45,863 nt of DNA from a virus: positions 1 to 45,863 of IMG/VR virus record IMGVR_UViG_3300027867_000009; one strand, written 5' to 3'. The stretch's first letter is position 1. Each line of letters starts with the position of its first letter. A program made the translations under genes and the position numbers. This document shows positions 1 through 45,863 of this stretch, piece after piece. The notes under the pieces were generated by a model, which made no database searches, was not told the DNA's origin, and was given only the letters and a program-made list of their open reading frames with translations.

Positions 1-132
1 TCATCTAGTGTAATGACCGACTTGATGGCGCGGGCGCCGTCGCTGAATAGATTGTACCAACCGGTCGGCTTGAGCCACTCCCAGCCGCGCGACGTGTACC
101 AATGCCCAGCCACGTTCTCGACGTGCGGGATG
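1..132. repeat. Left copy of the terminal direct repeat (contig overlap)
   Basis: Bases 1-132 match 45732-45863 at every position except position 6 (T here, G at 45737). The repeat lies inside the coding sequence of the largest ejection-protein gene. The one difference is silent: both versions encode Leu in the minus-strand reading. Joining the two ends restores one uninterrupted reading frame. Either the contig is a circular assembly with an overlap, or the phage has a short terminal redundancy. Confidence 0.95.
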
Positions 133-1496
133 GGATTCCAGAACAATGAGCCGACCGCGAAGCGGTTGATGCGACGCAACGGTTCGAGATAGCCATGCGT
201 CTCGATATTCGGCGAGTAGAAGTCGTCGATCGGCCCGGCGAGCTTTGGATGCACGCGCCAGTCCTTGAGCTGTGGGACGTGCGGCGTCACCCAGCTGGCC
301 GGCGCGCTGCCGACTTTCCTGGTCGCCCAATTGAGCCAGTCCGGCGACTTTATGAGTTTGTCAAGATACTGGATATGACGCACCGTGGCGCGCATCTTCA
401 CCAGCGCGTCGCCAAGATTAACCGCTGCCGATTTCTGATAACGGTATGGCGTCTCGGATTCCAGTTCGCTCGTTTTGGCTTGCTTCACGACGAACCGCTT
501 GCCTTGCACCATGATCGGGTTGCCGAGTTCAAGCTCGTCGCCCCACTTGACGGTTTGCGGCTTGCCCTTATTCCAGACGGTGAGGAAGCCGGGCCGCGGC
601 TGGCTGACCACCGCGCGGCGGCCGTCTTCCGCTTCAAGCGCGTAAAGCGAGCGCGGCAGCATGGCGCTGGTCTTGCGCGGCAGCGTGCGGGTGCCAAGTT
701 GCGGGATATCGGCGACGCCGCCCGTATCGACCGGCAGATCGCTCTCCTTGCCCTTCATGACGCGATGCACCCACTCACTGTCTTCGAGCGGCATCCCGTA
801 CTTGCCGGCGAGCTGAGACAATTTTTGAATCTCCTGGCGCATTGGCTCGATATACTGGTTGAATACCGCCTGCTCGCCGGGCTCCAACACCGTCTCAGGC
901 CGTTCCAGTTTCAGATAAAATTTCTCCTGTATATCGGCCGTCTTGAATTCAGGCGGCATCTTGTCGAGCGTCTGACCGACCTGAATCTTGTCCGCGGTCA
1001 CGGCGTTACGCAGCTTGTAAAGATCGTCGGCTGTCGCGCGCACGATATCGGGCGACGGGGCAATCGCAGTGTCGAGCTTTTGCACGGCGCCGGGCTTGAT
1101 CGCGATATCGGCACTGAGCGGCGCAGCGGCAGGCTCGGCTACGCGCTCGGCAGTCTTGCCGCCAAGCAACATCGCTGACGTGCCGATCACATCCGACATC
1201 GACGGCAGACGCGGATTGGTTTTCTGCGCTTCCTTGAGCTTGGGAAACCAGCTCTCGATCTTGTCGCCCATCGCGTCGATCACGCCTGTAGCGGGCGAGG
1301 TCGCGATATCGTAAAGCCCCTTGGCTGCCTTGAGCGGGCCGGTCGGCAGCACGCCGCCGACATCCTTCTGCGGCTGGCCCGCACCCTCGACCGAGCTTTT
1401 CAGTTCTTGGAAGCCGGCGCCGGCCGCCTGTTTGGTCTTGTCCCAAACACTGTCCAGCGTGCTGAGCATCCCATCGATAATGCTATTGTCCGGCAT
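1..1496 (-). CDS. Large internal virion (DNA ejection) protein, N-terminal part; runs off left edge
   Basis: An open minus-strand frame runs from ATG at 1496 to the window edge (498 codons) with no stop. Its first residues overlap the end of the preceding ejection gene by 14 nt. The frame continues in phase at the right end of the window (44708-45863), so the whole protein is about 839 aa. I see no signal peptide. The sequence is helical and polar, rich in Lys/Glu/Asp, with a segment at about residues 440-498 that ends in a Trp/Tyr-rich stretch (WYTSRGWEWLKP) shared with the right-hand copy. Position (third of three large proteins downstream of the tail genes), size and composition match the gp15/gp16-type internal virion proteins of T7-like podophages, which form the trans-envelope channel. 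No lysozyme motif was recognised. Function is by synteny; the family assignment is moderate. Confidence 0.8.
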   Translation of the reverse strand, partial: MPDNSIIDGMLSTLDSVWDKTKQAAGAGFQELKSSVEGAGQPQKDVGGVLPTGPLKAAKGLYDIATSPATGVIDAMGDKIESWFPKLKEAQKTNPRLPSMSDVIGTSAMLLGGKTAERVAEPAAAPLSADIAIKPGAVQKLDTAIAPSPDIVRATADDLYKLRNAVTADKIQVGQTLDKMPPEFKTADIQEKFYLKLERPETVLEPGEQAVFNQYIEPMRQEIQKLSQLAGKYGMPLEDSEWVHRVMKGKESDLPVDTGGVADIPQLGTRTLPRKTSAMLPRSLYALEAEDGRRAVVSQPRPGFLTVWNKGKPQTVKWGDELELGNPIMVQGKRFVVKQAKTSELESETPYRYQKSAAVNLGDALVKMRATVRHIQYLDKLIKSPDWLNWATRKVGSAPASWVTPHVPQLKDWRVHPKLAGPIDDFYSPNIETHGYLEPLRRINRFAVGSLFWNPIPHVENVAGHWYTSRGWEWLKPTGWYNLFSDGARAIKSVITLD

Positions 1497-2532
1497 CGGG
1501 CTTGAACCGCTCGTTGAAGCTCGACCCTAGTTTATCAACTTGCTCACGATAAAACTTGCGATTTTCTTCGAGAATTTTGCTCTGCGTGTCTTTGTCCGTG
1601 ATCATGGACTCGATGATCTCCATCGCCCGGTAGTGCATCGCCGTGAGTGCCTGGCGCTGTGCTGCCTGATCTTTGCGCTGCGTCGCCGCGTCGAGCTGGG
1701 CTTGCAGCCGCTTGAGCTGCATGTCGCTCGTCACCTTGTCCTTAAGCTGCTTGCGCTGTTCCTCCTGCTTGGCGAGGTCGATACGCTCCTGACCCTGCGT
1801 CTGCTTGCGCTCGCTCTCGCCCTTCGCGACATCGACACGCTCCTGGCCTTGCTGCACGCGCTCCTGACCAAGTTGTCCTTGCTGCTCGATCCGCTCCTGC
1901 CCTTGGCCGATGCGCTGCTGGCCCTGTTCGGCCGCGATCGACTTGTAGAACTCGGCCATCTGCAAAGCCTGCTCGCGCATGGCAAGTGACTGCTCGCGAA
2001 ACTGCGTCTGCATGTCGGCGGTCATCAGCGGCAGGAAATTCTTGACTGCGGCGGCAATCACCTGGGGCGACGCGCCGGGGTTAGACTTCACGATGCCCTG
2101 GATCACGGCCGGCAAGCTCATGCCGCCGCTCGCCGGTCCACGTTGCCCCTGTTGGGGTTGGTTGGGGGTTGACCCAGGAGCAGCGGGACCGGCTCCCCCG
2201 CCCATCCCAGGGGGCGAAGCTGCGGCAGGTTGACGCATGGGCTGCATACCCCCGCCACCGGGCACAGGAGGCCCGGCAAGAGGCGGTCCACCGGGCGGCG
2301 CCATACCTCCCTGCGACCACGGTTGCGGCTGCCTAGGAGGCGCGCCGCCCGCTTGCTGCGGCTGGATTTGCTGACCTTGTGGTTGCGACATGGCTTGCAG
2401 GAAGCGGCCAAGCGCCGCGTTGCCCGCCATGTCGAGCTGCTTCTGGTCGATATCCTGTATCTTGCTCTCGGACGACAGGTAGCCGGGCTCGACCCCGCTC
2501 AGTCCGGCCAGTCCCGCGGCGCCGCCAGCCAT
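1483..2532 (-). CDS. Ejection / internal virion protein, Gln- and Pro-rich
   Basis: The protein is 349 aa, starting at the ATG at 2532 behind a good ribosome site (AGGAG, 6 nt spacing). Residues 50-140 are a low-complexity Gln/Pro/Gly/Met tract. Residues about 195-290 form a repetitive, highly charged coiled coil built from Gln-Glu-Arg repeats (motifs such as GQERI and GQERV recur about six times). It lies between the Gly/Ala/Asn/Gln-rich 318-aa protein and the large ejection protein. The order GNAT - Gly-rich - coiled coil - very large matches the internal core protein block (gp13-gp16) of T7-like phages. I infer a structural or ejected virion protein. No enzymatic motif is visible. Confidence 0.7.
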   Translation of the reverse strand: MAGGAAGLAGLSGVEPGYLSSESKIQDIDQKQLDMAGNAALGRFLQAMSQPQGQQIQPQQAGGAPPRQPQPWSQGGMAPPGGPPLAGPPVPGGGGMQPMRQPAAASPPGMGGGAGPAAPGSTPNQPQQGQRGPASGGMSLPAVIQGIVKSNPGASPQVIAAAVKNFLPLMTADMQTQFREQSLAMREQALQMAEFYKSIAAEQGQQRIGQGQERIEQQGQLGQERVQQGQERVDVAKGESERKQTQGQERIDLAKQEEQRKQLKDKVTSDMQLKRLQAQLDAATQRKDQAAQRQALTAMHYRAMEIIESMITDKDTQSKILEENRKFYREQVDKLGSSFNERFKPDAGQ

Positions 2533-2541
2533 CGACGGCTC

Positions 2542-3498
2542 CTATCTATAATCCGCGGCGCTTAACCCTGGTAATGGCTGGAAAGCATTACCCCCGTAGG
2601 CATCGCCGCTGAATATATTACCGCCGCCAAATGAGGCGCTTGAGCCGAACGGACTGAAGCCACTACCGCCAAGGCCAGCGAGGCCGCTGCCGATCGCGCT
2701 ACCGAAAGCCTGATTTTCATTGAAGCCGAGCTGCGCCGACTGGTTGGCGACCTGATTCGCGCTGTTCGCACCGGACAGGTATTGCAGCCAGTCGCCGATG
2801 CCGGTCTGCGGGATTTGAGAGGCCGACTGTCCGTAGGCCGAGCCCCCGGTCAAGGCGTTGAGCTGGTTCGAGCCAACCGTGTTGTAGGTGTTGTACGGCA
2901 GCATCGCCGACGACACCGCGCCCTGCGGCGCTTGCTGACCAAGCCCGTAAGCGCCTTGCGCCAAGCCGAGCGCTCCCTGGCCGCCTTGCAACATGCGCTG
3001 AAGCTCGTTGTTCTGCCAGTTGATGTCGAAATTGCCCATCGTGTTGCCGTACACACCCTGACCCCAAGGCGTATTAGCGAGCCCCGACTGACCGAGCCCG
3101 GCGAGCGTTTGCTGGCTGAGCAAGTCCTGCTGCTGCTGGAAAAGCTGGTTCTGCGGATCGAACGCCTGATTTAAGATTGAACCCGCGGCGCCGCCAAGCT
3201 GCGCAGCATTGCCAGCGCCTTGCGCCGCCGCGTTCACGCCGGTCGGTGCGAATTGCTGCGCCGTGTTGATGCCTCCCGCCGCGTAGGGATTGTTGACCAC
3301 GCCTTGCAGGATGTTGCTGAATTGGCCGAGGTTCTGACCGCCGAGATTGTACTGATTGAGACCGGGGATCGCGGTGTTGAGGTTCGACGTGATGCCGCCG
3401 ATCGGCACGCTCTGCGGAGTCGGTGCGTTGTTGCCGCCGCCAAACAGTCCGTAGAGACCGCCCGCCAGGCTCGCGCCGCCGCCCAACGCCATGCCCAT
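2542..3498 (-). CDS. Ejection / internal virion protein, Gly-Ala-Asn-Gln-rich
   Basis: The protein is 318 aa, starting at the ATG at 3498 with an AAGGA-type ribosome site inside the end of the upstream GNAT gene (one base separates its stop from this start). The N-terminus (MGMALGGGASLAGGLYGLFGGG) is a Gly-rich hydrophobic helix typical of small membrane-penetrating ejection proteins such as T7 gp14. The rest is rich in Gln, Asn, Gly and Ala, with Gln-rich helices around residues 110-135. No enzyme motif is present. Taken with its neighbours, I infer an internal virion protein ejected into the envelope. The start could also be the second ATG two codons later. Confidence 0.7.
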   Translation of the reverse strand: MGMALGGGASLAGGLYGLFGGGNNAPTPQSVPIGGITSNLNTAIPGLNQYNLGGQNLGQFSNILQGVVNNPYAAGGINTAQQFAPTGVNAAAQGAGNAAQLGGAAGSILNQAFDPQNQLFQQQQDLLSQQTLAGLGQSGLANTPWGQGVYGNTMGNFDINWQNNELQRMLQGGQGALGLAQGAYGLGQQAPQGAVSSAMLPYNTYNTVGSNQLNALTGGSAYGQSASQIPQTGIGDWLQYLSGANSANQVANQSAQLGFNENQAFGSAIGSGLAGLGGSGFSPFGSSASFGGGNIFSGDAYGGNAFQPLPGLSAADYR

Positions 3499-3499
3499 T

Positions 3500-4042
3500 T
3501 CAGTCGTCCTTTTGCAGCATCTTGCGGTACGTCACATCGACCGCCTTGTAGCCGAGCCGCTTGAAGATCACTCGCATCAGCCGGCCGCGCACGCCGCGCG
3601 CCAAAAGATTTTCCGCGACGTTCATGCGCACCACGCCGGCCTTTTTCATTTCCTCGTCGTTGCGCCGGAATATCTTAACCCAGGCCCAGCCGCCGCGATA
3701 GCGCCGGTCGAGCCAGTACATGTCCACCATGCCGTGCAAGGTCGATCGGTAGTGCCGGTGCGAGCCGACGATATTGAACACGTAGCCGACCAGCGCATCG
3801 CCGTCGCGCGCCGTCAGGACACGCAGCCGGCCGGCGATCGCATCGGCCATGTAAGCGTCCCAGTCCGGGTCGAGCAGCACGTCTTCCCGGTCACGGCCGA
3901 ACTCCCGCCAGTGCTGCTTGAACAGCGGCGGGAGTTCCTTGGCGATGACGTAGAACGGCTCGACAGCGAGACGGAGATCAGGCTTCGCGGGGGCCGAGAC
4001 TACGCGGAGTTGGGGCGGTTTCTTTTCGAGTCGCGTCGGCAT
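3500..4042 (-). CDS. GNAT-fold protein, gp13-type internal virion position
   Basis: I chose the ATG at 4042 because it sits 8 nt behind a perfect AAAGGAGG ribosome site. This gives 180 aa; an in-frame ATG at 4075 has no such site. Residues about 30-160 look like an N-acetyltransferase fold. There is a beta strand with GDALVGYVFNIVG, then an HRHYRS segment, a strand-helix with YWLDRRYRGG in place of the acetyl-CoA loop, and a late segment (NVAENLL...FKRLGYK) matching the usual GNAT tail. T7 gp13 is also a GNAT-like protein encoded directly before the internal core proteins, so position and fold agree. Whether it binds acetyl-CoA cannot be told; the canonical Q/R-x-x-G-x-G/A loop is poorly kept. 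Confidence 0.65.
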   Translation of the reverse strand: MPTRLEKKPPQLRVVSAPAKPDLRLAVEPFYVIAKELPPLFKQHWREFGRDREDVLLDPDWDAYMADAIAGRLRVLTARDGDALVGYVFNIVGSHRHYRSTLHGMVDMYWLDRRYRGGWAWVKIFRRNDEEMKKAGVVRMNVAENLLARGVRGRLMRVIFKRLGYKAVDVTYRKMLQKDD

Positions 4043-4169
4043 CGACGCTGCCTCCTTTGCAGCGCATTGAGGCATCGGGATTGGCCGGGCTGCGATCTTT
4101 CATGCCCTTCTGGCGCAAAGTCGTCTCGGCGGCCATCGAGCCGGAACCGTCCTTACTGTGCTTTGCCAT
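3978..4169 (-). CDS. Small basic protein, hypothetical
   Basis: This is a 63-aa frame starting at the ATG at 4169 inside the end of the upstream gene, with GGAG at 7 nt. It fills the otherwise empty 110 bases between its neighbours but overlaps the start of the GNAT gene by 65 nt. The N-terminal half (MAKHSKDGSGSM...LRQKGMKDRS) has the Lys/Ser/Gly-rich look of small phage proteins. The C-terminal half overlaps the GNAT ribosome site and may be read only by chance. Function is unknown, and whether it is expressed is uncertain. Confidence 0.4.
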   Translation of the reverse strand: MAKHSKDGSGSMAAETTLRQKGMKDRSPANPDASMRCKGGSVDADATRKETAPTPRSLGPREA

Positions 4170-4380
4170 CGTCCTTCTCCGGTTCGGGCGGCGGGATCAT
4201 CGAGCGCAACAGCGCCGTCAGGCTCGTCACTGCCTTGGTCAGCTTGCCGAGATGCTCGCGCACGTCGGTATGAGTGCCGCGCAAGCCAGCATCAATCCGA
4301 TGCAAAACATCGTGTGGATGCTCCGGTTTCGGCGACGGAGGCGAGGCCGGTTCCGTAGAAGCCTGAGTTACGTCGGTCAT
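4153..4380 (-). CDS. Small helical protein, hypothetical
   Basis: The protein is 75 aa with a clear ribosome site (GGGAG, 8 nt before the ATG at 4380). The N-terminal 20 residues are Pro/Ser/Glu-rich and disordered. Residues 25-62 form an amphipathic helix (LGKLTKAVTSLTALLRSM) that could be a coiled coil. The tail is acidic-basic. It lies between the last tail-fibre gene and the GNAT/ejection block in the late operon. I do not recognise a family. A small tail-fibre chaperone or scaffold role is possible but unsupported. Confidence 0.65.
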   Translation of the reverse strand: MTDVTQASTEPASPPSPKPEHPHDVLHRIDAGLRGTHTDVREHLGKLTKAVTSLTALLRSMIPPPEPEKDDGKAQ

Positions 4381-4391
4381 GCTCGTTCTCC

Positions 4392-5600
4392 CTAGAAGTC
4401 GGCGGTGAAGTCGAGGACACCAGCGCCCGATGCCGTAGATGTAATTTCACACCCGTCCTTCGCCGTCATGCCGGTCGTCGTGAAATTGATCGAAGCATTA
4501 TTGACGCCGTTTGCGCCGAGCGTCGCCGAGAACGGCGTCGAGAGCGCGGTTGCGGACTGCGAGGCTGACGTGATCGTGAAGGTCGTCGCCGACAGCGCGT
4601 TGGTGTAGGTCGGCGCCACGCGCATCGTGGTCGGGAACGGGATGACGATCGAGCAGGTCGTCGTGGTGCCGAGCGCCGTGCCGCCGCCGAATTGAATAGC
4701 GCCCGCGGTATCGATCTCGTTGTAGCGGATGAAATACCGTTGCGCTTCGAGAATCTCTTGACCGTAGGGGCGATACTCGAATGAGGAAGCAACTGCGCCC
4801 TGTTCAAGCTGCACTCCGGTAAACTCGAAGCCATCGGTCGCGCCCGCCGTGCCGCCCGTCGTCGGCGTCCAGCACAAGGCGACCGCCGCTTCCTTCGCGG
4901 TGCCGGGGATCTGATAGGTCGCCGTGAAACGTTGCCATGCTGAGGTCAAAGTAAACGCGGTCGTTTGCGACGAGGCGATGCCGGTCCATGCTGGCGTGAT
5001 CGCGGGCGACGCCGTGAAGCTCTGCAAACCTTGATCGACGCCCGTGCCGGTGAACAGATACGCATTGAGCGTCGTCTGCTCGGCCAGCATGTTCGCGAGG
5101 CCGTAGGCATAAAAAGAAAGCGTTACGCCCTGGCCTTGCAGCGGCACAATGCGCGTGGTCGGGATTTCCTGCATGACGCATTGCGGCTGCGCCAGCGCGC
5201 CGGACGTGCGGTAGAACAACTCGGCGTCGTTAAAGATCGGTTGCGCCGGCAGATTCGTGGTGACGACCTGCAAGCTGCCCGCACCGGAAGTGACGTTGAC
5301 ATTGCAGCCCCAGCGGTCGGCCGAATAGGCACTCGATGGGATGGTCGTGGTGCCGCATGTCTTTGCTGCCGTACCGCGTTGATCGACCTGCATTCCGCCG
5401 TTATCGAGGATATTGCGCGGCGTGGTGTATGTCACCATCGTCTGCGGCGTGATGCTGGCGTTGATCTCTCGGATGAGAGTGTTCAACGCGCCGATCATGT
5501 TTGCCGGCTGGATAGGACCGGAGAACAACGGGATATTCGCCGCCAGCGCGATCGTCCCGCTCAGCACCAGGGCGCTCAGCGCCGCAAGGGTCTTCCTCAT
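4392..5600 (-). CDS. Secreted tail-fibre-type protein with carbohydrate-binding-like module
   Basis: The protein is 402 aa, starting at the ATG at 5600 behind AGGAG. Residues 1-20 are a textbook Sec signal peptide: an N-terminal MRK, a hydrophobic core, and a cut after ALA before ANIP. Residues about 65-290 match the phage/prophage tail-fibre module that opens with DNGGMQVDQRG...ADRW and closes with QLEQGAVASSFEYRPYGQE and QRYF. This module is often compared with carbohydrate-binding (CBM4/9-like) jelly rolls. The C-terminal 110 residues are Thr/Ala/Ser-rich beta structure. It probably binds host surface glycan. The signal peptide is odd for a virion protein; see findings. Confidence 0.8.
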   Translation of the reverse strand: MRKTLAALSALVLSGTIALAANIPLFSGPIQPANMIGALNTLIREINASITPQTMVTYTTPRNILDNGGMQVDQRGTAAKTCGTTTIPSSAYSADRWGCNVNVTSGAGSLQVVTTNLPAQPIFNDAELFYRTSGALAQPQCVMQEIPTTRIVPLQGQGVTLSFYAYGLANMLAEQTTLNAYLFTGTGVDQGLQSFTASPAITPAWTGIASSQTTAFTLTSAWQRFTATYQIPGTAKEAAVALCWTPTTGGTAGATDGFEFTGVQLEQGAVASSFEYRPYGQEILEAQRYFIRYNEIDTAGAIQFGGGTALGTTTTCSIVIPFPTTMRVAPTYTNALSATTFTITSASQSATALSTPFSATLGANGVNNASINFTTTGMTAKDGCEITSTASGAGVLDFTADF

Positions 5601-5654
5601 TGCCTCGTCTCCTATGCCCGGATGTGAGGGTTTAGCACTTTCTTTTCAGGGGGT

Positions 5655-7379
5655 CTAGTTGGCGTTCACCTGGTCGTCCCAGCCTACCACGCTCATCGCC
5701 GCGCCCGCACCGCCGCCTGCCCAGTAAAGCGACGTGCTTTCAAGAACCAGGCTGCACGCAACGGAGTTGACGGCCGTGGCGCCGCCATAGCAGGGCCAAG
5801 TATTGTTGTTCGAGCCGGCAGGACCATTGTTGCTGCCGCCCCAACCGCTGTTCGGCGCGACCTCGACACCAGCCCCGGAGTTGGCCCCGTAGCCGACGTT
5901 CAAAGCAAGATAAATCACGGACGCGGTGGGCGGCACGAACGCGGCGACGCTCTGCGCGACAAGAACGGGTGAGGTAGCCGAGTACGTCCCTACAGTGCCG
6001 CTCGCGATGGTCGGCGACGTCGCCGGGTTGGTGCCAACCACGTACTGAATGCGCTTGCCGAGTTGCAACGTGCGCTCGATATTGGCGCTGCCATCCGTGC
6101 GCATCGCGCCGACCCGACAGACATAAGGATAGCCGGTTGGCAGGGTCGGCGCGGTCGCCGACGTGCTGCCAAGCCCCGCGATCGCGGTCCCATTGTCGAT
6201 CAAATAAACATAGAGCCAGCCGCTCGTCGGCCGGTTTTCGCCGTCCATACCGTTCGCGGCGCTAGTCGAGTTGCCTGTTGTCGTGTTAATCGCGATCGAG
6301 ACTGGCGTGCGGTAGCTGACAAGCCCGCCGCTCGTCACGGTTACGGCGCTGCTCGCCGTCACATCGACCAGCGTGTTCGGCGTGCCGCTATCGTTGACGA
6401 TCTTCAGCCCGCTCGCGCCGCATAGTGGCGTCGCCGCTGTGCTCAGCGGCGAGCCGGTCGCGCGCATGTAGTTCGTGACCAGCCAATTGCCGCCGCCACT
6501 GCTGCCAGCACCGAGATACTGCACCGTCGCGGTGTCACCGGCTTGCGTGATGATGTTCTGACTGCCCGGCGTCTGGATACAGCCGCCCGTCGTCGCGCAG
6601 TTCGTCTGATTGTAGGTGATCGTCAGCGCGCCGTTAAAATAAAGGTTGTAGTACGGATATGTCGCGTTCGCGGTCTGCCCGAACGACGTGATCGTAGTCG
6701 TGCCGGTGATGCTGACATTATGCGACGGTATCGTGCCGAGATCGGTCGTGCTGGCCGACGCGAGCGTGGTGGACGGCCCGTAACCGCCGAACTGCGCGGT
6801 TGGATTGAGAAGCTCGAACTCCGTACCATCCCACTCGGCAACAACAAGCTGGCCGGCTTGTATCTCGCCGCCTGTCATCGGCTGCGGGCCGCTCGGTGTC
6901 TGCCGGAAGAAGCTTGGCGGGCAAGCCGATGCGCAAGTCGGATACGTGGTCGAGGTAACGGTCTGGCCGTTGACTTCAAGCGTCAAGGCACTCGCAGCGG
7001 TGCCCGGCGCTGTGTTTGTGTAACCAGCGATGAACGCGACAGTATAGTTTTTGGTCAGCGTAAAACCGGATGGCGTGGTCGTCGCCACGAGCTGCGCGTT
7101 CGCTGCGCCCGTCGAGTTCGCTCCTGAGAAGACCAGTGTGCCGCCCGATGCCGGCTTGAGCGGCGTCGTCAGCCCTGATAGCGACGTGATATCCGAGTTG
7201 TTGCCTGCCGCTGCGGCATTGCCCAAGCACGCCACGATGGCATTGTAGTTCGCCATGACCTGCGTAGCGTCGGCCGTCGTGCCGTTGGTCAAATTATAAG
7301 GAAGCGAGCAGCCGACGCCGGCAAAAGCGCCCGTGACGCCAAAGAGCGAGAAGATGGCAGCAAAAAATAAGCGTTTCAT
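5655..7379 (-). CDS. Secreted tail-fibre-type protein, 574 aa
   Basis: The start ATG (7379) overlaps the stop of the tail-nozzle gene as ATGA, so the two are translationally coupled. Residues 1-20 form a Sec signal peptide (MKRLFFAAIFSLFG..., cut after AFA before GVGC). The mature N-terminus has a Cys-containing segment (GVGCSLPYNLTNGTTA) and a short helix. The rest is Thr/Ser/Gly/Asn-rich beta-solenoid-like sequence with several Cys pairs (for example CASACPP and CATTGGC). The Cys pairs would fit folding in the periplasm. No peptidase or glycosidase motif is seen. Being coupled to the nozzle gene suggests a tail appendage. Confidence 0.75.
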   Translation of the reverse strand: MKRLFFAAIFSLFGVTGAFAGVGCSLPYNLTNGTTADATQVMANYNAIVACLGNAAAAGNNSDITSLSGLTTPLKPASGGTLVFSGANSTGAANAQLVATTTPSGFTLTKNYTVAFIAGYTNTAPGTAASALTLEVNGQTVTSTTYPTCASACPPSFFRQTPSGPQPMTGGEIQAGQLVVAEWDGTEFELLNPTAQFGGYGPSTTLASASTTDLGTIPSHNVSITGTTTITSFGQTANATYPYYNLYFNGALTITYNQTNCATTGGCIQTPGSQNIITQAGDTATVQYLGAGSSGGGNWLVTNYMRATGSPLSTAATPLCGASGLKIVNDSGTPNTLVDVTASSAVTVTSGGLVSYRTPVSIAINTTTGNSTSAANGMDGENRPTSGWLYVYLIDNGTAIAGLGSTSATAPTLPTGYPYVCRVGAMRTDGSANIERTLQLGKRIQYVVGTNPATSPTIASGTVGTYSATSPVLVAQSVAAFVPPTASVIYLALNVGYGANSGAGVEVAPNSGWGGSNNGPAGSNNNTWPCYGGATAVNSVACSLVLESTSLYWAGGGAGAAMSVVGWDDQVNAN

Positions 7380-9064
7380 GCGACCGCCGTGATGTCCGTC
7401 AGGTAGCGAAGCAGCTTGTAACGCATGAAAAGCGCGCCAATCTTGATCGCGCTTCCCGACTGCCCGGTAGCCGAGATCGCCATCTTAGCGAAGACCACCG
7501 GCAAATGCCACTGTAGTTGACGCGGCAGGAGCGCGCTTTGCGCCGCGCCCCATAAAGCCGAGCCCCAGGTAAACGCGCCCCATATCGTCGCGCTGCCCGG
7601 CGTCGTGACAGTCACGCCATCAAAGATAACACCGTTCGGATCAACCGAGGCGACGGTCGCCGGCACGCTCGCAGACAGCGCCATGTCGAGCGTCGCGTAA
7701 CTCATCGCGACATTATTCATCTTGCGCGTATTCGGCAAAAAGGCAGTCTGATACGCCCACGCCATCGCAACACCGTTCTCAACAAAAAGGCTCAAGGTGT
7801 TTTGCACTGGATCGCTTTGCCAAAGGCTGCCCATCACGCCAACGGGCGTCATGATAAACGTATTCTGGTAAGGCTGAATCAAGGATGCCGGGAACGTGTG
7901 CGGCCCCGACCAGATTTTGCGCGGGATATCGTACCACCACTCTTGCGTCCCGGTGCTGGGAAACGGCGTCGCTTTCTGAAACTCATAGTCGAACTCGTAG
8001 CTGAAAGGACCAGGCAAAAAAATTGGTGGCTGATAGGCGGTCGGCGTCGAGATGCGCACTACGTCGCCCGATGCCGCCATGACAATACGCGACGGCTGCG
8101 ACGAGTAGATGAAAGGCAACGTGATGCCGTTGCCATCGTTGCCGATCGGATCAGACACATTGCCCATGAAGTCGATCACGCGCATCCCATCCGGCGAGAT
8201 GAATGCAAGCCCCGCCTTGGTCGGCGCGATGCCGAGTGGTGAAAGCGTGCCGGTTGCCACGTTCAAGGCGTTGACTGCCAAGGTGCCGAGCGCCGAGTCG
8301 CCCGTCACCTGGTACATGTTATTGACGCCTTTGAAGACGATAAGACCTTGGATGATGCCGCCCGCCTGATTGTAGAGCCGCAAGCCGCCGAGCGCGGTAA
8401 GGAAGACATTATCGCCGAACGTCAATACTTGCGTCGCATTGGTGATCTGTGTCGGGTTCAACGGATCGGAGAAAACAAGCGCCGGTTGCTGCGGCAAATT
8501 CACGATGTAGTACGCACGACCATTGAACTGAGCCACGAAGGTCGGCGGCAACGAAAATTGAATTTGCCCCGTCGTGTTGCCCGCATTCCAGATCGGCGCG
8601 CCGGGATTTGTCAGGTCGAACCAGCCGATGAAATAGGCAGTCGCGCCAAAACCCGGATGCGTGACCATCAGCTTCGAGCCGACGACATCCATCGTCGGCG
8701 GCACCCACGGGCCGGTCGCCGCGGGGCTTGCCGGCACGTTGTTGACCGTCACGCCCGTCACCGGCACGAACGTCTTGTTCAGAAGATTGAAGCAAAACGG
8801 CTGGTCGAAATTCGCGACATTGACCAGCCCATAAACGTAGGAGCCAACCACCTTGAAAGTCGAAACGAAGCCCGCACCGAGCAATTGAGTCGTGATATCG
8901 CCAATTTGCACGGATGCCGGCCGGCATTGCCAAAGATCGGGCGATGACGGATCAGGGATCAAGTTCGAGAGCGCCGACATCGCCCCCGGAAACGTCTGTG
9001 AGCTATCGAGTGTGTCGCTGCAACCCTTCGGATACCACGGCAGCGGAACGGAGTTGCGTTGCAT
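7376..9064 (-). CDS. Tail nozzle / tail tubular protein B-like (gp10-type)
   Basis: An open frame extends to 9298, but its first 78 codons lie over the hydrolase gene and are low-quality sequence. The ATG at 9064, which overlaps the hydrolase stop by one base (TGATG), gives a protein beginning MQRNSVPLPWYPKG and 562 aa long. The content is beta-rich throughout, with YGLVNVANFD, VFSDPLNP, FKGVNNMYQVTGDS and ISPDGMRVIDFMG segments typical of the beta-propeller tail nozzle proteins (T7 gp12 / P22 gp10 families). It sits with tail-tube, spike and lysis genes. It should form the distal tail tube and the DNA gate. Identification is by sequence character and synteny; I am fairly sure of the role. 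Confidence 0.8.
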   Translation of the reverse strand: MQRNSVPLPWYPKGCSDTLDSSQTFPGAMSALSNLIPDPSSPDLWQCRPASVQIGDITTQLLGAGFVSTFKVVGSYVYGLVNVANFDQPFCFNLLNKTFVPVTGVTVNNVPASPAATGPWVPPTMDVVGSKLMVTHPGFGATAYFIGWFDLTNPGAPIWNAGNTTGQIQFSLPPTFVAQFNGRAYYIVNLPQQPALVFSDPLNPTQITNATQVLTFGDNVFLTALGGLRLYNQAGGIIQGLIVFKGVNNMYQVTGDSALGTLAVNALNVATGTLSPLGIAPTKAGLAFISPDGMRVIDFMGNVSDPIGNDGNGITLPFIYSSQPSRIVMAASGDVVRISTPTAYQPPIFLPGPFSYEFDYEFQKATPFPSTGTQEWWYDIPRKIWSGPHTFPASLIQPYQNTFIMTPVGVMGSLWQSDPVQNTLSLFVENGVAMAWAYQTAFLPNTRKMNNVAMSYATLDMALSASVPATVASVDPNGVIFDGVTVTTPGSATIWGAFTWGSALWGAAQSALLPRQLQWHLPVVFAKMAISATGQSGSAIKIGALFMRYKLLRYLTDITAVA

Positions 9065-9573
9065 CACGAGCCCTGCGCAAGCTGCCTCTCTGCGAGAATC
9101 ACCGCGCCCTGGATCGCCGGGTCGGTATCCACATTGATGTGCATATCCCAGGTATCGACCGTGCGCAAAGTCCCCTTGAAGTCCGGCGCCGTGGTCAAGG
9201 ACGCATGGCCGACAGGCGGAAAGGAGCTGGCCGGATTGACGTTGTGAAAACAGATTGCCTGCTTGACGTTGCCGTGCAGCGCCGCGCACGCCAGCCATAT
9301 CGTCGGATCGAGCGAGATCAAAAGATCAATCGGGATATTTTCAGCGGCGATCTGCGTCACTTCACTCGCGCCGTTCGAGTAGCCGATCACCGAGCGCAAG
9401 GTCGTAGCGGGAAGCGCCCTAAGCGCATTGGCCGCATCCTGCCACTGGTTCCAATGTCGCACGATGACCGTAGCACCCGGCAACTTTCGCAATTCAGCGG
9501 CGATCGTCAGCATACCCGGCGATGTTTGATCGTCGCCAAGCCCTTCGAGGATCTCGATGTGAATGAGTTTCAT
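9064..9573 (-). CDS. Alpha/beta-hydrolase-fold protein in the lysis/tail cluster
   Basis: The protein is 169 aa. Its ATG (9573) overlaps the stop of the endolysin gene as ATGA. A nucleophile elbow GYSNGAS (about residues 85-91) fits G-x-S-x-G. An Asp in ISLDPT and a His in DMHINVD follow in the right order for a Ser-Asp-His triad. No signal peptide is seen. The size is small for the family and close to minimal cutinase/thioesterase types. It is coupled between endolysin and tail nozzle. It may be a second lysis enzyme (an esterase, as LysB is in mycobacteriophages) or a tail-associated deacylase. The substrate cannot be told from sequence. Confidence 0.65.
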   Translation of the reverse strand: MKLIHIEILEGLGDDQTSPGMLTIAAELRKLPGATVIVRHWNQWQDAANALRALPATTLRSVIGYSNGASEVTQIAAENIPIDLLISLDPTIWLACAALHGNVKQAICFHNVNPASSFPPVGHASLTTAPDFKGTLRTVDTWDMHINVDTDPAIQGAVILAERQLAQGS

Positions 9574-10088
9574 GTTACCGCCATCTTTAAAGCTACGTTC
9601 TCGATTGTTGCCACGCGGTTAAGCCAGCCGACGCCAAAATACTTAAACGTGCCTAGACTACGGTAAAACGCGCGCCGCTGGTCCGAAAAATTAGAAACCA
9701 GTTTCACAGCATTGCTACCTTGCAAAGCCGTCGAAGTGATAATTCCCAGATGTCCGTCAGCCGATACACCCAAAGCTCGTTGCAACAGCTTCACTGCTTG
9801 AACGGGACCGGAGTTCACCGCCATATCAAAAAAGCACAAATCGACACCTGGCTGCATCGACGGACACCACGGCAGCCAATATTGATGCTGATAGATATCG
9901 GCTACTTCTTCGTCGGTCGCTTGATAAACGCTCTGCTGTTGCTCGCCCTTGCTCGTTCGATACGCATTGTACTCGGTCTGAACGATGCCGCGCGACGTGC
10001 GCCCGCCAGGATCGTGCGGGTCATCGGAATTGCCGCCTTCTTCCTTAAGAATGTAAGGCAGACAAATTGCAAAACGGTCATCGGCCAT
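9570..10088 (-). CDS. Endolysin, GH108-type muramidase with peptidoglycan-binding domain
   Basis: This is a cytoplasmic-type endolysin of 172 aa from the ATG at 10088 (GAGGG at 9 nt). An ATG two codons earlier is also possible. Residues about 10-90 form the GH108 N-acetylmuramidase domain. The catalytic Glu is in the EEGG segment, followed by DDPHDPGGRTSRGI, then YWLPWCPSMQPGVDLCFFD. Residues about 90-170 match the companion C-terminal binding domain (AVNSGPVQAVKLLQRALGVSADG). It cleaves the glycan backbone of peptidoglycan at lysis. It has no signal peptide, so it needs a holin; candidates are at 18596-18838 and 17399-17692. Confidence 0.9.
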   Translation of the reverse strand: MADDRFAICLPYILKEEGGNSDDPHDPGGRTSRGIVQTEYNAYRTSKGEQQQSVYQATDEEVADIYQHQYWLPWCPSMQPGVDLCFFDMAVNSGPVQAVKLLQRALGVSADGHLGIITSTALQGSNAVKLVSNFSDQRRAFYRSLGTFKYFGVGWLNRVATIENVALKMAVT

Positions 10089-10101
10089 CAGCATGTACCC
10101 T

Positions 10102-12246
10102 CTAGCAATGTGTGACGATACCGTTAACGGTCGCGAAACTTGACGTTGGCGAGCCCGAACAATTCACCCCGGCTGTCCCAACATCGACAAGCTGACCAGC
10201 AGCATCGAACTTAGGTATATCACCTGCCGTGCGCGTGCCGGATACGCCTTGGACACTATAGTTCGAGCCGCCATTGTAGCTAAACTCAAGCTGGTGCGAC
10301 GTGCTATCATCCCACATCTCGCCTTGGCCCGATTGCGCGGTCGGCGCTGCCGTTTCAGCTGCCCAGTTATATAGCTGCGCTCGCGGCTCACCGGAACCAT
10401 CATTCACCGTGCCGTCACCAAACAAAAATGCAGGGTGCCCGTTAACCGTGCCTTGCGCCTGAATGTCTTGTGCCGAGCAGCTTCCTACCCCAGCTGCATT
10501 CAGACAAAGCATCGTGCCGGCAACATCCGTCTCAGTGATAGTGCCGCCAGAATTGAGAATCGAGCCGAGCGCGAATTCGGATGTACCGGACGGATTGACG
10601 ACGTACATCTGAAAGTCGTTGCTGGCTGCCGTCGCGCTGGCACCCCACTTGATATATCCGCCGCCGAGCGATGCGTCGCCTTGCACAACGCTACCGGACG
10701 AGTTGAAGTAGGCGTTTGTTCCGATAAGTCCATAGTCGGAACCTGAGATCGTCGCCGCGGCCCCGAACAAAGCGTCACCCGGCTGATTGGTCGTTCCGAT
10801 GACGACCGGATTGCCCATGACCCCATTTAAGTACTTGCTGCTCGGCGGGATGTTCGAGAAATCGCCAAGAACCGGAGCCGAGCCCTCAAGCGTCTGTACG
10901 AGATTCGCCATCGTCATGTTCGCAATGGCGAGTTTCATCGTGAAGGTGACGGTGCCGTTGGTATTGTTGTTAGTTGCATCGTAATAGAAATAGGTCTTGC
11001 CGTTGACTTCCAGCAAATAAGGATCGGCGACCTGACCAAGCGTATGCGTATCCGGCCCCGGTCCCTCGTCCCATGACAGCCGACAAAGCACGCAGCCGGC
11101 GCTTGGGCTCAACGACCACGACGTTAAATTGGACGACGTGAAGCGCCAGATGTCGCCAGCGGTATGCCCCGCCGCTGCATACTGCGTCCATTGCCAATAG
11201 GTACTGCCGTCAACAAACACGAACGGGCAACCGGCATTGTTTGCCATCACCGGATTACTGACAGACTTCGTAAACGTGTATCCATTTGAAGAAGTCGCAA
11301 GCCCGGTCTCGTAGCCAGTCCCGCCGACAAATGCACCGTACATCATGTAATAAGTGCCGCCATTGATCCAGACATACGGATCAACTAGGCCGCCGCTATC
11401 CCAGCCGCCTCCCGGCGCGACGACGCTGGCATGAGCAACCGACCAGCTCAGACCGTTTGTAGAAGTCATCTGGTCGATTGCGGAGCTGCCGTTCACCCAA
11501 TAGCTGACATAAGAGTTAGCACCCAGCTTGATGAAAGTCCTGGGCATCGTGTGCGAAGTATCGATGGGATTACTGGCATAACAAGTCCAGGCGACACCGT
11601 CCGGCGATTCAGCGTACCCAACATCGTTCGCACTTCCCGCGTCATAGTGAAACAGCATCTTGAAGACGCTGGTGTACTGCGTCAAAATTTGCGGGTTGGT
11701 GTCGTATATGATTGCGTGTTCGGCAACGCTGGTGCTGCAATGTGCGTTGCTGGAGTTCATCACTTCGCCCATGCGATTCCACACGGGTGCGCTGCCAGTC
11801 GGCTGCGCGTTAAAAAAGCCGGGCGTCGGCAGGGTTGACCCCACGTAAGGCTGGCTGGCGGTCAGCAGAGCCCCGATCGGCACACCGCTGTCGCCTAAAG
11901 CAGAGCCATTCGTCGCGTTCCAGGTCACGATGTCAGGAACGACCGTGGTTCCTGGTCCAGTAATGTACCCACCGCCGCCGCTCGAACACGTAATAGAACT
12001 CAATGTCGGCAAGCCCGTTACCATTTGTCCTGATGGACACACGAGCGACGTGCCGCCATTCAGATCAAAGTACGAGTCCACAATATCGATCAGCGTCGAG
12101 CGGACTGTTGCCGCCGTGATTTGATTCGGTACGCCACCGGCAAAATTCGTGTTGACCTCGGTAGTCAACGCAGCCTTGGTCTTCTGCGCATAGGCAGGCG
12201 CGCAAGACAGGAAGATAGCGGCAAGGACCAGAAGTTTCTTCATCAT
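10102..12246 (-). CDS. Secreted tail-spike-type protein with beta-propeller (GH43-like) domain
   Basis: The protein is about 714 aa. The start is one of two adjacent ATGs (12246/12243) that overlap the stop of the HNH-type gene. Residues 1-20 form a Sec signal peptide (MMKKLLVLAAIFLSC..., cut after AYA before QKTK). Residues about 20-60 form a helical N-terminal module ending NGGTSLVCPSGQ. Residues about 140-470 repeat the blade pattern of five-bladed propeller glycosidases (YWVNGSSAID, GLVDPYVWINGGTYYMMYG, VADPYLLEVNGKTYFYYDA). Asp in the two VDP/ADP segments is where such enzymes place catalytic Asp residues. The C-terminus is beta-rich and may be the trimer-forming part. It is likely a glycan-degrading or glycan-binding spike; enzyme activity is unproven. 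Confidence 0.75.
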   Translation of the reverse strand: MMKKLLVLAAIFLSCAPAYAQKTKAALTTEVNTNFAGGVPNQITAATVRSTLIDIVDSYFDLNGGTSLVCPSGQMVTGLPTLSSITCSSGGGGYITGPGTTVVPDIVTWNATNGSALGDSGVPIGALLTASQPYVGSTLPTPGFFNAQPTGSAPVWNRMGEVMNSSNAHCSTSVAEHAIIYDTNPQILTQYTSVFKMLFHYDAGSANDVGYAESPDGVAWTCYASNPIDTSHTMPRTFIKLGANSYVSYWVNGSSAIDQMTSTNGLSWSVAHASVVAPGGGWDSGGLVDPYVWINGGTYYMMYGAFVGGTGYETGLATSSNGYTFTKSVSNPVMANNAGCPFVFVDGSTYWQWTQYAAAGHTAGDIWRFTSSNLTSWSLSPSAGCVLCRLSWDEGPGPDTHTLGQVADPYLLEVNGKTYFYYDATNNNTNGTVTFTMKLAIANMTMANLVQTLEGSAPVLGDFSNIPPSSKYLNGVMGNPVVIGTTNQPGDALFGAAATISGSDYGLIGTNAYFNSSGSVVQGDASLGGGYIKWGASATAASNDFQMYVVNPSGTSEFALGSILNSGGTITETDVAGTMLCLNAAGVGSCSAQDIQAQGTVNGHPAFLFGDGTVNDGSGEPRAQLYNWAAETAAPTAQSGQGEMWDDSTSHQLEFSYNGGSNYSVQGVSGTRTAGDIPKFDAAGQLVDVGTAGVNCSGSPTSSFATVNGIVTHC

Positions 12247-12704
12247 ATCTTTTCCATGTAGGCAACAATAGCACGTAGTTCTGCTAATGAAGCATGGCAC
12301 TTAATCCTATTAGCTCGGTACGACATGATTGCTACGTTACCTTTTACGTACCCCCTTTCTGGGATCGTCCGATCAATAGAAGGACTATTATCCGAAAAAG
12401 CACCAGAACGTTCTTTAATCGGGATCCCTAGCACTGGACAAATATTGGGAAAGACCAAATCTTCCAGCGTAAGATCAAATGGAAGTCCTTTCTTTCTAGC
12501 TCTGTGCTTTATGTTATTTAACCAAAGTGCTCGATAACCTTCTCCTGTACCCGCTCGTCGGTACGCACGATCTTTTTCCCTTCTACGCACCAAAACACGA
12601 TTCTTATCCTTCCACCGTTTATTTATCTGATTAACACTCTTTCTATGCCCCCGCTTCCATTTCCGCATGTAGGCATTACGTTTCAACCGTTGAACAACAT
12701 CCAT
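12243..12704 (-). CDS. HNH-type endonuclease-like gene inserted among tail genes
   Basis: The protein is 153 aa with a strong ribosome site (AGGAAGGA) before the ATG at 12704. The N-terminal 60 residues are very basic (RKWKRGHRK, RRREKDRAYRR). The core has a CPVLGIPI segment, then SIDRTIPERGYVKGN and SYRANRIK. I know this pattern from phage HNH/endonuclease-VII-like proteins whose SxDRxxPxxGYxxGN motif supplies the Asp/His-Asn part of the active site. Codons are markedly AT-richer than in both neighbours, and it is wedged between the tail-tube and spike genes with overlaps at both ends. It is best read as a free-standing homing-type endonuclease that has invaded the late operon. Confidence 0.75.
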   Translation of the reverse strand: MDVVQRLKRNAYMRKWKRGHRKSVNQINKRWKDKNRVLVRRREKDRAYRRAGTGEGYRALWLNNIKHRARKKGLPFDLTLEDLVFPNICPVLGIPIKERSGAFSDNSPSIDRTIPERGYVKGNVAIMSYRANRIKCHASLAELRAIVAYMEKI

Positions 12705-13492
12705 GCTGGCATCCTTCCTAAAAGATGCAACATGCTATCACCAGCCAATATCCACGGCAACAAAATTGTCCACCCGATCTGCTTCGTGTTTCTCAGCCGG
12801 TCAAACGCCGCGCCGAAATTCCTTCGGTCGAGCATCACGCGCTGCGAACGATTTTCTCGGTCATCCTTCATTTTCAGATAGCGCCGCAGCACCACACCCG
12901 CGCCGCCAGGATAACGGTCTTCGTCGTAAGACAGCAACGCCTCATGGCGCTCGTCATCCGTGATCTTGGCGATCTCACCGGAGAGCCGCGTCAACAAGTA
13001 ATTTTGATTCGGGAACCATGGCACCGTCGCGAAGTTCGTGATGTCGGCCGGCTGCTTCTGATAGCGAATAACCGCGGGATACGAACCACTCGGCGGCATC
13101 CAGAAATAGGCAGTCGGCGGCGTTGTTGACATGTCAGTAGCAAACACAGTCGGAAAATTCGACAGCCCCGGCGTCGCCACAAGCCGGTCAAACTCGTCCA
13201 AATCGACCGGGATCAAGACGTAAGGCACGCCGTTGATGTAGTAGAAGCACTCGTTCGGCCGCGCTCGCAGATAGTCGGCCGGGAGCGCCATGCTGACGAT
13301 CTGCGCCCCGCCGTAGGATATCGCGTTGGTCGGCAGGTTAAATTGCAGCGTCGCGCGCAGCACATCGAAGTCGTAGGCTTGCGCCAGCTCTTGCAGAATC
13401 ACGTTCAACAGATTTTGCGCCTGCGCCGTGAAACCAGGCACGTTGAGGTTCTGGCACGCCTGCGTAACGATTTGAGCCGCCGTCAAAGGCAC
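12683..13492 (-). CDS. Tail tubular protein A-like / head-tail adaptor
   Basis: The protein is 269 aa from a GTG at 13492 with GGAG at 7 nt. The N-terminal helices (AAQIVTQACQNLNVPG, LLNVILQELAQAYDFDVL) followed by beta sandwich sequence (ALPADYLRARPNEC, PTAYFWMPPSG, LLTRLSGEIAKITDDER) fit the gp4/gp11-type adaptor ring below the portal of podophages. It is placed after the head-completion genes and before the spike. The last about 30 residues are hydrophobic (ILLPWILAGDSMLHLLGRM) and overlap the start of the inserted HNH-type gene. This end may have been altered by the insertion. Confidence 0.7.
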   Translation of the reverse strand: MPLTAAQIVTQACQNLNVPGFTAQAQNLLNVILQELAQAYDFDVLRATLQFNLPTNAISYGGAQIVSMALPADYLRARPNECFYYINGVPYVLIPVDLDEFDRLVATPGLSNFPTVFATDMSTTPPTAYFWMPPSGSYPAVIRYQKQPADITNFATVPWFPNQNYLLTRLSGEIAKITDDERHEALLSYDEDRYPGGAGVVLRRYLKMKDDRENRSQRVMLDRRNFGAAFDRLRNTKQIGWTILLPWILAGDSMLHLLGRMPAWMLFNG

Positions 13493-13494
13493 CG

Positions 13495-13971
13495 TTACGC
13501 TCCAATTTGTTTCTCCAACTCCGCAATGCGAAGTTCGAGGGCCGAAAGATCGTCGCGCGTCTGCGCCTGCGCCTTGCGCTGGTTTTCCATGAGCGCGGCC
13601 TGATTGCCGTCAGGCTTCCACTCGCCGCGCCGGTTGCTGTCGGTCCAACGCTTTATCCAGCCGTCCTTCGTGCGCGCCGAGTCTTCCATCATGTCGGCAA
13701 GCGCCTTGGTGCGCTGCTTGTGCAGCAACTTCAACTCGCGAAGCTGGTACTTGGCGCCGACCCGATCGAGCGCGACGGTGATCTTGTCGAACAGTGCGTC
13801 AAGTTCGCGCGGTTCGCAGTCGCGGATAACATGCGTCTGCACGCCGATCGACCGGCGCTCGTCCAACGCAAACGTGAACGAGACACCGAGCGCAATGTCC
13901 GCGCCCGAATAAGCGGCTTGTGTCGTGTGCTGCTGCTCGTCAGATGCCTTAACGACGCCCCGGATCGCCAT
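13495..13971 (-). CDS. Virion-associated hypothetical protein with C-terminal coiled coil
   Basis: I chose the ATG at 13971 (GGAG, 7 nt) over a TTG two codons upstream, giving 158 aa. Residues 1-60 are a beta-rich domain (YSGADIALGVSFTFALDE, IGVQTHVIRD). Residues 60-158 are charged helices ending in a heptad-like coiled coil (LSALELRIAELEKQIGA). It overlaps the stop of no neighbour: it ends 2 bases before the GTG of the tail-tube gene and starts next to the preceding stop. Location between capsid and tail-tube genes suggests a head-completion or decoration role. I do not recognise a family. Confidence 0.7.
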   Translation of the reverse strand: MAIRGVVKASDEQQHTTQAAYSGADIALGVSFTFALDERRSIGVQTHVIRDCEPRELDALFDKITVALDRVGAKYQLRELKLLHKQRTKALADMMEDSARTKDGWIKRWTDSNRRGEWKPDGNQAALMENQRKAQAQTRDDLSALELRIAELEKQIGA

Positions 13972-13973
13972 CC

Positions 13974-14411
13974 TCAAACTCCGTGAAGGTGTGAAGTCGT
14001 GATATTCTGCGAGCGCCGCGTCAGCGTGCGATTGAGCGGCTTGTTGTAGAAATTGCGGTTGGCCCCGCCGATCTCATCCTCATGGTTCCACGCGCGCTGA
14101 ATCATCTCGCGCATGGTCTGCGCCTTGTGCGCGTTCACTTCATAGGTGAAGCCGTGAAGATACTCGACGCCATCGATCAGCAACCGCACCGCATGGCCGG
14201 GAAGATCCACGAACACGTCTTCCATTTGCAATTTCGGCTCGTCCACCTTGCGCGCGTCTTTCAACGCCGCTTCCATGAACGCTTCCTCGGCGCGAGCCTT
14301 CTTCTCCTTCGCGACCGTCTCCACCGCGCGAGCGCGAATGGTCTCTTTTTCTTCCTCGGTCAGCCCGGAGAATTCGAGCCGGTCGGTAAACGCCTTCGGC
14401 AGCTTCTTCAT
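13974..14411 (-). CDS. Conserved-looking structural-module protein, 145 aa
   Basis: The ATG is at 14411 with a GAGGG ribosome site. The N-terminal half is a long charged helix (LTEEEKETIRARAVETVAKEKKARAEEAF). The middle is a small beta domain (VFVDLPGHAVRLLIDGVEYL HGFTYEV, contiguous in the protein). The C-terminal part (MREMIQRAWNHEDEIGG) is followed by a polar tail. No catalytic motif is seen. It is co-transcribed with capsid-associated genes, so I infer a head protein (neck or scaffold-associated). The family was not identified. Confidence 0.7.
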   Translation of the reverse strand: MKKLPKAFTDRLEFSGLTEEEKETIRARAVETVAKEKKARAEEAFMEAALKDARKVDEPKLQMEDVFVDLPGHAVRLLIDGVEYLHGFTYEVNAHKAQTMREMIQRAWNHEDEIGGANRNFYNKPLNRTLTRRSQNITTSHLHGV

Positions 14412-14419
14412 GACGCCCT

Positions 14420-14719
14420 CTATGAATGATCCCAGTCGCCGCCCGCGGCAGCGGCACCCTTGGAAATGAGGATAGGCCAGCCTGTCGCCGGGTCAACCGC
14501 GATAAGATCGCCAGGCAGGCATTTGAGGATGCCACGATTCGGGATCATCAACGTGCCGACCTGCGCATAGGCGGTCGGCCAGATCGGATGACTGACGTTC
14601 TGATCGTCGAGGATCGCCAAATTGAGCGCGCCGACGTCGGCAGGCACCGTGTCGTCGGTGCCGACCAGGAACGCTTGAAGCACGATTGTCGTCGTCGTGC
14701 CCGCGGTGCGAAGCGCCAT
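14420..14719 (-). CDS. Small head-module protein, possibly decoration/minor capsid
   Basis: The protein is 99 aa, starting at the ATG at 14719 with AGGAG. It is uncharged and beta-rich (TTIVLQAFLVGTDD, GTLMIPNRGILKCLPGDLIAVD), ending in an Ala-rich GGDWDHS tail. It lacks membrane segments. It follows the capsid gene and the 96-aa protein. The size and beta content fit a capsid decoration protein, but I recognise no family, and the role is inferred from place only. Confidence 0.65.
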   Translation of the reverse strand: MALRTAGTTTTIVLQAFLVGTDDTVPADVGALNLAILDDQNVSHPIWPTAYAQVGTLMIPNRGILKCLPGDLIAVDPATGWPILISKGAAAAGGDWDHS

Positions 14720-14784
14720 GCGCCGTCTCCTATCTGCGGGAGCCTGGCAGAACGGCTTGCGCCGCCCTACCAGTCACCCCCTTA

Positions 14785-14805
14785 CCTTCGTCCGGGAAGC
14801 GAAGG
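14785..14805. other. Intergenic hairpin between head genes
   Basis: CCTTCG at 14785-14790 and CGAAGG at 14800-14805 form a perfect 6-bp stem with a 9-base loop. AGGCT/AGCCT directly beyond it pairs imperfectly. It lies in the 92-base gap between the two small head genes. It has no T-run on either side, so it is more likely an RNA processing or stability element than a terminator. Confidence 0.35.
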
Positions 14806-14811
14806 CTAAGC

Positions 14812-15102
14812 CTATCCGCCGCCAGTCACCCAACCCTGCATCGCGCCGAGCGGCACGGCATCGTTCATCTGCGCGGCGATGTCGGCAGCCATATTGTTCG
14901 TCAGCGTCGTGATATCGGCCGACGTGATCGCACCGCCCGTGCCGGCGCCGGGAACGACGGGCCCGGCAAGCGGACTTTGATTAGCGACGTTGTTCGCCGG
15001 GTAGCTCTGCGTGAAGGTCATCTTCTGCGCGTTCGGTGGGAACGGGCCGACCCCGGTGCCCAAAAATTCCACATCAACACGGTATTTCAAAGCGTAGGGC
15101 AT
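14812..15102 (-). CDS. Small protein directly after the capsid gene, hypothetical
   Basis: The protein is 96 aa with a clean GGGAG ribosome site 6 nt before the ATG at 15102. The N-terminus MPYALKYRVDVEFLGTG is a beta hairpin. The middle is Pro/Gly/Asn-rich, and residues 60-85 form an amphipathic helix (SADITTLTNNMAADIAAQM). It lies immediately downstream of the capsid gene, as decoration and head-stabilising proteins often do. No family was recognised. Confidence 0.65.
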   Translation of the reverse strand: MPYALKYRVDVEFLGTGVGPFPPNAQKMTFTQSYPANNVANQSPLAGPVVPGAGTGGAITSADITTLTNNMAADIAAQMNDAVPLGAMQGWVTGGG

Positions 15103-15115
15103 TTCAGTCTCCCGC

Positions 15116-16465
15116 TTAGCCGAACGTCAGGTTGAAGTTGGAAGTGGACTCGACGCGCATCGCGAAGTTCTGATTCTCGATGAGCGTGCCGTAAAAGCAC
15201 TTCCAACCGACGATCCGCAACTGGTTGAGCGGATCAGACTTGTCGCCTTCCTTCAGGTAGGTGAATTTCACGTCGTCGAGCATCACCTGACCATAAGCCC
15301 CGCGACCAAAAATGAAGTTCGGATAGACCGTGACGCCGGTATTCGGCGCGGCAGGCGGCGTCTGCGCGGCGCCGATGCCGGTGATAACCACCGTCTGCCC
15401 CGGCGCGAGCTGCGTCGCTTGCCCTTGCATCGGGCCGCTATCAGGACCGGCAACCGAGAGACCAAGATTACTCAGCACGGTCGAGCCTACCTGCGTCATA
15501 TAAACACTGTAGGTGTAGCCGGCGAGCGCGGGCAGTGCCACCGAGATCGAGCCGTTCGGCCCCACCACGTTGACAACGGCACTGGTCTGATAAATGCGAC
15601 TCTCGTACTGGTTCTGCGTGTCCGACGCCGTGACCTGAATGTAGTAGGCTCCGGTCGCGAGATTGCCGGCCACACCGTTCACACCATTGATCGCCGCAAC
15701 GCCGGTCCAATTCGGCACCATGTTCGACATGCAGAACCGGATGCCGGACCACTCGCCGATCTCGTAATTGTAGAGCCGGTTGATGTCCGAGTACGACCAC
15801 GCCTGGTTGATCGCCGAGTTTTCGCGCAAGTCGCCGGCCACGAAGGGGTGCAGAACGCACACGTAATGCGGCATGGAGCGCGGATTGCTCGACGCCTTTG
15901 AGCCCCCGGCCTCGGCCGCGAGCTTCGTGTCCGTCATCTCGTCGCCCATGTAGCGCGGGGCGCCGAGCGTGAACAGCATCGAGTAAGCGCGGTTCAGCTC
16001 GTGAATGTTCATCACGTCGCCAGCCGCGAGCGAGGCGCGCGAGCCAACCGAGTTGACGAAATTGACCTGAGTAAACGCCATCAGGTTAACGAACGTATTG
16101 CGTTCCAGCGTCTCGGCGACCTGAAGGCCGGTCAACTCGATCGCTTTCTTGAACAGCGGATGCTTGATGGTCAGCTCCGCAACGTCCGTGATCGTGATCT
16201 TGTCGCCCCACTGCAAGGCGGTCGCCACGACCTGCTGAATGGTCATCAGCTCGCCGACAGGCGGGACGCCCTCGGACAACGGCGCGAAGGGCAGCGGTAC
16301 GCGCTGATAGCGCGTCGCCGTGTAGCTTTGCCCGCGTCCTTTGGGCAATTCGAGCGGATCGCCGAACTGGTAAACGACTAGCTGCCGGCGCGCGAGAGGA
16401 AGGGTTTTGTCGGCGATATAGGCTTCTACGTCAGCCTGAAAATTGCCGGAAACATTGACGGCCAT
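15116..16465 (-). CDS. Major capsid protein, N4-gp56-like, with surface-domain insertion
   Basis: The start ATG at 16465 (GGAG 9 nt upstream) gives 449 aa; an in-frame TTG three codons earlier is less likely. The N-terminus (VEAYIADKTLPLARRQLVVYQF, contiguous in the protein) and the GRGQSYTATRYQRVPLPFAPLSEGV strand region are typical of the N4-gp56 HK97-fold capsid family, as are ALQWGDKITITDVAELT and the C-terminal YLKEGDKSDPLNQ...RVEST segment. Residues about 255-370 interrupt the fold with a beta-rich domain (YYIQVTASDTQNQYESRIYQ, then a Pro/Gly linker) resembling Ig/Fn3-like capsid surface domains. It is preceded by a scaffold gene and a portal, as expected. Confidence 0.9.
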   Translation of the reverse strand: MAVNVSGNFQADVEAYIADKTLPLARRQLVVYQFGDPLELPKGRGQSYTATRYQRVPLPFAPLSEGVPPVGELMTIQQVVATALQWGDKITITDVAELTIKHPLFKKAIELTGLQVAETLERNTFVNLMAFTQVNFVNSVGSRASLAAGDVMNIHELNRAYSMLFTLGAPRYMGDEMTDTKLAAEAGGSKASSNPRSMPHYVCVLHPFVAGDLRENSAINQAWSYSDINRLYNYEIGEWSGIRFCMSNMVPNWTGVAAINGVNGVAGNLATGAYYIQVTASDTQNQYESRIYQTSAVVNVVGPNGSISVALPALAGYTYSVYMTQVGSTVLSNLGLSVAGPDSGPMQGQATQLAPGQTVVITGIGAAQTPPAAPNTGVTVYPNFIFGRGAYGQVMLDDVKFTYLKEGDKSDPLNQLRIVGWKCFYGTLIENQNFAMRVESTSNFNLTFG

Positions 16466-16497
16466 GACCTGCAACTCCGTCTATGAGGCGCTAAGCC

Positions 16498-17316
16498 TCA
16501 AAGTGGGACGTTTGCAAGCCTATCCTCAAGCGAACGGCCACCGCCGCGACGAGACTGCGTTGCGTCATTGCGCGTATCGTTCGGCCGCACTTGCTGCCGC
16601 TCGACGCGCCGACGCCCTATCGCCCGCTGCGTGGAGTTGGCTTTGCTGCCCCTCGACTGTAGAGCCGCATCACCGATCATATAGCGCAAAATCGCCTCGC
16701 GAGACACGTTCGCACCTTGCTGAGCAAGACGCGCCCGCTCTGCCTCGACCTTCGGCGCCCACCGCTTGTAAAGCGGATCATGCACTGCCTTCGCTTCAAA
16801 GATAGACTTGTCGGCTTGATCCTGAACAGTGAAGGTCGTCTGCTGAAGCACCTGTTGAGTGCGGCGCTCCGAATCGCGCAGATCTTCCGCCAGTCGTTCA
16901 GTCTCGGACATAAGAGCCCGACGTGCATTGCGCTGATCGTCAGATTCACGCTGCTCGCGCGGCTGTTGCTGGCGAGTAGCGAACTCATCGAAGCGACGTT
17001 GCAAGGCGATGCGTTCTTCACGCTCGCGACGCAGTTCTTCGTTGAGTGTACGGACACGAGCGTTCTCACGCCCGCCGCGACGTTCCGACTGCTGCCGGTC
17101 TTGACCGCGATCCGACGCGCCTGCCGCTTGGTCAACGTCGCCGCCTTCATCGTCATCATCCGGCTGGTCCGGCTCGACGTGATCGGGATCGTCACCTTCA
17201 GGCAACTCCGTGTCGTCATCGCCCTCGTCCGCTCCGCTCGCGTCGTTCACAGGCTCGCGCGGATCGGTGTCGAGTTCGTCAAGATTTACGTCGTCGTCAT
17301 CCGTGATCTTGGGCAT
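16498..17316 (-). CDS. Capsid scaffolding protein
   Basis: I chose the ATG at 17316, which sits 6 nt after GGAG; a TTG four codons upstream is a poor alternative. The protein is 272 aa. Residues 1-65 are extremely acidic (Asp/Glu/Pro rich). Residues 85-155 form a Gln/Arg/Glu coiled coil, and the C-terminus is basic (RRRVERQQVRPNDTR). Acidic start, helical rod and basic capsid-binding tail, encoded directly before the capsid gene, define phage scaffolding proteins. It should be lost or degraded before DNA packaging. Confidence 0.8.
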   Translation of the reverse strand: MPKITDDDDVNLDELDTDPREPVNDASGADEGDDDTELPEGDDPDHVEPDQPDDDDEGGDVDQAAGASDRGQDRQQSERRGGRENARVRTLNEELRREREERIALQRRFDEFATRQQQPREQRESDDQRNARRALMSETERLAEDLRDSERRTQQVLQQTTFTVQDQADKSIFEAKAVHDPLYKRWAPKVEAERARLAQQGANVSREAILRYMIGDAALQSRGSKANSTQRAIGRRRVERQQVRPNDTRNDATQSRRGGGRSLEDRLANVPL

Positions 17317-17398
17317 CAGCTGCTCCAAAGGCGAGGTAACGGCCGCCAGTCGATACAGATGGGGAGCGAAGCTACGCGCAAAAGACGGGAACTGTCAA

Positions 17399-17692
17399 CT
17401 ACGCCCCATCGCCGGGCGGCGTAGAGACAGCCGATCCGTTACGCCGTGCCAGATGAAGACGCAAATCCCAAACAGCATCCTGCAACGCGGCGAAGCGTCG
17501 GTTATCGTCCTTTTGGTGGTCGTCAATCTTAGCGACAATCGTGTTGTGCAATTCGCTAAGACCCTTCCAAAAAAGCGCGCGGTTTTTCTTAAATTGATCC
17601 GAGATGAACCAGACAAGTGTGCCGACCGCTACACAAAGTGCGCCTACCGCGGTCAAAAGAGTGACTACTAGCTCGACCTGAGTAGCAGTCAC
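17399..17692 (-). CDS. Single-pass membrane protein (holin/spanin-like candidate)
   Basis: The protein is 97 aa from a GTG at 17692 (GGGAG, 6 nt). Residues about 7-30 form one strongly hydrophobic segment (VVTLLTAVGALCVAVGTLVWFI). A cytoplasmic or periplasmic coiled-coil-like tail follows (LHNTIVAKIDDHQKDDNRRFAALQDAVWDLRL, contiguous). One transmembrane helix plus a coiled coil fits class III holins or inner-membrane spanins, but no diagnostic motif is present. It is the nearest gene to the scaffold on the portal side. Confidence 0.65.
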   Translation of the reverse strand: MTATQVELVVTLLTAVGALCVAVGTLVWFISDQFKKNRALFWKGLSELHNTIVAKIDDHQKDDNRRFAALQDAVWDLRLHLARRNGSAVSTPPGDGA

Positions 17693-17715
17693 CTCTCACT
17701 CCCAGCAACCCGGCG

Positions 17716-18429
17716 TTAGTAAAGCGCCTCAAGGCGAGCTTGGCAGATCGTATTCACGGTCGCCCTGGCAGGCACACTGCCCGTCAAATTGAGCCCGACG
17801 TTACCCAGCGAGCAGCCGCCACGCACGTCGAGCGCGAGACCTTGCTGCCATTGACTGAGCAGTCCAGCGCCGACTTCAGGCTGCACAGTCCACACCGTCG
17901 CACTGGCAAGCCCGTAGCTCGCGCTCGTATCACGCACCGGGGCACCTACGTAGATATACGGATGCTGATTGGTCGGCGTCACGCCGGCCGGCAGCGCCGG
18001 CAGCGCGGGGAACACCGAGCTGAGATTCGGCAGGAGCGCCGTAATCGTGGTCAGCGGGAAGCCGAACTTAACGAGCGGCTCAAGCTCCCACTGACTGCTG
18101 GTCTGGCAACTTACCGGATTGGAAGCATTGCACAACGCTGACGAGCCGATATTCGTATAGGTCGCGTCGAACTCAGCAGCAATGAACTCCAAGCCGCCTT
18201 TCCACTGGTAGCCGATCACGCCGTCCACACCGGCCCCCGCAGACAGGAGACTTGCGTTCGCCACGGTCGAGCTGCCGGCCGCCGAGCTGGCGCCGACACC
18301 AAAGTAGAAACCGCTCGATGCGTAAGGATAACCCGGCACGACCGGCGCTGGCGGCGCCTTGGTGACGACTTGCGCGTGCGCGACGCTGCTGAAAAGAAGC
18401 GCAATCAAGGTAGCCCCAAACTTCCTCAT
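17716..18429 (-). CDS. Outer-membrane beta-barrel-like protein with Sec signal peptide
   Basis: The ATG at 18429 overlaps the stop of the upstream 57-aa gene (ATGA). The protein is 237 aa. Residues 1-19 are a Sec signal peptide (MRKFGATLIALLFSSVAHA, cut before QVV). A short Pro-rich linker (APPAPVVPGYPYASSG) follows, and then alternating strands: FYFGVGASSAAGSS, VIGYQWKGGLEFIAAEFDATY, PLVKFGFPL, YIYVGAPVRD, WTVQPEVGAGLLSQWQQGLALDVRG. This resembles small rhizobial outer-membrane barrels (Omp25/opacity-like). The chain does not end in the usual C-terminal Phe (it ends EALY). In a phage it could alter the host surface, for instance superinfection exclusion. Confidence 0.65.
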   Translation of the reverse strand: MRKFGATLIALLFSSVAHAQVVTKAPPAPVVPGYPYASSGFYFGVGASSAAGSSTVANASLLSAGAGVDGVIGYQWKGGLEFIAAEFDATYTNIGSSALCNASNPVSCQTSSQWELEPLVKFGFPLTTITALLPNLSSVFPALPALPAGVTPTNQHPYIYVGAPVRDTSASYGLASATVWTVQPEVGAGLLSQWQQGLALDVRGGCSLGNVGLNLTGSVPARATVNTICQARLEALY

Positions 18430-18599
18430 GACTTCACCCCGCTCTGCTCGATAATCAACGCTATTTCTTTGCTCACCGCGAGCATGTCCTTCACGTCGGG
18501 GTCAGCCTCGATGCGCTGCGCCGTTGCAATTGCCTTCTCGATGCGAGGCATCAAGGGCAACAGTTTCGGTGCGAGCGTGAGGATGTCCCCGAAATTCAT
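18426..18599 (-). CDS. 57-aa small protein between holin candidate and OMP-like gene
   Basis: This is a short frame from the ATG at 18599 to a TGA at 18426. It overlaps the 80-aa gene upstream by 4 nt (ATGA) and the OMP-like gene downstream by 4 nt (ATGA), so three genes are coupled in a chain. The protein starts MNFGDILTLAPKLLPLMPRI and continues as a mostly helical chain with alternating charge (EADPDVKDMLAVSKEIALII). It has no membrane-spanning stretch long enough to call. Function unknown. Perfect coupling on both sides makes expression likely. Confidence 0.7.
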   Translation of the reverse strand: MNFGDILTLAPKLLPLMPRIEKAIATAQRIEADPDVKDMLAVSKEIALIIEQSGVKS

Positions 18600-18838
18600 T
18601 TCGCCGGTCCTTTAACGATGAAGCCGGTCTGGTTGTCTTTCGACGGGATGCCGGTCAACACCGCGTTAATCGTGTTGCCAAGACCGAGGCACAACGAGAT
18701 CAGCGCCATGACCACCTTCACCTGGGTAGGATTCATTCCGAGATCAGTGAGCAATGCTCCGACGCCGCTGAGATAGCCGAGCACCGCCAAGCCCAAACTG
18801 AGAAAGATGCTGTATCGTGGGTCGAGCGTCATCGTCAC
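18596..18838 (-). CDS. Two-helix membrane protein, holin candidate
   Basis: The protein is 80 aa from a GTG at 18838 that overlaps the portal stop (GTGA); an ATG two codons in is an alternative. There are two hydrophobic segments: residues about 10-30 (SIFLSLGLAVLGYLSGVGALL) and about 40-60 (VKVVMALISLCLGLGNTINAVL), followed by a polar, basic tail. This is the layout of class II holins. It lies in the late operon with an endolysin that lacks a signal peptide, so a holin is required and this is the best candidate. Identification rests on topology only. Confidence 0.65.
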   Translation of the reverse strand: MTMTLDPRYSIFLSLGLAVLGYLSGVGALLTDLGMNPTQVKVVMALISLCLGLGNTINAVLTGIPSKDNQTGFIVKGPAK

Positions 18839-21030
18839 ATCCCCCGTGCCCGTGGCATTGCGCTAGCGTCTCGTAACCTGTCCTGGTGTATTACACCCGG
18901 AGGGTTTTGTCCACCACGCGGTCCATTGCTGCGTGCGCCAACCCGCGGCTGGCCGCCCTGGGCACCTTGCTGCCCTTGTGGACCACCCATTTGTTGCTGA
19001 GCTGCCTGAGCCATCTGCGCCTGCATCTTTTGCTGCATTTGCATCTGGTGCCGCATCATGTGCTCACGGAACGCGCCGGTCGGATCGCCATGCTCCTGGA
19101 ACGCCTGCATGTGTGATTTGAGATGCTCTTGGTCGTTATCCAACGGCGACACCGGCACTTGGAACCCGGCTTCGAGCATCGTATTCTCGAATTCAGGCTG
19201 CATCGACAGCCGCTTGCGAATGTCCTGAAAGACCTCGCCAGCCACGCGCGGTCCAAACAGGTTTTCAAGAAACGTCTGAAGCACGGGCGCAAGATTAAGC
19301 TCGAAGCCCTGGTACTGTTGCGGCGGGATACCGCGTACCATGTTAAGGCCGGCCATCTGCAACTGCATCTGTTGCGCGCTACGCGCGGCCTCGACGCCGA
19401 ACCACTTGACCTCCCAGCGCCGGTCCATCTGCACCGGCTCAATCTCCTGCATGTTCATCTCTTTACCGACCATACCGAACTGCCGCAAAGTCAGCGGCTT
19501 ATCGCGAAACTGGTGGTCGAGATAGACGAACCACCGCAAGATCGGCGTCAGCATGTCGCCCTCAAGCCCCGTCACCACGTCAGCAGTCGTCAGCACATCA
19601 ACCTGCTGCTCTTGCGCGACTTGTGCCTGCGTCGGCTTGCCGCCTTTCTGCTGCGTCTGCTGGGGCATCATCGCCGGGTTGACGCCAAGCGTCTGAAAAA
19701 TTTGCTGCTTGCACGACTGAACAATCTCGAAGCCGTCCTTCCACAACGGCGGGAACTGAGCGAATTGCGTATCTTTCGGATTCGTCTCCCACACCGCCGC
19801 GACGCTCAAGATCATCGACCCGACACGCGGATTCTTCGCCGGGTCGGTCATCACGATCGGCAGGAGCGCGTAAGCTGCGCTGTCCATCGCCTCGTTCACG
19901 GCGTCGTTCGCCGCGTACTGGATGGTCTCGATGTTTTTGATCTCGCTGCGCCCCTTGAACGAGCCCTCGACGCGATTGGTCGGCGACGACAAAAGCGGCA
20001 CCTGGTCGCACCAGTACGGATTGCGCTTGCAGGTCAGAACCAGTTTCTCGCCGCCGAACCGCATCCGGCAGATACGACGCTCACCATCAATGTTGAGCAT
20101 CGTCCACGTCTCATAGACAAGCGCAAACAGCTTGCCCGACTCGCTCTTGATACCCGCCGAATCGACGATCGCCTGCTGCTTGTCCGGCGTGCCCGCCGCA
20201 TCGCGCTTGCTGAACGACTCGATGAGTATCTCGCCCTTGTCCTTGTCGATCTCGCCGTCACGGATAAGTTGCTTGATCCGGCTCTTGGACCAGCGACGCA
20301 ACACCGTCGCCGAACCGCCCATCGCGATCGCTTCCTCGACGCTGCGCGCCGTGAACGGCAGCACCAACACGTCGGCATCAGGCAGCACTTCAACGTCGGG
20401 GTAGGCATGCTCGATCGTGTCTTCCTCGATATCCCAATACGGCTCGTCTTCATCAAGCTCGATATCGGGATCGTCCTCGACGGTCGGCTTCTTCTCGACG
20501 CGCCAGGTGACATGCCGCTTATTCTTGATCCAACCCATATAAACGTTGCGCTGACCCTCAATATCGCCGTTTTTTAACAGTGCCGGCAGCACGGCGGAAC
20601 GCAAGCGCGCCTTGCGGATATAGAATTCAAGCAGCGCCATCATCGCTTCAGGATGATTCTCGCTGGTAATGACCTCGACATTCTTGCCGGATGGCGGGAA
20701 AATCTGATTGACGAACCGCGTCACGCGCGCGTTCACCGCGTCATGCACGATCGGAATAAAAATTTTTGAATTGCCGGAATAAAACTGCTTGGCGCCTAGC
20801 TCACAGTTGTAGATATCCCAGTAGTCCATCTGCGCATTCGCGCGCTCCCACTGATCTGAAAAACCTTTCTCAACGTCCTTGTAAACGTCGAGACAGGCAT
20901 CATCGATCTCTTTGTCGTTACACAGTTCCTCGTCGCGTTCCGACATGTCATCGAAGCGACGGCGCGCGGCTTCCTCGCGCTCATCCGGCTCGGCAGGCTC
21001 CTGGCGAAGTTTTTTGGGATCGGATGCCAC
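18835..21030 (-). CDS. Portal (head-tail connector) protein
   Basis: The protein is 731 aa from a GTG at 21030. It lies directly between the terminase side and the capsid module. Residues 1-110 are charged helices leading into YWDIYNCELGAKQFYSGNS and FIPIVHDAVNARVTRFVNQIFPP, a typical portal wing/stem entry. The core contains EIKNIETIQYAANDAVNEAMD and PLLSSPTNRVEGSFKGRSE. Residues about 640-731 form a Gln/Met/Gly/Pro-rich low-complexity tail. The protein is long for a T7-type portal (about 535 aa) and closer to P22/N4-type portals. It docks the terminase during packaging and the tail afterwards. The start is not fixed: no strong ribosome site precedes the GTG. Confidence 0.85.
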   Translation of the reverse strand: MASDPKKLRQEPAEPDEREEAARRRFDDMSERDEELCNDKEIDDACLDVYKDVEKGFSDQWERANAQMDYWDIYNCELGAKQFYSGNSKIFIPIVHDAVNARVTRFVNQIFPPSGKNVEVITSENHPEAMMALLEFYIRKARLRSAVLPALLKNGDIEGQRNVYMGWIKNKRHVTWRVEKKPTVEDDPDIELDEDEPYWDIEEDTIEHAYPDVEVLPDADVLVLPFTARSVEEAIAMGGSATVLRRWSKSRIKQLIRDGEIDKDKGEILIESFSKRDAAGTPDKQQAIVDSAGIKSESGKLFALVYETWTMLNIDGERRICRMRFGGEKLVLTCKRNPYWCDQVPLLSSPTNRVEGSFKGRSEIKNIETIQYAANDAVNEAMDSAAYALLPIVMTDPAKNPRVGSMILSVAAVWETNPKDTQFAQFPPLWKDGFEIVQSCKQQIFQTLGVNPAMMPQQTQQKGGKPTQAQVAQEQQVDVLTTADVVTGLEGDMLTPILRWFVYLDHQFRDKPLTLRQFGMVGKEMNMQEIEPVQMDRRWEVKWFGVEAARSAQQMQLQMAGLNMVRGIPPQQYQGFELNLAPVLQTFLENLFGPRVAGEVFQDIRKRLSMQPEFENTMLEAGFQVPVSPLDNDQEHLKSHMQAFQEHGDPTGAFREHMMRHQMQMQQKMQAQMAQAAQQQMGGPQGQQGAQGGQPRVGARSNGPRGGQNPPGVIHQDRLRDASAMPRARGM

Positions 21031-21037
21031 CTAGAAT

Positions 21038-23620
21038 TCACCGGGAAGCGTGTTCGTGGAGCGCGGCGAGCTGCGCACGAAGATCGTCATTGTCAGCCTT
21101 GAGCTGCTTGATGCTCGCAACGAGATATGCTTCTACGCAGCGATCGTCGTAATTCAGATGTCCCTCGTCATCGACCTTGTGGACGCAATTGGGATTGGTC
21201 GCTTCCACGTCGTTCGCAATCAGGCTGACGTGGACGGCTTTGCCGTGGTCTTGGTATTTTGGCTTGTAGCGGTAGGATGGCGTGCGCCAACCGACGACCG
21301 CATCGAGTGCTGCGGCGGGCTTGATGTCTTGGCCCGCGATAAGGTCCTTGACGTTGATGTCGCTGATGCCACAGATCGTACTGCTGGTATCGGTCTCGAT
21401 CTGATTCGAGTTAATGCAGAGCGCGGACGAGCCAGAGCCAGCGGTGAGGCCGGTCATGTAGATTTTACCAGCGAAGGTCCACGCTGCCGCGGTGGTGTGG
21501 CCGTAATCGGCGCGTAAGTGCGCCTGACCGTCGCCGATTTGAATCGTGTTGCTTTCACCAACTGTGCCGGTCAATTGCGCGCCAATAATCGTATTGTAGC
21601 TTTCGGATGACGTGTAGCTGCCGCCGTTAGATGCCCCGACTGTCGTGTTGTACTGCCCAGTCGTGATGCCATAGAAACTGCCCTGTCCATCAGCGGTATT
21701 GTCTGAACCGCTGGTCAGAGCTTGAAGATCACCGTTGCCAAGCCCGATGTTGTTATTCCCGGTCATCACAGCGGATGTGCCGCCCATCACCTGCGTACCA
21801 AGCGCCACATTATTGTAGCCAGTAGATATGTTCTGGCCCGCTTCATAGCCAACAGCAACATTAGGGCCAGTTGACGACTGCGCTGTAAAGTTTTGGAGAG
21901 CGTCGTCACCTATCGCGATGTTCTCTGGTCCCGACGTAACAGCGTGCAACGCACTTTGTCCTATCCCAATGTTGTTTCCTCCGGTCTCTGAATAATTACC
22001 ACCAGCAGCAAAAACGCTCGCGCTACCATCAATCCACAAATAATAGCCAGCCCAGTTGATGTTCCCAATCGTGGTTGACGACCCGGATGGCAGATTCACA
22101 CTGTCGGTCACACCAACGCCGCCAAGACTGTAAAACGCATTTGACGCGATAGTGCTAGAGTTAGCCGTGCTGGCAGTGTGTAACGCGCCTGTGACGGTCG
22201 TCGCTGGAGTGATCGTCACCACGCCAGTCGAGACGCTGCCGATGCCGATGGTACCGGTGCCCTTGGCGTTGATAGTCAGATTGTTGTTTGATCCGCTATC
22301 TGTTGTCTTGACCGCGACAGTGCCGCCAGTCGCCGCGCCGACAATATCGAGGCCAGCGACCTGCGAAGCCGTCGAAGCATCCACATTGAATGCTGGATTG
22401 GTCACGCCATTCAAGCCAACAGCAAGCGCGTTTGCCGAGGCTGATGTGACCGTGTGCGCTGTACTAACAAGTGTCGTAAAAGTGCCCGCGGCCGCCGCAG
22501 TCCCGCCGATCGCAGGTGGCGACGCGAGATAGGTGGAAAAGCCGGTGCCGGACACCGTTGAACTGGCGCTAAGCGTGGTGAAGGCGCCCGCCGCGGCCGT
22601 CGAACCACCAATCGCAGAACCATTGATGCCGCCGCTGGTCCAAGTGCCGCTGTCTGGCAACGTGACTGTGCCTGTCAGTGTTGGCGACGCTTTGGGCGCC
22701 AGCGATGACAGCAACGTTCCGCTATCCTGCACACCGACTGTCGTGTTTGACATTGTGACAATATCGTTGGCGGTGTTGCCGCTTGCGGTGCCAAAATTAG
22801 CATTGCCGCCGCCACTGCACGCTGCCCAAGCAGGCGCGCCTGACACGCCTTTCAAGCAATCACCATCGACCTCGGCTAAACGAGCGATGACGTTGCTCGA
22901 TCCCGAATTGTAGTAGATATCACCCTTGGCATCAGAACCAAAAGCTGCGGTCACGCCACCTAAAGTCGCACCGCTTCCCAAGCCCCCCGATGTGATCGTG
23001 CCGGTAGTTGTGAGCGAGCTAAGCGTCGTGACGGCGCTGGTCGCAACACCACCACTAGTGTTCACCGCGTCACCAAGCGCGGTCGCAACGCCCGTCCCAA
23101 GTCCTGTCACCGAGCCGATGGCTGGCGCGATCGTCGTCGAGGTAACAGTCGTCAGTTGCCCCGCGGCATTGTAGGTGATGATTGGTACGACGGTCGCCGA
23201 GCCCGTAGGGCCACCTGCGGTTATGACACCGCCTTCAGCTACTTGATTTGTCGCCGTGCCGAATGTCGGAGTGACAGAGCCCGCCGTCACCGTCAGACCA
23301 GTGCCAAAATCCGCGCAACCGATCTGAGACGACGTTGCGACCGTGCATTTAATCGTCACCGCGCCGGTATATGGCCCACTACCCGTGCCGGTCATTGTCA
23401 ATGTCGAGTCAGTTGAATAGTTGCCGATCGACGAGACACCCGACCCCCCGCCACCGCCTGTCGTGCAGAGTTTGCCGTTCGTGTCGATCGTGATCGGCAT
23501 GATCGCGCCAGCCACGAATGTCGGTGGCGCCGTGCCGCAAGTGCCGACGACCAGTGCCTCTTGCGCGTGCGCGCCGTGAAGCGAAAAGAGCAGCAGCGCA
23601 GCTGCGAGCAGTTTTTTCAT
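21038..23620 (-). CDS. Secreted tail fibre with YadA-like head repeats and C-terminal S74 chaperone domain
   Basis: I chose the ATG at 23620, which overlaps the upstream stop as ATGA, giving 860 aa; the longer open frame is not preferred. Residues 1-19 are a Sec signal peptide (MKKLLAAALLLFSLHGAHA, cut before QEALVV). The next 35 residues (TCGTAPPTFVAGAIMPIT) duplicate the upstream gene. Residues 55-540 are Ser/Thr/Gly-rich beta repeats. Residues about 560-720 show YadA-type repeats (NNIGIGQSAL, NIAIGDDAL, NVAVGYEAG, NNVALGTQ). The end (SDINVKDLI ... LIANDVEATNP ... coiled coil) is the self-cleaving S74 intramolecular chaperone that trimerises fibres. Confidence 0.8.
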   Translation of the reverse strand: MKKLLAAALLLFSLHGAHAQEALVVGTCGTAPPTFVAGAIMPITIDTNGKLCTTGGGGGSGVSSIGNYSTDSTLTMTGTGSGPYTGAVTIKCTVATSSQIGCADFGTGLTVTAGSVTPTFGTATNQVAEGGVITAGGPTGSATVVPIITYNAAGQLTTVTSTTIAPAIGSVTGLGTGVATALGDAVNTSGGVATSAVTTLSSLTTTGTITSGGLGSGATLGGVTAAFGSDAKGDIYYNSGSSNVIARLAEVDGDCLKGVSGAPAWAACSGGGNANFGTASGNTANDIVTMSNTTVGVQDSGTLLSSLAPKASPTLTGTVTLPDSGTWTSGGINGSAIGGSTAAAGAFTTLSASSTVSGTGFSTYLASPPAIGGTAAAAGTFTTLVSTAHTVTSASANALAVGLNGVTNPAFNVDASTASQVAGLDIVGAATGGTVAVKTTDSGSNNNLTINAKGTGTIGIGSVSTGVVTITPATTVTGALHTASTANSSTIASNAFYSLGGVGVTDSVNLPSGSSTTIGNINWAGYYLWIDGSASVFAAGGNYSETGGNNIGIGQSALHAVTSGPENIAIGDDALQNFTAQSSTGPNVAVGYEAGQNISTGYNNVALGTQVMGGTSAVMTGNNNIGLGNGDLQALTSGSDNTADGQGSFYGITTGQYNTTVGASNGGSYTSSESYNTIIGAQLTGTVGESNTIQIGDGQAHLRADYGHTTAAAWTFAGKIYMTGLTAGSGSSALCINSNQIETDTSSTICGISDINVKDLIAGQDIKPAAALDAVVGWRTPSYRYKPKYQDHGKAVHVSLIANDVEATNPNCVHKVDDEGHLNYDDRCVEAYLVASIKQLKADNDDLRAQLAALHEHASR

Positions 23621-23811
23621 TGGCACACCTGGCCGCTGGTATTTTGAGTTATCGGCATCATGGCGCCCGCCACGTAGGTCGGCGGTGCGGTGCCGCATGT
23701 CGTAACGACAAGCGCCCCGCCGCTGTTTTGCGCTCTGACCAGTATTGTGACGAGCGAGCTAAGAATAAGGCCTGCGAGCAGGAGAAGTGCCAAGCCAATT
23801 AGCCTTCGCAT
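23617..23811 (-). CDS. Small signal-anchored protein duplicating the fibre N-terminus
   Basis: The protein is 64 aa from the ATG at 23811, overlapping the terminase end by 53 nt and the fibre start by 4 nt. Residues 1-27 form a long hydrophobic signal or anchor (IGLALLLLAGLILSSLVTIL, then VRA before QNSGG). The remaining 37 residues (ALVVTTCGTAPPTYVAGAMMPIT...) are near-identical to residues 22-52 of the following fibre. It reads like a detached copy of the fibre's secretion/attachment module. Whether it is a functional adaptor or a relic of fibre exchange cannot be told. Confidence 0.7.
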   Translation of the reverse strand: MRRLIGLALLLLAGLILSSLVTILVRAQNSGGALVVTTCGTAPPTYVAGAMMPITQNTSGQVCQ

Positions 23812-25789
23812 CGGCGGTCTCGCTCTTGCCCGGAAGGATGGTCTTGTAACGAAGCCCGGTGTCGGTCGTGCGATAGTGTGCCGGCCGATCGTCGTCGAGC
23901 ATACCAACTTTCAAGAGACCTGCAAATGCCTCGATGCCCTCCATCAGAACCTTGTAGATGCCATCGCGCGCGTCCTGCTTCACCATGCCGTCCGGCTTCA
24001 CTTCGCGCGCGTATCCGGCACAAAACCCGTTGATGGTCCAACGTGCAGCGTGCCCGACCTGTACGCGGGGGATGCCTTTGTGCTGCTGCTCCAACAGCTC
24101 CCGTATCGCTGCGCGCCCCACGATGGGCTCGCCGCCGCGGCGCAACTCGGCCGGCAGCGCCCCTGCCGCAGCTCGTAAACCCACCACATCGTAGTCGCGA
24201 AAGTGAGACTGAGCAGCAATAAGGCGCACAGCGCGACCGGCCTCGACATTGGCTTCATTGACCAGGGCCGAAAGCGTCGCCCCCGGATCGCCTTCACGAA
24301 CGTAATCAGCGATGACATGCAAATCTCCATCGCATAGCTGCACCAGTGCGCCGGTCGTCAGCGCGCTCGTCGCGTTCAAACACAACCAGATCGGCACACG
24401 GTCCCATTTCAAGACCTGCTCGACAACGTGGTACGTGGCGAAGTTGTCGTAGATCGGCAGGCCCGGCCGCAGCAATGGCGCATAAGCCAGTGCGTTCGGC
24501 CCATCGATCCGCCCGGTCGGATAGCTCAAGAACTGTGCTTTAAGCTCGTCAAGCTCCTTGGCGAACTCGATCTCGCCAGCCTGAAATATCGGCTGCAATC
24601 CCTCGATGAAGTCGCCCTTGCCCTTCGGCGCCCGCATCGGCACGACGGGAATGATGCAGCCGCGCTTGACCATCTCGTGCCGCAACGGCTGCATCAAAAA
24701 TTCTTCAAGCCCGTCCTTCTCGACGCCGAGCATCACCGGATGATACTGCGCGTCCATCTTAAAAACGTGATCTATGATCTCGTCCGGCTTCCACACTCCG
24801 CCACCGCCGTCCCACACGATCAAGCGATTGCCGATCCACGACCACACCGCCCAGCCGGTCGAGGCGCTGGTCGTCGTCGCGGTGCGCGCGGGATCGTACA
24901 TCGCGAAGGTCGGCTGCCAGACATGCACGCGCGGCACGATCTTGAACATACCCGCCGTAAAAACTTTTTTCGCCGGATCTTCCGCCTGGCACATGTACTC
25001 ACGCATGAAGTCGTGATGCAGGCCGAGACGGTACATCTCTTTTTCCTTGGCGTCGATCCAGTCGAGCGGATAGCGCGTCGGCCATGTTGGTCGCCACTCG
25101 CCGCTCGTCGCGTCACGATACTTGATTGGAAATTTCAAGGTCTGCCAGTTCGGCATCTTCTCGATCGTCATCGGCAGCGACTCGCGGTCGAGCGGCGTGG
25201 CGTGGATGCGCGCCCGGAAATTCTTGTCCATCGCCGGGATGACCTCGGCGAACAACCAAGCGAGCGTCTCCTGTCGCGCCGCCTCGTCTTTGACGTGCTC
25301 CTTGCTTTCAAGGTCGTCGCCGAACAGCAGATCCGGCCGCATGTCGAGATGCTTCATGCCGCGGACCTCCTGGCGACGGCCGAGCGCCTGGATCACCACG
25401 CCGTTGCGCAAGATGATTTTCGCATAGCCCCACACGTCACCCATCTGATCGCCGAACAGCGTCTGGATGTGCTCGTTGTTGAGCAGCTCGTATTTGATCG
25501 CGGTGAGGCGGTCGGCGGCACGAGCCTCGTTCTCGCCGATAATGACTGCGTTCTTGAACGATTGCAGGAGCGCCATGACGACCACGGCTTCCTCGCCGAT
25601 CGTGCTCTTGGCACACTCGCGAAAGCCGAGCAAATTTAACAGCGGCACGGCGCGTGAGTGCCACGCATTGATGATCGTCGGATGGAAGTCGGGCGTCGCG
25701 TCGGGATGGCGGTGCTTGAAAAGAACCTGATGAGCGAGCACCCGGTCGCGGCCGAACTTCAGGATAGTCTCAGCGTGCGGATGCTGCAT
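23759..25789 (-). CDS. terL: Terminase large subunit with extra C-terminal domain
   Basis: The protein is 676 aa; the ATG at 25789 directly follows the previous stop. The ATPase has a Walker A variant FRECAKST (residues 56-63, the R-x-x-A-K-S form seen in T7-like terminases) and Walker B LLFGDDLE (154-161). The nuclease domain opens with MYDPARTATT (Asp 299) in RNase H-fold position. Beyond about residue 464, PIWLCLNATSALTTGALVQL begins a second RNase-H-like pattern, making the protein longer than T7 gp19 (about 590 aa). It cuts and translocates DNA into the prohead through the portal. No small terminase is recognisable next to it. Confidence 0.9.
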   Translation of the reverse strand: MQHPHAETILKFGRDRVLAHQVLFKHRHPDATPDFHPTIINAWHSRAVPLLNLLGFRECAKSTIGEEAVVVMALLQSFKNAVIIGENEARAADRLTAIKYELLNNEHIQTLFGDQMGDVWGYAKIILRNGVVIQALGRRQEVRGMKHLDMRPDLLFGDDLESKEHVKDEAARQETLAWLFAEVIPAMDKNFRARIHATPLDRESLPMTIEKMPNWQTLKFPIKYRDATSGEWRPTWPTRYPLDWIDAKEKEMYRLGLHHDFMREYMCQAEDPAKKVFTAGMFKIVPRVHVWQPTFAMYDPARTATTTSASTGWAVWSWIGNRLIVWDGGGGVWKPDEIIDHVFKMDAQYHPVMLGVEKDGLEEFLMQPLRHEMVKRGCIIPVVPMRAPKGKGDFIEGLQPIFQAGEIEFAKELDELKAQFLSYPTGRIDGPNALAYAPLLRPGLPIYDNFATYHVVEQVLKWDRVPIWLCLNATSALTTGALVQLCDGDLHVIADYVREGDPGATLSALVNEANVEAGRAVRLIAAQSHFRDYDVVGLRAAAGALPAELRRGGEPIVGRAAIRELLEQQHKGIPRVQVGHAARWTINGFCAGYAREVKPDGMVKQDARDGIYKVLMEGIEAFAGLLKVGMLDDDRPAHYRTTDTGLRYKTILPGKSETADAKANWLGTSPARRPYS

Positions 25790-26038
25790 CTATTCTTCGT
25801 CACGGTGCGCCCACTCGACGAGAGTGGTAAAAAGCTGCCCGATCGCTTTGGTCTTCTCCAACGTCGCGCTGACACGCTCCTGCCAGCAGCCGTCCGCCCG
25901 GTTGACCATCATTACGACCGAGACAATCTCGCCGCTGCGAACATCCTCAAGCGTGGCTTCGAGCAACTTGATGACTTCTGCCTGCACTTCTTGCGCGGCA
26001 GTCGGCCGAGGCGCGAGCTTGACGACAGGCTCACTCAC
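25790..26038 (-). CDS. 82-aa protein upstream of terminase, hypothetical
   Basis: The open frame continues to 26128, but its upstream part lies over another gene. I prefer the GTG at 26038, just inside the end of the preceding gene (8-nt overlap), giving a protein starting VSEPVVKLAPRPTAAQE. It is one helical domain (EVIKLLEATLEDVRSGEI ... TLEKTKAIGQLFTTLVEW) with one strand pair between. Its place directly before the large terminase is where a small terminase often lies, but it has no HTH motif and I would not call it that. Confidence 0.6.
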   Translation of the reverse strand: MSEPVVKLAPRPTAAQEVQAEVIKLLEATLEDVRSGEIVSVVMMVNRADGCWQERVSATLEKTKAIGQLFTTLVEWAHRDEE

Positions 26039-26213
26039 GGAAATTACCCGGTGGAACTTCCCGGATCGCACAAAGCAGCTCGTCATTTGTTTCGTTTGTG
26101 AAAAAATGGACACGGATAGCGCCGCCACGCCGGCAGCCCTGTCTTCCCCAAAATTCAGCGAGATGATTCGCGACGATCTCGGCTGCGCGCTCGTGGTCGG
26201 GTTGTTTAGACAT
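26031..26213 (-). CDS. Small late-operon protein, hypothetical
   Basis: The protein is 60 aa from the ATG at 26213 (MSKQPDHERAAEIVANHLAEFW). A TTG at 26231 that overlaps the KTSC gene stop has a better ribosome site (AAGGG at 8 nt) and would add six residues. The N-terminal helix is followed by a small beta part (GGAIRVHFFTNETNDELLCAI). No family was recognised. It is part of the run of short genes that opens the late unit before the terminase. Confidence 0.55.
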   Translation of the reverse strand: MSKQPDHERAAEIVANHLAEFWGRQGCRRGGAIRVHFFTNETNDELLCAIREVPPGNFRE

Positions 26214-26227
26214 ACACGGCCATGCGT

Positions 26228-26428
26228 TCAAACATAAACGCCCTTGATGTTCTGGTTGTAGTACGAGCCCGGCGACGAGGCGCGCTGCAAGCTCTCGAAC
26301 ACGGAAGACGGGACGCCGGGATGCGTGTAGGTCCGGCCGTTGGTGAACGTCACGTCCATCTCCTGCGTCGCCTCGTCGTAGGACGCGCTGACGATTGCGG
26401 TCGAGCGGATAGGCACTGTGGTTTTCAC
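26228..26428 (-). CDS. KTSC-domain protein
   Basis: The protein is 66 aa from a GTG at 26428 with AAAGGGG upstream; one base separates it from the preceding stop. The whole chain matches the KTSC domain: STAIVSASYDEATQEMDVTF, then NGRTYTHPGVP, then FESLQRASSPGSYYNQNIKG. This small domain is common in phages and bacteria and sometimes fused to lysyl-tRNA synthetase-like or nuclease proteins. Its biochemical role is not established. It is the second gene of the late unit. Confidence 0.8.
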   Translation of the reverse strand: MKTTVPIRSTAIVSASYDEATQEMDVTFTNGRTYTHPGVPSSVFESLQRASSPGSYYNQNIKGVYV

Positions 26429-26429
26429 G

Positions 26430-26666
26430 TCAGTCGCCCCTTTGATTTTCTGGAAGGTCGTCTGCGCGCTTGATGCGCGCGGCTTCTTTGTCCAAGGCCC
26501 ATGCGATATCGGGACCCTCGCCTACCGGGCGCGATGCTGCTTGCGTGTGCAGGACGCAAGCAAACAAATCGATCATCTCTACTTTGGCTGACAGCAACTC
26601 GTTGCGTCGGCGCAGAGCACGAATCTCAGCGGCGGCGTTACTCAGTAGCTCGACAAGAGGGTTCAT
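26430..26666 (-). CDS. First late-unit gene; small coiled-coil protein with a paralogue at 42.76 kb
   Basis: I chose the ATG at 26666 (GGGAG, 8 nt), giving 78 aa; the frame stays open to 26714 but lacks a site there. An N-terminal helix with leucine spacing (AAEIRALRRRNELLSAKVEM) is followed by DLFACVLHTQAASR and a GEGPDIAWALDK motif, then a basic-acidic tail. The same arrangement (helix, D..A..L, GED-VWALDK) occurs in the last plus-strand gene (42764-43003), so the two are paralogues placed at opposite ends of the early region. Function unknown. Confidence 0.65.
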   Translation of the reverse strand: MNPLVELLSNAAAEIRALRRRNELLSAKVEMIDLFACVLHTQAASRPVGEGPDIAWALDKEAARIKRADDLPENQRGD

Positions 26667-26676
26667 GTGATAGTCT

Positions 26677-26689
26677 CCCGGTATCCGGG
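26677..26689. promoter_or_regulatory. Short palindrome in the 46-bp divergent gap
   Basis: CCCGG-TAT-CCGGG forms a perfect 5-bp inverted repeat. It lies between the start codons of the first late gene (minus) and the 67-aa gene (plus). The gap is too short for two separate promoters and no convincing -35/-10 pair is visible, so this may be a protein-binding site or an RNA hairpin in front of the plus gene's ribosome site. Confidence 0.3.
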
Positions 26690-26712
26690 CAGCATGGCAC
26701 AAGGAGACGAGC

Positions 26713-26916
26713 ATGGCAACGTTCGAGAAGGTCGGCAGCGGCTACCGGGTCTGCGTCGGCAATGACGCGCACCACGCCATCTACAGGATGATGCCGCGGG
26801 GCTGGGAGCCCGGCGCCGACGACGAAGTGGTGGAACCAGGAGCGTCGAGCGCACCCGTCGCGCCAATGCGGACGGTGGGCGATCCGGCCGAGCTTGCGGA
26901 GACCGACAAGGACTGA
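26713..26916 (+). CDS. Lone plus-strand small protein before the terminator, hypothetical
   Basis: The protein is 67 aa with a near-ideal ribosome site (AAGGAGACGAGC before ATG 26713). Residues 1-30 form a compact beta-type start (FEKVGSGYRVCVGNDAHHAIYRM). The rest is acidic and Pro/Ala/Glu-rich, probably disordered, ending TDKD. It stands alone: it diverges from the late unit and is closed off by a rho-independent terminator 53 bases downstream. A single-gene transcript at the switch region could be regulatory, but no DNA-binding motif is seen. Confidence 0.65.
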   Translation: MATFEKVGSGYRVCVGNDAHHAIYRMMPRGWEPGADDEVVEPGASSAPVAPMRTVGDPAELAETDKD

Positions 26917-26968
26917 TATGGGTGTCAAGTTCCGCGGTCGTGTCCTCGCGGAGCTGAACCCCCCTACT

Positions 26969-26998
26969 GCCCCTGGCCTAGCGGCTGGGGGCTTTTTC
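26969..26998 (+). terminator. Rho-independent terminator
   Basis: GCCCCTGGCC (26969-26978) pairs along its full 10 bases (two G-U wobbles) with GGCTGGGGGC (26983-26992) around a 4-base loop. TTTTTC and more T follow. It has the T-run only on the plus strand, so it ends plus-strand transcription of the 67-aa gene and insulates the origin-like region. Confidence 0.85.
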
Positions 26999-27142
26999 TT
27001 TTGGTTTAGGGGTATTTCTATCCTGTAAAATCGAAATTTGCTTTCCGCGCGACTTTTTGAGAAGGGGCACGATTTTTTCGCGTTCCCCCTCCCCCGGCGC
27101 TCGTTTCCCAAGTTCGTGACGCCTGGTCCTCGGCCGCATTCC

Positions 27143-27262
27143 GTCACGTTACCAGGCATTCTATCACGTTGCGCTTGGCACGCTTCTTGCTTCTTTTGTC
27201 ATCCTGTAGAACGTTTTGTCACATAGCGCATTTTTGTCACGTTTACTGTATTAAGTCACGTT
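27143..27262 (+). repeat. Iteron-like cluster of GTCACGTT repeats
   Basis: GTCACGTT occurs at 27143, 27236 and 27255. One-base to two-base variants occur at 27163 (ATCACGTT) and 27218 (GTCACATA), and a weaker one at 27198 (GTCATCCT). Successive starts are 20, 35, 20, 18 and 19 bases apart, close to two helical turns. All are in the same orientation, with TTTTG before several of them. One inverted GTGAC lies just outside at 27116. Spacing and orientation suggest co-operative binding of one protein. Confidence 0.6.
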
Positions 27263-27281
27263 CTAATTCGCCTATTAGATC

Positions 27282-27308
27282 AAGGGGTTAGCTGATTTGC
27301 TACCCCTT
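27282..27308. other. Hairpin flanking the AT-rich segment
   Basis: AAGGGGTTAGC (27282-27292) pairs with GCTACCCCTT (27299-27308) around a 6-base loop with a single bulged T. TGTTG follows, so it is a weak terminator at best on the plus strand. It separates the repeat cluster from the AT-rich segment and may be a structural part of an origin or a late-leader hairpin. Confidence 0.45.
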
Positions 27309-27371
27309 TGTTGATTGTGGAGAAATTTTCCGTCGTTGGGGTTAAGTGTCTGATATGATATACCATAATGG

Positions 27372-27404
27372 ATATATATATATATAATGTAATTACATGT
27401 AATT
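27372..27404. other. (AT)n run and 14-bp palindrome in AT-rich segment
   Basis: An alternating AT run (27372-27386) is followed by the perfect 14-bp palindrome AATTACATGTAATT (27391-27404). The surrounding 140 bases are by far the most AT-rich of the window. This would melt easily and could be the unwinding element of an origin; the palindrome could be a dimeric protein site. Confidence 0.5.
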
Positions 27405-27520
27405 TTACAGCATTAGGTATACATGACATATATACGATAGAAACACCAATATATCCCCTTATAAACCTTACCCTGATTTTTGGAATGCAACGTTTTTCGA
27501 CTACCCATTGAAATTGCTTG

Positions 27521-27549
27521 TTGACAGCATAACGCCGATATGCTACCCG
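27521..27549 (+). promoter_or_regulatory. Candidate early promoter
   Basis: A perfect TTGACA (27521-27526) is followed after 17 bases by TACCCG preceded by TGC, that is an extended -10 (TG-n-TA...). Transcription from here would begin about 50 bases before the first early gene, whose ribosome site is GGAGAG. The -10 is poor in four of six positions, so the call depends on the -35 and the location. Confidence 0.45.
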
Positions 27550-27604
27550 CCTTATTGTCGTAACAAAAACACGCTATTGGCCTTAAACCACGGAGAGACA
27601 GCCC

Positions 27605-27835
27605 ATGTTACAGCGCTACAGCAACCTCGAACGAAAGTGCTTCACAGTTGAATATTTAAACGAGCCGTGGCGCAATCACACGTTCATGGTTCGCGGCATC
27701 TGTAAATGTGACGTGCTTAATCCCTGCTGGGATAATCGTGAAAGCGATATCCCCGGTCAGCATTGGGGCGGCGGCCCCGCGTGCGAGCCGTGTACTAAAG
27801 CCGCTATCAACGCCAGCGTGAAGGACGGCATCTAA
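27605..27835 (+). CDS. First early gene; small Cys-rich protein
   Basis: The protein is 76 aa with a GGAGAG ribosome site 7 nt before ATG 27605. It has six Cys, five of them in two groups, GICKCDVLNPC and PACEPC, which could bind one zinc. The N-terminus is aromatic/basic (YSNLERKCFTVEYLNEPW). It is the first gene after the candidate early promoter, a position typical of host-takeover proteins. No family was recognised. Confidence 0.7.
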   Translation: MLQRYSNLERKCFTVEYLNEPWRNHTFMVRGICKCDVLNPCWDNRESDIPGQHWGGGPACEPCTKAAINASVKDGI

Positions 27836-28225
27836 ATGACCCGCAACCCGCCCTCGCCTGACGCCTTCGCCATGTTCGACCTGCCGGACGAGCAGATCAA
27901 CAGCGTTGCTGATCGCAAGCGACGCCTCGCCGCACAGCGAGGCGAGGCCATGCGTCATTGCGAGCTGCGCAAGGTCGCAGTGACCTTGGATGGCATTCGC
28001 CGTTCCTGGACTACTGCTGAGCGCCAAGCGCGTTACCGTGCGCGCAAAGTCAAAGCACAGATTGACAGCCTCATGACCAAGCGCCGCGTGGTAAACGTCA
28101 CCAGCGACGCGCCTAGCCCCGTTGCACCGCTATCCACGCCCGACGCTCGGCCGGCCGCGCCTGCCGTGCCGGCTTACGTTGATCCATTGCTCGCCGAGCT
28201 GGCGAGCCTCAAAACAGGAGAGTGA
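27836..28225 (+). CDS. Early basic protein, hypothetical
   Basis: The protein is 129 aa; its ATG directly follows the previous stop, with AAGGA about 10 nt upstream. Residues 1-25 are Pro/Asp-rich. Residues 25-85 are a strongly basic helix (VADRKRRLAAQRGEAMRH, RRSWTTAERQARYRARKVKA) containing a possible nucleic-acid-binding surface. Residues 90-129 are a Pro/Ala-rich linker ending in a short helix. No catalytic motif is seen. Function unknown. Confidence 0.65.
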   Translation: MTRNPPSPDAFAMFDLPDEQINSVADRKRRLAAQRGEAMRHCELRKVAVTLDGIRRSWTTAERQARYRARKVKAQIDSLMTKRRVVNVTSDAPSPVAPLSTPDARPAAPAVPAYVDPLLAELASLKTGE

Positions 28226-28226
28226 C

Positions 28227-28640
28227 ATGCCTGAATTTCACATTGATCTAGGCGAGACGCCTCATGTATACGCAGCTCTTGACAAATTTACGCAAGGCTA
28301 CATCGAGGCGGCTTTTTTCACCGAAAGCGGCGATCCTGACCGCGCGTGCGAAGACAGAACTTTTTCGGATTTAGCCCCAGAGACGTTGTCGCGCATGTTA
28401 CAGGATTGCACGGACTTTAACCTGCGAGCCGATGCATGGCTAGGCAAAGCCTATCTACACGATGACATGTCCTACGACATGCACCGGGCCGGCGTTGACT
28501 TTTGGCTAACCCGCAACCATCACGGCGCCGGCTTTTGGGATCGTGACTTAGGCGTAGCCGGCGACAAACTAACCGAGATCGCGCACTCGTTCGGCGAGGT
28601 TGCTTTGTATGTTGGCGATGACGGGTTGATTTATGCCTAG
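28227..28640 (+). CDS. Conserved early phage protein (acidic, FTE-GD / FWLTRN-H family)
   Basis: The ATG at 28227 has AGGAG at 7 nt, giving 137 aa; the open frame extends upstream over another gene. It shows the pattern of a phage family I have met without a known role: YIEAAFFTESGD, TLSRMLQDC, then DFWLTRNHHGAGFWDRDLG and ALYVGDDGLIY near the end. It is acidic and has no metal or nucleotide motif. It probably acts early on a host target. Role not known. Confidence 0.75.
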   Translation: MPEFHIDLGETPHVYAALDKFTQGYIEAAFFTESGDPDRACEDRTFSDLAPETLSRMLQDCTDFNLRADAWLGKAYLHDDMSYDMHRAGVDFWLTRNHHGAGFWDRDLGVAGDKLTEIAHSFGEVALYVGDDGLIYA

Positions 28641-28947
28641 TCATCCCGGCGAGATCTTCCTGCGTGGCGTCACCAAGCGCCACGCTCCGCCGTTCCGCGT
28701 CGACCGAATGCAGCACGGCCATCCCGGCTACCGCGTCATCGACGGGCACGGTTATGTGGTCCGCCGCTACCGGCGCTGGCGCTATGCCGTGGCTGCCTGC
28801 CAGGCGATGCATGTCCGGCTTGGCGCCGACCCCCCACCTGAGATTGCCTTGCGCCGGCTGCTCTACGAGTCGGACTGGGCCCTCGTGCGCGAGCGCGAGG
28901 CGCGGGCAAAAGAGGCCGCGGCGAGGAGATTAATAGCTACTGCGTAA
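28633..28947 (+). CDS. Early basic protein, 104 aa
   Basis: The ATG at 28633 overlaps the previous gene by 8 nt. The chain is very Arg/His-rich, with a beta part (GYRVIDGHGYVVRRYRRWRYA) and a C-terminal charged helix (LVREREARAKEAAARRL). There is no Cys and no membrane segment. It may bind nucleic acid. Its end overlaps the 17-bp palindrome at 28944. Confidence 0.65.
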   Translation: MPSHPGEIFLRGVTKRHAPPFRVDRMQHGHPGYRVIDGHGYVVRRYRRWRYAVAACQAMHVRLGADPPPEIALRRLLYESDWALVREREARAKEAAARRLIATA

Positions 28948-28960
28948 AGAGCCTCTTTAC
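28944..28960. promoter_or_regulatory. 17-bp palindrome GTAAAGAG-C-CTCTTTAC
   Basis: This is a perfect 8-bp inverted repeat around one base, spanning the stop codon of the upstream gene. As DNA it looks like an operator for a dimeric regulator; the Cro/C1-type gene lies 460 bases downstream. As RNA the loop is too tight for a stable hairpin, and there is no T-run for a terminator. Confidence 0.5.
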
Positions 28961-29096
28961 ATAGAGTAGAAAGCGTGCTACCCACTGAAAATCTTAACCG
29001 GCAGTCCCAACCGGGAAGGAGGTTGATAACCTATGAGGCCGGTGGCCTAGAAGCCTCCACCATCCCTGCCGGCCTCAAGGGGTATCGACACGCACC
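28961..29096 (+). other. Structured leader with a five-codon ORF
   Basis: A strong ribosome site (AAGGAGG, about 29017-29023) precedes an ATG at 29032 that codes only Met-Arg-Pro-Val-Ala before a stop. That mini-ORF is embedded in a stem whose arms TGAGGCCGG (29034-29042) and CCGGCCTCA (29069-29077) are perfectly complementary, with a nested GGTGG/CCACC pairing. The next gene starts at 29097. This could be a translational attenuator for that gene, or a small RNA. Confidence 0.4.
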
Positions 29097-29429
29097 ATGA
29101 CAGCACTTTGGTATCCGACTCCAGAACAATGTTTTGCGGTCATGGTTGGCACGCTCGGATTGGGCGGCCTCATATTTTTTGCCGAGGGCATCTATCGTCA
29201 AAGCTATCTCATGACAATCAGCGGATGGTTTGCCGCCGCCATTGCTGTCGTCATTGGAACTGTCTGGATTGCCTTGGGTCATTGTCCGATTTGTGCTGAG
29301 AACGCCGTTGTTTCCTCTTATTTCGGTGCCTCAGCAACGTGCTATCGCTGCGCCGAAAATGTCCGGGTTAAGCCGATGATTGTATCTGAATTGAAATTCC
29401 GCGACAGGCAGCTCGTTCATGGCCGCTAA
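29097..29429 (+). CDS. Membrane protein with C-terminal zinc-ribbon
   Basis: The protein is 110 aa from ATG 29097. Two hydrophobic segments, about residues 13-30 (FAVMVGTLGLGGLIFFAE) and 40-60 (MTISGWFAAAIAVVIGTVWIA), are followed by a CPIC ... CYRC pair spaced 15 residues apart, a four-cysteine zinc knuckle, in a cytoplasmic or periplasmic tail. No ribosome site is obvious; the structured leader upstream may control it. Role unknown. Confidence 0.65.
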   Translation: MTALWYPTPEQCFAVMVGTLGLGGLIFFAEGIYRQSYLMTISGWFAAAIAVVIGTVWIALGHCPICAENAVVSSYFGASATCYRCAENVRVKPMIVSELKFRDRQLVHGR

Positions 29430-29703
29430 GCTCCCCACCATTATCGAGGAGTCCAGCTCGCGCGAGCCGGCGCAGGCGAAGTGGTGGCGCATCAACATCG
29501 CCAAGCTGTCGCCGCAAGAGCTGGCCGACCTGACGGGATACTCACTGCAAACCGTCTATCTGATGGAGCGCGGCATCAACTCATCAGGCCAGCTGGTCAA
29601 GCCGTGGGCTTGGCGCCGCTACAAGATGGCTTGCGCCGGGGCGTATTATCAGATCCTGCACGGCGTCGAGTTCGACTGGATGAAAGCACAAGGGCAACCA
29701 TGA
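29419..29703 (+). CDS. Cro/C1-type helix-turn-helix regulator
   Basis: The protein is 94 aa from ATG 29419, overlapping the upstream gene. Residues about 30-60 (KLSPQELADLTGYSLQTVYLMERG) form a classic HTH of the XRE/Cro class: LSPQELADLTG as the first helix-turn, SLQTVYLMERG as recognition helix. It is the only recognisable transcription regulator of this class in the early region. The palindrome at 28944 and the TGACAAC...GTTGTCA site at 34107 are possible targets; that pairing is a guess. Confidence 0.75.
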   Translation: MAAKLPTIIEESSSREPAQAKWWRINIAKLSPQELADLTGYSLQTVYLMERGINSSGQLVKPWAWRRYKMACAGAYYQILHGVEFDWMKAQGQP

Positions 29704-29864
29704 CCTATCGACACTCAAATGCCCGCTGGCGCGTCGGCGAGCCGACCGAACCGCTTTGCTTCACGCGCCGGCAGTATGCTGCTTCCCGCGGTCTGATCGT
29801 CCTGGCGTCACTCGCACTGCTTGCCTGCACGCTCATGGCGCTGTGGGGCGAGATCAATTTCTAA
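29700..29864 (+). CDS. 54-aa single-pass membrane protein
   Basis: The start ATG overlaps the regulator's stop as ATGA. The first 28 residues are polar and basic (MTYRHSNARWRVGEPTEP). One hydrophobic helix follows at about 31-49 (LIVLASLALLACTLMALWG), and the protein ends INF. Small early membrane proteins of this form often affect the host envelope or superinfection, but nothing in the sequence decides it. Confidence 0.65.
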   Translation: MTYRHSNARWRVGEPTEPLCFTRRQYAASRGLIVLASLALLACTLMALWGEINF

Positions 29865-29888
29865 ATGCGCCGTTAGCAAGGAAAAATC

Positions 29889-30086
29889 ATGTCGCACTCG
29901 GAGCCAATACAAACCTCAGATTTAAGATGGAACGCCGGTATTTTGGAGCAGCGATGGGTCACGCGTGGTGGAGCGGGCGATAGTGAGTGGCGGCCGGTCC
30001 CAGGCGAACCACCGAAATTAAAGAACAGGTTTGTGCGTCCCGTTAATTGGCCAGAAAAAGACGCGAACGGAAACCCTTACCGCTAA
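29889..30086 (+). CDS. Small early protein, hypothetical
   Basis: The protein is 65 aa with AAGGAAA at 6 nt before ATG 29889. It is polar with many Trp/Pro/Arg (DLRWNAGILEQRWVTRG, NWPEKDANGNPYR). It ends 19 bases before the DNA polymerase start. No family was recognised. Confidence 0.6.
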   Translation: MSHSEPIQTSDLRWNAGILEQRWVTRGGAGDSEWRPVPGEPPKLKNRFVRPVNWPEKDANGNPYR

Positions 30087-30105
30087 CGCGGCGTCAATCA
30101 TCCAC

Positions 30106-31899
30106 ATGAAAATCCTCACTCTCGATTTTGAAACAGAGTTCAGCGACGACTACACGCTGAAAAAAATGACGACCGAAGCGTACATCCGCGATGAGCGGTT
30201 TCAGGCGCACGGCGCTGCCATCCGCTGGCCGACCACCGAGCAGACAACCTGGTACACCGACGCGCAGCTGCGCGACGTGTTCAAGGAGATCGACTGGTCG
30301 TCCACCGCGCTCTTGGCCCATCACGCGCACTTTGAAGGTCTCATACTTTCGCACCACTACGATGTGCGGCCGTGCTTCTGGTTTGACACGCTGAGCATGG
30401 GGCGCATGATGCTCGGCAATCACTTAAGCGTCGCGCTTGACGCGCTCGCCAAGCACTTCGGGCTCGCCGGCAAGACCGTGCCCTACCACTTGTTCAAAGG
30501 CCGACGCTGGGACGAGATAACGAGCGACGTGCAAGCCACGATCGCGGAAGGGTGCTGCCACGACGTTCAGTTGACGTGGCAGCTTTTTCAGATTCTCGCC
30601 CAAACATTTCCGCGCGGTGAGTACGAGCTTGTTGATATGACCGTGCGCATGTTCACCGAACCTAAACTTATCGGTGATATCGATCTACTGGCCGACATCT
30701 GGCGCGAGGAAGCGAACAAAAAACAGACCATGCTTGACGAGCTTGGCATCACGGCGGAAGAACTGCAAAGCGCCGATCGCTTCAAGACGTTGCTCGAAGC
30801 GGAAGGCGTCGAGATCGAGTACAAGGACGGTAAGAACGGGGCGATCCCGGCCTTCGCCAAGAACGACGACTTCATGAAGGAGCTGCTCGATGACGACAAT
30901 GAACGAGTTGGCGCGCTGGCTACTGCGCGTCTCGGAATTAAATCCACGGCTCTCCAATCTCGCGCTGAAACAATTGGATGGATGGCCCGACGCGGACCAC
31001 TGGCTATCTATCTTAGGTTCGCGGGAGCTGCCACGACCCGATGGGCCGGTGGTGACGCGAGCAATTTTCAGAACCTCAAGAGGGGACACCGAATTCGCAG
31101 TAGTCTTACCGCCCCTGACGGATACTTGTTCGCCGCTCCCGACGCCAGCCAGATCGAGTGCCGGTTCCTCAACTACCTCGCCGGCCAGTGGGACGTTATC
31201 GAGCGATTCAGAAACGGCGAAGACCCTTACGTGGGAATTGCTGCTCAGTTCTATGGACGACCTATCGGCAAAGCTGACACAAACGAACGCGGCACTGGCA
31301 AACAAGCTGAGCTTTCTTGTGGGTACGGATGTGGCGGGGCCAAGTTCCAGAGAACGGCAGCTCTTGGAATTTACGGTCCACCTGTTAAGCTCACAGAGCA
31401 AGAAGCTCGCGGATTTGTTGACCTGTATCGAGCAACTCATAACGCTGTCGTGGCGTACTGGCGGCAAGCCGACGCAATCCTCGGCTACCTCAAGGCCGGA
31501 AACGAGACTCAATGGGGACCAGTCACCGTAAAGGATCATCGCATCTGGCTGCCCAACGGCGCGCCGCTGATCTACGACACGCTTGAGATCGACGAATTCG
31601 GCGAGTGGCGCGTGCGCACGCGACACGGCTGGCAGAAGATGTACGGCGCCAAGCTCGTCGAGAACGTGATTCAGGCGATTGCGCGCGTGCATATCGGCGA
31701 GTGCATGAAGACTATCGCCCGTGAAGGGTTGTCGATCGTAGGCATGTCGCATGATGAGCTGTGGGTGTTGATACCTGAAGGCGAGGGCGCCGAGCAGGAC
31801 TTGCAGTTTTGCTTGGATGTAATAGGCTCGTCGCCGTCTTGGCTTCCCGATGTGCCGCTCGCGGCGGAAGGTAAGATGGACAAAAGGTATCCGAAATGA
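30106..31899 (+). CDS. Family-A DNA polymerase with 3'-5' exonuclease
   Basis: The ATG at 30106 begins MKILTLDFETEF, so exonuclease motif I starts at residue 7; an upstream in-frame start lies over another gene. The length is 597 aa, with no 5' nuclease domain. Exonuclease: DFE (7-9), LLAHHAHFEGLIL (motif II, Asn and Asp conservatively changed), CCHDVQLTW (motif III Asp). Polymerase: motif A APDASQIECR (about 343-352), motif B K-Q-A-E-L...YG (about 397), motif C SHDE (about 547-550). It replicates the phage genome, with the primase-helicase at 39.8 kb. Codon usage changes at about 30.9 kb without breaking the frame. Confidence 0.92.
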   Translation: MKILTLDFETEFSDDYTLKKMTTEAYIRDERFQAHGAAIRWPTTEQTTWYTDAQLRDVFKEIDWSSTALLAHHAHFEGLILSHHYDVRPCFWFDTLSMGRMMLGNHLSVALDALAKHFGLAGKTVPYHLFKGRRWDEITSDVQATIAEGCCHDVQLTWQLFQILAQTFPRGEYELVDMTVRMFTEPKLIGDIDLLADIWREEANKKQTMLDELGITAEELQSADRFKTLLEAEGVEIEYKDGKNGAIPAFAKNDDFMKELLDDDNERVGALATARLGIKSTALQSRAETIGWMARRGPLAIYLRFAGAATTRWAGGDASNFQNLKRGHRIRSSLTAPDGYLFAAPDASQIECRFLNYLAGQWDVIERFRNGEDPYVGIAAQFYGRPIGKADTNERGTGKQAELSCGYGCGGAKFQRTAALGIYGPPVKLTEQEARGFVDLYRATHNAVVAYWRQADAILGYLKAGNETQWGPVTVKDHRIWLPNGAPLIYDTLEIDEFGEWRVRTRHGWQKMYGAKLVENVIQAIARVHIGECMKTIAREGLSIVGMSHDELWVLIPEGEGAEQDLQFCLDVIGSSPSWLPDVPLAAEGKMDKRYPK

Positions 31900-32345
31900 A
31901 GTGGTATCAAAAACTCGCTTCAAGCCGAAAGCCCGACTTCATTATTGGAGGTGCTGACGATCCGTATGTTTTACGGTGGTGGGTCATTCCTCGCAATCGC
32001 TGGTTCAATATCTATCTTCACCATTTTCTGCGCAGTGACGATGATAGAGCACTGCATGACCATCCTTGGATTAATTGTTCGTACCTGCTTGAAGGTACTT
32101 ATACGGAATGGTCGATCGCCGCGGGCGGTGTTCATCATAAACGGATCGCTGCGACAGGCTCACTAAAGTTTCGTTGGCCACGCACAGCGCATCGGATCGA
32201 GTTGCACGCCGGTTCGTGCTGGTCGTTGTTTATTACTGGTCCAGTTGTACGCAACTGGGGTTTTCATTGCCCGGCAGGCTGGCGTCCTTGGCAAATTTTT
32301 GTTGACAAAAGAGATACTGGTTCTATTGGACGCGGGTGTGATTAG
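31896..32345 (+). CDS. Cupin-like phage protein
   Basis: The ATG at 31896 overlaps the polymerase stop (ATGA); the protein is 149 aa. RWWVIPRNRWFNIYLHHFLRSDDDRALHDHPW contains the metal-ligand type HDHPW of a cupin (the full stretch is at residues about 27-58). A second half (RIELHAGSCWSLFITG...GFHCP) closes the barrel. This phage cupin family is widespread; its reaction is unknown. Codons are AT-richer than neighbours, hinting at separate acquisition. Confidence 0.7.
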   Translation: MKWYQKLASSRKPDFIIGGADDPYVLRWWVIPRNRWFNIYLHHFLRSDDDRALHDHPWINCSYLLEGTYTEWSIAAGGVHHKRIAATGSLKFRWPRTAHRIELHAGSCWSLFITGPVVRNWGFHCPAGWRPWQIFVDKRDTGSIGRGCD

Positions 32346-32591
32346 ATGTCAAGTGACAGCTACAAGCCGGGCCAAAAAATTCGCGTCAGGCACAAGGATG
32401 CGCTGGGGCAGGTCACGGTTCACGACGGCGAGATCATCGAGCACGTCAAGGATCACGTCTGGCGCGTGACGTTCGGCGGGTTCGGGTTGCGCTTCCTCAT
32501 ACCAGAGACGGAGATATCAGATGCCGAGCAGTCAAGTCATGTCGAAGTGGAAGGCGGGCAAGCTCCACAGCGGGTCGAAGAAGGGGCCTAA
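32346..32591 (+). CDS. Small SH3-like beta protein, hypothetical
   Basis: The protein is 81 aa; its ATG directly follows the upstream stop. Residues 5-58 alternate strands (GQKIRVRHKDALGQVTVHDG, HVWRVTFGGFGLRFLIP) like a small SH3 or Tudor-type barrel. The last 25 residues (SSHVEVEGGQAPQRVEEG) overlap the next gene by 71 nt and may be non-essential. No function recognised. Confidence 0.6.
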   Translation: MSSDSYKPGQKIRVRHKDALGQVTVHDGEIIEHVKDHVWRVTFGGFGLRFLIPETEISDAEQSSHVEVEGGQAPQRVEEGA

Positions 32592-32733
32592 AGTGAAGAA
32601 CCAGAAGCAGGCCGTCGCGATCATGAAAAGCGAGGAACGCGCCGAGAAGAAGCACGGCGGCAAGTATCCTGAAAAGAAAAAGCGCGACACGCCGAAGGCG
32701 CGCGAGAAGCGGCTTGAAGGGAAGCCGATGTAG
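32521..32733 (+). CDS. Lys-rich small protein (phage GSKKGPKVKNQKQAVAI family)
   Basis: The protein is 70 aa with GGAG 8 nt before ATG 32521. The MSKWKAGKLHSGSKKGP and KNQKQAVAIMKSE segments are the hallmark of a short phage protein family with many relatives and unknown role. The rest is almost all Lys/Glu/Arg. Strongly basic, it probably binds nucleic acid. Confidence 0.7.
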   Translation: MPSSQVMSKWKAGKLHSGSKKGPKVKNQKQAVAIMKSEERAEKKHGGKYPEKKKRDTPKAREKRLEGKPM

Positions 32734-32735
32734 CA

Positions 32736-33059
32736 ATGGCCGAGTCCGGGGAGCGTCCTTCTGCGATCATAACACGCGCACACGGCCGCGCCGGGCCGCC
32801 CGGCGAGCATCCGCCCGACGTGGCGCGGGCAGAAGCGGAGCTTGCTGCACGAGAGCCACGACAAAAAAGGCAGCAAAGAGCTAGGCCGCTAGTAACTGTT
32901 GACGCTACACACAATGTTGCTGCGGACTACGTAACCGAAGAAGAAAAACGCGAGCTGTCTGGCGAATTACCCCACTGGGCACACACGCTCGCCGATCTTA
33001 AGCAACAAAAAGAGTTGATCGATACTGCGATTGCCGCGATCGAGGCGCTGTATCGATGA
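32736..33059 (+). CDS. Early protein with C-terminal helix, hypothetical
   Basis: The protein is 107 aa starting at ATG 32736, three bases after the previous stop. The N-terminal half is Ala/Glu/Arg/Pro-rich (DVARAEAELAAREPRQKRQQ). The C-terminal half is a helical hairpin (ADYVTEEEKRELSGELPHWA, LADLKQQKELIDTAIAAIEALY). It is translationally coupled (ATGA) to the nuclease gene. Role unknown. Confidence 0.65.
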   Translation: MAESGERPSAIITRAHGRAGPPGEHPPDVARAEAELAAREPRQKRQQRARPLVTVDATHNVAADYVTEEEKRELSGELPHWAHTLADLKQQKELIDTAIAAIEALYR

Positions 33060-33724
33060 TCCCTTGGTCGTACACTTTCCTCTCAACCTATCAGAACTGC
33101 CCTGATCAGGCGTTTCATCGCTACATTGCCAAAGACGTGCCTTATGTCGAGACCGCGGCGATGGCGTGGGGCAACCGTGTGCATGACGCGATGGACAAGC
33201 GCATCTCGGCCGGACGCCCGCTCGATGGCGATGTTGCCAAGTTCGAGCCGTTCGCAAAAGCCTTCGACGGCAAGAAAGTCGAGACCGAGAAGCGCATGGG
33301 CTTGCGCGAAGATGGCTCGCCGTGCGGTTTCTACGATACCGACTGCTACGGTCATATGAAGCTCGACGTGATCTACGAGCCGGGCGACGCCACGATCCGC
33401 CTGTTCGACTGGAAGACCGGCAAAGTGCGCGAAGATCCGTTCGAGCTGCGCCTGCAAGCCCTGTTCGTGCAGGCGCGCAATCCCGAAGTGCGAGCGATCC
33501 GCGGCTGGTATGTGTGGCTCGGCCAGGGCGAGGCCGGCCGGCTTGGCGCGCCGCACGATCTGAGCGACATAGAACGCACCTGGGCCGAGGTCGATAGCAT
33601 CATGCACACGATCAAAAGCAACGCGGCGATCAATCATTGGCCCAAGCGCGAAGGCCCGTTGTGCCGTTATTGCCCGGTGAAAAGCTGCGAGTACAACAAA
33701 GGGACCAATGGGACGGCTGGATGA
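33056..33724 (+). CDS. Cas4/RecB-like PD-(D/E)XK exonuclease with four cysteines
   Basis: The protein is 222 aa; its ATG overlaps the previous stop (ATGA). Nuclease residues are all present: His 43 in WGNRVHDAMD, Asp 104 in MKLDVIY, Asp 118 and Lys 120 in LFDWKTG, and a Gln in LRLQALF. Cys 15 near the start plus CRYC...C (203, 206, 211) at the end is the iron-sulphur layout of Cas4/AddB-type enzymes. It is likely a 5'-3' exonuclease in phage recombination or replication. No CRISPR array or cas1/cas2 is nearby, so it is not part of a Cas adaptation module. Confidence 0.85.
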   Translation: MIPWSYTFLSTYQNCPDQAFHRYIAKDVPYVETAAMAWGNRVHDAMDKRISAGRPLDGDVAKFEPFAKAFDGKKVETEKRMGLREDGSPCGFYDTDCYGHMKLDVIYEPGDATIRLFDWKTGKVREDPFELRLQALFVQARNPEVRAIRGWYVWLGQGEAGRLGAPHDLSDIERTWAEVDSIMHTIKSNAAINHWPKREGPLCRYCPVKSCEYNKGTNGTAG

Positions 33725-34109
33725 AAAGACATCCGGGGAACTGGCGCGGGGGACTGACAGCCTCCGCCGTCCCGCCATACCCGACAAGCAATGGACTGAT
33801 TGGGCGCGGCGTGTAGTCGATGGCGAGCATCTGGAAGAAGAAATGCAGAACGCCGGGGTTCTGCCGCACGCTGATACGCCCCTGCCTCCAACGAACGCAA
33901 CAATCCATTTGCTTGCAGACGAAATCGGATATGGCACCCCTGATCGCACTTTCATCGCTCTATGCAGAGTCCAATGGGCCGCAAAGGACAAAGGCGGTGA
34001 GCATAAGTACGTCATGGCCGCTGAGGCCCAATGGCATAAGCACATTAATTGCGCTGTTTGCAGACGACTGATGATGGAGAAGCATTCCCATAACAAAGCA
34101 GCCGCTTGA
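33708..34109 (+). CDS. Early hypothetical protein with C-x2-C
   Basis: The protein is 133 aa; ATG 33708 overlaps the nuclease end by 17 nt with AAAGGGA upstream. It is a mostly helical, polar chain. Near the end, HKHINCAVCRRLMMEKHSHN carries two Cys and several His that could bind a metal. Located directly after the exonuclease, it might work with it. No family recognised. Confidence 0.6.
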   Translation: MGRLDEKTSGELARGTDSLRRPAIPDKQWTDWARRVVDGEHLEEEMQNAGVLPHADTPLPPTNATIHLLADEIGYGTPDRTFIALCRVQWAAKDKGGEHKYVMAAEAQWHKHINCAVCRRLMMEKHSHNKAAA

Positions 34110-34134
34110 CAACGACGATTGTTGTCATTATGGT
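34106..34134 (+). promoter_or_regulatory. Promoter with embedded operator; predicted leaderless start
   Basis: TTGACA (34106-34111), a 17-base spacer and TATGGT (34129-34134) form a good sigma-70 promoter. Between the two boxes sits a perfect 7-bp inverted repeat, TGACAAC-n7-GTTGTCA (34107-34127), covering the -35. The expected start point is about 34141, the A of the next gene's ATG. The transcript would thus be leaderless and repressible by a dimeric regulator. Confidence 0.65.
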
Positions 34135-34140
34135 AAGTTC

Positions 34141-34383
34141 ATGGCTGACAAGATCAAACTTCTGTTCATGGACGGCACCTGGGTCGATTTCGAGAAGCCG
34201 CAGGGGTTCGATCTTGCAACGTTCGTGCACGGCTGCCGTAGTCTCGGCTTCGTCATGGGCAAAGGGTTCTACGTACCGTTCGGCTTGGTTAAACTCGTCA
34301 TGGACATGAGCACGGCGGAACACATCTACGGCACGTCCGGTGCGCCGCAAGCGACCGCGCCGGGGACGGAGACGAAGCAGTGA
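34141..34383 (+). CDS. First gene of the small-cassette block, hypothetical
   Basis: The protein is 80 aa from ATG 34141. No ribosome site is visible, in keeping with a leaderless message from the promoter at 34106. A compact beta/helix fold is suggested (KIKLLFMDGTWVDFEKPQGF, LATFVHGCRSLGF, VPFGLVKLVMDM), with an Ala/Thr/Pro tail. No family recognised. Confidence 0.65.
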   Translation: MADKIKLLFMDGTWVDFEKPQGFDLATFVHGCRSLGFVMGKGFYVPFGLVKLVMDMSTAEHIYGTSGAPQATAPGTETKQ

Positions 34384-34401
34384 CACGCTGATGGGGAGTT
34401 C

Positions 34402-34599
34402 ATGAACAAAGACAACAAGGCAAGGTTTGTCGAATTGCAGGCGCGGCTTAAGATCGCGAATGATGCCTTGGCGAAAATCCAGGCCGGGTGCCGCGATCCC
34501 GAAAAGGTAGCAAGCGACGCCATTTACGAACAGATGGTCCTTGAACCAAAACGACCGCTTCAAGGGCTGGTCGGTCACGAACGCCGAAAAGCTATTTGA
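34402..34599 (+). CDS. Small helical protein in cassette block
   Basis: The protein is 65 aa with GGGGAG three bases before ATG 34402. The helix NKARFVELQARLKIANDALAKIQAG (residues 5-29) is a likely coiled coil, followed by CRDPEKVASDAIYEQM. Its stop codon (TGA) is the first part of the AGCATCCG linker repeat. Function unknown. Confidence 0.6.
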   Translation: MNKDNKARFVELQARLKIANDALAKIQAGCRDPEKVASDAIYEQMVLEPKRPLQGLVGHERRKAI

Positions 34600-34613
34600 G
34601 CATCCGTGGGGAG
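34599..34613 (+). repeat. Linker repeat copy 1 (AGCATCCGTGGGGAG)
   Basis: AGCATCCGTGGGGAG begins inside the TGA stop of the previous gene and ends with the ribosome site of the next. The identical 15 bases recur at 34854-34868; shorter copies lie at 35150 and 35209. A reduced version (TGGGGAGTT) precedes the gene at 34402. Confidence 0.8.
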
Positions 34614-34620
34614 ATAGGCA

Positions 34621-34854
34621 ATGAAAGGCATACGAGTGGACATTCGCGGCCTCGACGGTTCCTGTTCCATGACGGGGATCACGGTCAATTTTGAGGACCA
34701 CGAAACTGATTTTGAAAATGCCAAGGCGAAGGCGCTTGGCTACATCGTGCAGGAACTTTCCCGCTACGGATTAAGCGAGGCTTTGAGCGGCATCGGCATC
34801 CAGCGGGATCAGACCATCTTTATCAACGGCCAAAAATATCGGCCGGTCACTTAA
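34621..34854 (+). CDS. Small beta/alpha protein in cassette block
   Basis: The protein is 77 aa; ATG 34621 follows the linker's GGGGAG site. Strands (IRVDIRGLDGSCSM, GITVNFEDHE), a helix (NAKAKALGYIVQELSRYG) and a last strand (TIFINGQKYRPV) suggest a small mixed fold. Bounded on both sides by the 15-base linker repeat. No family recognised. Confidence 0.65.
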   Translation: MKGIRVDIRGLDGSCSMTGITVNFEDHETDFENAKAKALGYIVQELSRYGLSEALSGIGIQRDQTIFINGQKYRPVT

Positions 34855-34868
34855 GCATCCGTGGGGAG
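34854..34868 (+). repeat. Linker repeat copy 2 (AGCATCCGTGGGGAG)
   Basis: This is identical to copy 1. It starts in the TAA stop of the preceding gene and supplies GGGGAG for the following one. Confidence 0.8.
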
Positions 34869-34874
34869 TTAGAC

Positions 34875-35150
34875 ATGCCGGAACGTTTGGGCGATGGGCC
34901 AATTCGGCAGGAATATCGAGCGGCGATGAACGCCATCGCGCAGGGCCTCGATAAAATCCTGAACGGCGAAGCCAAAGGCGATGAACGCAAGACCGGCTTC
35001 GTCTTGCTCGTGTTTCCGTTCGGCGAAGCGGGCCAAAAGAATCGCTGCAACTTCATATCGAACGGCGCGGATCGCCGCGACGTGGTTACGGTGATGAGGG
35101 AAATGATCGCGCGGTTTGAGGGTCAGCCCGAACTGACCGGACGCGCTTAA
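34875..35150 (+). CDS. Conserved phage protein (LLVFPFGE family)
   Basis: The protein is 91 aa; ATG 34875 follows the linker's ribosome site. GLDKILNGEA, KTGFVLLVFPFGE, NFISNGADRRDVVTVMREMIARFEGQ is a pattern I know from many phages and prophages as an unnamed family. It is a small alpha/beta protein with no catalytic motif. Its stop again runs into the AGCATCCG linker. Confidence 0.75.
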   Translation: MPERLGDGPIRQEYRAAMNAIAQGLDKILNGEAKGDERKTGFVLLVFPFGEAGQKNRCNFISNGADRRDVVTVMREMIARFEGQPELTGRA

Positions 35151-35157
35151 GCATCCG
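35150..35157 (+). repeat. Linker repeat copy 3 (short)
   Basis: AGCATCCG starts in the TAA stop of the preceding gene; the GGGGAG half is lost. It is followed by a 51-base remnant and then copy 4. Confidence 0.7.
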
Positions 35158-35163
35158 GTAACG

Positions 35164-35220
35164 ATGATGAAGATACAACTTGACCACCAAACGCTACGAA
35201 GCGCGTTGAGCATCCGTTAA
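35164..35220 (+). other. 18-codon remnant ORF between two linker copies
   Basis: ATG 35164 opens an 18-residue frame (MMKIQLDHQTLRSALSIR) that ends within linker copy 4. It lacks a ribosome site. Lying between two linker copies where the neighbouring positions hold full genes, it looks like what is left after deletion of a cassette. It may instead be only a leader. Confidence 0.35.
35209..35216 (+). repeat. Linker repeat copy 4 (short)
   Basis: AGCATCCG recurs after TTG, again just before the next gene, followed by TTAAGCAGG in place of TGGGGAG. Confidence 0.7.
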
Positions 35221-35231
35221 GCAGGCATCTG

Positions 35232-35528
35232 ATGACTCCCGAAGGCTACGAAAAGCAGCAGGTCAAAGCGTTCCTCAAATCGCTCGGCGCTTATCAATTC
35301 TGGCCGGTGCAGATGGGCTACGGTGCTGCGACGATCGACTGCCTGGCGTGCATCAATGGACGGTTTGTCGGGATCGAGGTTAAGAAAAAAGACTATCGAC
35401 CGAGCGACATCACGAAGCGACAAGCGGTGATCCTGAATCAAATCGATACCGCAAAGGGCGAGATATTCGTCGGTGACGCAGACCAGATCATTGAGAACAT
35501 GAAAGCATGGCTCGCGAACACCCGCTGA
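35232..35528 (+). CDS. VRR-NUC-type nuclease
   Basis: The protein is 98 aa from ATG 35232. It keeps the minimal VRR-NUC core: Glu 7 in the first helix, GYGAATIDCLACINGRF with Asp 36, then GIEVKKK with Glu 49 and Lys 51, and a helix with Gln (ITKRQAVILNQI). Stand-alone VRR-NUC proteins act on branched DNA and are often next to SNF2-type helicases in phages, as here (35.8 kb). It is likely a recombination or replication-intermediate nuclease. Confidence 0.85.
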   Translation: MTPEGYEKQQVKAFLKSLGAYQFWPVQMGYGAATIDCLACINGRFVGIEVKKKDYRPSDITKRQAVILNQIDTAKGEIFVGDADQIIENMKAWLANTR

Positions 35529-35800
35529 TTTGCCCGTGCTGTAAGCAGGTCGTGCCGCCGCGGCTGTTTCTGCCCAAGATGCTGCAACGCATTTATGACT
35601 GTGTATCCCGACATCCGGCTGGCGTGACGCGCGGACAGCTGATGGACGACATCTATTCGGACGATCCGAACGGCGGCCCGGAAGGATTTTCGGTTATCAG
35701 CGTGCATGTCATGCGGCTGAACAAACGACTTGAGCAAGTCGATCTTAGAATCAAAGGCACAGGCGGTCCCGGCTCGGTGTTCCGCCTGCAAAAACGATGA
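35507..35800 (+). CDS. Winged-helix DNA-binding protein with N-terminal zinc-type motif
   Basis: The protein is 97 aa; it overlaps the nuclease gene by 22 nt and the helicase gene by 4 nt (ATGA). CPCCKQVVPP at residues 9-18 is half of a zinc ribbon. Residues 25-90 match an OmpR-type winged helix: LQRIYDCVSRHPAGVTRGQL, then VISVHVMRLNKRLEQ as recognition helix, and GSVFRL as wing. It is likely a DNA-binding partner of the nuclease/helicase pair or a regulator. Confidence 0.7.
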   Translation: MAREHPLICPCCKQVVPPRLFLPKMLQRIYDCVSRHPAGVTRGQLMDDIYSDDPNGGPEGFSVISVHVMRLNKRLEQVDLRIKGTGGPGSVFRLQKR

Positions 35801-37410
35801 AGCCTGAATTCTACCACGACCAGAAAACCGACTTCCTGATCTACAAGACGGAAGACCCTGACCGCATCCAAGCCTTGATCCGCGACGCCCGGCCGCTGCG
35901 CGGACAATATGTCGCGGTGCCTCGCTCACTCTACAACTGTCAGCTCATGCGCTGGCTCGACTACCCGGTGCCGCCGATCATGGACGGTTATGACTGGCCG
36001 CACGGCCCGTTGATCGACCATCCGACGCAAGCGCAAAAACTGATGGCGAATTTCCTGGTGCTGCACGCGCGGTCGTTCAATCTCAGCGACATGGGCACCA
36101 TGAAGACGCTTGCCGCGCTGTGGGCCGCCGACTTCGTGATGGCGCAGTATCCAGCCGGCGAGTGCCGCTGTCTTATCAATGCGCCGCTGTCCACCTTGCA
36201 GCGGGTATGGGGCGATGCGATCTTCAATAACTTCCTCGGTCGCCGCTCGTTCCAGATCGTTCACCATGCCAACGCGGAGAAGCGCCGTGAGCAGCTTAAA
36301 ATTCCTGCCGATTTTTATATTATCAATCCTGACGGTCTTAAGGTTGGCGCCAAGCTACGCAGAAAATTTGAACTCGACGGTTTGTCTGCCGACATCTACG
36401 CTCGTCGCGATATTAAAATCGCAGTCGTTGACGAAGCGTCTGCTTACCGAGATCGTCGCACGTCACGTCATCGAGTCGCCAGCGTGTTTTATGATCCGGG
36501 AAAAATGCCTTATCTCTGGCTGCTCACTGGTTCCCCAACACCCAACGCCCCTACCGACGCCTACGGCCTCGCCAAACTAGTCAATGGTGCGTTCGGCGAA
36601 AGCTATACGAACTTCCATCGCCGGACGATGGTGCAGCTTTCAAAATTCAAATGGATACCGGCACGCGGCTCGTACCAGGCCGCGGCGAAGCTCCTGCAAC
36701 CCTCGATCCGGTTTGCGATCGAGGATGTGTGGGATGGGCCAGATTGCACGGTGCAACAGCGCGACGTAGAGTTGACCGATACGCAGCACAAGATGCTAAG
36801 CACGCTCAAGCGCGAGCTGAGCGTGCGGATCAACGGGCAACAAATCACGCCGGTCAACGAGGCCGGACTGCGCACCAAGGTCTTGCAAATCGTGCAAGGC
36901 GCGCTCTACGACGAGGCGCACGACTCGCATACCATCGACGCGGCGCCGCGCGTCAACGAGCTGGTCACATTGATCGAGGAAGCCACGAAAAAGGTGCTGG
37001 TCTTCGTCCCCTTGACAAATGTTGTCAATCTGCTATGTCAGACCTTGACGGAGAAAGGCTATGGTGTCATCAAGCTTAACGGCGAGGTCGCCCCGAAGCA
37101 AAGGGACGAAGCAATCTCGGCGTTCAAGAACGATCCGGAAATCGGGGTCGCTATCGCCGACCCGCAAGCCGTGGCTCATGGCATCAACGAGTTTGTTGCC
37201 GCAACTACCGTCATCTGGTACGGCCCGACCGATAAGACTGAGTTGTGGTTACAGGGCAATAAGCGAGCACATCGCCCTGGTCAGGCTTTTCCCGTCACTG
37301 TCGTTCAACTGTGCGCAACGGCGCTCGAACGCGAAATTTTCAAACGCCTGACTAAGAACGAGACGATGCAAGGCGCGATGCTGGATTGGATAAGGGGAGA
37401 TAAGCTATGA
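35797..37410 (+). CDS. SNF2-type DNA helicase/translocase
   Basis: The protein is 537 aa. Motif I is SDMGTMKTLAAL (about 96-107), with Met where most have Gly before Lys-Thr. Motif II is VVDEAS (about 209-214), motif III LLTGSPTPN, motif V GVAIADPQAVAHGIN, and motif VI RAHRPGQ (about 490-496). The protein ends in a helical tail. All helicase motifs are present, so it should be active. Together with VRR-NUC, winged-helix and methyltransferase genes it forms one chain of ATGA overlaps. It probably remodels forks or branched DNA, or serves recombination-dependent replication. Confidence 0.9.
   Translation: MKPEFYHDQKTDFLIYKTEDPDRIQALIRDARPLRGQYVAVPRSLYNCQLMRWLDYPVPPIMDGYDWPHGPLIDHPTQAQKLMANFLVLHARSFNLSDMGTMKTLAALWAADFVMAQYPAGECRCLINAPLSTLQRVWGDAIFNNFLGRRSFQIVHHANAEKRREQLKIPADFYIINPDGLKVGAKLRRKFELDGLSADIYARRDIKIAVVDEASAYRDRRTSRHRVASVFYDPGKMPYLWLLTGSPTPNAPTDAYGLAKLVNGAFGESYTNFHRRTMVQLSKFKWIPARGSYQAAAKLLQPSIRFAIEDVWDGPDCTVQQRDVELTDTQHKMLSTLKRELSVRINGQQITPVNEAGLRTKVLQIVQGALYDEAHDSHTIDAAPRVNELVTLIEEATKKVLVFVPLTNVVNLLCQTLTEKGYGVIKLNGEVAPKQRDEAISAFKNDPEIGVAIADPQAVAHGINEFVAATTVIWYGPTDKTELWLQGNKRAHRPGQAFPVTVVQLCATALEREIFKRLTKNETMQGAMLDWIRGDKL
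37012..37039 (+). promoter_or_regulatory. Promoter-like site with palindrome inside the helicase gene
   Basis: TTGACA (37012-37017), 16 bases, then TGC-TATGTC (extended -10, 37031-37039). The -35 is part of TTGACAA-atg-TTGTCAA, a perfect 7-bp inverted repeat (37012-37028), similar in sequence to the operator at 34107. Because it is inside coding sequence it may be chance, but it would drive the methyltransferase and the genes after it. Confidence 0.35.
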
Positions 37411-37913
37411 AATTCGCTTATGCCGATCCGCCGTACATTGGGCAAGCGAGGCGTCACTATCGATGTGAAGAAATAGATCATGAGGCATTGATCTCTATGC
37501 TACGAGATCGGTACTGCGATGGATGGGCGCTGTCTTGCAGTTCCCCAACGCTAGGACAATTGCTGCGCTGGTGCCCAAGTGAAGTTAGAGTAGGAGCGTG
37601 GTGCAAATCATTTTGTGCTTTTAAGCGTGGCGTGCGGCCCGCATATGCTTGGGAACCTGTAATTTTTTACGGCGGGAGAAATCCAATCAACGGACACGCT
37701 GCTAAGATACCGCCTAAAAACGGAAAGCAGATAACCCCGAAAGATTTTATCGTCGAGCCGATCACCTTGAAAAAAGGTTTAGTTGGCGCGAAGCCGCCGA
37801 AAGTGTGCCGCTGGATTTTAGATTTGTTGAATGTGCAATATGGGGATGTGGTTGACGATCTTTTCCCCGGTACAGGTGTGATGGGACGCATAGCAAAGGA
37901 AATAACCGGATGA
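37407..37913 (+). CDS. DNA N-methyltransferase, permuted motif order
   Basis: The protein is 168 aa. Catalytic motif ADPPY is at residues 6-10, and the AdoMet-binding motif DLFPGTG at 151-157, i.e. catalytic first, as in beta-class N6-adenine/N4-cytosine enzymes. Between them is FYGGRNP and a basic loop; there is no target-recognition domain of usual size, so specificity may be loose. No restriction enzyme is adjacent, so it probably protects phage DNA. Third-codon positions are AT-rich compared with neighbours, suggesting a recent acquisition. Confidence 0.85.
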   Translation: MKFAYADPPYIGQARRHYRCEEIDHEALISMLRDRYCDGWALSCSSPTLGQLLRWCPSEVRVGAWCKSFCAFKRGVRPAYAWEPVIFYGGRNPINGHAAKIPPKNGKQITPKDFIVEPITLKKGLVGAKPPKVCRWILDLLNVQYGDVVDDLFPGTGVMGRIAKEITG

Positions 37914-38329
37914 CCCAGTTCACCGACCTTCAACTCATCGAATCGTACATCGCCCGGCGTAACCATATCGCCGAGCTGACCAAGGCGTTCCAGGCGCAAG
38001 TCAAGCCGTTCCAGGAGCAGATGGACACGATCGAGAACGAGATGTTGCGCCGGCTCAACGAGCGCGGCGCCGAGCACTCGTCCACCGACGCCGGCACCGC
38101 TTACAAGGAGCAAGTCATGTCGGTGAAATGCACCGACAAGGACGCGATGCTCAAATTTGCGTTTGACAACTTTGCTTCTTATGGTAAGGACTTGCTGTCG
38201 GCCAACGTGTCGAAAGAGACGTTGCGGCTATACATCGACAAGACCAAGAGCCCGGAGCACCCCGATGGGCTCGTGCCGCCAGGACTGAACGTGTCGTTCT
38301 TGACCACCGTGAAATTCAGAAAGGCTTGA
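37910..38329 (+). CDS. Conserved phage coiled-coil protein preceding the ssDNA-binding gene
   Basis: The protein is 139 aa; ATGA overlap with the methyltransferase. Residues 5-60 form a long helix (YIARRNHIAELTKAFQAQV, FQEQMDTIENEMLRRLNERG), then STDAGTAYKEQVMSVKCTDKDAML, and a C-terminal PPGLNVSFLTTVKFRK strand. I know this layout from many phages, commonly right before an ssDNA-binding-type gene, but without an assigned role. A recombination mediator or nuclease-inhibitor role (Gam-like) is possible. Confidence 0.7.
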   Translation: MTQFTDLQLIESYIARRNHIAELTKAFQAQVKPFQEQMDTIENEMLRRLNERGAEHSSTDAGTAYKEQVMSVKCTDKDAMLKFAFDNFASYGKDLLSANVSKETLRLYIDKTKSPEHPDGLVPPGLNVSFLTTVKFRKA

Positions 38330-38330
38330 T

Positions 38331-39521
38331 ATGACCTTACCCGCACATCTGCAAGGCGATCGCCGACAGCTCGGCGCCGTGTCCGTCGAAGGCATGGGGA
38401 TGCCCCCGGCGCCCTATATCAGTATTGAAGGACAAAAGTTCACGTTGATCGACGCGGCAGGCGGCACACTCGAACTGCCGACCTATGGACCGATCTTCGT
38501 GCAGCGCGACCAGGCAGGCAACGAGATCGCCGTGCAGGGGTCGCCGGTCGGCATCTATCTCGACGCCGTGCTGGTCGATGTCAACCACAATATGTCGAAG
38601 GTGTACTACGCGAATCCGTATTCCGGCACCGCGCAGCAATTCATGCCGCCCGATTGCTGGTCGGACAACGGCGTAGCGCCATCGGTCGGAGCCAAGAACC
38701 CTCAATCCGAGACCTGCCAGCTGTGCAAGTGGAACGAGTGGGGCTCCAAGGTCAACGCGCTCGGCAACAAAGTGCGCGCCTGCGACGACGTGAAGAAGCT
38801 CGCCTGGCTGGTGCCGGCGCTCGGCGTCAACACGGCGTTCCTGCTGCGTCTCAAGGGCTCGTCGCATCGTAACTGGTCGAGCTACATTGAGAAAGTCAGC
38901 AAGCAAAGTCTCGGTACTCGCGCACTCGACCCGACTGACATCGTGACCCGCATCTACTTCGAGCCTGGCCAGATCGGCATTCTCAATTTCCACTGGGTAA
39001 AGCTGATCGACGCACAAACCGCCGCGTTCGAGGATGAGATCTGGAAAGCGCGCAGCACCGATCAGCTGGTCGGCCGGAACGACCGGCCGCGTACCGCGGC
39101 GCTGCCCGCCCCAGCACAAGGTCAGCAAGCCTTACCTGTTCCACCTGCCGCCGTCGCGCCGCCGCCTCCGGCACCGCCTGCGACGACCTTTGTAATGCCG
39201 CCTCCCATGCAGCCGCCTGCCCCGCCAGCGCAGCCCACATTCGTTCCGCCGCCTGCCCCGGCACCCCAGCAGCCGGCCGGACAAGCCGCGCCCACGCCCG
39301 CTCCTACGCGGCGCCGACGCCAGGCTGCCCAGCCGGCTCAACCAGCGGCCCCGGCTGCACCCGCGCAACCGCCGCAGCCAGCCTTTCTGCCGCCGAACCG
39401 GTTGCAACCAGCGCCGCCTCCCACACAGCCGCCTGCGCCGAGCTTTGGCATTGCGCAACCGCAGGCAATGCCGAGCGAGCTGGAAGCGGCGTTGAACGAA
39501 GCTCTCAAACCGCTGAGTTAA
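38331..39521 (+). CDS. ssDNA-binding-type protein with zinc motif and long Pro-rich tail
   Basis: The protein is 396 aa. Residues 20-240 have the sequence features of phage OB-fold ssDNA-binding proteins: FTLIDAAGGTLELPT, GIYLDAVLVDVNH, then a CQLCKWNEWGSK ... VRACDDVKK cysteine group (C-x2-C-x17-C), then ALGVNTAFLLRLKGSSHRNW. Residues 250-380 are Pro/Ala/Gln-rich and disordered. The last 15 residues (ELEAALNEALKPLS) are an acidic-hydrophobic tip, as in SSB tails that recruit partners. It would coat single strands for the polymerase and primase-helicase encoded nearby. Confidence 0.7.
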   Translation: MTLPAHLQGDRRQLGAVSVEGMGMPPAPYISIEGQKFTLIDAAGGTLELPTYGPIFVQRDQAGNEIAVQGSPVGIYLDAVLVDVNHNMSKVYYANPYSGTAQQFMPPDCWSDNGVAPSVGAKNPQSETCQLCKWNEWGSKVNALGNKVRACDDVKKLAWLVPALGVNTAFLLRLKGSSHRNWSSYIEKVSKQSLGTRALDPTDIVTRIYFEPGQIGILNFHWVKLIDAQTAAFEDEIWKARSTDQLVGRNDRPRTAALPAPAQGQQALPVPPAAVAPPPPAPPATTFVMPPPMQPPAPPAQPTFVPPPAPAPQQPAGQAAPTPAPTRRRRQAAQPAQPAAPAAPAQPPQPAFLPPNRLQPAPPPTQPPAPSFGIAQPQAMPSELEAALNEALKPLS

Positions 39522-39523
39522 CG

Positions 39524-39829
39524 ATGGCCTCGATCCAGAGCCGATTGCGATGGTGCATGGAGCATGGCAGGATGACGGTCGCGGACCTCGCACTGTGGTT
39601 TGCGCGACCGCATCCGACGCTCCGCAGCTGGGTGAAATGGGGCACCAAGCCGCGTGGTCCGCGCCTGCAAAAAATTCTCGCCGAACTCGACACTCTTGAG
39701 AAGCTGATAAAAAAGCGAAAAGGCTTTCCCATCCCCTACGAGATCGGCCATTATCAGCGTCCCTCTTACCTGAAGAAAATCCGCAATGGACGCGACGCGC
39801 ACCTTCCTCGACTTGATCCTGCCCGATGA
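39524..39829 (+). CDS. Small HTH-like protein overlapping primase start
   Basis: The protein is 101 aa from ATG 39524. Residues 15-40 (RMTVADLALWFARPHPTLRSWVKWG) look like a helix-turn-helix of the AlpA/XRE kind, then KILAELDTLEKLIKKRK, a charged helix, and a short end that overlaps the primase-helicase gene by 44 nt. It may help load the primase or act as a regulator. Family not certain. Confidence 0.6.
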   Translation: MASIQSRLRWCMEHGRMTVADLALWFARPHPTLRSWVKWGTKPRGPRLQKILAELDTLEKLIKKRKGFPIPYEIGHYQRPSYLKKIRNGRDAHLPRLDPAR

Positions 39830-42668
39830 AGGTCTGCGCTGTGCGTTCATCCAACAACAAAAACAAAACTATTTCTTCAACACCAACGAGGAATTGGCTG
39901 CGTTCCTTCTTGCCTGGGATGCGGCCGGCTACACGACTTACCATGCTTGTTCTAGCTATCGCGATACAAGCAGCCGCAAGCAAACAAACGTCCACTCGGT
40001 AGCCTCGCTGTGGGTCGATGTCGATGCAGGGGTTGGAAAACCATATCAGGATGCAGACGCAGCAATTCTTGCTGTTGCTACGGCATGTGGCGCCGCGGGA
40101 TTACCAGCTCCGCTTTACGTGCGTAGCGGTCGAGGGCTCCATCTTTATTGGCCGCTGGATACTGGACTTTTACCGGAGGAATGGCGACGCTACGCGACCG
40201 GACTTCGATCTGTATTGCGCCGTGCGGGACTTCAATTTGACCCGACGCGCATTTGTGACAGTGCGTCGATACTACGTACTCCGGGCACACATCATCGCAA
40301 GGAAGCAACGCCGCTTCCCGTGGTCATGGGCGAGCCGGTCGGCCCCTACCCCCTAGAGCAATTCGACTTTCTGTTGGAGCGTGGCGATGAGCAAGAAACC
40401 ATCCGAGCGATTGCAAGCCCTGCGTACCTTGAACGATGTGCCCCCCAGCATGTACTTGACAGCATTAGGGCTCCAATCGGCCAACCTGTCGATGCTCGAA
40501 GCGTGCCAATCGCTGACACATGCGCGCAACTTTGCGCCATGCGACAAAGCCTGGGAATTCTCATTGAGCCGTTGTGGTACGCTTGCCTCGGAGTGCTTGG
40601 CTTCGCTACGGATGGTGAGCGATATGCTCACGAGTGGAGTTCAGGTTATCCCGGATACACTGCGCGAGAAACTGACGAGCGCCTTGAAAGAGTGCGGGCG
40701 CTTACTGGCGCAACAACCTGTGAAAAGTTCCACTCGCTTAACCCCGCGCCCTGCGAAGCGTGCCCGCACTGGGGCAAAATCAAAAGTCCGATCTCCCTCG
40801 GCTACGGTGACAGTTCGCGGCAGGAAGTATTGGAGATCGCGCAAGGAAATAGAACGCCTGAAGCAACACCGCAAAAGTCGGTAACGCTTCCCCAGCTCCC
40901 GCCACATTTCGCCTGGCGCAACATGTCGCTCATCTTCCAGACTGAGAATGCCGGACAGCCTGTCGAGCATCTGATCTCGACCTATCCGATCTACCTCGAC
41001 GGCGTGAACGAAGGCGAGACGCGCGGCGATTTCTCGCTGACGTTCAAGCATTGGCTGCCGGCGAAAGGTTGGTTCGACCTGACCATCGCGACCAAGACCC
41101 TGATGCAGCCGCAAGGCATCGCCGAGCTGGCGCGCTACGGCGCCAATATCCACGAAGGGCAGCACTTCATCCGCTACGTCAAGGCTGCGATCGACCAGCA
41201 CTATGAGTCCAACAAACTGCGGGCGCGTTATGACCAATACGGCTGGAAGGCGAACAACACGGCTTTTCTGTATGGCAAAAAACTTTACACCGCGCAGGGC
41301 GAGTTCGAGATCGCCGGCTCCAAGGAGCTTGAAGTGCGCAACCAGTGGATCGGGCCGGGCGCGACCGTCAAAGGCGATCCGGCATCCTTTGGTATCGAAC
41401 GATGGACGCAGGCAGCTAACGCGCTTTTTGCGGCAGGCTGCGAAGCACAATCTGTCGCCTTGCTCGCGTCTTTTGCTGCTCCGCTCATGCGGTTCATGGC
41501 GACCGACGAGGGGGGCGCTATCATATCGCTGGTCACACGCCAGTCGGGTACTGGCAAGACAACCGCTTTGGCCGGCACATCTTCGGTATGGGGCGCACGC
41601 GAGGGTCTCTCGCTTACCAATGACGATAACAAAGTCACCAAATGGCTCACCCTTGGAGCACTTGGCAATCTTCCTGTCGTGCACGATGAAATCCAGACGC
41701 GCGATCCTCTGGCTATCCGAGATTTCGTCATCAACTTCACCAACGGGCGCGATAAGATGCGAGCTACACGGGAAGGCGAGATTCGACATAGTGCTTCTAC
41801 GTGGCAAACCCTTCTGGTTAGTGCATCTAATTCTTCGCTCGTCGATTCGCTCACCGGCACCAGCAAAGCTGACGCACCGGCCTTGCGCATTTTAGAATTG
41901 CCGCTGGAAATCCCGGAGCAACTCAAGCACGCCTTCGGCGACAAGCTGAAGAACGAGCTGATCACCAACGCCGGCTATGCCGGCGAGATTTATATCCGCT
42001 ACATTGTCAAACCGGAAGTGACCGAGTTCATCAAGCAGGCGCTAGACAAGTACACGCTCGACCTGTGGACACGGACCAAGTTGAGCAACGAGCATCGCTT
42101 CTGGATACGTGCGGTCGCCTGCATCGCTGTCGCGGCGTTGATTGTCAACAAGCTTGAATTGGTGCGCTTTTCCTCACAGCGTATCGTCGATTGGCTGGTT
42201 GATCGTATCAGCGTCGGCAAGAAAGGCCGGCGTGACTATCCAGGCTCCGGCGACTGGCCGTCCGAATCGATCGCCGATTTCATCTTGGGCGAGAACATCA
42301 ATTTTCTTATCATACCGAGCCTGTGGAAACGTGGCGGGCCACGGGTGCGGCCGACGCGCGAGCCACGCGGCAAGCTGTCGGGAACTTACGCAATTCTCGA
42401 ACGCAGGCTGGCGCTGTCAGTCAACGCGATGCGCGACTACGCAATCGAGAACGAAGTGCCGTTCCGTGAGTGGGTCGAGATATTACAGCGTCGTGGCGCC
42501 GCCTCGGCGATCGACCGCAAGAGTTTGACGGCAGGGACCGATGTGCCCGGTGCACAGATGAACGTGATCGAGCTTGACATGGCACACCCGACGCTCGCAG
42601 GCGCGGACACCCGGCTGTCGATTCAGCCGGGGGACGACTTAACAAATGTCACGTCGCTGAGGCGTTAA
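39786..42668 (+). CDS. Primase-polymerase / helicase fusion
   Basis: The protein is 960 aa from ATG 39786. The N-terminal prim-pol domain has WVDVDAG (76-82, metal Asp pair), SGRGLHLYW (114-122) and RTPGTHHRK (164-172). A CEACPHW zinc-type segment lies at about 323-329. The C-terminal ATPase has Walker A RQSGTGKTTA (about 585-594), Walker B LPVVHDEI (about 628-635), and a SASNSSLVDSL sensor-like segment, matching DUF927/SF3-type helicases. It should both prime and unwind at the phage origin, working with the family-A polymerase. Confidence 0.88.
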   Translation: MDATRTFLDLILPDEGLRCAFIQQQKQNYFFNTNEELAAFLLAWDAAGYTTYHACSSYRDTSSRKQTNVHSVASLWVDVDAGVGKPYQDADAAILAVATACGAAGLPAPLYVRSGRGLHLYWPLDTGLLPEEWRRYATGLRSVLRRAGLQFDPTRICDSASILRTPGTHHRKEATPLPVVMGEPVGPYPLEQFDFLLERGDEQETIRAIASPAYLERCAPQHVLDSIRAPIGQPVDARSVPIADTCAQLCAMRQSLGILIEPLWYACLGVLGFATDGERYAHEWSSGYPGYTARETDERLERVRALTGATTCEKFHSLNPAPCEACPHWGKIKSPISLGYGDSSRQEVLEIAQGNRTPEATPQKSVTLPQLPPHFAWRNMSLIFQTENAGQPVEHLISTYPIYLDGVNEGETRGDFSLTFKHWLPAKGWFDLTIATKTLMQPQGIAELARYGANIHEGQHFIRYVKAAIDQHYESNKLRARYDQYGWKANNTAFLYGKKLYTAQGEFEIAGSKELEVRNQWIGPGATVKGDPASFGIERWTQAANALFAAGCEAQSVALLASFAAPLMRFMATDEGGAIISLVTRQSGTGKTTALAGTSSVWGAREGLSLTNDDNKVTKWLTLGALGNLPVVHDEIQTRDPLAIRDFVINFTNGRDKMRATREGEIRHSASTWQTLLVSASNSSLVDSLTGTSKADAPALRILELPLEIPEQLKHAFGDKLKNELITNAGYAGEIYIRYIVKPEVTEFIKQALDKYTLDLWTRTKLSNEHRFWIRAVACIAVAALIVNKLELVRFSSQRIVDWLVDRISVGKKGRRDYPGSGDWPSESIADFILGENINFLIIPSLWKRGGPRVRPTREPRGKLSGTYAILERRLALSVNAMRDYAIENEVPFREWVEILQRRGAASAIDRKSLTAGTDVPGAQMNVIELDMAHPTLAGADTRLSIQPGDDLTNVTSLRR

Positions 42669-42677
42669 TGTGTCCTT

Positions 42678-42696
42678 CGCCTCCAAAACTGAGGCG
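42678..42696. terminator. Weak hairpin after the primase-helicase gene
   Basis: CGCCTC (42678-42683) and GAGGCG (42691-42696) form a perfect stem around CAAAACT; GGGGTTT follows. The T-run is short, so it would be a weak plus-strand terminator or an RNA 3' stabiliser. Confidence 0.35.
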
Positions 42697-42763
42697 GGGT
42701 TTGCGGCGTTCGGCGTAGCAACAGGATTGAAATTGGCGAAGGCCGACTACGGAGCGACAGACA

Positions 42764-43003
42764 ATGGCAATGGAACAGGTAACGAATGCAGAAGCCATCG
42801 AAATGATGAACCGCTGCAAACACGAGATCGTGGCGTTGAAAGCTACGATTGAGCGGCTTGCTCCAAAGGCGGACGCTTACGACAACATCGCCTCGATCTT
42901 GCGATTGCTGCCGCGGCCGGACAGAGGCATGGGCGAAGATTTGGTTTGGGCGTTAGATAAGCGCATCCGCGAACTGACGCCGAAACCCATCGTTAATCAG
43001 TAG
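42764..43003 (+). CDS. Last early gene; paralogue of the first late gene
   Basis: The protein is 79 aa from ATG 42764 (GGAG, 9 nt). A leucine-spaced helix (MMNRCKHEIVALKATIERLA) is followed by PKADAYDNIASILRLL and GMGEDLVWALDKRIREL. Helix, D..A..L and WALDK elements align with those of the protein encoded at 26430-26666 on the other strand. Its last 11 bases overlap the end of the minus-strand gene. Function unknown. Confidence 0.7.
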   Translation: MAMEQVTNAEAIEMMNRCKHEIVALKATIERLAPKADAYDNIASILRLLPRPDRGMGEDLVWALDKRIRELTPKPIVNQ

Positions 43004-43223
43004 TTAATTGTCCACGTTCAAACTCCGCGATCTCAGCAAGCAGCGACGGCAGCGTGTCGATCTGCTGCTTGCGCAGCCGGTTCTCATCGACCTTGACCAA
43101 GGTAGCAAGCACGTCACGCGCTGCACTTGCTACTATTTTCCGATTGGCAGTTAGGGCTTCGTGGTCTTCAGCCGTGTCGATGTCAATATCGAGAAGCGTA
43201 CGCAGCCGGTCGAGCGCGACCAT
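42993..43223 (-). CDS. Last late gene, hypothetical helical protein
   Basis: The frame is open far upstream over the ATP-grasp gene, but the first plausible start is the ATG at 43223, giving 76 aa. A helical chain (DRLRTLLDIDIDTAEDHEAL, KIVASAARDVLATLVKVDEN, SLLAEIAEFERG) recalls the C-terminal part of small terminase subunits and related phage proteins, without an HTH. It starts 11 bases after the ATP-grasp stop codon. The role is open; a small terminase is conceivable but unproven. Confidence 0.6.
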   Translation of the reverse strand: MVALDRLRTLLDIDIDTAEDHEALTANRKIVASAARDVLATLVKVDENRLRKQQIDTLPSLLAEIAEFERGQLTTD

Positions 43224-43234
43224 GCCGGCGTCGT

Positions 43235-44563
43235 CTAGTTTGTCACTGAGTAGACCATTCCCTGCGCGTAGCCGTGTTTCTGAATCTTCGGCAACTGCTT
43301 GCCGAGGCGCCGGCCGATATCCGTCCGGTACATCGGGGAGTTCGGCACGATCAAGCTCTCTAAGCGGCGGTAGGCTGTATTGCTCGCGTCGCGCACCGTC
43401 TCGGCTACCGCCGTCATCACCAGCACGTAGTCGCCCGCCGTCGCCGGCACCGGCATCGGCCGCATCTCGCCTTTCACCCGCAGCGGGATGTCTTGCGCCA
43501 GCATCATCTCGCACGGATGCAGATGCTCCCACATGCTCGGCTTGATGCCATAGATCGGAATCCCGACGACTTCCTTCCTCGTCATGTGAGAGTAGGGATA
43601 GTCCGGCACGGACATGACGACCCCAATCGCCACGCGATCGAAGGTCCAGATGCGGGCATCGTGTCCCTTGGTCAGGTCGTGCAACCACGTCGCCGTGTCG
43701 CCGTTCAGGAGCGCCAGCTGAATGTTGTAGGTCGGCCATCCGGGTCGCATTGTAAATTCCAGGGGCCACGGCGTACCTTTGTCGTCGATGATGCAATTCA
43801 CGTCGATATACCCAGTGTAACCGAGCCTTGCAAGTTCGGTTCCAAGCGGCGCGAGCACCTTGCGTGCGAGTTTTGACTGCTTAACGAAACGCAGGACGGT
43901 GCCTTGCTCGCCAGTCGCGCAGCCGAGATCGTTGTTCATCAGCTTCTTGAATTCCCAGTTCTCGCACCAGCCTTCGTTGAAGCCGTGCGGGCCGCAAAAC
44001 GCGCCGACCGCCATCTCGGTGCCGGCGATGAAGTCTTGCAGGATGAATGGAGCCTTGAGCTTACCGAGCTTTTTCCAGCGTTGCAGCATGTAGCACATGT
44101 CTTCCGGCGACTTGGCAACATAGCTCAACGCCTTGTCTTCCTCGTCGGACGGCTTCGAGACAAAGCGGCGGTCTTCGCGCTTCACGTAACTAAGCGCAGA
44201 GTCGTAGTCCTTGAATTCCTTGAACGGGATGGTCGGTATGCCGTGCTTGCGGAAGATGCGTTGACCGAGCGCGCGGTCGGTTTCCCAGGCGGCAGTCTCG
44301 TCAGTAGGTCCAATAATTCCAGTGTGCCCTTCAGCGCGAGCACTTGCCATGTCGCGTAGATAGACAGTGTTATCGACATTGAAAACCACATCGGCCCAGC
44401 GCATCCACGGCTTGAAGTCATCGATGACCTCCACGAACCCCCGACCGATATGTTTCGACTTCTCGGTTTGCCGGATAAAATGCTTGACCTGATGCCCATC
44501 GCGATGAGCGCGCATCGCGACATCGAGTCCGTCGCCGAAAGGGTCAACGACCAGAAGACGCAT
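43235..44563 (-). CDS. PurD-like ATP-grasp ligase
   Basis: I prefer the ATG at 44563 (MRLLVVDPFGDG, matching the family N-terminus); an in-frame ATG 14 codons upstream exists. 442 aa, close to PurD (about 425). The N-domain ends GPTDETAAWETDRAL, then RKHGIPTIPF. ATP-grasp parts: RRFVSKPSDEE (Lys), ILQDFIAGTEMAVGAF (Glu), GYTGYIDVNCII, and PLEFTMRPGWPTYNIQ where PurD has N-R-x-G-D-P-E. The changed metal/substrate loop argues against simple glycinamide synthesis. It lies in the late operon behind a 55-aa peptide gene that overlaps its start. The likely product is an amide or peptide-type bond; substrate unknown. Confidence 0.75.
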   Translation of the reverse strand: MRLLVVDPFGDGLDVAMRAHRDGHQVKHFIRQTEKSKHIGRGFVEVIDDFKPWMRWADVVFNVDNTVYLRDMASARAEGHTGIIGPTDETAAWETDRALGQRIFRKHGIPTIPFKEFKDYDSALSYVKREDRRFVSKPSDEEDKALSYVAKSPEDMCYMLQRWKKLGKLKAPFILQDFIAGTEMAVGAFCGPHGFNEGWCENWEFKKLMNNDLGCATGEQGTVLRFVKQSKLARKVLAPLGTELARLGYTGYIDVNCIIDDKGTPWPLEFTMRPGWPTYNIQLALLNGDTATWLHDLTKGHDARIWTFDRVAIGVVMSVPDYPYSHMTRKEVVGIPIYGIKPSMWEHLHPCEMMLAQDIPLRVKGEMRPMPVPATAGDYVLVMTAVAETVRDASNTAYRRLESLIVPNSPMYRTDIGRRLGKQLPKIQKHGYAQGMVYSVTN

Positions 44564-44711
44564 GTTTAAAACAAAGACACGCCTCGAATTCCGGCGTTGT
44601 TTCATCGATTGGCATACAGTCCCAATCAGGGCAGTAGTGTTTATAGGCGCCGATAAGTACGCGGCCGTGTGTTAGCACGCATTCCTGAGCAAATTCCTGT
44701 CGTGGTGTCAT
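44544..44711 (-). CDS. 55-aa Cys-containing peptide coupled to ATP-grasp gene
   Basis: The start ATG at 44711 overlaps the stop of the large ejection-protein gene (ATGA); the stop at 44544 lies 20 bases inside the ATP-grasp gene. The sequence starts MTPRQEFAQECVLTHG and includes YCPDWDC, many acidic residues, then CLC and a basic end: five Cys in 55 aa. It has no signal peptide. Coupling on both sides supports expression. It could be a zinc-binding protein or a substrate of the ligase downstream; neither is shown. Confidence 0.65.
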   Translation of the reverse strand: MTPRQEFAQECVLTHGRVLIGAYKHYCPDWDCMPIDETTPEFEACLCFKHASSGR

Positions 44712-45863
44712 TCAAGGCTCCCGCCGAATTCCTCGATCAAGCCGCGCGGCTTCTTGCGTCGCGACTTTGCTTCCCGGCGGTCCATCTTCTTGCCGTAAGC
44801 CTGTCCACGCATCTGTGCTTGCGTCTTGTCCTGCGTGCCGACCGCCTGTTTGAGTATCTCCCGCGGGATGCCCTTCTCGTCAAGCGCCTTTTGGACCTGC
44901 ATGACCTGGTTGTACGGAGCTACCATCGTCTGCGCGGCGTGCTCAACGCGCTGCGCGGCACGGCGCAAGGAATCGGTCTCGCCCGGTTCCTCGATGTGTT
45001 GACCCGTGAAGAAGTCGCGGTTCTTCAATTGCTCAAGACCTTCCTGAAGGACCGGCGCCAGCGTGATCGAGATGCCGATCGCGTCGTACCATTGCTTCTC
45101 GCCGTCCGTCAGCGCATCGTATAGCGCCGTGGGGATCGTCGCCGGGCCGCGCGCAAGCTTCTTGATGTTTGGATCATCGGTCAGTTTTTGCAGCGCCCAG
45201 CTTACGGCCGGATAGATGCCGAACGTCAACGAGCCGAGCGCAACCAAGTTACCGATCGCGTCGAGCCGCTCTTGCGGCGACTTGTTCTTGCCCACCATGT
45301 CACGCACCATGTTGGCGTAGCTATTCCACACACCGTAATGGTAGCGGCCGAACGCGGTCACAGCCGGGTCTTGCATGATCTTCGAGAACATGCGCGAGCC
45401 TAGCACTTCGGACGGCACCCGGTAATTCGGGATGTGCTTCTCGGCTTGCCGAATCGCCTCGGCACGCGACATGCCACTGCGCTCAAGCTCAAACACGCGC
45501 TGCGCCATGAACACGTCATTCGCCTGCCACAGCACCCGGTTCATGCCGGCATACCACGCGCGCACCAGATCGGGCACGCCGATGCCCATGCGGTTCGCAA
45601 TCTTTTCCCACTCGCCGGCGTTGCGCTGCACTTCGAGCCCGAACTTCTTTGCCAGCGTGCGGTAGAAGTCGGCGTTATGCACGCCGCCTGAAATGAGCGC
45701 GGAGCCTTCCTTTAATAGATTCTTATAGTCGTCATCGAGTGTAATGACCGACTTGATGGCGCGGGCGCCGTCGCTGAATAGATTGTACCAACCGGTCGGC
45801 TTGAGCCACTCCCAGCCGCGCGACGTGTACCAATGCCCAGCCACGTTCTCGACGTGCGGGATG
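44708..45863 (-). CDS. Large internal virion (DNA ejection) protein, C-terminal part; continues from position 1
   Basis: This is the C-terminal part of the protein whose start is at 1496. At the right edge the frame is open, and its last 44 codons repeat those at 1-132. It ends at a TGA at 44708. The segment is helical, with amphipathic and hydrophobic stretches (DAIGNLVALGSLTFGIYPAV, YDAIGISITLAPVLQEGLEQL) that could enter membranes. A highly basic C-terminus (KKMDRREAKSRRKKPRG) could contact DNA. Joined across the ends the protein is about 839 aa. A GTG at 45844 is an internal codon, not the start. Confidence 0.85.
   Translation of the reverse strand, partial: IPHVENVAGHWYTSRGWEWLKPTGWYNLFSDGARAIKSVITLDDDYKNLLKEGSALISGGVHNADFYRTLAKKFGLEVQRNAGEWEKIANRMGIGVPDLVRAWYAGMNRVLWQANDVFMAQRVFELERSGMSRAEAIRQAEKHIPNYRVPSEVLGSRMFSKIMQDPAVTAFGRYHYGVWNSYANMVRDMVGKNKSPQERLDAIGNLVALGSLTFGIYPAVSWALQKLTDDPNIKKLARGPATIPTALYDALTDGEKQWYDAIGISITLAPVLQEGLEQLKNRDFFTGQHIEEPGETDSLRRAAQRVEHAAQTMVAPYNQVMQVQKALDEKGIPREILKQAVGTQDKTQAQMRGQAYGKKMDRREAKSRRKKPRGLIEEFGGSLE
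45732..45863. repeat. Right copy of the terminal direct repeat
   Basis: This matches 1-132 except at 45737 (G, against T at position 6). The change gives CTC in place of CTA, both Leu. It marks the circular junction of the genome unit. Confidence 0.95.

Follow-up and report, generated by a model that had tools for sequence, protein, structure and literature searches.

Predicted Sec Export and Periplasmic Oxidation of Tail-Fibre-Type Adhesins in a Clade of Uncultivated Podophages

Analysis of a 45,863-bp virus record (the window, meaning the whole stretch of DNA that was analysed) pointed to five tail-fibre-type adhesins that would leave the cytoplasm by the Sec pathway, lose their signal peptides, become oxidised in the periplasm and attach to virions at or after lysis, and to a sixth exported protein that would be a separate outer-membrane barrel. 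The probability of this reading was put at about 0.55. Assembly of tailed phages, including that of their tail fibres, normally takes place in the cytoplasm, and no report of Sec-exported or signal-peptide-bearing tail fibres was found in open-access papers.

The gene content of the whole window was that of a podovirus-like phage. The late genes for the terminase, portal, scaffold, capsid, tail and internal proteins lay on the minus strand and the replication genes on the plus strand. The major capsid protein (15116-16474, minus strand; PHROG major head protein, E 8e-35) served to gather relatives. Six genes with signal peptides, all on the minus strand, were interleaved with these late genes, and all six open reading frames were present where a sequence-only reading had placed them. 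N-termini were scored with a home-made semi-Markov n/h/c model (three regions and a matrix for positions -5 to +2) trained on 45 Gram-negative signal peptides, a few of them approximate or representative; in leave-one-out scoring the median was 11.7 and the 5th percentile 1.9. The model gave +11.0 for 4392-5600, +2.9 for 5655-7379, +11.7 for 10102-12246, +11.3 for 17716-18429, +12.5 for 21038-23620 and +2.3 for 23617-23811, whereas the other 45 window proteins scored from -2.2 to -39.8, so that the proposed Sec-type N-termini stood out from every control. The terminase large subunit (23759-25789, minus strand; PHROG terL, E 3e-46) and the portal protein (18835-21030, minus strand; PHROG portal, E 2e-9) were among the controls without a signal peptide. 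The features of Sec and signal peptidase I substrates were found, namely a basic n-region, a hydrophobic core and small residues at -3 and -1. The weakest call was 23617-23811, with a long hydrophobic stretch and an unclear cleavage site. When all start codons opening at least 60 aa in the six frames were scanned, 12 of 1464 scored above 2; eight of these belonged to the six genes, as two of the genes have an additional in-frame start, and the others lay in three unrelated stretches, which places the pattern far from chance.

Five of the six proteins were fibre-like, the exception being 17716-18429. The first, fibA (4392-5600, minus strand; 402 aa), consisted of the signal peptide MRKTLAALSALVLSGTIALA, with the predicted cut between ALA and ANIP, and a tail-fibre protein that matched PHROG tail fiber at E 3e-35; its distal region matched tail fibres without signal peptides from phages HMO-2011, S-2L and ctXG6705. 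In fibB (5655-7379, minus strand; 574 aa), the signal peptide MKRLFFAAIFSLFGVTGAFA was followed by GVGC and a tail-fibre protein. An AlphaFold2 model of its residues 1-200 (mean pLDDT 79) showed two helices, the first being the signal helix, and a beta domain, and this predicted beta domain matched viral tail fibres and receptor-binding proteins in Foldseek with E down to 1e-8, with no convincing match of the fibB domain among PDB folds. The third, fibC (10102-12246, minus strand; 714 aa), carried MMKKLLVLAAIFLSCAPAYA followed by QKTK and a spike or fibre with a propeller-like part, for which the Pfam GH130 match was 22.5 bits, below the cut-off of 26. The S74-chaperone-type fibre fibD (21038-23620, minus strand; 860 aa) began with MKKLLAAALLLFSLHGAHA followed by QEAL, matched PHROG tail spike at E 9e-12 and Peptidase_S74 at 21.9 bits, just under the Pfam cut-off of 22.0, and its distal part matched the CRP-831 tail fibre, which has no signal peptide. 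A start of fibD at 23698 was considered less likely than the ATG at 23620, as its relatives align from the MKK start. The short fibE (23617-23811, minus strand; 64 aa) combined a weak signal peptide with a copy of the fibD N-terminal domain and appeared from sequence resemblance to be a partial duplicate of the fibD N-terminus; both of its cysteines lay beyond the long hydrophobic stretch. The fibE reading frame overlaps both the terminase gene and fibD, possibly a trace of fibre swapping. Overall, the fibre-like character of fibA to fibD came from PHROGs, from blastp matches to annotated tail fibres or, for fibC and fibD, from sub-threshold Pfam matches, and PHROG, blastp and Foldseek related the fibre-type domains to known Caudoviricetes fibres. 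Of the parts named in the earlier description of large fibre and spike proteins, the S74 and propeller-like ones stayed just below the Pfam cut-offs. The mature parts of fibA, fibB, fibC, the barrel protein, fibD and fibE held 6, 10, 11, 4, 10 and 2 cysteines, respectively, and an earlier remark on cysteine pairs was correct. The late proteins of the window that have no signal peptide included no further recognisable candidate for a fibre.

The protein omp (17716-18429, minus strand; 237 aa) carried the signal peptide MRKFGATLIALLFSSVAHA followed by QVVT. Its AlphaFold2 model (mean pLDDT 67) contained eight barrel strands and matched NspA, OmpX, OmpW and Ail in the PDB, with a best E of 8e-5. 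Two of its relatives matched Pfam OMP_b-brl, one of them above the cut-off, and the window protein had no Pfam match. The notion that all six proteins are fibres was therefore dropped for 17716-18429 on the strength of the barrel model and the PDB barrel matches, and by its modelled fold this protein is a separate phage-encoded outer-membrane barrel of the Lom/OmpX type. Lom of phage lambda is encoded beside the lambda tail genes (PMC12309495), and omp resembles it, as well as phage barrels of the OmpX/Ail/NspA fold, in its signal peptide, its eight-strand model and its place in the late region. The likeness to Lom is one of fold and position, and a barrel of this type accounts for only one of the six proteins. 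Phage-encoded barrels of the Omp25/OmpX style recurred in relatives of the window (L005, L019, L023, L028, L035, L037 and L064), which suggests Rhizobiales-like hosts.

IMG/VR was searched with the portal, fibB and capsid proteins to gather relatives, 80 of 581 confirmed relatives being taken from the capsid search, and 154 loci were used. Every genome in the clade was metagenomic, and the clade counts were obtained from metagenome contigs with mechanical gene calling and the home-made signal peptide model. In the 154 loci, 197 distinct non-core plus-strand proteins scored above 0 for a signal peptide, against a background of 4 of 597 core proteins, none of which scored above 2. The genes were inserted between the terminase and the portal, after the portal, between ttA and ttB, and after ttB, and the kinds of protein at these common sites varied greatly between phages; several contigs held three to six exported genes of variable kind. 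The gene ttB (7376-9067, minus strand) encodes a conserved 563-aa late protein with a signal peptide score of -12.5, which is probably a tail nozzle or stabilisation protein, as its profile matched an annotated "phage stabilization protein" family (probability 89%, E 2e-6). In the window, the stop of ttB and the start of fibB share 4 nt, and the same overlap (ATGA) between ttB and the next start was present in 50 of 70 contigs. What immediately followed ttB was a gene with a clear signal peptide in 59 of the 70 and with a borderline one in 6. At these 59-65 of 70 ttB junctions, signal peptide genes of the late tail module adjoin the putative nozzle gene, the identity of ttB coming from one profile match. 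Judged from these sequences, the whole clade of soil-type podophages has the trait. Portal, the N-termini of fibC and fibD, and the barrel had no match to cultured phages; the distant cultured match of the capsid protein, StenR_269, had no signal peptide proteins. A fusion of ttB to the fibB distal domain in L152 and L161, hinted at by PHROG 17105, was not confirmed by blastp.

The second conserved late gene, ttA (12683-13492, minus strand), probably encodes the tail adaptor, judging from its position and size; neither ttA nor ttB matched PDB sequences. In the window, a hydrophobic extension of 28 aa follows the conserved NTKxIGW end of ttA; L039, L125, L156 and L158 have comparable ones. Three contigs contained in-frame fusions of ttA and fibC (reading frames starting at L037:4754, L052:5376 and L103:6720), which tie fibC by sequence to a protein that is probably part of the tail. 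The fusion joint had a hydrophobic core resembling that of a signal peptide and ending in A-x-A followed by Q or N; a Met ahead of the core was present only in L103, and a charged n-region of its own in none of the three. The fibre parts held 8 (L037), 11 (L052) and 6 (L103) cysteines. Cleavage of these fusions, if it occurs, would leave ttA with a membrane tail at its C-terminus.

The fibB family comprised 44 sequences, of which 30 were aligned for the cleavage-site statistics. The majority residue reached only 0.45 at positions 2-17, Ala was found at -1 in 30 of 30 and at -3 in 27 of 30, and conservation rose to 0.83 in residues 21-60, directly past the predicted site. A kept A-x-A, a drifting core and conservation from +1 onwards form the pattern expected of a signal peptide that is cleaved, not of a binding helix. 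These figures bear on the idea that the hydrophobic N-terminus is kept as an anchor in the inner membrane or tail hub, so that virions would assemble docked to the membrane with the fibres already outside. Such an arrangement would suit fibE and some relatives (e.g., L068-L070), whose long hydrophobic segments have no clear site, as well as the membrane-spanning stretch between the probable tail protein and the fibre in the ttA-fibC fusions and the hydrophobic C-terminal tail on ttA of the window and some relatives. It was nevertheless judged unlikely, as a hub-binding helix would conserve its sequence and not the A-x-A site, the opposite of what the fibB family displays with its nearly invariant alanines, drifting core and conservation beginning at +1. 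Tethering as lipoproteins through a Cys shortly after the signal peptide was prompted by the fibB Cys at +4 past the predicted site, which is conserved in most of the family. This reading was rejected as highly improbable, because there is no lipobox ([LVI][ASTVI][GAS]C) placing Cys at +1, the fibB motif being AG-V-[PSTG]-C with mostly G or N after A-x-A, and because Cys24 was lost only together with Cys51.

Proteins of oxidising compartments tend toward even cysteine counts. The cysteine-containing proteins with signal peptides were even in 176 of 186 cases and odd in 10 (p=1e-40). As related sequences are not independent, the comparison was repeated with one protein per family, which gave an even-to-odd ratio of 35:3 (p=3e-8). 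The corresponding ratios were 162:225 for core proteins and 31:37 for non-core proteins without signal peptides, and cysteine density was 1.41 per 100 aa in signal peptide proteins versus 0.64 and 0.48 in these two sets. Both non-overlapping halves of the data showed the bias (89:3 and 70:6), and parity shifted as a step at a signal peptide score of 0. Of the 44 sequences in the fibB family, 39 had both Cys24 and Cys51, 5 had neither, and none had just one of them. Together with the even counts, this paired behaviour gives the mature parts the marks of oxidative folding. The fibC of the window, with its odd count of 11, was an exception. Export and oxidation of the fibre-like proteins are thus well supported at the level of sequence.

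The same data speak against chance and against host signal peptide genes that drifted in as functionless passengers. Passenger genes would be in keeping with the mosaic make-up of fibre genes and with the bacterial relatives of the N-terminal domain; yet signal peptide features persisted in dozens of phages whose sequences have diverged strongly, and cysteine parity followed signal peptide status. Chance was ruled out by the window controls, the low core background and the scan of starts, as the sequence-only reading had held in calling the pattern too regular, and the passenger idea was contradicted as well; the two together retain a barely perceptible share of the probability. The evidence supports the prediction that the six N-termini are real Sec signal peptides.

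Orthologues without signal peptides were found for both fibB and fibC. Four contigs had the fibB domain in this form: L117, where it follows ttB at the same locus, L016, and two nearly identical contigs, L152 and L161, that also carry a fibB with a signal peptide at the locus. Both cysteines were absent from all four, whereas among the sequences resembling signal peptide forms the pair was present in 49 and absent in 9 (Fisher p of about 0.001 by hand, with the borderline L068 counted as such a form; p=2e-4 with the original grouping). Among fibC relatives, which were collected with an HMM, five forms had no signal peptide and started with a Met close to or exactly at the N-terminus expected of the mature protein; their cysteine counts were 3 (L039), 1 (L053), 3 (L108), 0 (L119) and 9 (L160). 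Those that keep cysteines therefore have odd counts, while fibC forms with signal peptides are almost all even. The cytoplasmic assembly usual for tail fibres thus fits these orthologues and, by signal peptide scores and cysteine parity, does not fit the signal peptide forms. These orthologues and the state of their cysteines suggest that the same fibre can be made by either route, the cysteines following the route. The proposal that the oxidising periplasm serves disulphide-dependent folding gained support from the parity, the paired loss and these orthologues, all of them sequence features.

The clade fibres share with tailed-phage fibres and spikes (T7 gp17 type, S74 spikes and HMO-2011 gp28) the fibre beta domains, an S74-type C-terminus, the late-operon position by the tail genes and mosaic distal domains; the distal parts of fibA, fibB and fibD matched annotated fibres of HMO-2011, S-2L, ctXG6705, ctVRi840 and CRP-831. 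They differ in having Sec signal peptides and paired cysteines. No checked fibre or tail protein of HMO-2011, S-2L, CRP-831, ctXG6705, ctVRi840 or StenR_269 scored above 0, and the statement that tailed-phage fibres normally have no signal peptide agreed with the home-made model for these distal-domain relatives. Folds of this kind can be exported, as shown by WceF of Pantoea stewartii, a trimer resembling a phage tailspike that is sent out of the cytoplasm by a signal peptide; unlike the clade fibres, it serves a bacterium as a biofilm enzyme and carries a Tat signal (PMC7949094). The uncultivated phages ctUh1700 (MW202637; L088) and cto1L10 (MW202477; L089), whose capsid protein is ~28% identical, encode proteins with signal peptides or similar N-termini and even cysteine counts directly after a tail gene, although with different fibre domains, and the trait may thus reach well beyond the clade.

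The N-terminal signal peptide and Cys-pair domain of fibB, (Q)C.LP..LTNG..ADATQVMANF.....C, was also found in exported proteins of Rhizobiales and other Alphaproteobacteria (Bradyrhizobium, Mesorhizobium, Rhizobium, Reyranella and Sphingosinicella). Unlike the phage genes, these bacterial genes are chromosomal, often tandem, and adjoin genes for exported RHS-repeat proteins. A prophage origin was unsupported, as the examined genes lay beside RHS genes and no matching capsid was found in six genomes. Since the domain apparently occurs in bacteria outside prophages, it does not by itself mean a virion part. The bacterial loci L077 and L079-L083 encode Cys-pair-domain proteins and are a possible source or partner of the phage domain.

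This bears on the main rival, in which the exported and oxidised proteins stay apart from the virion, acting as secreted adhesins or decoys (for superinfection exclusion or prevention of re-adsorption) or as cell-surface modifiers. Decoys would mask receptors within the periplasm or on debris, and the export evidence fits them equally well; the tandem bacterial proteins by exported RHS proteins, the outer-membrane barrel encoded in the same module, as Lom is by the lambda tail genes, and the three to six variable genes in several contigs would also suit them. The window would then have no recognisable receptor-binding fibre, however, and the 4-nt overlap of fibB and ttB in most relatives, the fusion of fibC to ttA in three contigs and the orthologues without signal peptides, which would be ordinary cytoplasmic fibres at the same locus, all point toward the virion. 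Such secreted adhesins are a real but clearly less probable alternative, weakened by these virion-side inferences and by them only; it is likewise by inference only that the orthologues at the same locus favour joining to virions.

Incorporation of the exported fibres into virions is thus proposed because the window offered no other recognisable receptor-binding candidate and because of the coupling to tail genes, the orthologues without signal peptides and the fibC-ttA fusions. Late in infection, the host Sec pathway would export the fibre adhesins, signal peptidase I would remove the A-x-A signal peptide, and the mature fibres would fold in the periplasm with disulphide bonds, three steps that are well supported by the sequence evidence. 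Heads and tail hubs would assemble in the cytoplasm. Fibres carried on virions must then join the tails at or after lysis: holin/endolysin lysis would mix the compartments, and the ready-folded fibres would arm the virions, a step that would need efficient assembly in a diluted lysate. Surplus fibres might, speculatively, coat receptors on the cell and debris. Export would be a module gained or lost per fibre at a fixed locus, as supported for fibB and fibC by their orthologues. Extended to the large uncultivated clade, two-compartment assembly, with fibres switching route by gain or loss of a signal peptide and the cysteines following, has about even odds. If it is true, this phage group makes its adhesins with the host secretion and Dsb systems and is not infectious until lysis, and host Sec and Dsb functions are infection determinants for a reason other than the receptor. 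Exported, disulphide-bonded fibres would also explain the use of cysteine-rich adhesin domains by phages. The combination of signal peptides, cysteine parity and orthologues without signal peptides could serve as a general sequence-only test for exported proteins in any phage group.

Other features of the window were as follows. An exact repeat of the very ends of the contig was looked for and not found. The C-terminal 43-residue stretch of the reading frame 3-1496 is the same as the N-terminal stretch of the reading frame 44708-45862 (window 1-135 versus about 44708-45862). The two ends of the contig thus share sequence, which points to a probably complete genome. By eye, an ATP-grasp-like reading frame (43235-44605; no PHROG match) and a GNAT-like one (3500-4075) were recognised in the late region, and an HNH-type endonuclease (12243-12704) lay between ttA and fibC.
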